Made by a program: the position numbers and the translations under genes. A stretch of DNA of 20,045 nucleotides, taken from IMG/VR virus record IMGVR_UViG_3300008267_000534, positions 1 through 20,045 of that record. One strand, given 5' to 3'. Below are positions 1 through 20,045 of this stretch, piece by piece. Source of the stretch: a virus. Position 1 is the stretch's first letter; each line of letters starts with the position of its first letter. The notes beneath the pieces were generated by a model. That model was not told the origin of the DNA. It did no database searches and worked only from the letters and a program-made list of their open reading frames with translations.

Positions 1-53
1 GATTTCGCTTTTTCATACTGAGCGAGAACAGCATCTAAAGAATTTGTCGCCAT
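1..53 (-). CDS. N-terminus of unidentified protein, possibly gp32-like ssDNA-binding protein (partial)
   Basis: An ATG at 51-53 on the minus strand opens a frame that stays open to the window edge and encodes MATNSLDAVLAQYEKAK. Only 17 residues are visible, so the product cannot be proven. The short polar, helix-forming start resembles, from memory, N-termini of gp32-type single-stranded DNA-binding proteins in environmental T4-like phages; this is a recollection and not an alignment. The gene is preceded by a 74-base spacer with a well-formed promoter (84-112), unlike the late genes upstream, which fits a replication gene transcribed on its own schedule. No Shine-Dalgarno sequence precedes the ATG; the 15 bases upstream are only A and T. 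The real extent lies outside the window. Confidence 0.45.
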   Translation of the reverse strand, partial: MATNSLDAVLAQYEKAK

Positions 54-83
54 AATAAAATATAATTTAATAGTTAATATACA

Positions 84-112
84 ATAATAAATGTGTCAGC
101 CGTAAAAGTCAA
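84..112 (-). promoter_or_regulatory. Promoter for the gene starting at 53
   Basis: On the minus strand TTGACT (107-112) is followed by a 17-base spacer and TATTAT (84-89); each hexamer matches the sigma-70 consensus at five of six positions. The same bases also fit the Bacteroidota pattern: TTTG at 110-113, 20 bases, then TATTATTG at 82-89 against TAnnTTTG with one mismatch. Transcription would start near 75-78, giving a leader of about 22-25 bases. It differs from the TATTTATA motif upstream of the tail genes, suggesting a host-sigma (early or middle) promoter. No experimental support. Confidence 0.55.
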
Positions 113-127
113 ATGAGTTGAAAAATA

Positions 128-781
128 TTAATTTTTAAGTTTTCTAAAATCTCCTTCTTCCCCGTAATCATGAAATGTTGTTTTAATTTCAGATGGAGCG
201 TAATCTTCAACTTCATCGGTAGTTAAAACGTATTCATTTTTTCCTGATTTTTCAATATCCATTTGTTTGTCAGTAAAAAAATCTTCTAATTTTTGATTAT
301 ATGGTCCTGAATCTAAACTTCTTAATTCAAGTTTTTCTTGTGGAGTTTTTGGTCTATATTTTTCAATCTTCGATTCTAAATCATTAAGTTTAGTCATAAC
401 TTGGTCCATATCGGATAGTTTTTGTTCAAGATTAGAAAGTTGTGAAAATAAATTATTAAAATATTCTTCTTGTTTTGTTTCAATATTTTGTTGTGACTTT
501 ACAAGGTCTGTAATTTCAAGTTCTTCTGTTGTATCTTCCTCCTCACCTATTTTTTCAACATCAGGGTCGGCCTCGACATCAACTGGAGTTGGTTCGGTTG
601 TGCCTGCGGCTGGTGGAGTCGCAGCAGCATCTGCGGGAGGGGCAGCTTCAGCATCAGGAGCCGGTGGAGCAATATCCCCACTTGGGGGTGGGGCATCTAC
701 AGGGACTTCCTGTTCAGATATATAATTATTAATTTTATTATATCTTCTAAGTTCTTCTAAGATAGTTTCAGAAATATTCAT
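128..781 (-). CDS. Conserved-type hypothetical phage protein with Ala/Pro linker and coiled coil
   Basis: This 217-residue acidic protein has three parts. Residues 1-25 form a helical start (MNISETILEELRRYNKINNY followed by ISEQE). Residues 28-70 are a low-complexity Ala/Pro/Asp/Glu linker, encoded by an unusually GC-rich patch near 570-700. Residues about 97-143 look like a coiled coil with regular Leu/Ile/Met spacing (for example FSQLSNLEQKLSDMDQVMTK), followed by a mixed polar C-terminus. There is no signal peptide or membrane segment and no catalytic motif. It starts 4 bases after the stop of the 74-residue gene, so the two are probably co-transcribed. The I-S-E site near residue 23 resembles the (L/I)-x-E cleavage sites of T4-type prohead proteases, which is only suggestive. 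It resembles, from memory, hypothetical proteins of uncultured marine phages. Function unknown; a virion or assembly role is inferred from context. Confidence 0.8.
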   Translation of the reverse strand: MNISETILEELRRYNKINNYISEQEVPVDAPPPSGDIAPPAPDAEAAPPADAAATPPAAGTTEPTPVDVEADPDVEKIGEEEDTTEELEITDLVKSQQNIETKQEEYFNNLFSQLSNLEQKLSDMDQVMTKLNDLESKIEKYRPKTPQEKLELRSLDSGPYNQKLEDFFTDKQMDIEKSGKNEYVLTTDEVEDYAPSEIKTTFHDYGEEGDFRKLKN

Positions 782-785
782 TTTG

Positions 786-1010
786 TTACCCGTTTAATAA
801 TTGTTTTATTCCAGATTTTGTTTCAACATTAATTTTTCTGTTTGACATGTAAGTATTGTCAACTCTTTCAATCAAACCGTCTTTCATTCTAATTGTGTAA
901 CAATCTCCTGTATCTAAATCACAAACTTCTTTAAATCCGTTTCCAGCATCTTTTTCTGTAATTCTTGTTTTTCTTCCAAGGTAATTATCTAATAGTTGTT
1001 TTACGTCCAT
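786..1010 (-). CDS. Small hypothetical protein (74 aa)
   Basis: I do not recognise this 74-residue protein. It begins with a short helix (MDVKQLLDNYLGRK) and continues as a probable beta-rich small domain with two cysteines (C30, C37) flanking an Asp/Gly turn (CDLDTGDC), then alternating charged and hydrophobic residues (YTIRMKDGLIERVD). It has no membrane segment. It is the first gene after the hub, separated by a 34-base spacer that carries the TATTTATA motif 14 bases upstream of the ATG, the same spacing as at the cap gene. It is followed after only 4 bases by the coiled-coil gene. Coding status rests on the tight spacing on both sides, the motif upstream and the ordinary protein-like composition. 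Function unknown. Confidence 0.7.
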   Translation of the reverse strand: MDVKQLLDNYLGRKTRITEKDAGNGFKEVCDLDTGDCYTIRMKDGLIERVDNTYMSNRKINVETKSGIKQLLNG

Positions 1011-1024
1011 GATATTAATTTATA

Positions 1025-1032
1025 TATAAATA
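1025..1032 (-). promoter_or_regulatory. TATTTATA motif upstream of the 74-aa gene (candidate late promoter)
   Basis: An exact TATTTATA on the coding strand, 14 bases before the ATG at 1010, in the 34-base gap after the hub stop codon. It is one of five exact copies in spacers of this cassette. A partly overlapping TATAAATT follows on the same strand, so which octamer matters here is uncertain. Confidence 0.5.
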
Positions 1033-1044
1033 TATCGATTATTA

Positions 1045-4000
1045 TTAAATTGTTGATAAATATCCGTTAACTAATTTATAACTAGCCCGAACTTTTTCTT
1101 GTAATTTATTCAATTCATCGGGGTAAGATTTAACAAAATTTTGATATATATCTGAAGTTCCAGCAGTATTATCTTGTGGGAACTTTTCAATCCAAGTTTT
1201 AGTAAACCCTGTAACAAAAACATTTTCATTTTCTACATTAAGTAAATCGTCTATGAAAACTCTCAAATATTTAGAATAATTAAAATCAATTGCATTCTCT
1301 ATTGTTGGGAAAACTGCATATGCTTGACTATTATTCTGACTATCATTCAAACAAATGTATTCTTTACTGAAATATGAGGCAAGTTCTCCTCCCCAAACGG
1401 TTGTTCCACTTCCAATAGGAATTTGTGACGGGTTATTATTAAAATATTTAAATGATTGACCGTTGTATGATTCAATGTAAAATAATGTTGTTACAACAAA
1501 ATTCATAGAATCTCCACTATTACTACCTGAGTTAAACGCCCTTATTCTTGAACTTACCAACTGTAACATATCTCTTGTAGATGTTGTTGTTTCAGAAGCG
1601 TTAACTGAAGCATAATTTGAGTATTTGTCGTTTACTTTACATATTTTATTTGGGCTAGGTGTTTCTTTAGAGTTAACATTATTAGCAATACTATTCTTCT
1701 TTTGTATTGTGTTTGATGCAACTTTTTCCGCTTGTCGTTTTGTTTTTAAATCATTCTTTAATTTTTTAACAAAATTTTGTCTAATTGTTTCTAATAAAGG
1801 ATTTTTGATTGGTGGGGTATAGACTTTCTGTCTAGTTCCGACCATTGTAGTTTTAAAGTCACTAGCCGTAATTACATGACTAACTTCAGTAATTAAATAA
1901 GGCCCCGAGAACAAAGGAATATTTCTCAATACAAAATACATGGTTGGTTGTATCATTGCATTACCCATGGCAGTAACTGTTGAAGAATAACTTCTTGTTT
2001 TATATATGTTTATTAAACTAACGTTTTGGGTCGCAGTATTAGTACCTTTTGCAAGATTAGCAAGTTCATATTCCATTTTTAAAGATTCTGAAGTTGGTTT
2101 ACCGATATCTTGACCAACTTGTACATTTGTAAACACTCCTTGATTTTGTACACCGAAATCTACATTGAATCCAACAGCCTTATTAGACAAACCAAAATTA
2201 TCCTTTTTTTCACTACTTTCGACTAAAGGATTTTTTGGGGCTTGTTCAAAATCCCAACTATCATCTTTATACGCATTTTTTACATTTGGGTTATTTGTTT
2301 GTTCGGATGGCTGCTCAACATACTGACAAACCATTTTAGTTTTTGACTTTTGATAGTCAACTTCAGTATATGTACCAAATAAACTATTTGCAAAATCTTT
2401 ATTGTCGCTAGCTTGTTTTGACGGAGTATCGTCCACATTTTGACACCCATAAAAATTTATATATGTTGGCATATTATAAATTACAAAATGGTTTTGTTCT
2501 AAGATACTTGATACGATATTAAAAATTGAAGCTTTAGGATTTTTTTTCAAATAATTCATGACTGAAAAAATGTCAACTACAACTTTATTTCCAATGTCTC
2601 TATTTGCTCTATCAAGTAAAAGAATATCCTCAAACATTGTCTCATCGCTGTAATTATTTCCTGCAATCCATTTATCGTTCATTGCTTTAAATAAATTATA
2701 ATATTCTAATTTTGTAACATTTCCTTGTGTTTTTGAATCGTCAACTTTTTCTATTTGAGTGGATGAACTTTGTAACGCTCTTTGGATTTTACCAAAAACT
2801 CCCTCAAATAAAGTATTTCTTAAATTTAGAGTATTATTTACGTGGGTTGTTACATCTTGTATAAAATCAGCGTTATTGTAAGACGGATTTAATATCTTTT
2901 TGGTTGCATATATTTTAATCAAACCAGCAAACCTTTCTATATTTTCAATTGTAAACGCTATATTATTGTCAACAAAGAAATCAGTAATTGTTGACCCAGA
3001 GTCCGAATAAGTGGCAGATGTAATGGTAGAAAATCCAACATTTAAAAGTAAAGATGTCCAAGCTTCTTCATAACTAGTTTGTGAGTCTGCAAGTGTAATT
3101 GTGAGAGCACTTGTTGGTAAAGAATTTGGTGTAGTTGTGGTATATTCATCAGCACTTCCTTTTATACCGGGTAATGGATTATTTGTAAAATACGAAAAGG
3201 TTGGGTAATTAAAATTAGTCGGATTTCCTTTCTGATAAATTGTATTCAAATTTATATAGTTGTTAATGACTCCATTAAAATTCAATAATTGTGTAGTTTG
3301 AAAGTTTTCAATTAAAATATTTTGGTCATCATTTAAGAACGAATCTTTTTCCACTTTTAAAGCCTTTTTTAATATCGATTGTATATTAAAATCTGTTGTG
3401 GACTGTTGTTCGGACCTACTAAAATTTAAAAATTGATTCTCAAATAAATCTAACTCTTCTCTTGTGAACACTCCAAATAAATCCTCAATTTTATCTAAAG
3501 TTACATTTTCACCTAAATCATTTAATATAAAATGGAACGGCCAAGAATCAGTTTTAGTTCTTGACAAATATTCATCAGGTTCAGAAATATAATTTACAGT
3601 TGGGTAATATCCAAAATGTGTTCCTCCCCAAAATAATCTAACTGAACCATTGTATACGTTTTGATTATCAAAAACAGGGTATTCTAAAGCGTTTTGATTG
3701 AAGCATTCTGTTGAAACTTGGGAATATCTTGAGCCAAAAGAAGGCGCTGAATAATAGTAAACTGAAAGGTCATCATTAGCACTTCTGATTTTGTTTTTTA
3801 ATAAAATACTTATAGTCGAATAATTTAAAAAATGTTGGGGTCTTGCAGGGTCATAATCAACGTCTTTAAAAAATGAAGAATCATTATTACTTAATATCAT
3901 TATACTTTTATCAGTAATCTTTTCCTGTATTTCAAATTCCAAATTAGAGGCATCTTCATACAGGTTCTCATTATTAAAGAAATAATAAAAATCATTTAAG

Positions 4001-7000
4001 ACTACTGGATAAAATCCAACATTAACAATATCATTATAAAGTGGGGGATTAGCTGTTTGTGGAACTGTAACAACATCTGTTAATGTAATTGTAATTGCGG
4101 ACATTGTGCTAGCCGTGAAAAAATAACTTGTAGAGGTTGAAAAATTATTTGGGTCATAATTAGAGATTTGGTCAAATGGTCCAAGTACACTATCTAAAAA
4201 ATCAGTTCCTGTTTCTATGAAATTTTTATATCGATACCAAACACTTCCTATTTTACATGCCCACATTTTTGGTACGCTGTGTAAAGCTCCGAACTTATTA
4301 AAAGTAGGCCCAATATAATCTTTTACAGTACTATCAGAATCAATATATTGTCTTTTTAAATTAGCTAAAGGTAAACTATTCAAAAACAAATATGCCGCCT
4401 GAACATATGGATTACTACTATTAGCCTTATCGTTAGCAACACCTTCTTGAATTGCCTTTATGAACTGCGGACTGTTTAACATGGACGAGGTCTTTTCCGC
4501 AATTCTACCGTCAATACCTAATCCTGTTTCAGGATTTACCGCATCTATTCTCCCTTCAGTGTAAAAAGATTTTTTTTCTGAATCAGTATTTTTTGCTCTA
4601 TTTTTAAGATTTGTAAAAGCGTCTTGGAATATTGTTTGGTATTCTAATTTTGTTCCTGTATTAACAAAAAAATTAAATGGTCTATTTTTATTATTTTCTC
4701 CTTTATTTTCTAAGGTATAATCCGAAGCGTAGTTTAATATTTTTTTGAGTTTTGTATTATAAAATAATGATTTGGTGGCATTTAATACTTTATTTAATTC
4801 AAAATTTTGATTTCCATTACTCAAATTTGATTTATTCCAATCAGGGACAACAAATGGCATTATGTCTGTAAAATACAATTCGTTTTTATCTGAGGATTGC
4901 AAATATTTAACCATAGTTTCCTCAACCTCATTTCCATTATTTTCAGTAGCAATTGAAGCTTTAATTTCAGGTAATTCAGTATCTATAAATTTAAAATTAG
5001 ATTCTATTTCTTCTTTTAGATACGGGGTATAAATAGTCCCCGCACTAACGACAAAAAATGCCTTAGGGGCACTTTGTGAAAGATATGCCTCATATTCAAC
5101 TATCCCTCCTTTTTGACCAAAACCAAATTCTTTTAAAAATTCTGTAAGTTCGTTACTGTTTTTACCAATTGCAATTTTAATATTTGACGCTTCAAAAGCT
5201 TCTATAAAGTTTTCAATTGGAGCGGATTTTCCATTTCTTGCAAATCCCTGATACATTGAAATTGTTCTTATTCTTTCATATATTTCAATTAAGAACGGAT
5301 TTATTTGTAAATCAGAGTAAGATTTATTGCTTGCGGTATCAAAAGCTGATATTAATAATCTATTTATTGTCGTTTCATTAGATTGTGGGTTAGGTTTTAA
5401 AGCGTCCTGTTCTCTTTCTAAAAATCCTTTCTGGTACTCTTCAACAAATTCTACTTCAGGCCATACGTTATAATCAAATGCATTAGTCTCAAATATATAA
5501 TCAGGGTCTCCAGGGTATTTTATTTCAAACTTTGTTTCTCCATCTACAGGAATTTCTTTAGCAAACAAAGGCCAAGGGTAAACTGGTGAATCGGGGTCGT
5601 TTTTAACATCTTCTCCACATACACTTTTCTTTTTCGAATCGTTTCTCGCATCAAAAGCCTTTTTATGGACATCATCCATTAATCTTAAAAAAGCATCTGT
5701 AGATGCAAAAATTACTGCTAATATGTTTCTTATTGTCGGTTCAAATCCAATACCTTGGTTTGACTTGAGTAGATTATTTAACTCGGCGGATAAATTTTCC
5801 TCAATGGCATTTAATTTAGCGGTTAAAGTTTTTTCCAATTTAAAAATCTCATCCCTAAAAAATCCTTCTCCGTCAAACCTAAAAAAGAAAGGTACTTCTT
5901 TATTTTGTGGAGGTATTGTGTCGTCAGAATTTCTAGCATTTTCAACTGAAACTCTTATATTATCTAATTTTTGTAGTTCTGTTTTTATTGATTGGAATTC
6001 TGCGGGTGTAGGATTATTTTTACCGAATCTAGCCTTAGCGGTTTCGTATAAATCAATATCTCCTAAATTTGGTAACAGGTAAGGGTTAGGAATCATATTA
6101 GAATCCTTAATGTTTACAGGAATAACATCTTCTTTTTTTCCTACTTTTTGTCCAAATGTCGATGCTTGTTTAAGAATATCATTATGTTTAGTAATTAATG
6201 AATTTAATTTTGTTCTAGCTTCATCATATTTTTTAATATCGTTACCATTGATTATTGTATCTAAATAAGTGTAAACCTTTGAAGGTTTACCATCTCTTCC
6301 AATTACAACATAATATTTTGTTTCATTTAAAAACTCTTTAACCCATGATTTTGGAGACACTCCCGAATATATTTCAGCTAAATAATCGCTTAACAATCCC
6401 GAAAAAGCTTCTCCATCTGTTAGTTTTCCAACATCAATTTGCCCGTAAGTTTCTAATATATTTCTTTCAAAATTTTGAAGTCTTGAAACTAATTGGTCAA
6501 TTGTTAAAGTTGGGAAATCTTTACTAACAATGTTTTTACTTTTATACAATTCATATACACTTTGGATTGTTTTATACCCTCTTTTTTCGACAACTGATAC
6601 AATGTCGGCATTATCTCCATTAAGTTGGTCAACTGACCCTTGTGCTTGATTTGTAGGTTCTGTTTGTATATTAGTATTAACCTGTTGGGAATACATGTAT
6701 GGTAATCCAAGTAAAAACCCTTGTTGTATGTCTGTAAGAATATTGTATTTATATCCTACAAAGTTTAATGTGCTAATAAAATTACCTGAAGATTGGTCAA
6801 AAGATGCTTGGAACTTTTGGAGTATCAACGTATATCTTACGGCCTTTCCATAATACCCTTTTAGGGTTAAATAAAATGTTGGATACGGAAGATTTAAAAA
6901 TACTGAATATACTGAATCATTACCTGACTCAAATAAAGCCCTACCTCTTACGTCTTCTAAAGTTATATTAACTGTCGGGGTAAAACTTGCCCCACATTTA

Positions 7001-7335
7001 TAAGTTATATTTGTTATACCCAATAACTCACTGTTAATTACATTAGGGTCCGCACCTTCAACTTGCAAATTTGTCCAATTTGTGGTTAAATAATTTTGAC
7101 CATTTGGTTTTAGAAAATTTACTGAAGCAATTGCAACGTTTTCTAGTGTTTGTTTGTTTTTACCCGAAAGTAATCTACTTCTTGGGGCAACATTACATTC
7201 CAAATTTGCATACATTACCAAATCCTCTTGGGCAACATTTCTTTCCTCAGGAAATCCTTTTCCGTTAATTACTTTGTTTGGGTCAACTACAAAAATATTA
7301 TCAAAAGATTTTATATAAAAATTCTCATTTGCCAT
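1045..7335 (-). CDS. Giant baseplate hub-like protein with C-terminal peptidoglycan-hydrolase-like domain
   Basis: A 2096-residue protein and the last large structural gene of the cassette. The N-terminal region (about 1-215) has a beta-rich pattern seen in phage baseplate structural proteins, with landmarks ITLEDVRGRALFESG and LPYPTFYLTLKGYYGKAVRY. Residues about 1730-1840 look like a tail-hub (gp27/gpD-type) domain: TAMGNAMIQPTMYFVLRNIP, then LFSGPYLITEVSHVI. Residues about 1920-2050 resemble glucosaminidase/lysozyme-like domains: FYIESYNG with candidate catalytic E1955, the FKYFNNN segment, and AYAVFPTIENAIDFNYSKY, which recalls the Phe/Tyr-rich helix of GH73 enzymes. This matches the idea of T4 gp5/gp27, hub plus lysozyme, fused in one chain; no gp5-type beta-helix spike is visible. 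The roughly 1400-residue middle is unassigned. The start overlaps the previous gene by 11 bases, indicating translational coupling. Hub role likely; enzyme role inferred. Confidence 0.8.
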   Translation of the reverse strand: MANENFYIKSFDNIFVVDPNKVINGKGFPEERNVAQEDLVMYANLECNVAPRSRLLSGKNKQTLENVAIASVNFLKPNGQNYLTTNWTNLQVEGADPNVINSELLGITNITYKCGASFTPTVNITLEDVRGRALFESGNDSVYSVFLNLPYPTFYLTLKGYYGKAVRYTLILQKFQASFDQSSGNFISTLNFVGYKYNILTDIQQGFLLGLPYMYSQQVNTNIQTEPTNQAQGSVDQLNGDNADIVSVVEKRGYKTIQSVYELYKSKNIVSKDFPTLTIDQLVSRLQNFERNILETYGQIDVGKLTDGEAFSGLLSDYLAEIYSGVSPKSWVKEFLNETKYYVVIGRDGKPSKVYTYLDTIINGNDIKKYDEARTKLNSLITKHNDILKQASTFGQKVGKKEDVIPVNIKDSNMIPNPYLLPNLGDIDLYETAKARFGKNNPTPAEFQSIKTELQKLDNIRVSVENARNSDDTIPPQNKEVPFFFRFDGEGFFRDEIFKLEKTLTAKLNAIEENLSAELNNLLKSNQGIGFEPTIRNILAVIFASTDAFLRLMDDVHKKAFDARNDSKKKSVCGEDVKNDPDSPVYPWPLFAKEIPVDGETKFEIKYPGDPDYIFETNAFDYNVWPEVEFVEEYQKGFLEREQDALKPNPQSNETTINRLLISAFDTASNKSYSDLQINPFLIEIYERIRTISMYQGFARNGKSAPIENFIEAFEASNIKIAIGKNSNELTEFLKEFGFGQKGGIVEYEAYLSQSAPKAFFVVSAGTIYTPYLKEEIESNFKFIDTELPEIKASIATENNGNEVEETMVKYLQSSDKNELYFTDIMPFVVPDWNKSNLSNGNQNFELNKVLNATKSLFYNTKLKKILNYASDYTLENKGENNKNRPFNFFVNTGTKLEYQTIFQDAFTNLKNRAKNTDSEKKSFYTEGRIDAVNPETGLGIDGRIAEKTSSMLNSPQFIKAIQEGVANDKANSSNPYVQAAYLFLNSLPLANLKRQYIDSDSTVKDYIGPTFNKFGALHSVPKMWACKIGSVWYRYKNFIETGTDFLDSVLGPFDQISNYDPNNFSTSTSYFFTASTMSAITITLTDVVTVPQTANPPLYNDIVNVGFYPVVLNDFYYFFNNENLYEDASNLEFEIQEKITDKSIMILSNNDSSFFKDVDYDPARPQHFLNYSTISILLKNKIRSANDDLSVYYYSAPSFGSRYSQVSTECFNQNALEYPVFDNQNVYNGSVRLFWGGTHFGYYPTVNYISEPDEYLSRTKTDSWPFHFILNDLGENVTLDKIEDLFGVFTREELDLFENQFLNFSRSEQQSTTDFNIQSILKKALKVEKDSFLNDDQNILIENFQTTQLLNFNGVINNYINLNTIYQKGNPTNFNYPTFSYFTNNPLPGIKGSADEYTTTTPNSLPTSALTITLADSQTSYEEAWTSLLLNVGFSTITSATYSDSGSTITDFFVDNNIAFTIENIERFAGLIKIYATKKILNPSYNNADFIQDVTTHVNNTLNLRNTLFEGVFGKIQRALQSSSTQIEKVDDSKTQGNVTKLEYYNLFKAMNDKWIAGNNYSDETMFEDILLLDRANRDIGNKVVVDIFSVMNYLKKNPKASIFNIVSSILEQNHFVIYNMPTYINFYGCQNVDDTPSKQASDNKDFANSLFGTYTEVDYQKSKTKMVCQYVEQPSEQTNNPNVKNAYKDDSWDFEQAPKNPLVESSEKKDNFGLSNKAVGFNVDFGVQNQGVFTNVQVGQDIGKPTSESLKMEYELANLAKGTNTATQNVSLINIYKTRSYSSTVTAMGNAMIQPTMYFVLRNIPLFSGPYLITEVSHVITASDFKTTMVGTRQKVYTPPIKNPLLETIRQNFVKKLKNDLKTKRQAEKVASNTIQKKNSIANNVNSKETPSPNKICKVNDKYSNYASVNASETTTSTRDMLQLVSSRIRAFNSGSNSGDSMNFVVTTLFYIESYNGQSFKYFNNNPSQIPIGSGTTVWGGELASYFSKEYICLNDSQNNSQAYAVFPTIENAIDFNYSKYLRVFIDDLLNVENENVFVTGFTKTWIEKFPQDNTAGTSDIYQNFVKSYPDELNKLQEKVRASYKLVNGYLSTI

Positions 7336-7648
7336 AATAGAAAAAATGTGTTTCGAGAGCTGACTTATAATCTAAGAGAGATGCTGTTAAAGGAAATGGA
7401 ATTTTAAGAGTTGTATTATCAGGAATATTAATCTCAGAACCTCCATATTCAGGATTTGCTTGTAGTATTAACCAACCAAAATAAGGACTTCCATAATAAG
7501 TTTGGGAAACTTTATCAAGACGAGATATTCCAAGACGATATATATACATTTTATCTGAACTTTTTGCAGGTAAAGTAACATACGGTATATTAACATATTC
7601 ACCATTAACTACCAAATTGGTATATCTATTAAAATATTGAGATGCCAT
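7325..7648 (-). CDS. Baseplate wedge protein, gp53-like with LysM fold
   Basis: This 107-residue protein is built around a LysM-type segment at about residues 40-90: SRLDKVSQTYYGSPYFGWLI, then LQANPEYGG and INIPDNTTLKIPFP. That is the order seen in LysM domains (start helix, YYG turn, ANP motif, 'IP..L.IP' end). T4 gp53 and related baseplate proteins of contractile machines carry a LysM-like fold that ties wedges to the central hub. At 107 residues it is about half the length of T4 gp53 (196), so only the core may be kept. Its ATG overlaps the stop codon of the cap gene (TAATG), and its end overlaps the hub gene by 11 bases, so the three genes form one coupled unit. No Shine-Dalgarno site is visible. 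The family assignment is from motif reading. Confidence 0.75.
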   Translation of the reverse strand: MASQYFNRYTNLVVNGEYVNIPYVTLPAKSSDKMYIYRLGISRLDKVSQTYYGSPYFGWLILQANPEYGGSEINIPDNTTLKIPFPLTASLLDYKSALETHFFYYGK

Positions 7649-10600
7649 TAATTATTAAATTGTTTTTTCCCGTTGAATAAATTTATGTCATTATTTGTAT
7701 TAACTGAACTGTAAACATTCATAATTCCTTGTTGTACTCCGTTAATCCCTGCTCCTTGGGTGGTAAAATTCATTACACGTTTTTTATTTTTAAGGCTAAC
7801 CCCGTTAACATCCAACGGATTAAAGTTTTCAAACTCTTTGTACCCAGTGGTTCCTTTAAAATCTTTTACTGATTTTATTTCAGCCTTCTTTAAATCATCA
7901 AAGGTTTTTTTCCAATTATTATCTATAAAATTATTAATTAACGTTTTTGACACTTGTAAAAATTCGGACTGTACATTATTGGTTAACCCATTAACAAAAT
8001 TTTGTCTTTTTTGGGTGTCCAATATTTCATTACAAAATATTGTATATACATATTTGTCAACAGAATTTGTAAATGGAATTATTGGATTATATTGTGTAGT
8101 ATTTCCAGTAATTGAGCTGCCTGAAAAATATATTTTATTATCAACAAGTACAGCGTATCTACCTAAAGAATCGGCAACTGTGCGGTAATCCTCTCTTAAA
8201 ACATCCATTGAACTTATGTTATTATCTAGTACACCTGATAATAAGTAAGTTTTTGGTTCTCCGTTCGCCAAAATTTTACCGTCACCTAATGCAGTTACAA
8301 TATCCATTTTTGCCATAATATTTACGTATTCCACTTGGAAATTTGTAAGGTTTTGGATATATGTTGCAACTGAAGTAAAACTTTCAGAAATTATTTTATT
8401 AATATATGATTTATAGTTTTCTTTTATCTTTATTTTTACCAATGGTTGTAACGCCGACAAATTTATTTGTGAGGTTAGGTTTTCTGTTCCGTCATCTATG
8501 GCGGCCTTTATAATATTTCCAACAACATTTAAATTAGTTTCCCAGCTTCCAGGTTTTCCATATATGTAAGTTGGGTAATCATTTAGATAATATAAATTAT
8601 CATAAAATCCATTATTATAATATCTATCTCTATTAACTTGAGACCAAAGACCTATATTATACTCGTTAACAAAACTTTCATAAGAATTTGTTACAATATT
8701 GAAATATTCTTTTGTTTTATCAACATAATTATTAAAGAATTGTGTGTACTCGGTTGTTCCTGTTTCAACTCCTGAATTGTCTCTTGTTGACGTTAGAAAC
8801 ACCCCAAGTATTGTTCCTCCTTCATTTTGGACTGTATCGTTAACATTATTTATTGTAACTAAAGGTTCTTCATTTCTTAATGAATTTATTAGCGCTTTAT
8901 CAACAGCTTCTGTGGATTCTGTCTCTTCAGCTCTATCATCATACATTTCAGTATTAGCGTAGTAATTAAAAGATAAAGCGTTTTGTAACCTTTCAACAGG
9001 TCCTTTTAGACCATGCCCACCAATCATATTAAAACTTAAAGTTACTTTTGCAATCATAGGTTGGAATCCTATACCTTCAGGATTAAGGTCCCATAAATTT
9101 TCATAATTTATCTGAAGTGAATTTGGAATAATTTTAGTATTGTAAAAATCTCCAAACCTTAAAACCAAGACAGGTGGTGTACCAAAGTTTGTGTTGAAAG
9201 CATCTTTATCTTTTAATAGTGTGTCGGATTCACTTCGAGTTGGAATTGTTCTACCTGGTCTAACGCATTGGTTAAGAAATACAAGTCTTGAATTTAGTCC
9301 TTCAGGTGTAATTGAGTGAAAAGCCGGATTAAAGAATTTGAATTTTTTTCTAAAACTTTCGTAAAGAAAAGAATCTTCTTTTTTAATTACCTCAAAATAG
9401 TCAGATTCAGTTAACAACTTTCTGATTATTTTTTTACTTACTCCTTTAGTTGTTGATGTAATATCTTTATTTGGTGGTTTTGGTTTTTGACCAACCAGAG
9501 CGTCTTGGTTAGGGATATTTTCATTACTTGTGGTACTTGGTCCTGATTGTTGTGAAGGTGGTATTGGTTGTACTGAAATATTTTTAATTCTTACTGCTCT
9601 ACATGCGGTACCTCTTAATGAAAACCTAACGTTTTCATTCTGAGATGGGTTAATACAACTTAATTCATTACCTGACCCATTTGATGTAATTAAATTATCT
9701 CCCTCAAGAGTTCCTAAATCCTCTCTTTTGAATATTATTTTTTTATCATCAATATAGTTTTGTATTTTTCTATTGTTCGAAAGTGTTGCTTCTGAGAAGA
9801 ATAATACTACTGAATCCGCCCAATCATTAGAAATTTCTGTATTACTCGCTCTTCCCAAAATTTTTGTTCCGTCTAAAGTAATCTGAATAATTCCTTTGTT
9901 ATTTTCCAAAATGTCCATTACTTGAGTTCTTAGCTCAACCATTTTATTGTAATTATTTGGTAATGCGTCACTAAAGAAAACTTGTAATTCAGGGTAAGAT
10001 TCTGTGTACGCAGAAGCAGATGCGGTATAAGAAGTGTAAATTATTTCATAATTAGTAAAAGATTCATTACCTGAAAAATCAGGAAAATAAAATCCGTAAT
10101 TAATAAAAACATCAAAAGGACTTGTCGGGTCTTCACTTACACTTGGTGCCCCAGTGTCACCGGCATTATTCATAGTCTCTTTTTTAGCGTCTGTTGTCGT
10201 ATTATTACTCTGTAAAATTTCTTGGTAAGCACTTTCAATAGTTGACCTATCTAAAGTATTGAAATTTTTTGCAATTTCGTATATGTCATATTTTTTTAAT
10301 CCTGCAAAAAATGAGGCAAGGACTTGGGTAACGGTGTTTTCGTCACTTTCATTTTGTAGTACTTTTTTAACAACTAAATCTGTAATAGATGGGTGGTCAA
10401 CAATTATACTCCAACTAATACTTCCACTTCTATCAGTACTTTCATAAGTGTAAATCGGTTCTGGTCTACCTAAAAAATTGTTAGCATTAAATCTTGGACT
10501 AGAACTTTCTTGACCTAAATTCACATCATATGGTGGAAACCACATGATTCTCCCTCCATTTGGTCCTTTTTCACATTCAGGTAATTCACCAAATTCAGGT

Positions 10601-12510
10601 GTTCCTCTCCATGCTAGATTTTCAATTGAAAACATGTATTTTTTAACACTACCGTCCTTGATGTTTGTAGATTCGTTTCCTGTTGTTGGTGCAATGTTGA
10701 GATTATAGGTTGAATCCAGAATAGAATATGTTGATTTTCTTATATTTCCATTTATTGCCGCCCCGTCTTCATTTGCAACGTCAGATTGAAGGTTTTGAAA
10801 ACTTAGATATGGGGAGTCTTTGGTAAATAATCTTCCATATTCCATTCCAATTTGCGACCCTCCAGATGTTACATACTTTCTAACCGCAGAACCTTTTGTT
10901 AATTCCTTATATCCATCATTAAAAACTTTACTAACTTGATTCATTGCATTACCAACATGGACAAGTCTTTTTGGTCCAGACGCCGGTGCCGAATCAATAA
11001 TTCTTTGTGTTTTATCTAATAACGAACCTTTTCTAAACTCATACCTCGTTGATATTGAGCCGTTAAACTTACTAGATACATCCCCTCTAAAGGATGGGTT
11101 AGAACCAAACCCTGTTTCTCCACCAGGACCCATTTTTTGACCCGCTTGTTGTACATTCTTGTTACTAACCCAAGTAAATCCACCAGTAAGATTTTGGTCA
11201 TCAATATAAGCGTTTGTATTTGGTCCAAATTTAATATTACTAACAATGTCACCCTCAAACTCTTTTGCCATTGCATCAGGTCCAAGAACCGTTGTATGTG
11301 TCTTGTTACCGTATTCGTCAGTTGGGACTAAACTTTCAGGTGAATTAATTATTGTTGGGTCAGATGTTTGATTTCCAATGTATTGGTTTCCAATATTATT
11401 GTCTTTATCAAAAATATTGTCTATGGCAAGTCCAACTTGTGTGGTATTTTGTTCGTAGTACGGTTTAAACTTATTAAATCCAAGGTTATTAAATAATGCG
11501 GTTTTTTGTCCACTACCTGTATTATTTAAAAATTTAATTGGTACGACACCTGTTGTAGTAAGTGGGGTTGTTGATTTATTATTTTCGCCTTCTAATTGTT
11601 GGTCAGGTTGCATATTGTACCTAACAGGTTCTGTTAGATAGGAACCTTCAATTGGTGAAACAGGAATATAAGTACCTGTAAACTTTTGTATTAAAAAAGC
11701 GGTTTGGTCAAAAACTCCGTCAGGTACTGTAATTGTATAATTTTTATATATTAAAGGTTGTTGTCCTGAAATAAGTAAAGATGCACTGAATATATCCTGA
11801 AATGCCCCTAAGTTTACTTTACCTATGGTATTTTTTGTTAGTTCCCTTCTAACTCTTTCCAAAAAAGCATCTGCCACATATGATGCCGATATTTGAGCCA
11901 AGTATGAGTCTTGTGGTAATTGACCTGAAATACCTAATAAATTAATTATACCTACTCTTTGGGGGGTTAAAAGATTGATATCGGGAATTGTAAAGTTTGG
12001 GTATTCTCCCCCAATATCTGTAACACCTTTTAATATAGTATCTGTAGCATAATATGAATACGAATATCCATTCTGAGGAGTATATCTATTTATTACAGCG
12101 GCAGTATCAATTAAAAATTCGTTTACTAATTCTAAATTTGCGTATTGGTAACTGTATTCTACTTGTTGTTGAGAGCCTCTTAACTGTACACTTCCTGTTC
12201 CGGCTTGTTGCATAGATACCGCACCAGCCGACGAATTTATAAAATCCGCAACATCTTTTTTCTCGGGTGTACCATAAATATTAACTAAAGTTGCCTCTTT
12301 AACGGAATCAAAAACAGTAAGATTTAAATCAGGTGAATCTATTGGAGATTGGTCTGAAAGAGCATATTCAAAATATCTATTATTTTCGTCAGCACTAAAA
12401 GCACCTTCAACAACATATGGTTTTAAATTTCTAGAAACTAAACTATTTCTAAAATTTAGAGACCCGTTAAAGGTTAATAAATTTTGAACTTGTGGGGTGT
12501 TTTCCGCCAT
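7648..12510 (-). CDS. Large baseplate tube-cap-like protein with degenerate OmpA-like domain
   Basis: A 1620-residue structural protein. Residues about 620-710 contain the segment FSIENLAWRG, GGRIMWFPPYDVN, FLGRPEPIYTYEST and WSIIVDHPSI, which I recognise from large baseplate/tail-cap proteins of contractile phages. Residues about 835-925 look OmpA-like: LQVFFSDALP strand, a helix, IIQITLDG strand, then N890-x2-I-S-x2-W897-A-D-S-V, where canonical domains have N-x2-L-S-x2-R-A. The binding Arg is thus Trp and the Asp of the preceding loop is absent. Residues about 1060-1190 carry FHSITPEGLNSRLVFLNQC, WDLNPEGIGFQPMIAKVTLS and ALSFNYYANTEMYD, another conserved baseplate block. The C-terminal 430 residues are unassigned. 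Position between tape measure and gp53-like gene suggests the gp48/gp54 role of capping the tube at the baseplate, though it is about four times longer than either. The ATG lies 14 bases after a TATTTATA motif. Confidence 0.75.
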   Translation of the reverse strand: MAENTPQVQNLLTFNGSLNFRNSLVSRNLKPYVVEGAFSADENNRYFEYALSDQSPIDSPDLNLTVFDSVKEATLVNIYGTPEKKDVADFINSSAGAVSMQQAGTGSVQLRGSQQQVEYSYQYANLELVNEFLIDTAAVINRYTPQNGYSYSYYATDTILKGVTDIGGEYPNFTIPDINLLTPQRVGIINLLGISGQLPQDSYLAQISASYVADAFLERVRRELTKNTIGKVNLGAFQDIFSASLLISGQQPLIYKNYTITVPDGVFDQTAFLIQKFTGTYIPVSPIEGSYLTEPVRYNMQPDQQLEGENNKSTTPLTTTGVVPIKFLNNTGSGQKTALFNNLGFNKFKPYYEQNTTQVGLAIDNIFDKDNNIGNQYIGNQTSDPTIINSPESLVPTDEYGNKTHTTVLGPDAMAKEFEGDIVSNIKFGPNTNAYIDDQNLTGGFTWVSNKNVQQAGQKMGPGGETGFGSNPSFRGDVSSKFNGSISTRYEFRKGSLLDKTQRIIDSAPASGPKRLVHVGNAMNQVSKVFNDGYKELTKGSAVRKYVTSGGSQIGMEYGRLFTKDSPYLSFQNLQSDVANEDGAAINGNIRKSTYSILDSTYNLNIAPTTGNESTNIKDGSVKKYMFSIENLAWRGTPEFGELPECEKGPNGGRIMWFPPYDVNLGQESSSPRFNANNFLGRPEPIYTYESTDRSGSISWSIIVDHPSITDLVVKKVLQNESDENTVTQVLASFFAGLKKYDIYEIAKNFNTLDRSTIESAYQEILQSNNTTTDAKKETMNNAGDTGAPSVSEDPTSPFDVFINYGFYFPDFSGNESFTNYEIIYTSYTASASAYTESYPELQVFFSDALPNNYNKMVELRTQVMDILENNKGIIQITLDGTKILGRASNTEISNDWADSVVLFFSEATLSNNRKIQNYIDDKKIIFKREDLGTLEGDNLITSNGSGNELSCINPSQNENVRFSLRGTACRAVRIKNISVQPIPPSQQSGPSTTSNENIPNQDALVGQKPKPPNKDITSTTKGVSKKIIRKLLTESDYFEVIKKEDSFLYESFRKKFKFFNPAFHSITPEGLNSRLVFLNQCVRPGRTIPTRSESDTLLKDKDAFNTNFGTPPVLVLRFGDFYNTKIIPNSLQINYENLWDLNPEGIGFQPMIAKVTLSFNMIGGHGLKGPVERLQNALSFNYYANTEMYDDRAEETESTEAVDKALINSLRNEEPLVTINNVNDTVQNEGGTILGVFLTSTRDNSGVETGTTEYTQFFNNYVDKTKEYFNIVTNSYESFVNEYNIGLWSQVNRDRYYNNGFYDNLYYLNDYPTYIYGKPGSWETNLNVVGNIIKAAIDDGTENLTSQINLSALQPLVKIKIKENYKSYINKIISESFTSVATYIQNLTNFQVEYVNIMAKMDIVTALGDGKILANGEPKTYLLSGVLDNNISSMDVLREDYRTVADSLGRYAVLVDNKIYFSGSSITGNTTQYNPIIPFTNSVDKYVYTIFCNEILDTQKRQNFVNGLTNNVQSEFLQVSKTLINNFIDNNWKKTFDDLKKAEIKSVKDFKGTTGYKEFENFNPLDVNGVSLKNKKRVMNFTTQGAGINGVQQGIMNVYSSVNTNNDINLFNGKKQFNN

Positions 12511-12524
12511 TTAATTCTTTTTTC

Positions 12525-12532
12525 TATAAATA
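12525..12532 (-). promoter_or_regulatory. TATTTATA motif upstream of the cap gene (candidate late promoter)
   Basis: An exact TATTTATA on the coding strand in the 37-base gap between tape measure and cap genes, 14 bases before the ATG at 12510. The bases between motif and ATG are A-rich (GAAAAAAGAATTAA) with no Shine-Dalgarno match. Confidence 0.5.
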
Positions 12533-12547
12533 GAATGGATAGCGTTT

Positions 12548-15500
12548 TTATGAAGTTAATCCAAGTGCGGCATCTTTAACCGCTTTAGCAATCGCTTGTT
12601 GTATATTATTATCCGATTTAAGAACATTTGATAAAGTATTGGTATCAATAGTTGTAGGTAAGTTAACAAATTTATGTATGACGGTAACTTCTATCGGAGA
12701 GCCTCCTTCGACTGTCATTTTCTTTTCTACAGTTTCCCCCGGTTTTGTTTCTGCCGCAGTTTCTCCGTATCCTCCTTGAGGAGCGGCACCTATAGGACTC
12801 GGTAAGGCAATTTGAGACAAATCTTCAGGAATACCCTCCTGTATTAATTCAGGAGTTTCAGTTTCAAATCCTCCTTCAATTGTTTCTGTGGGTGTAATTT
12901 GTGTTTCTTCAGGTAAAGTGCCATAACCTTCAAAAGTCTCCTCAGGTTCTTCATATGGAACTTCAGGTGTTGTAATTGTTGGTTCTTCCTTTCCAAAACC
13001 AAATAATCCCCCAATTTTTTGACCCATTCCAGCAAGTTTTTCAATTCCTCTTGCCGGTGTTTCAGGTGTTTGTTCTTTTAATCTTAATTCTTCTAAGAAA
13101 GCTAATTGTTTTTCTCTGGCTTCTCTGATTGTTTTTTGTATTTCAGTTTCTTCAGGTTCTTTAATTTCTTCAGGTTTACCTGAAAATGGTTTTATTGTTC
13201 CATCTTCCGCAAATTCAGAAACAGGTTCAACCGGCCCAAAATCTTCCTCATCTTCAAAAATATTTTCGATATTAGAAGCAACAGGTTTTGTTTCCTCGAC
13301 TTCTAAACTAGCTTTTGGTGGTGCGGGTAACTTTTGACTAAACATACTCATATCCAACCCAAATGGGGAAGTTTTTTTACCTGTCAAAAATTTATCAGCC
13401 TCTTTATCATTCTCATCCAACATTTTCAAATACCCTGATTCTTCTTTTTGGGTTTCCTCTGTTGGTTTTACCTCTTTAGGTTCCTCAATTGTTATTTTTG
13501 CTTCAGATTCGTCAGGTTTTTCTTCTATTAATTTTTTAAATCTATCTTTTAATCTTTCTTTAAATGGGGTTTTTTCTTCGGCTTCTGCCGCAGCCTTTTC
13601 AACTCCAACTGCCGGTGTTTCAGGAACTGTAGGTGTAACTGTTTGAGTTTCTTCTTCAACTGTTATGGCTCTTCCTCCAGCCATTTTCCTTGCAGTTTCT
13701 CTATCTATACTTTCTCCAACTATATTACCTTCAGCATCTCTTGCAACAAAAGTTTTAGTAGTTTCAGGTATGGGGGTAATTGGTTTTTCTTCTTCTTGTT
13801 TTCCTTTTAACTTTTCTTTTAATCCTCCAATACCTTCTTTTATTCTTTCCCCAAGTCTTTGTTTTTCTTCTTTCTCAGGAATAGGTAATGATGCAAGAGC
13901 TGGTTTAATTGGGGCTAATCCTTTGTCTTCAATTAATCCTTTTGATTCAATTTTTTCTAAATCTTCAATTGGTTGTTCGCTTTGTTCAGCAATATATTTA
14001 CCCAAAATACTTGGTTTAAAATCGAATAACTTTTCACTAGTTTTTTCAAGTTTTTTTGTTTCAAGATTATTAAATGTATTATTTTCAGGTCCTATTAATT
14101 CACTTCCCTTTTTACCTTCCTCTATCATTTCAGGGGTAAGGAAAAATGCTTCTTTACCTTGTCCAACTATTTCAGCCCCACTAATTTCTTCCAATAATTT
14201 TTTGTATCCTTCATAAGCAGATGGTTCTTCAGACTCAACAGGTTTACCCATTGACATAATTTTATCCAAAAATCCGCCCTTTGTTTGTGGTTCGCCTGAT
14301 TGTACCTCGGGTAATTCCTCGGTAACCTCAGGTAATACAGATTCAATATCAATTGCAGGAGTTGGTTCTTGTGTTGCTTCAGGTAGTTCTTGATTAAATA
14401 AAACTTCCTTACCTGTCGAAACCGTAGGTTCTCCAACTATTCCTTCATCAATTAATTTTTGAACTTGTACATTGACGGGTTCTCCTTCTTTAACCTCTTT
14501 AGTTGCACCTAATAATTTAGTTAATTCAGGTCCTATATTTAAATTTTTAACATTTAAATTTTCAACTTCAGATGTATTAACTTTAAGTTCGGTTTCAGGT
14601 TGTATTTCTTGAGTTGCAATATTTTTTAACTCTTCTTGATTTACACCAAGTTCGGTTGCGGTTTTATCTAAATTAGTTAGTCCTTCTTCAGTACCTATTT
14701 CACCTGGTGTGTATTCCTCTTCAGGTAGTACAAATGTCTGTTCTTCCGCTTTAGGTTCTATAAATGATTTAACAAACGCATCTTTGATTTTAGAGAACCT
14801 TCCTTTCTTTTCTTCTTCAGGTTTTTCTTCAGTTTCAACTTTTCCCTCTGATATAAATTTACCTAAAATACTTGGTTTTTTATCAAATAATCCTTCTTCA
14901 GTTTTTCCCTCAGGTTTACCTAACTCAATTTTTGGTTTTTCTCCTAATCCTCCTATTTTTAAATCGGATATTTTTTGTAAACTACTTTCAAACCCTTGGA
15001 GTAAATCTGTTTTAGGTTCTTCTGTTTTAGGTTTTCCAAATAGACCAATTTCAGGTAATTTAAATTCTGATATCTTTTGTAAACTACTTTCAAAACCTTG
15101 GAGTAAATCTGTTTTAGGTTCTTCTGTAGGAGCAGCTTCAACAGGTTGGATTTTTAATTCTTGTACAAAATTGTTAAATTTCTCAAGAAATCCTGTTTCA
15201 GGTTCTGTTGTTTTAACTTCTTTTATTTCGGGTAATTCTCCTGTTAATTCAGGTAATTCTTGATTAAATAAAACCTCATTTCCTGCACTAGCAAGAGGTT
15301 CACCGACTAAACCTTGTTCATATAATTGTTTTATTTTTTCTACATTAGCTAAGAGTTGTGGGTCTTCAAATGGATTCGCTATAGTCTCACCTTTGACTTC
15401 ACCTGTTGGTTTAGTTCCAACTTCGGGAGTGACATTTGTTGGTGTTATTGTTGGTGTTGGGGTAGGTGCAGTTAAATTAATTCCTTCTTCAACTATGATT

Positions 15501-17338
15501 TTTCCCGCTCGTATTTCTTTACTTTCAACATTATCAGGGAAAATTAATTTTGTTTCTTCTTCCGTTTCAGGTTTTTCAACAATAATTGATGAAGTTTTAA
15601 TTTCCTGTGTATTAACTGAATCAGGGAATATTAATTTATTTTCATCAGGAAATATTGTTTTATCTTCTTCGGTTTTTTCTCCTTTTAATTTTTCATCAAC
15701 TTTGTCTTTTAATTTTGCGGCCTCTGCTTCGGCTTTTTCTTTAGCAGTTAAAAAAGATTCCTCAATTTGTTTTTTGTACGCATCAATATCTATTCCAAAT
15801 AACTCAGAAAAACCTGTAAGACTATCTCCAACACCTTCAGCAATTTGTTTGCCCATTCCCTTTGAAAGGGTTCCAAATGCCTCTAATAATTGTCGTCCTC
15901 CCTCTTCCTTCTTTCCTTTTTCAGGACTTGTTAGATTTTTAAAAGCTTCTTCAAGTTTAACGGCGGTTTCATCAAATGTATTTGTTAAACCTTTACTATC
16001 GGGGCCTAACTTTTCAGTTAAAGGTTCATTAATTTTTTCTGCAAGAGCCTTTGCCGATTGTAAAACTTGTGGTCCAATTTTTGACGCTCCTGCCGCAAGT
16101 CCTGGTGACGCAACTAAAGCCTCACTAGCCTTTCTAATACCTGTTAAAACATCAAGTTGTTCTTGAGCAATTTCCTCAATTGTTTTTGGTTGTTTGCTCT
16201 TATCTAAACCCGTTAAATATTCTTTTAAACCAGCTTCATCCCCTTTAAATTGTTCCATCACCTCTTGGATGGTCTTACTTACAGGTTTTCCGTCAGCACC
16301 TATTTCTTCAGTCTGTATTTTATATTCACCGCTATCAGTCATTGTTGCCATATTGGCAACCATTTCTTTGGTGTCTTCACTTACTTCAAATCCTGAGAAA
16401 GATATTTCTGAAAGTTTTTTGTCAAGGTCTGCAGTACCAAGAGCCATTCTTTGTACTTCTTCTATACCCATACCAAGTTCACCAGCAATTTCTTTTAATT
16501 GCCTTCTAGCACCTGGCATTATTTGGAATGTTTTGGTCTTTTCGTCAAAATAGGTGTACTGTTTGAACATCTCACCCAATTGTTTCTGTAACTCAGGAAC
16601 ATTGTTTTGAGCAAGGTCCATAAGTTTCAATGGGTCAAGTAGGTCGGTTGAAGTTGCTCCTAATCTTTGTAATGCGGCGGACATCTCAATCGCACCTTCA
16701 GGTGACATCAATTTGTCGGCAACATTAAATGTTGACTGCATGTCAACTCTAAGAGCAGTGGCCTTAGCCGCCATTCTTGCAAGACCCTCAACTCCTCCTT
16801 GGAAACCGTAACTATTTAACTTATCTAAATTTTTGACTACAGAGTCTGATACTAATTTTGCATTTACACCTAAACTATTTGCAACATCTCTTACTACTAA
16901 CATTTGTTTCGAGATGTCTTTTAGAGACATACCGGCATTTAAAAATCCGGTTTCTAATTCTTCAATTGACCTTCCTGAAACTTGTGAAGCCGCAAATAAT
17001 TCTGTAGTTAAATTCTGAGAAAGAGTAACATTCTTTCCCATTACTTTTAAAGTGTCTAACTGAACATTAAGGGCGGATTTAGCGTCTCCACCCATTTTGA
17101 TTGTTTCAATTGTTGCTCCAGCTAAATTTTTTCGGATGGCTTCCGACATATTTTCGCCGGCACCCATAGAATTAACAATGGACCTAAACCCTTGGTCCAT
17201 TGCAACAATTCCTTGTTCAATTTTAACCAAGGGTTTATCCATTAAACCCTCTACACCAGCTATACTTTCTTTTAGATTAAATATTGTTGACTCTATTTCC
17301 TTAGCGGCTTCCTGGTTGGGTCCTGTTTCTTGCATCAT
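12548..17338 (-). CDS. Tape measure protein with long Pro/Glu-rich repetitive middle
   Basis: A 1596-residue protein directly after the chaperone genes and before the baseplate genes, the standard place for the tape measure, which fixes tail length inside the tube. Residues 1 to about 530 are helical and tape-measure-like (for example ANSLGVNAKLVSDSVVKNLD, MSAALQRLGATSTDLLDPLK). Residues about 530-1510 are low-complexity and acidic, dominated by P, E, K and T. They contain an exact 34-residue tandem unit start (EEPKTDLLQGFESSLQKIS twice), paired copies of KLIFPD(S/N)V, paired FDxKPSILGK(F/Y)I, and paired VGEP...EVLFNQELPE. The last 50 residues are again folded-looking (IEVTVIHKFVNLP to the C-terminus). 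T4 gp29 is only about 590 residues. Two ATGs stand in tandem at the start (17336-17338 and 17333-17335); the first lies 4 bases after a TATTTATA motif, so the second is possible. No obvious membrane segment. Confidence 0.85.
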   Translation of the reverse strand: MMQETGPNQEAAKEIESTIFNLKESIAGVEGLMDKPLVKIEQGIVAMDQGFRSIVNSMGAGENMSEAIRKNLAGATIETIKMGGDAKSALNVQLDTLKVMGKNVTLSQNLTTELFAASQVSGRSIEELETGFLNAGMSLKDISKQMLVVRDVANSLGVNAKLVSDSVVKNLDKLNSYGFQGGVEGLARMAAKATALRVDMQSTFNVADKLMSPEGAIEMSAALQRLGATSTDLLDPLKLMDLAQNNVPELQKQLGEMFKQYTYFDEKTKTFQIMPGARRQLKEIAGELGMGIEEVQRMALGTADLDKKLSEISFSGFEVSEDTKEMVANMATMTDSGEYKIQTEEIGADGKPVSKTIQEVMEQFKGDEAGLKEYLTGLDKSKQPKTIEEIAQEQLDVLTGIRKASEALVASPGLAAGASKIGPQVLQSAKALAEKINEPLTEKLGPDSKGLTNTFDETAVKLEEAFKNLTSPEKGKKEEGGRQLLEAFGTLSKGMGKQIAEGVGDSLTGFSELFGIDIDAYKKQIEESFLTAKEKAEAEAAKLKDKVDEKLKGEKTEEDKTIFPDENKLIFPDSVNTQEIKTSSIIVEKPETEEETKLIFPDNVESKEIRAGKIIVEEGINLTAPTPTPTITPTNVTPEVGTKPTGEVKGETIANPFEDPQLLANVEKIKQLYEQGLVGEPLASAGNEVLFNQELPELTGELPEIKEVKTTEPETGFLEKFNNFVQELKIQPVEAAPTEEPKTDLLQGFESSLQKISEFKLPEIGLFGKPKTEEPKTDLLQGFESSLQKISDLKIGGLGEKPKIELGKPEGKTEEGLFDKKPSILGKFISEGKVETEEKPEEEKKGRFSKIKDAFVKSFIEPKAEEQTFVLPEEEYTPGEIGTEEGLTNLDKTATELGVNQEELKNIATQEIQPETELKVNTSEVENLNVKNLNIGPELTKLLGATKEVKEGEPVNVQVQKLIDEGIVGEPTVSTGKEVLFNQELPEATQEPTPAIDIESVLPEVTEELPEVQSGEPQTKGGFLDKIMSMGKPVESEEPSAYEGYKKLLEEISGAEIVGQGKEAFFLTPEMIEEGKKGSELIGPENNTFNNLETKKLEKTSEKLFDFKPSILGKYIAEQSEQPIEDLEKIESKGLIEDKGLAPIKPALASLPIPEKEEKQRLGERIKEGIGGLKEKLKGKQEEEKPITPIPETTKTFVARDAEGNIVGESIDRETARKMAGGRAITVEEETQTVTPTVPETPAVGVEKAAAEAEEKTPFKERLKDRFKKLIEEKPDESEAKITIEEPKEVKPTEETQKEESGYLKMLDENDKEADKFLTGKKTSPFGLDMSMFSQKLPAPPKASLEVEETKPVASNIENIFEDEEDFGPVEPVSEFAEDGTIKPFSGKPEEIKEPEETEIQKTIREAREKQLAFLEELRLKEQTPETPARGIEKLAGMGQKIGGLFGFGKEEPTITTPEVPYEEPEETFEGYGTLPEETQITPTETIEGGFETETPELIQEGIPEDLSQIALPSPIGAAPQGGYGETAAETKPGETVEKKMTVEGGSPIEVTVIHKFVNLPTTIDTNTLSNVLKSDNNIQQAIAKAVKDAALGLTS
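14973..15127 (-). repeat. Two-copy direct repeat inside the tape measure gene
   Basis: A 53-base block at 14973-15025 recurs at 15075-15127 with a single mismatch, offset by 102 bases (34 codons, in frame). At the protein level the two copies share EEPKTDLLQGFESSLQKIS exactly, while the rest of each 34-residue unit has diverged (EFKLPEIGLFGKPKT versus DLKIGGLGEKPK). This indicates a recent tandem duplication in the low-complexity region. Confidence 0.9.
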
Positions 17339-17342
17339 ACTC

Positions 17343-17350
17343 TATAAATA
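17343..17350 (-). promoter_or_regulatory. TATTTATA motif upstream of the tape measure gene (candidate late promoter)
   Basis: An exact TATTTATA on the coding strand in the 21-base gap between the 45-aa ORF and the tape measure gene. It ends 4 bases before the first ATG and 7 before the second. If it is a -10 element the transcript would start at or within the first start codon, so this copy implies a leaderless message, use of the second ATG, or a non-promoter role. Confidence 0.45.
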
Positions 17351-17359
17351 ATTAATAGA

Positions 17360-17497
17360 TTAGTTTTTTGGCGTATTACGTTCAATAATTTTATCCACCA
17401 AATATCGTCTCTGATATATAGGTAATTTCATAAAATCAGAGTATGATGTATGTAAGTACTTGCCCAATATATAGTATTGGTCAAGAAGTGACAACAT
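17360..17497 (-). CDS. Hidden 45-aa ORF between gp26-like and tape measure genes (possible chaperone frameshift extension)
   Basis: An ATG at 17495-17497 opens a 45-residue frame ending in TAA at 17360-17362. The peptide begins MLSLLDQYYILGKYLHTSYS, continues DFMKLPIYQRRYLVDKIIER and ends NTPKN. Its aromatic, basic, helical character with 'LP.Y.RRYLVDKI' resembles the short second cistron often found just before tape measure genes in tailed phages. The ATG lies 4 bases after the stop of the gp26-like gene. The same frame stays open upstream to a TAA at 17549-17551, reading through T6C at 17516-17522. A +1 or -2 slip there would fuse the two proteins through the sequence FFALSSNYM. The chaperone-extension role is inference; coding of the ORF itself is likely from position and composition. 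Confidence 0.65.
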   Translation of the reverse strand: MLSLLDQYYILGKYLHTSYSDFMKLPIYQRRYLVDKIIERNTPKN

Positions 17498-17501
17498 GTA
17501 A

Positions 17502-18254
17502 TTAGAAGAAAGGGCGAAAAAACTCAGCCCCAAAGGCGATTTTAACCATTACCTTTTTTCCTGACGGGGCTGTTACTTCACGGTTTAAATCTATTCTTGG
17601 TTCATTAGTATTCAAAAAGTTTTTAATGAACTTAGAATCCATGATTGGCATTTGCTCAATAAATTTAGCAATCTCCCCTTTATCAGTACTTCCATTTAAT
17701 TCTACAATCTGTTTTGTAAGTCTCCAAGTTACTTTTGGTGCAACCATATTTGATGGATACTCATCGGCCATTCTTTCAATGTCAGTACTTTCACCGTAAG
17801 ATAAAGGTTTCAATTTAACAGATGCCCCTGATTTTGGAAGTTTTGTAACATAATGACCGTTGTCATCAGGTTCAACTTCAGGTTTTCTAAAAGACAATTC
17901 GTCAAGTAGTACCGCTTTTTCAAACTTACTTCCAGTATCTGGGTCGGTAAGATTAAAATTATACTCAGTACCAAAAGAAGTATTTCTTAAAAACAATAAA
18001 ATTGCCTCAATGTCCCCTTCTAACATATCAGAAGGATTCAAATCGGGTTCATATAGTTTACTTCTAACAAGTCGTAAAACAAGTTGTTCACCTGATAATT
18101 TACCAACACTACCAAGTAAGTTTTCATCGGCAGCCGTTAGATACCCAACTTTTACACTTTTTTTCTTACTTTTGTAAAATTTACCTTGGCTAGGTAAAAC
18201 AACCACATCGTGTGGTAAATTAAAATTTTCTTGACCTGCAATTTGTTCGTTCAT
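17502..18254 (-). CDS. T4-baseplate-family protein (gp26-like), probable tail assembly chaperone
   Basis: A 250-residue protein showing the pattern of the T4 baseplate (gp26-type) family. Near the N-terminus it reads VVVLPSQGKFY and VGYLTAADENLL (residues about 18-46); the middle has EAILLFLRNTSFG and LKPLSYGESTDIERMA; the C-terminus has NFLNTNEPRIDLN and the small-domain ending PSGKKVMVKIAFGAEFFRPFF split over residues 230-250. In T4 gp26 helps assemble the baseplate hub. In many other phages the gene between tube and tape measure is the tail assembly chaperone, and this position suggests that job here. It begins 13 bases after a one-mismatch version of the TATTTATA motif and directly downstream of the tube terminator. 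Its last codons include a T6C run where slippage into the following 45-aa frame is possible. Confidence 0.8.
   Translation of the reverse strand: MNEQIAGQENFNLPHDVVVLPSQGKFYKSKKKSVKVGYLTAADENLLGSVGKLSGEQLVLRLVRSKLYEPDLNPSDMLEGDIEAILLFLRNTSFGTEYNFNLTDPDTGSKFEKAVLLDELSFRKPEVEPDDNGHYVTKLPKSGASVKLKPLSYGESTDIERMADEYPSNMVAPKVTWRLTKQIVELNGSTDKGEIAKFIEQMPIMDSKFIKNFLNTNEPRIDLNREVTAPSGKKVMVKIAFGAEFFRPFF
17516..17522 (-). other. Candidate slippery site (T6C) for programmed frameshift
   Basis: In the gp26-like frame the codons are GAG TTT TTT CGC. A +1 slip at TTT-T, or a -2 slip of TTT onto TTT, enters the frame of the downstream 45-aa ORF (TTC GCC CTT TCT). Tail assembly chaperone genes commonly use -1 or other shifts at this position (lambda G/T, Mu -2). 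The site does not fit the canonical -1 X-XXY-YYZ heptamer in phase, and no stimulatory structure was identified. Confidence 0.35.
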
Positions 18255-18267
18255 AATTAATTTTTTT

Positions 18268-18275
18268 TATAAAAA
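18268..18275 (-). promoter_or_regulatory. One-mismatch TATTTATA motif (TTTTTATA) upstream of the gp26-like gene
   Basis: On the coding strand TTTTTATA lies 13 bases before the ATG at 18254, close to the 14-base spacing at two other genes. It overlaps the U-tract of the terminator that follows the tube gene, so terminator and putative start signal are fused. One mismatch and the low-complexity background make it weaker than the exact copies. Confidence 0.35.
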
Positions 18276-18299
18276 AAAATCCGCACAAAGTACGGATTT
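18270..18299 (-). terminator. Rho-independent terminator after the tail tube gene
   Basis: About 30 bases past the tube stop codon the minus strand forms AAATCCGTAC-TTT-GTGCGGATTT, a 10-bp stem with a three-base loop, followed by nine T residues. One pair is a U-G wobble in the minus-strand RNA but would be a C-A mismatch in the plus-strand RNA, supporting minus-strand action. Confidence 0.8.
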
Positions 18300-18328
18300 G
18301 TAAATAGTAATTGGAATTTTTTTCTCGA

Positions 18329-18817
18329 TTAGTATACAAGAACACAATAGTCAGGACGGAGAGTGGCAACAATTTTTGCCAAACCATCTTGACCGTAATC
18401 AAGACCTTGAAAATCCACATCAGTTAGGAAAGTTCCTACCAATATCCATTTTTCTACAACAACACCTGTTGGGTCTAAAAGTTGTAAAGTTACATCTTTC
18501 TTATAACCCGCAGCATAACCCATACGACCTGTTACTGATTCAGCATGTAGACGTACCCACTCCATAAGAGCTTGAGCAGCTGAAGGTCCAATTGGGTCAC
18601 GGAAAGTACAGTTGATAGTGTTCCAAGTGTAACGACCAGCAACGTATCTTTCAGTGTTGAGAAAAGGAATTGGTGTTGAACCAATTGTGATTTTTGGTCT
18701 AGAAGTAGATTCTACATACCATTCGTTGATACCGAGTTCACTAGGGAAACTAAGTATGAACCTGTTCATCCTTTTGGGTTCATACGGTATCGGCATTTTC
18801 ATCAGTAAATCAGCCAT
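18329..18817 (-). CDS. Tail tube protein (gp19-like)
   Basis: A 162-residue protein, almost the length of T4 gp19 (163), with the family's layout: a beta-rich start (MNRFILSFPSELGINEWYVE), the signature YVAGRYTWNTINCTFRDPIG, then an amphipathic helix (AAQALMEWVRLHAESVTGRM), a YAAGYKKDVTLQLLDPTG strand pair, and a terminal beta region (LTDVDFQGLDYGQDG onwards). The subunits stack as hexameric rings to form the inner tail tube, around the tape measure and inside the sheath. The gene sits alone between a 124-base spacer and a strong terminator, and has a 37-base A-rich leader after a TATTTATA motif. Three 60-base lines of it are about 40, 42 and 52% GC by hand count, against 25% for a sampled line of the hub gene. 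Such codon choice and its own terminator suit a very highly expressed protein. Confidence 0.93.
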   Translation of the reverse strand: MADLLMKMPIPYEPKRMNRFILSFPSELGINEWYVESTSRPKITIGSTPIPFLNTERYVAGRYTWNTINCTFRDPIGPSAAQALMEWVRLHAESVTGRMGYAAGYKKDVTLQLLDPTGVVVEKWILVGTFLTDVDFQGLDYGQDGLAKIVATLRPDYCVLVY

Positions 18818-18854
18818 TTTCTTTTGTTTTTAAATTCTGTTTGTTTATTTAATT

Positions 18855-18862
18855 TATAAATA
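18855..18862 (-). promoter_or_regulatory. TATTTATA motif upstream of the tail tube gene (candidate late promoter)
   Basis: An exact TATTTATA on the coding strand, 37 bases before the tube ATG, preceded by a long A-rich stretch (about 18864-18904) that could act like an UP element. The downstream leader is nearly all A with few C or U. The rest of the 124-base spacer (18818-18941) shows no ORF and no convincing hairpin after the HAD-fold gene. Confidence 0.5.
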
Positions 18863-18941
18863 GTGTTAGTTTTTATTTTTTTCTCTTTACTTTAATTTTT
18901 TTTTCAGTCAAACTTACACTAGTCTTACCTATATAATTATA

Positions 18942-19757
18942 TCAATATTTCTTTTTTACACCTCCATGTGTAGAATACATTTGAACAATATTTTCTGGGT
19001 CATCTTTTAAAGAACTTTTCATCTTTTCTAAATTTCTTAAATCATCATCAGAAAATCCTATCGTTGGTATGAATTTGTTACTTACATCGTTTTTAAGGTA
19101 AGGTGTTTGTCCAAGTTTTTTTGCCATATTCATGACATATTTTTGAAATTCCCTTATAGCGTCTACTTTTCCTTGTTCGGGACTTTGTGCTGAACCGGCT
19201 CCATAAGTCACAGGATAATATTTATTCATATTTAAATATGTTTCCACAAGTTCTGAGTCACTTAATTCATCTTCACCGGCAAGTTCTCTATATTTCTTTA
19301 AATTGTGAACGAGTTCTTTCTTAGAAAGACCCTTATAACCAACTTCAATAAGATTTTCGATAGCTTGTTTAATAGTTTCAGGAGAATGTCCTCTTGCTGT
19401 TATAATAGAGAAAATAGACCCTCCATTAATACATTCTAAAAAATCATCCCATGCCGGACCAGTTTTAGCCAAAAGAGAGTCAATTATAAATTTTTTATTT
19501 CCTTTTTCAGAAAAATTTCTAAAAGGGTCTTTTGCAAATCCAACAATAGTTTTACCCTTGTATTCAAAATCTTCTTTACCAACTTTTACACGATATTCGG
19601 CAAAATCCTCTGTTCCCATACCAACTTCATTTCCTTCAGAATCTTCTAAAATAATCTGAGTTGGCATATACATTAAATTATCGTCCCAATCAAAGGCATA
19701 ATATTTTAAGTCAGGAGTTAATTCTTCAGTAAAACCTTCTGTAATTATCAATTTCAT
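18942..19757 (-). CDS. HAD-superfamily phosphatase-like protein
   Basis: A 271-residue protein with the HAD active-site motifs in order: motif I YAFDWDDNL (D23, D25), motif II FSIITARGHS (T120), a candidate motif III lysine in PEQGKVDAIREF (K197) and motif IV IGFSDDDLRN (D237-D239). HAD enzymes use the first Asp as nucleophile and Mg2+ to cleave phosphate esters, so a phosphatase acting on a nucleotide, nucleic-acid end or protein is plausible; the substrate cannot be read from sequence. The roughly 95 residues between motifs I and II would be a cap insertion. It lies between sheath and tube genes, which are adjacent in T4 (18 and 19). It follows the sheath terminator and has a TATTTATA motif 4 bases before the ATG. 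The N-terminus MKLIITEGF carries an I-T-E triplet like prohead-protease cleavage sites, perhaps by chance. Confidence 0.8.
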   Translation of the reverse strand: MKLIITEGFTEELTPDLKYYAFDWDDNLMYMPTQIILEDSEGNEVGMGTEDFAEYRVKVGKEDFEYKGKTIVGFAKDPFRNFSEKGNKKFIIDSLLAKTGPAWDDFLECINGGSIFSIITARGHSPETIKQAIENLIEVGYKGLSKKELVHNLKKYRELAGEDELSDSELVETYLNMNKYYPVTYGAGSAQSPEQGKVDAIREFQKYVMNMAKKLGQTPYLKNDVSNKFIPTIGFSDDDLRNLEKMKSSLKDDPENIVQMYSTHGGVKKKY

Positions 19758-19761
19758 ATCT

Positions 19762-19769
19762 TATAAATA
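19762..19769 (-). promoter_or_regulatory. TATTTATA motif upstream of the HAD gene (candidate late promoter)
   Basis: An exact TATTTATA on the coding strand, 4 bases before the HAD-gene ATG and about 12 bases after the stem of the sheath terminator. As there is a terminator just upstream, the HAD gene needs its own start signal or read-through; this octamer is the only candidate seen. Confidence 0.5.
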
Positions 19770-19772
19770 TAT

Positions 19773-19805
19773 TAAAAATAAAAAACCCCCGTTTCCGAGG
19801 GTTTT
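19773..19805 (-). terminator. Rho-independent terminator after the tail sheath gene
   Basis: On the minus strand AAAACCCTCG-GAAA-CGGGGGTTTT forms a 10-bp stem capped by a GAAA (GNRA) tetraloop and followed by TTTTTTATTTTT. The single U-G wobble becomes a C-A mismatch and the tetraloop is lost on the plus strand, so it is oriented for the minus-strand sheath transcript. It lies about 20 bases after the sheath stop codon. Confidence 0.9.
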
Positions 19806-19824
19806 AAATTTATGTTTGTTTCTA

Positions 19825-20045
19825 TTAAATGTTTTCGAAACTTGCTCCTTGTGGAGTGATTACAAACTCAATGTCGATAAATTCAAGAGCCTTAGTTGGT
19901 TTCAAGAATATACGTCCTGACATTTGGTTAGAATCAAAATCCTCAGGGTTGTTAGAAACTGTTACACGGAAGTCAGTAATACCTCTGTCTCTACGGATTG
20001 CATCCAAGATTGGGTTTACAGAATCCAAGAACTGTTGTCTTACAA
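19825..20045 (-). CDS. Tail sheath protein, C-terminal fragment (gp18-like, partial)
   Basis: The frame is open from the window edge to TAA at 19825-19827 and encodes VRQQFLDSVNPILDAIRRDR, then GITDFRVTVSNNPEDFD and a final strand FIDIEFVITPQGASFENI. This is the typical C-terminus of contractile tail sheath proteins (T4 gp18 type): a helix, a 'DFRV' strand, a Asn/Asp-rich turn, and 'KPTKALEFIDIEFVITP'. This end of the protein forms the inner, tube-facing domain whose strands interlock neighbouring subunits. The true start lies outside the window; a TTG codon at 20026-20028 is an internal Leu. Position upstream of the tube gene and followed by a strong terminator fits the most abundant tail protein. 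Confidence 0.9.
   Translation of the reverse strand, partial: VRQQFLDSVNPILDAIRRDRGITDFRVTVSNNPEDFDSNQMSGRIFLKPTKALEFIDIEFVITPQGASFENI

Follow-up and report, generated by a model that had tools for sequence, protein, structure and literature searches.

The octamer TATTTATA very probably serves as the start signal for the late genes of the phage studied here, and from sequence comparison it seems to be common to a large group of T4-like phages whose hosts are apparently Bacteroidota. We consider it likely, with good confidence, that the octamer belongs to a T4-style TATTTAT(A) late promoter, read by a phage factor of the sigma-2 type in concert with host RNA polymerase. In this scheme, TATTTAT(A) would be the -10-type element of a phage-specific promoter, host RNA polymerase carrying the phage factor would melt the DNA at the octamer with no -33/-35 element, and transcription would begin about 4-5 nt past it, while early and replication genes would be driven by host-type promoters (TTG-N20-TAHHTTTG-like). 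Within this reading we infer the transcription start, the use of the host polymerase, the sigma assignment and the late timing, the last from gene content only.

Placement of the octamer in the window

The window is a whole IMG/VR virus fragment of 20,045 bases with its genes on the minus strand. It holds the end of a tail sheath gene, a 271-aa gene, a tail tube gene, a hub-like gene, a 45-aa ORF, a 1596-aa gene at the tape-measure position and additional genes of the tail/baseplate region, and at the left end an SSB gene begins, with SSB families matched by its ortholog in G001, the nearest relative. Relatives of its tail tube occur in Flavobacterium phage immuto and in Rhodothermus phage RM378; RM378 is the reference phage of the branch named Far-T4 in the literature (PMC4360716), and the window appears to belong to this branch. 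The sequence of the host-type promoters and the host of immuto suggest the host phylum. The 45-aa ORF (17360-17497, minus strand), flanked by the hub-like gene and the gene at the tape-measure position, had no Pfam match; immuto has a small hypothetical gene annotated at the same place in the gene order. The features on which the analysis draws are as follows.

1025..1032, minus strand: putative TATTTATA late promoter element, exact match, 14 nt to the ATG (1010) of a 74-aa gene at 786-1010
12525..12532, minus strand: putative TATTTATA late promoter element, exact match, 14 nt to the ATG (12510) of a 1620-aa gene at 7648-12510
17343..17350, minus strand: putative TATTTATA late promoter element, exact match, 4 nt to the ATG (17338) of the 1596-aa tape-measure-position gene
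18855..18862, minus strand: putative TATTTATA late promoter element, exact match, 37 nt to the ATG (18817) of the tail tube gene
19762..19769, minus strand: putative TATTTATA late promoter element, exact match, 4 nt to the ATG (19757) of the 271-aa gene at 18942-19757
5028..5035, minus strand: TATTTATA inside a 2096-aa gene, exact match (CDS density about 0.05 per kb)
6746..6753, plus strand: TATTTATA in opposite orientation inside the 2096-aa gene, exact match
18329-18817, minus strand: tail tube gene, tail tube family match
18277..18299, minus strand: intrinsic terminator after the tail tube gene, from a terminator scan, hairpin conserved in relatives
19782..19805, minus strand: intrinsic terminator after the tail sheath gene, from a terminator scan, hairpin conserved in relatives
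82..112, minus strand: TTG-N20-TATTATTG, a promoter of the host type, ahead of the SSB gene (start at 53), with a counterpart in G001

Five of the seven upstream gaps in the window hold an exact coding-strand TATTTATA. The original prediction had placed exact copies at these five positions, together with an extra copy within a gene at 5028-5035, and exact matching recovers all of them, the five lying 14, 14, 4, 37 and 4 nt from the ATG. It had also noted, by eye, no copy in the opposite orientation and stated that every gap is marked, and here it needs correction, as one copy occurs on the plus strand within a CDS (6746-6753) and the seventh gap (54-127), before the gene starting at 53, has none. 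Both copies inside the 2096-aa gene are probably there by chance. Density of the octamer is 2.9 per kb in gaps compared to 0.05 per kb in CDS, either strand. Among the six gaps tested, five had a copy, while dinucleotide shuffles, the control that had been proposed, gave 0-3 and did not reach even four gaps in any of 20,000 trials. Across the whole window the octamer occurs 7 times against 3.3 expected, a count reached in 8 of 100 shuffles. This total is unexceptional; the significance of the motif in the window lies in its placement.

The copies before individual genes recur in relatives. TATTTAT is also found upstream of those orthologs of the 1620-aa gene that share its ATG start (L083, L100, L001 and L124), and two of these loci, L083 and L001, retain it before the ortholog of the 1596-aa gene. 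For the tail tube gene it is present in 76 of 99 distinct ortholog upstream regions, and for the 271-aa gene it lies 4-6 nt from the ATG in nearly all close relatives.

A one-mismatch copy, TTTTTATA (18268..18275, minus strand), had been counted among the promoters and was rejected. It forms the T-tract of a terminator (stem 18299-18277) and is not conserved, with TATTTAT at the equivalent position in 2 of 88 distinct ortholog upstream regions. It follows that one copy (19762), rather than two as first claimed, truly stands after a terminator. The gap before the hub gene (18255-18328) places a terminator immediately ahead of that gene; a conserved TATTTACA lies at 18299-18306, just 5′ of the hairpin, and TATTTAC is retained in this gap in 36 of 108 relatives. 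An early k-mer candidate, GTAAATAG, was dropped, as 0 of 108 hub-gene gaps contained it. The SSB gene, whose start in window positions 1-127 reads MATNSLDAVLAQYEKAK, is the only replication gene in the window and uses a host-type promoter, making it the contrast case to the late motif; at the same place before its SSB ortholog, G001 has TTG-N20-TACTTTTG.

The motif in related genomes

Two scans yielded 159 related loci, and whole contigs were fetched for seven metagenomic relatives as well as for immuto, RM378 and T4. Octamers were counted in the gaps before genes with no motif supplied, using gene starts from a simple ORF script. In the 159 loci, TATTTATA and its frame-shifted neighbours came out on top (265 distinct gaps compared to 27 expected), in agreement with the claim that the motif is commoner in gaps than chance would allow. 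The relatives are not fully independent, and the result was repeated in eight genomes, the seven metagenomic ones and immuto, with TATTTAT at or near the top of the k-mer counts in gaps. Each metagenomic genome has the motif in 11-31 gaps (1.5-5.9 expected) and immuto in 25 (2.9 expected), where an early motif ranks first. As a positive control, the same procedure applied to T4 returned TATAAATA in 16 gaps against 2.1 expected, with other words ranking higher. A substitution at any of positions 1-7 lowers the count to about the expected value or less, leaving a few variants with a small residual excess. Position 8 shows enrichment of each of the four bases, which leaves TATTTAT as the core; the predicted octamer stands in its first seven bases, and its eighth is weakly specified. 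About 53% of non-abutting gaps have neither the late nor the host-type motif, and the motif was absent from the 40 kb examined of LR756508 (484 kb). In a phage recorded from Microcystis (Mel-JY01, L424), ATATTTAT occurs in 6 of 23 gaps where 1.0 is expected (40 kb).

The distribution of the motif follows the units that would need a promoter. Only 1 of 186 abutting genes carries it, compared to 15-60% of tandem gaps of at least 10 nt. Tandem gaps contain 246 copies in sense and 59 in antisense relative to the downstream gene, short convergent gaps all together contain 6, both strands counted, and the position of the motif is distance-locked to the downstream ATG. Within the structural regions of immuto the motif is present in 20 of 36 gaps, compared to 13 of 80 elsewhere (p=3.5e-5), and the early block is marked by a second motif, TTG-N20-TATWTTTAGGTATCAATAATT, with the opposite enrichment (p=9e-4). 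At 66-76 kb of immuto (L201), about 20 near-identical early promoters of the form TTG-N20-TATWTTTAGGTATCAATAATTAAAA stand before small genes.

The flanks of the late sites have a character of their own. A TTG at -25 to -20 is seen in 18 of 160 late sites and in 13 of 160 at a control offset, compared to 50 of 80 host-type (TAHHTTTG) sites and 23 of 23 immuto early sites with a TTG 20-25 nt upstream. G+C falls to 4-9% three to five bases past the octamer, against a background of 27%, and a second AT-only zone lies 14-17 nt upstream. With no TTG and with an AT-only stretch downstream, these sites point to a -10-only, phage-specific late promoter of T4 architecture, and the prediction of a late promoter of altered specificity lacking a -35 element is supported; TTG occurs in late sites at about the control-offset rate.

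Three other readings of the motif were weighed against these data. Closeness to start codons, along with the use by Bacteroidota of ribosomes without Shine-Dalgarno pairing (PMC6847099), would suit a ribosome-binding element that acts in translation initiation rather than a promoter. Abutting genes need translation as well, yet 1 in 186 has the motif; the distance to the ATG ranges from 3 to over 35 nt and the 19762 copy comes after a terminator, and we find this reading highly improbable. If the motif were a degenerate host -7 element (TAHHTTTG) recognized by unmodified host sigma, this would account for the similarity of ATATTTAT to TAHHTTTN and for the TA directly before the octamer in 46 of 160 sites. 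Most sites lack that upstream TA, however, and the last position lacks G, all seven core bases are strictly conserved, and the TTG 20-25 nt upstream that typifies host-type sites in the same genomes is missing, all of which makes an origin as a host element very unlikely. The original prediction had also offered exact T4 octamers pointing antisense, since the opposite strand reads TATAAATA. This has next to no chance of being correct: orientation tracks the downstream gene (246 sense, 59 antisense), position is locked to the ATG of that gene, and the ATG side is where the AT-only stretch is found.

Spacing offers a further prediction from the late-promoter reading. The distance to the ATG is bimodal, either 3-4 nt or 12 and more; measured from the heptamer in gaps of at least 30 nt, 31 sites lie at 4-6 nt, 14 at 7-12 and 83 at 13-18. 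TATAAATA in the same genomes has no bimodal ATG spacing, and in T4 late sites the distances begin at 13 nt. An ATG occurs at 3-4 nt in 2 of 121 sites with a farther start, which argues that the close starts are not chance ATGs. Transcripts of F. johnsoniae start 4-5 nt past the -7 element (PMC6847099), and if the phage holoenzyme starts in the same manner, messages of the close class would begin at the AUG. An octamer 3-4 nt from the ATG would then give a leaderless message, and leaders elsewhere would be about 8 nt or longer. The bimodal spacing therefore predicts leaderless late messages, among them those from the 17343 and 19762 elements, and lends indirect, sequence-level support to the earlier suggestion of leaderless transcripts.

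Candidate sigma factors

A sigma-like family of 234-257 aa is conserved in these genomes (the immuto member, gp118, is annotated as hypothetical) and is the likely reader of the motif. Searching with the family's own profile recovered it in all larger relatives except G001, whose contig lacks the gene and the whole conserved block around it; because the entire block is missing, this contig is probably incomplete. RM378 has a distant homologue (E 4e-6). In an AlphaFold model with a mean pLDDT of 78.6, residues 29-130 align to sigmaE region 2 with -10 DNA (4lup) at Z 10.1 and rmsd 2.4 over 91 residues, and on the basis of this model we assign the protein a sigma region 2 fold. Foldseek alone with the model gave no E below 0.001, and the family profile had no match among PDB sequences. 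For the C-terminal domain, the fold matches are weak (Z about 5) and fall on the sigma54 core-binding and sigma-H regions.

A search for a gp55 homologue had been proposed, and it was answered in part, with a sigma-2-type candidate found and direct homology to gp55 being weak. With E values from 7e-6 to 0.015, the gp55 profile phrog_234 matches the family in 12 of 23 records, many of which are fragments, and the same profile also matches 7 of 14 control genomes. Alignment of the family to T4 gp55 with hhalign gave a weak E of 0.05. Given this weakness, we do not file the protein under the gp55 family. No match to phrog_12791 was found in these genomes. In ten genomes nothing exceeded the cut-off for gp45 (PF02916) or a beta clamp, with the T4 gp45 control positive, although a diverged clamp is possible.

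The reader of the late promoter might instead be a modified host sigma or a second phage sigma, an RpoD-like protein of 264-272 aa. The RpoD-like protein occurs at G001:29971-30789 (L163) and also in G004, G008 and G010, is a clear sigma-70 family member in these four and in RM378, and is the sole sigma on the contig of G001, the nearest relative of the window. Searches for it gave no hit in immuto, G002, G005 or G009, yet all four carry the motif, and the late sites lack the TTG element that would be expected if a full sigma with region 4 read them. For these reasons we regard such a reader as unlikely and continue to favor the 234-257 aa sigma-like protein.

Relation to known promoters

T4 late promoters have an octamer at -10 with AT-rich DNA just downstream and no conserved -35 (PMC2988020). 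The element described here resembles the T4 late promoter (TATAAATA; gp55, gp33, gp45) in its -10 octamer, in the lack of a -35, in its AT-rich downstream DNA, in lying upstream of virion genes and, likely, in having a reader of the sigma-2 type. Read in the same direction, the two octamers differ at two bases only, positions 4 and 5, which are AA in T4 and TT here. The A at -8 of the T4 octamer enters a deep gp55 pocket (PMC7892883), and this A would be retained in TATTTATA if the numbering is the same. Unlike in T4, the core here comprises seven bases, and ATG spacings of 3-4 nt occur, which T4 sites do not show. The candidate sigma bears only a weak relation to gp55 and carries an additional domain at its C terminus, and a gp45 clamp was not detected. 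T4 late promoters are activated by the gp45 sliding clamp, with transcription beginning about 5-6 nt past the octamer. The T4 consensus itself, sense TATAAATA, is at or a little above expectation in these genomes (at most about threefold).

Cyanophages such as S-PM2 likewise have a T4-type octamer, NATAAATA, before late genes (PMC2984593), however, that word retains the central AAA and cyanophages have gp55, gp33 and gp45 homologues. The Bacteroidota sigma-A promoter (TTTG ... TAHHTTTG) shares with the late motif an eight-base -7/-10 element and AT-rich upstream zones, and promoters of its type precede other genes of these phages, whereas the late motif does without a TTG 20 nt upstream and does not end in TTTG. 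In RM378 (L397-L403), a related motif, TATTTAA, is found upstream of genes (31 compared to 2.7 expected); its seventh base is A rather than T, and the signal is partly palindromic with more antisense copies.

Among open-licence papers, we found no earlier report of a TATTTATA/TATTTAT phage promoter or of any Far-T4 promoter, and a 2015 survey of Far-T4 phages did not detect the T4 transcription-regulation genes and left the transcription pattern open (PMC4360716). We speculate, as a tentative proposal that is somewhat less than even in our estimation, that Far-T4 late transcription is clamp-free and uses a diverged sigma of two domains, sigma-2 and a new C-terminal one, that recognizes TATTTAT alone and gives rise to a large class of leaderless late mRNAs in Bacteroidota, where ribosomes work without Shine-Dalgarno pairing. 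For the Far-T4 phages, our results provide a testable set consisting of a late promoter word, a spacing rule, a candidate sigma (gp118 of the cultured phage immuto) and a prediction of leaderless messages. They suggest a possible route for a T4-like late system to operate without a sliding clamp, and they could supply an orthogonal promoter-sigma pair for use in Bacteroidota.
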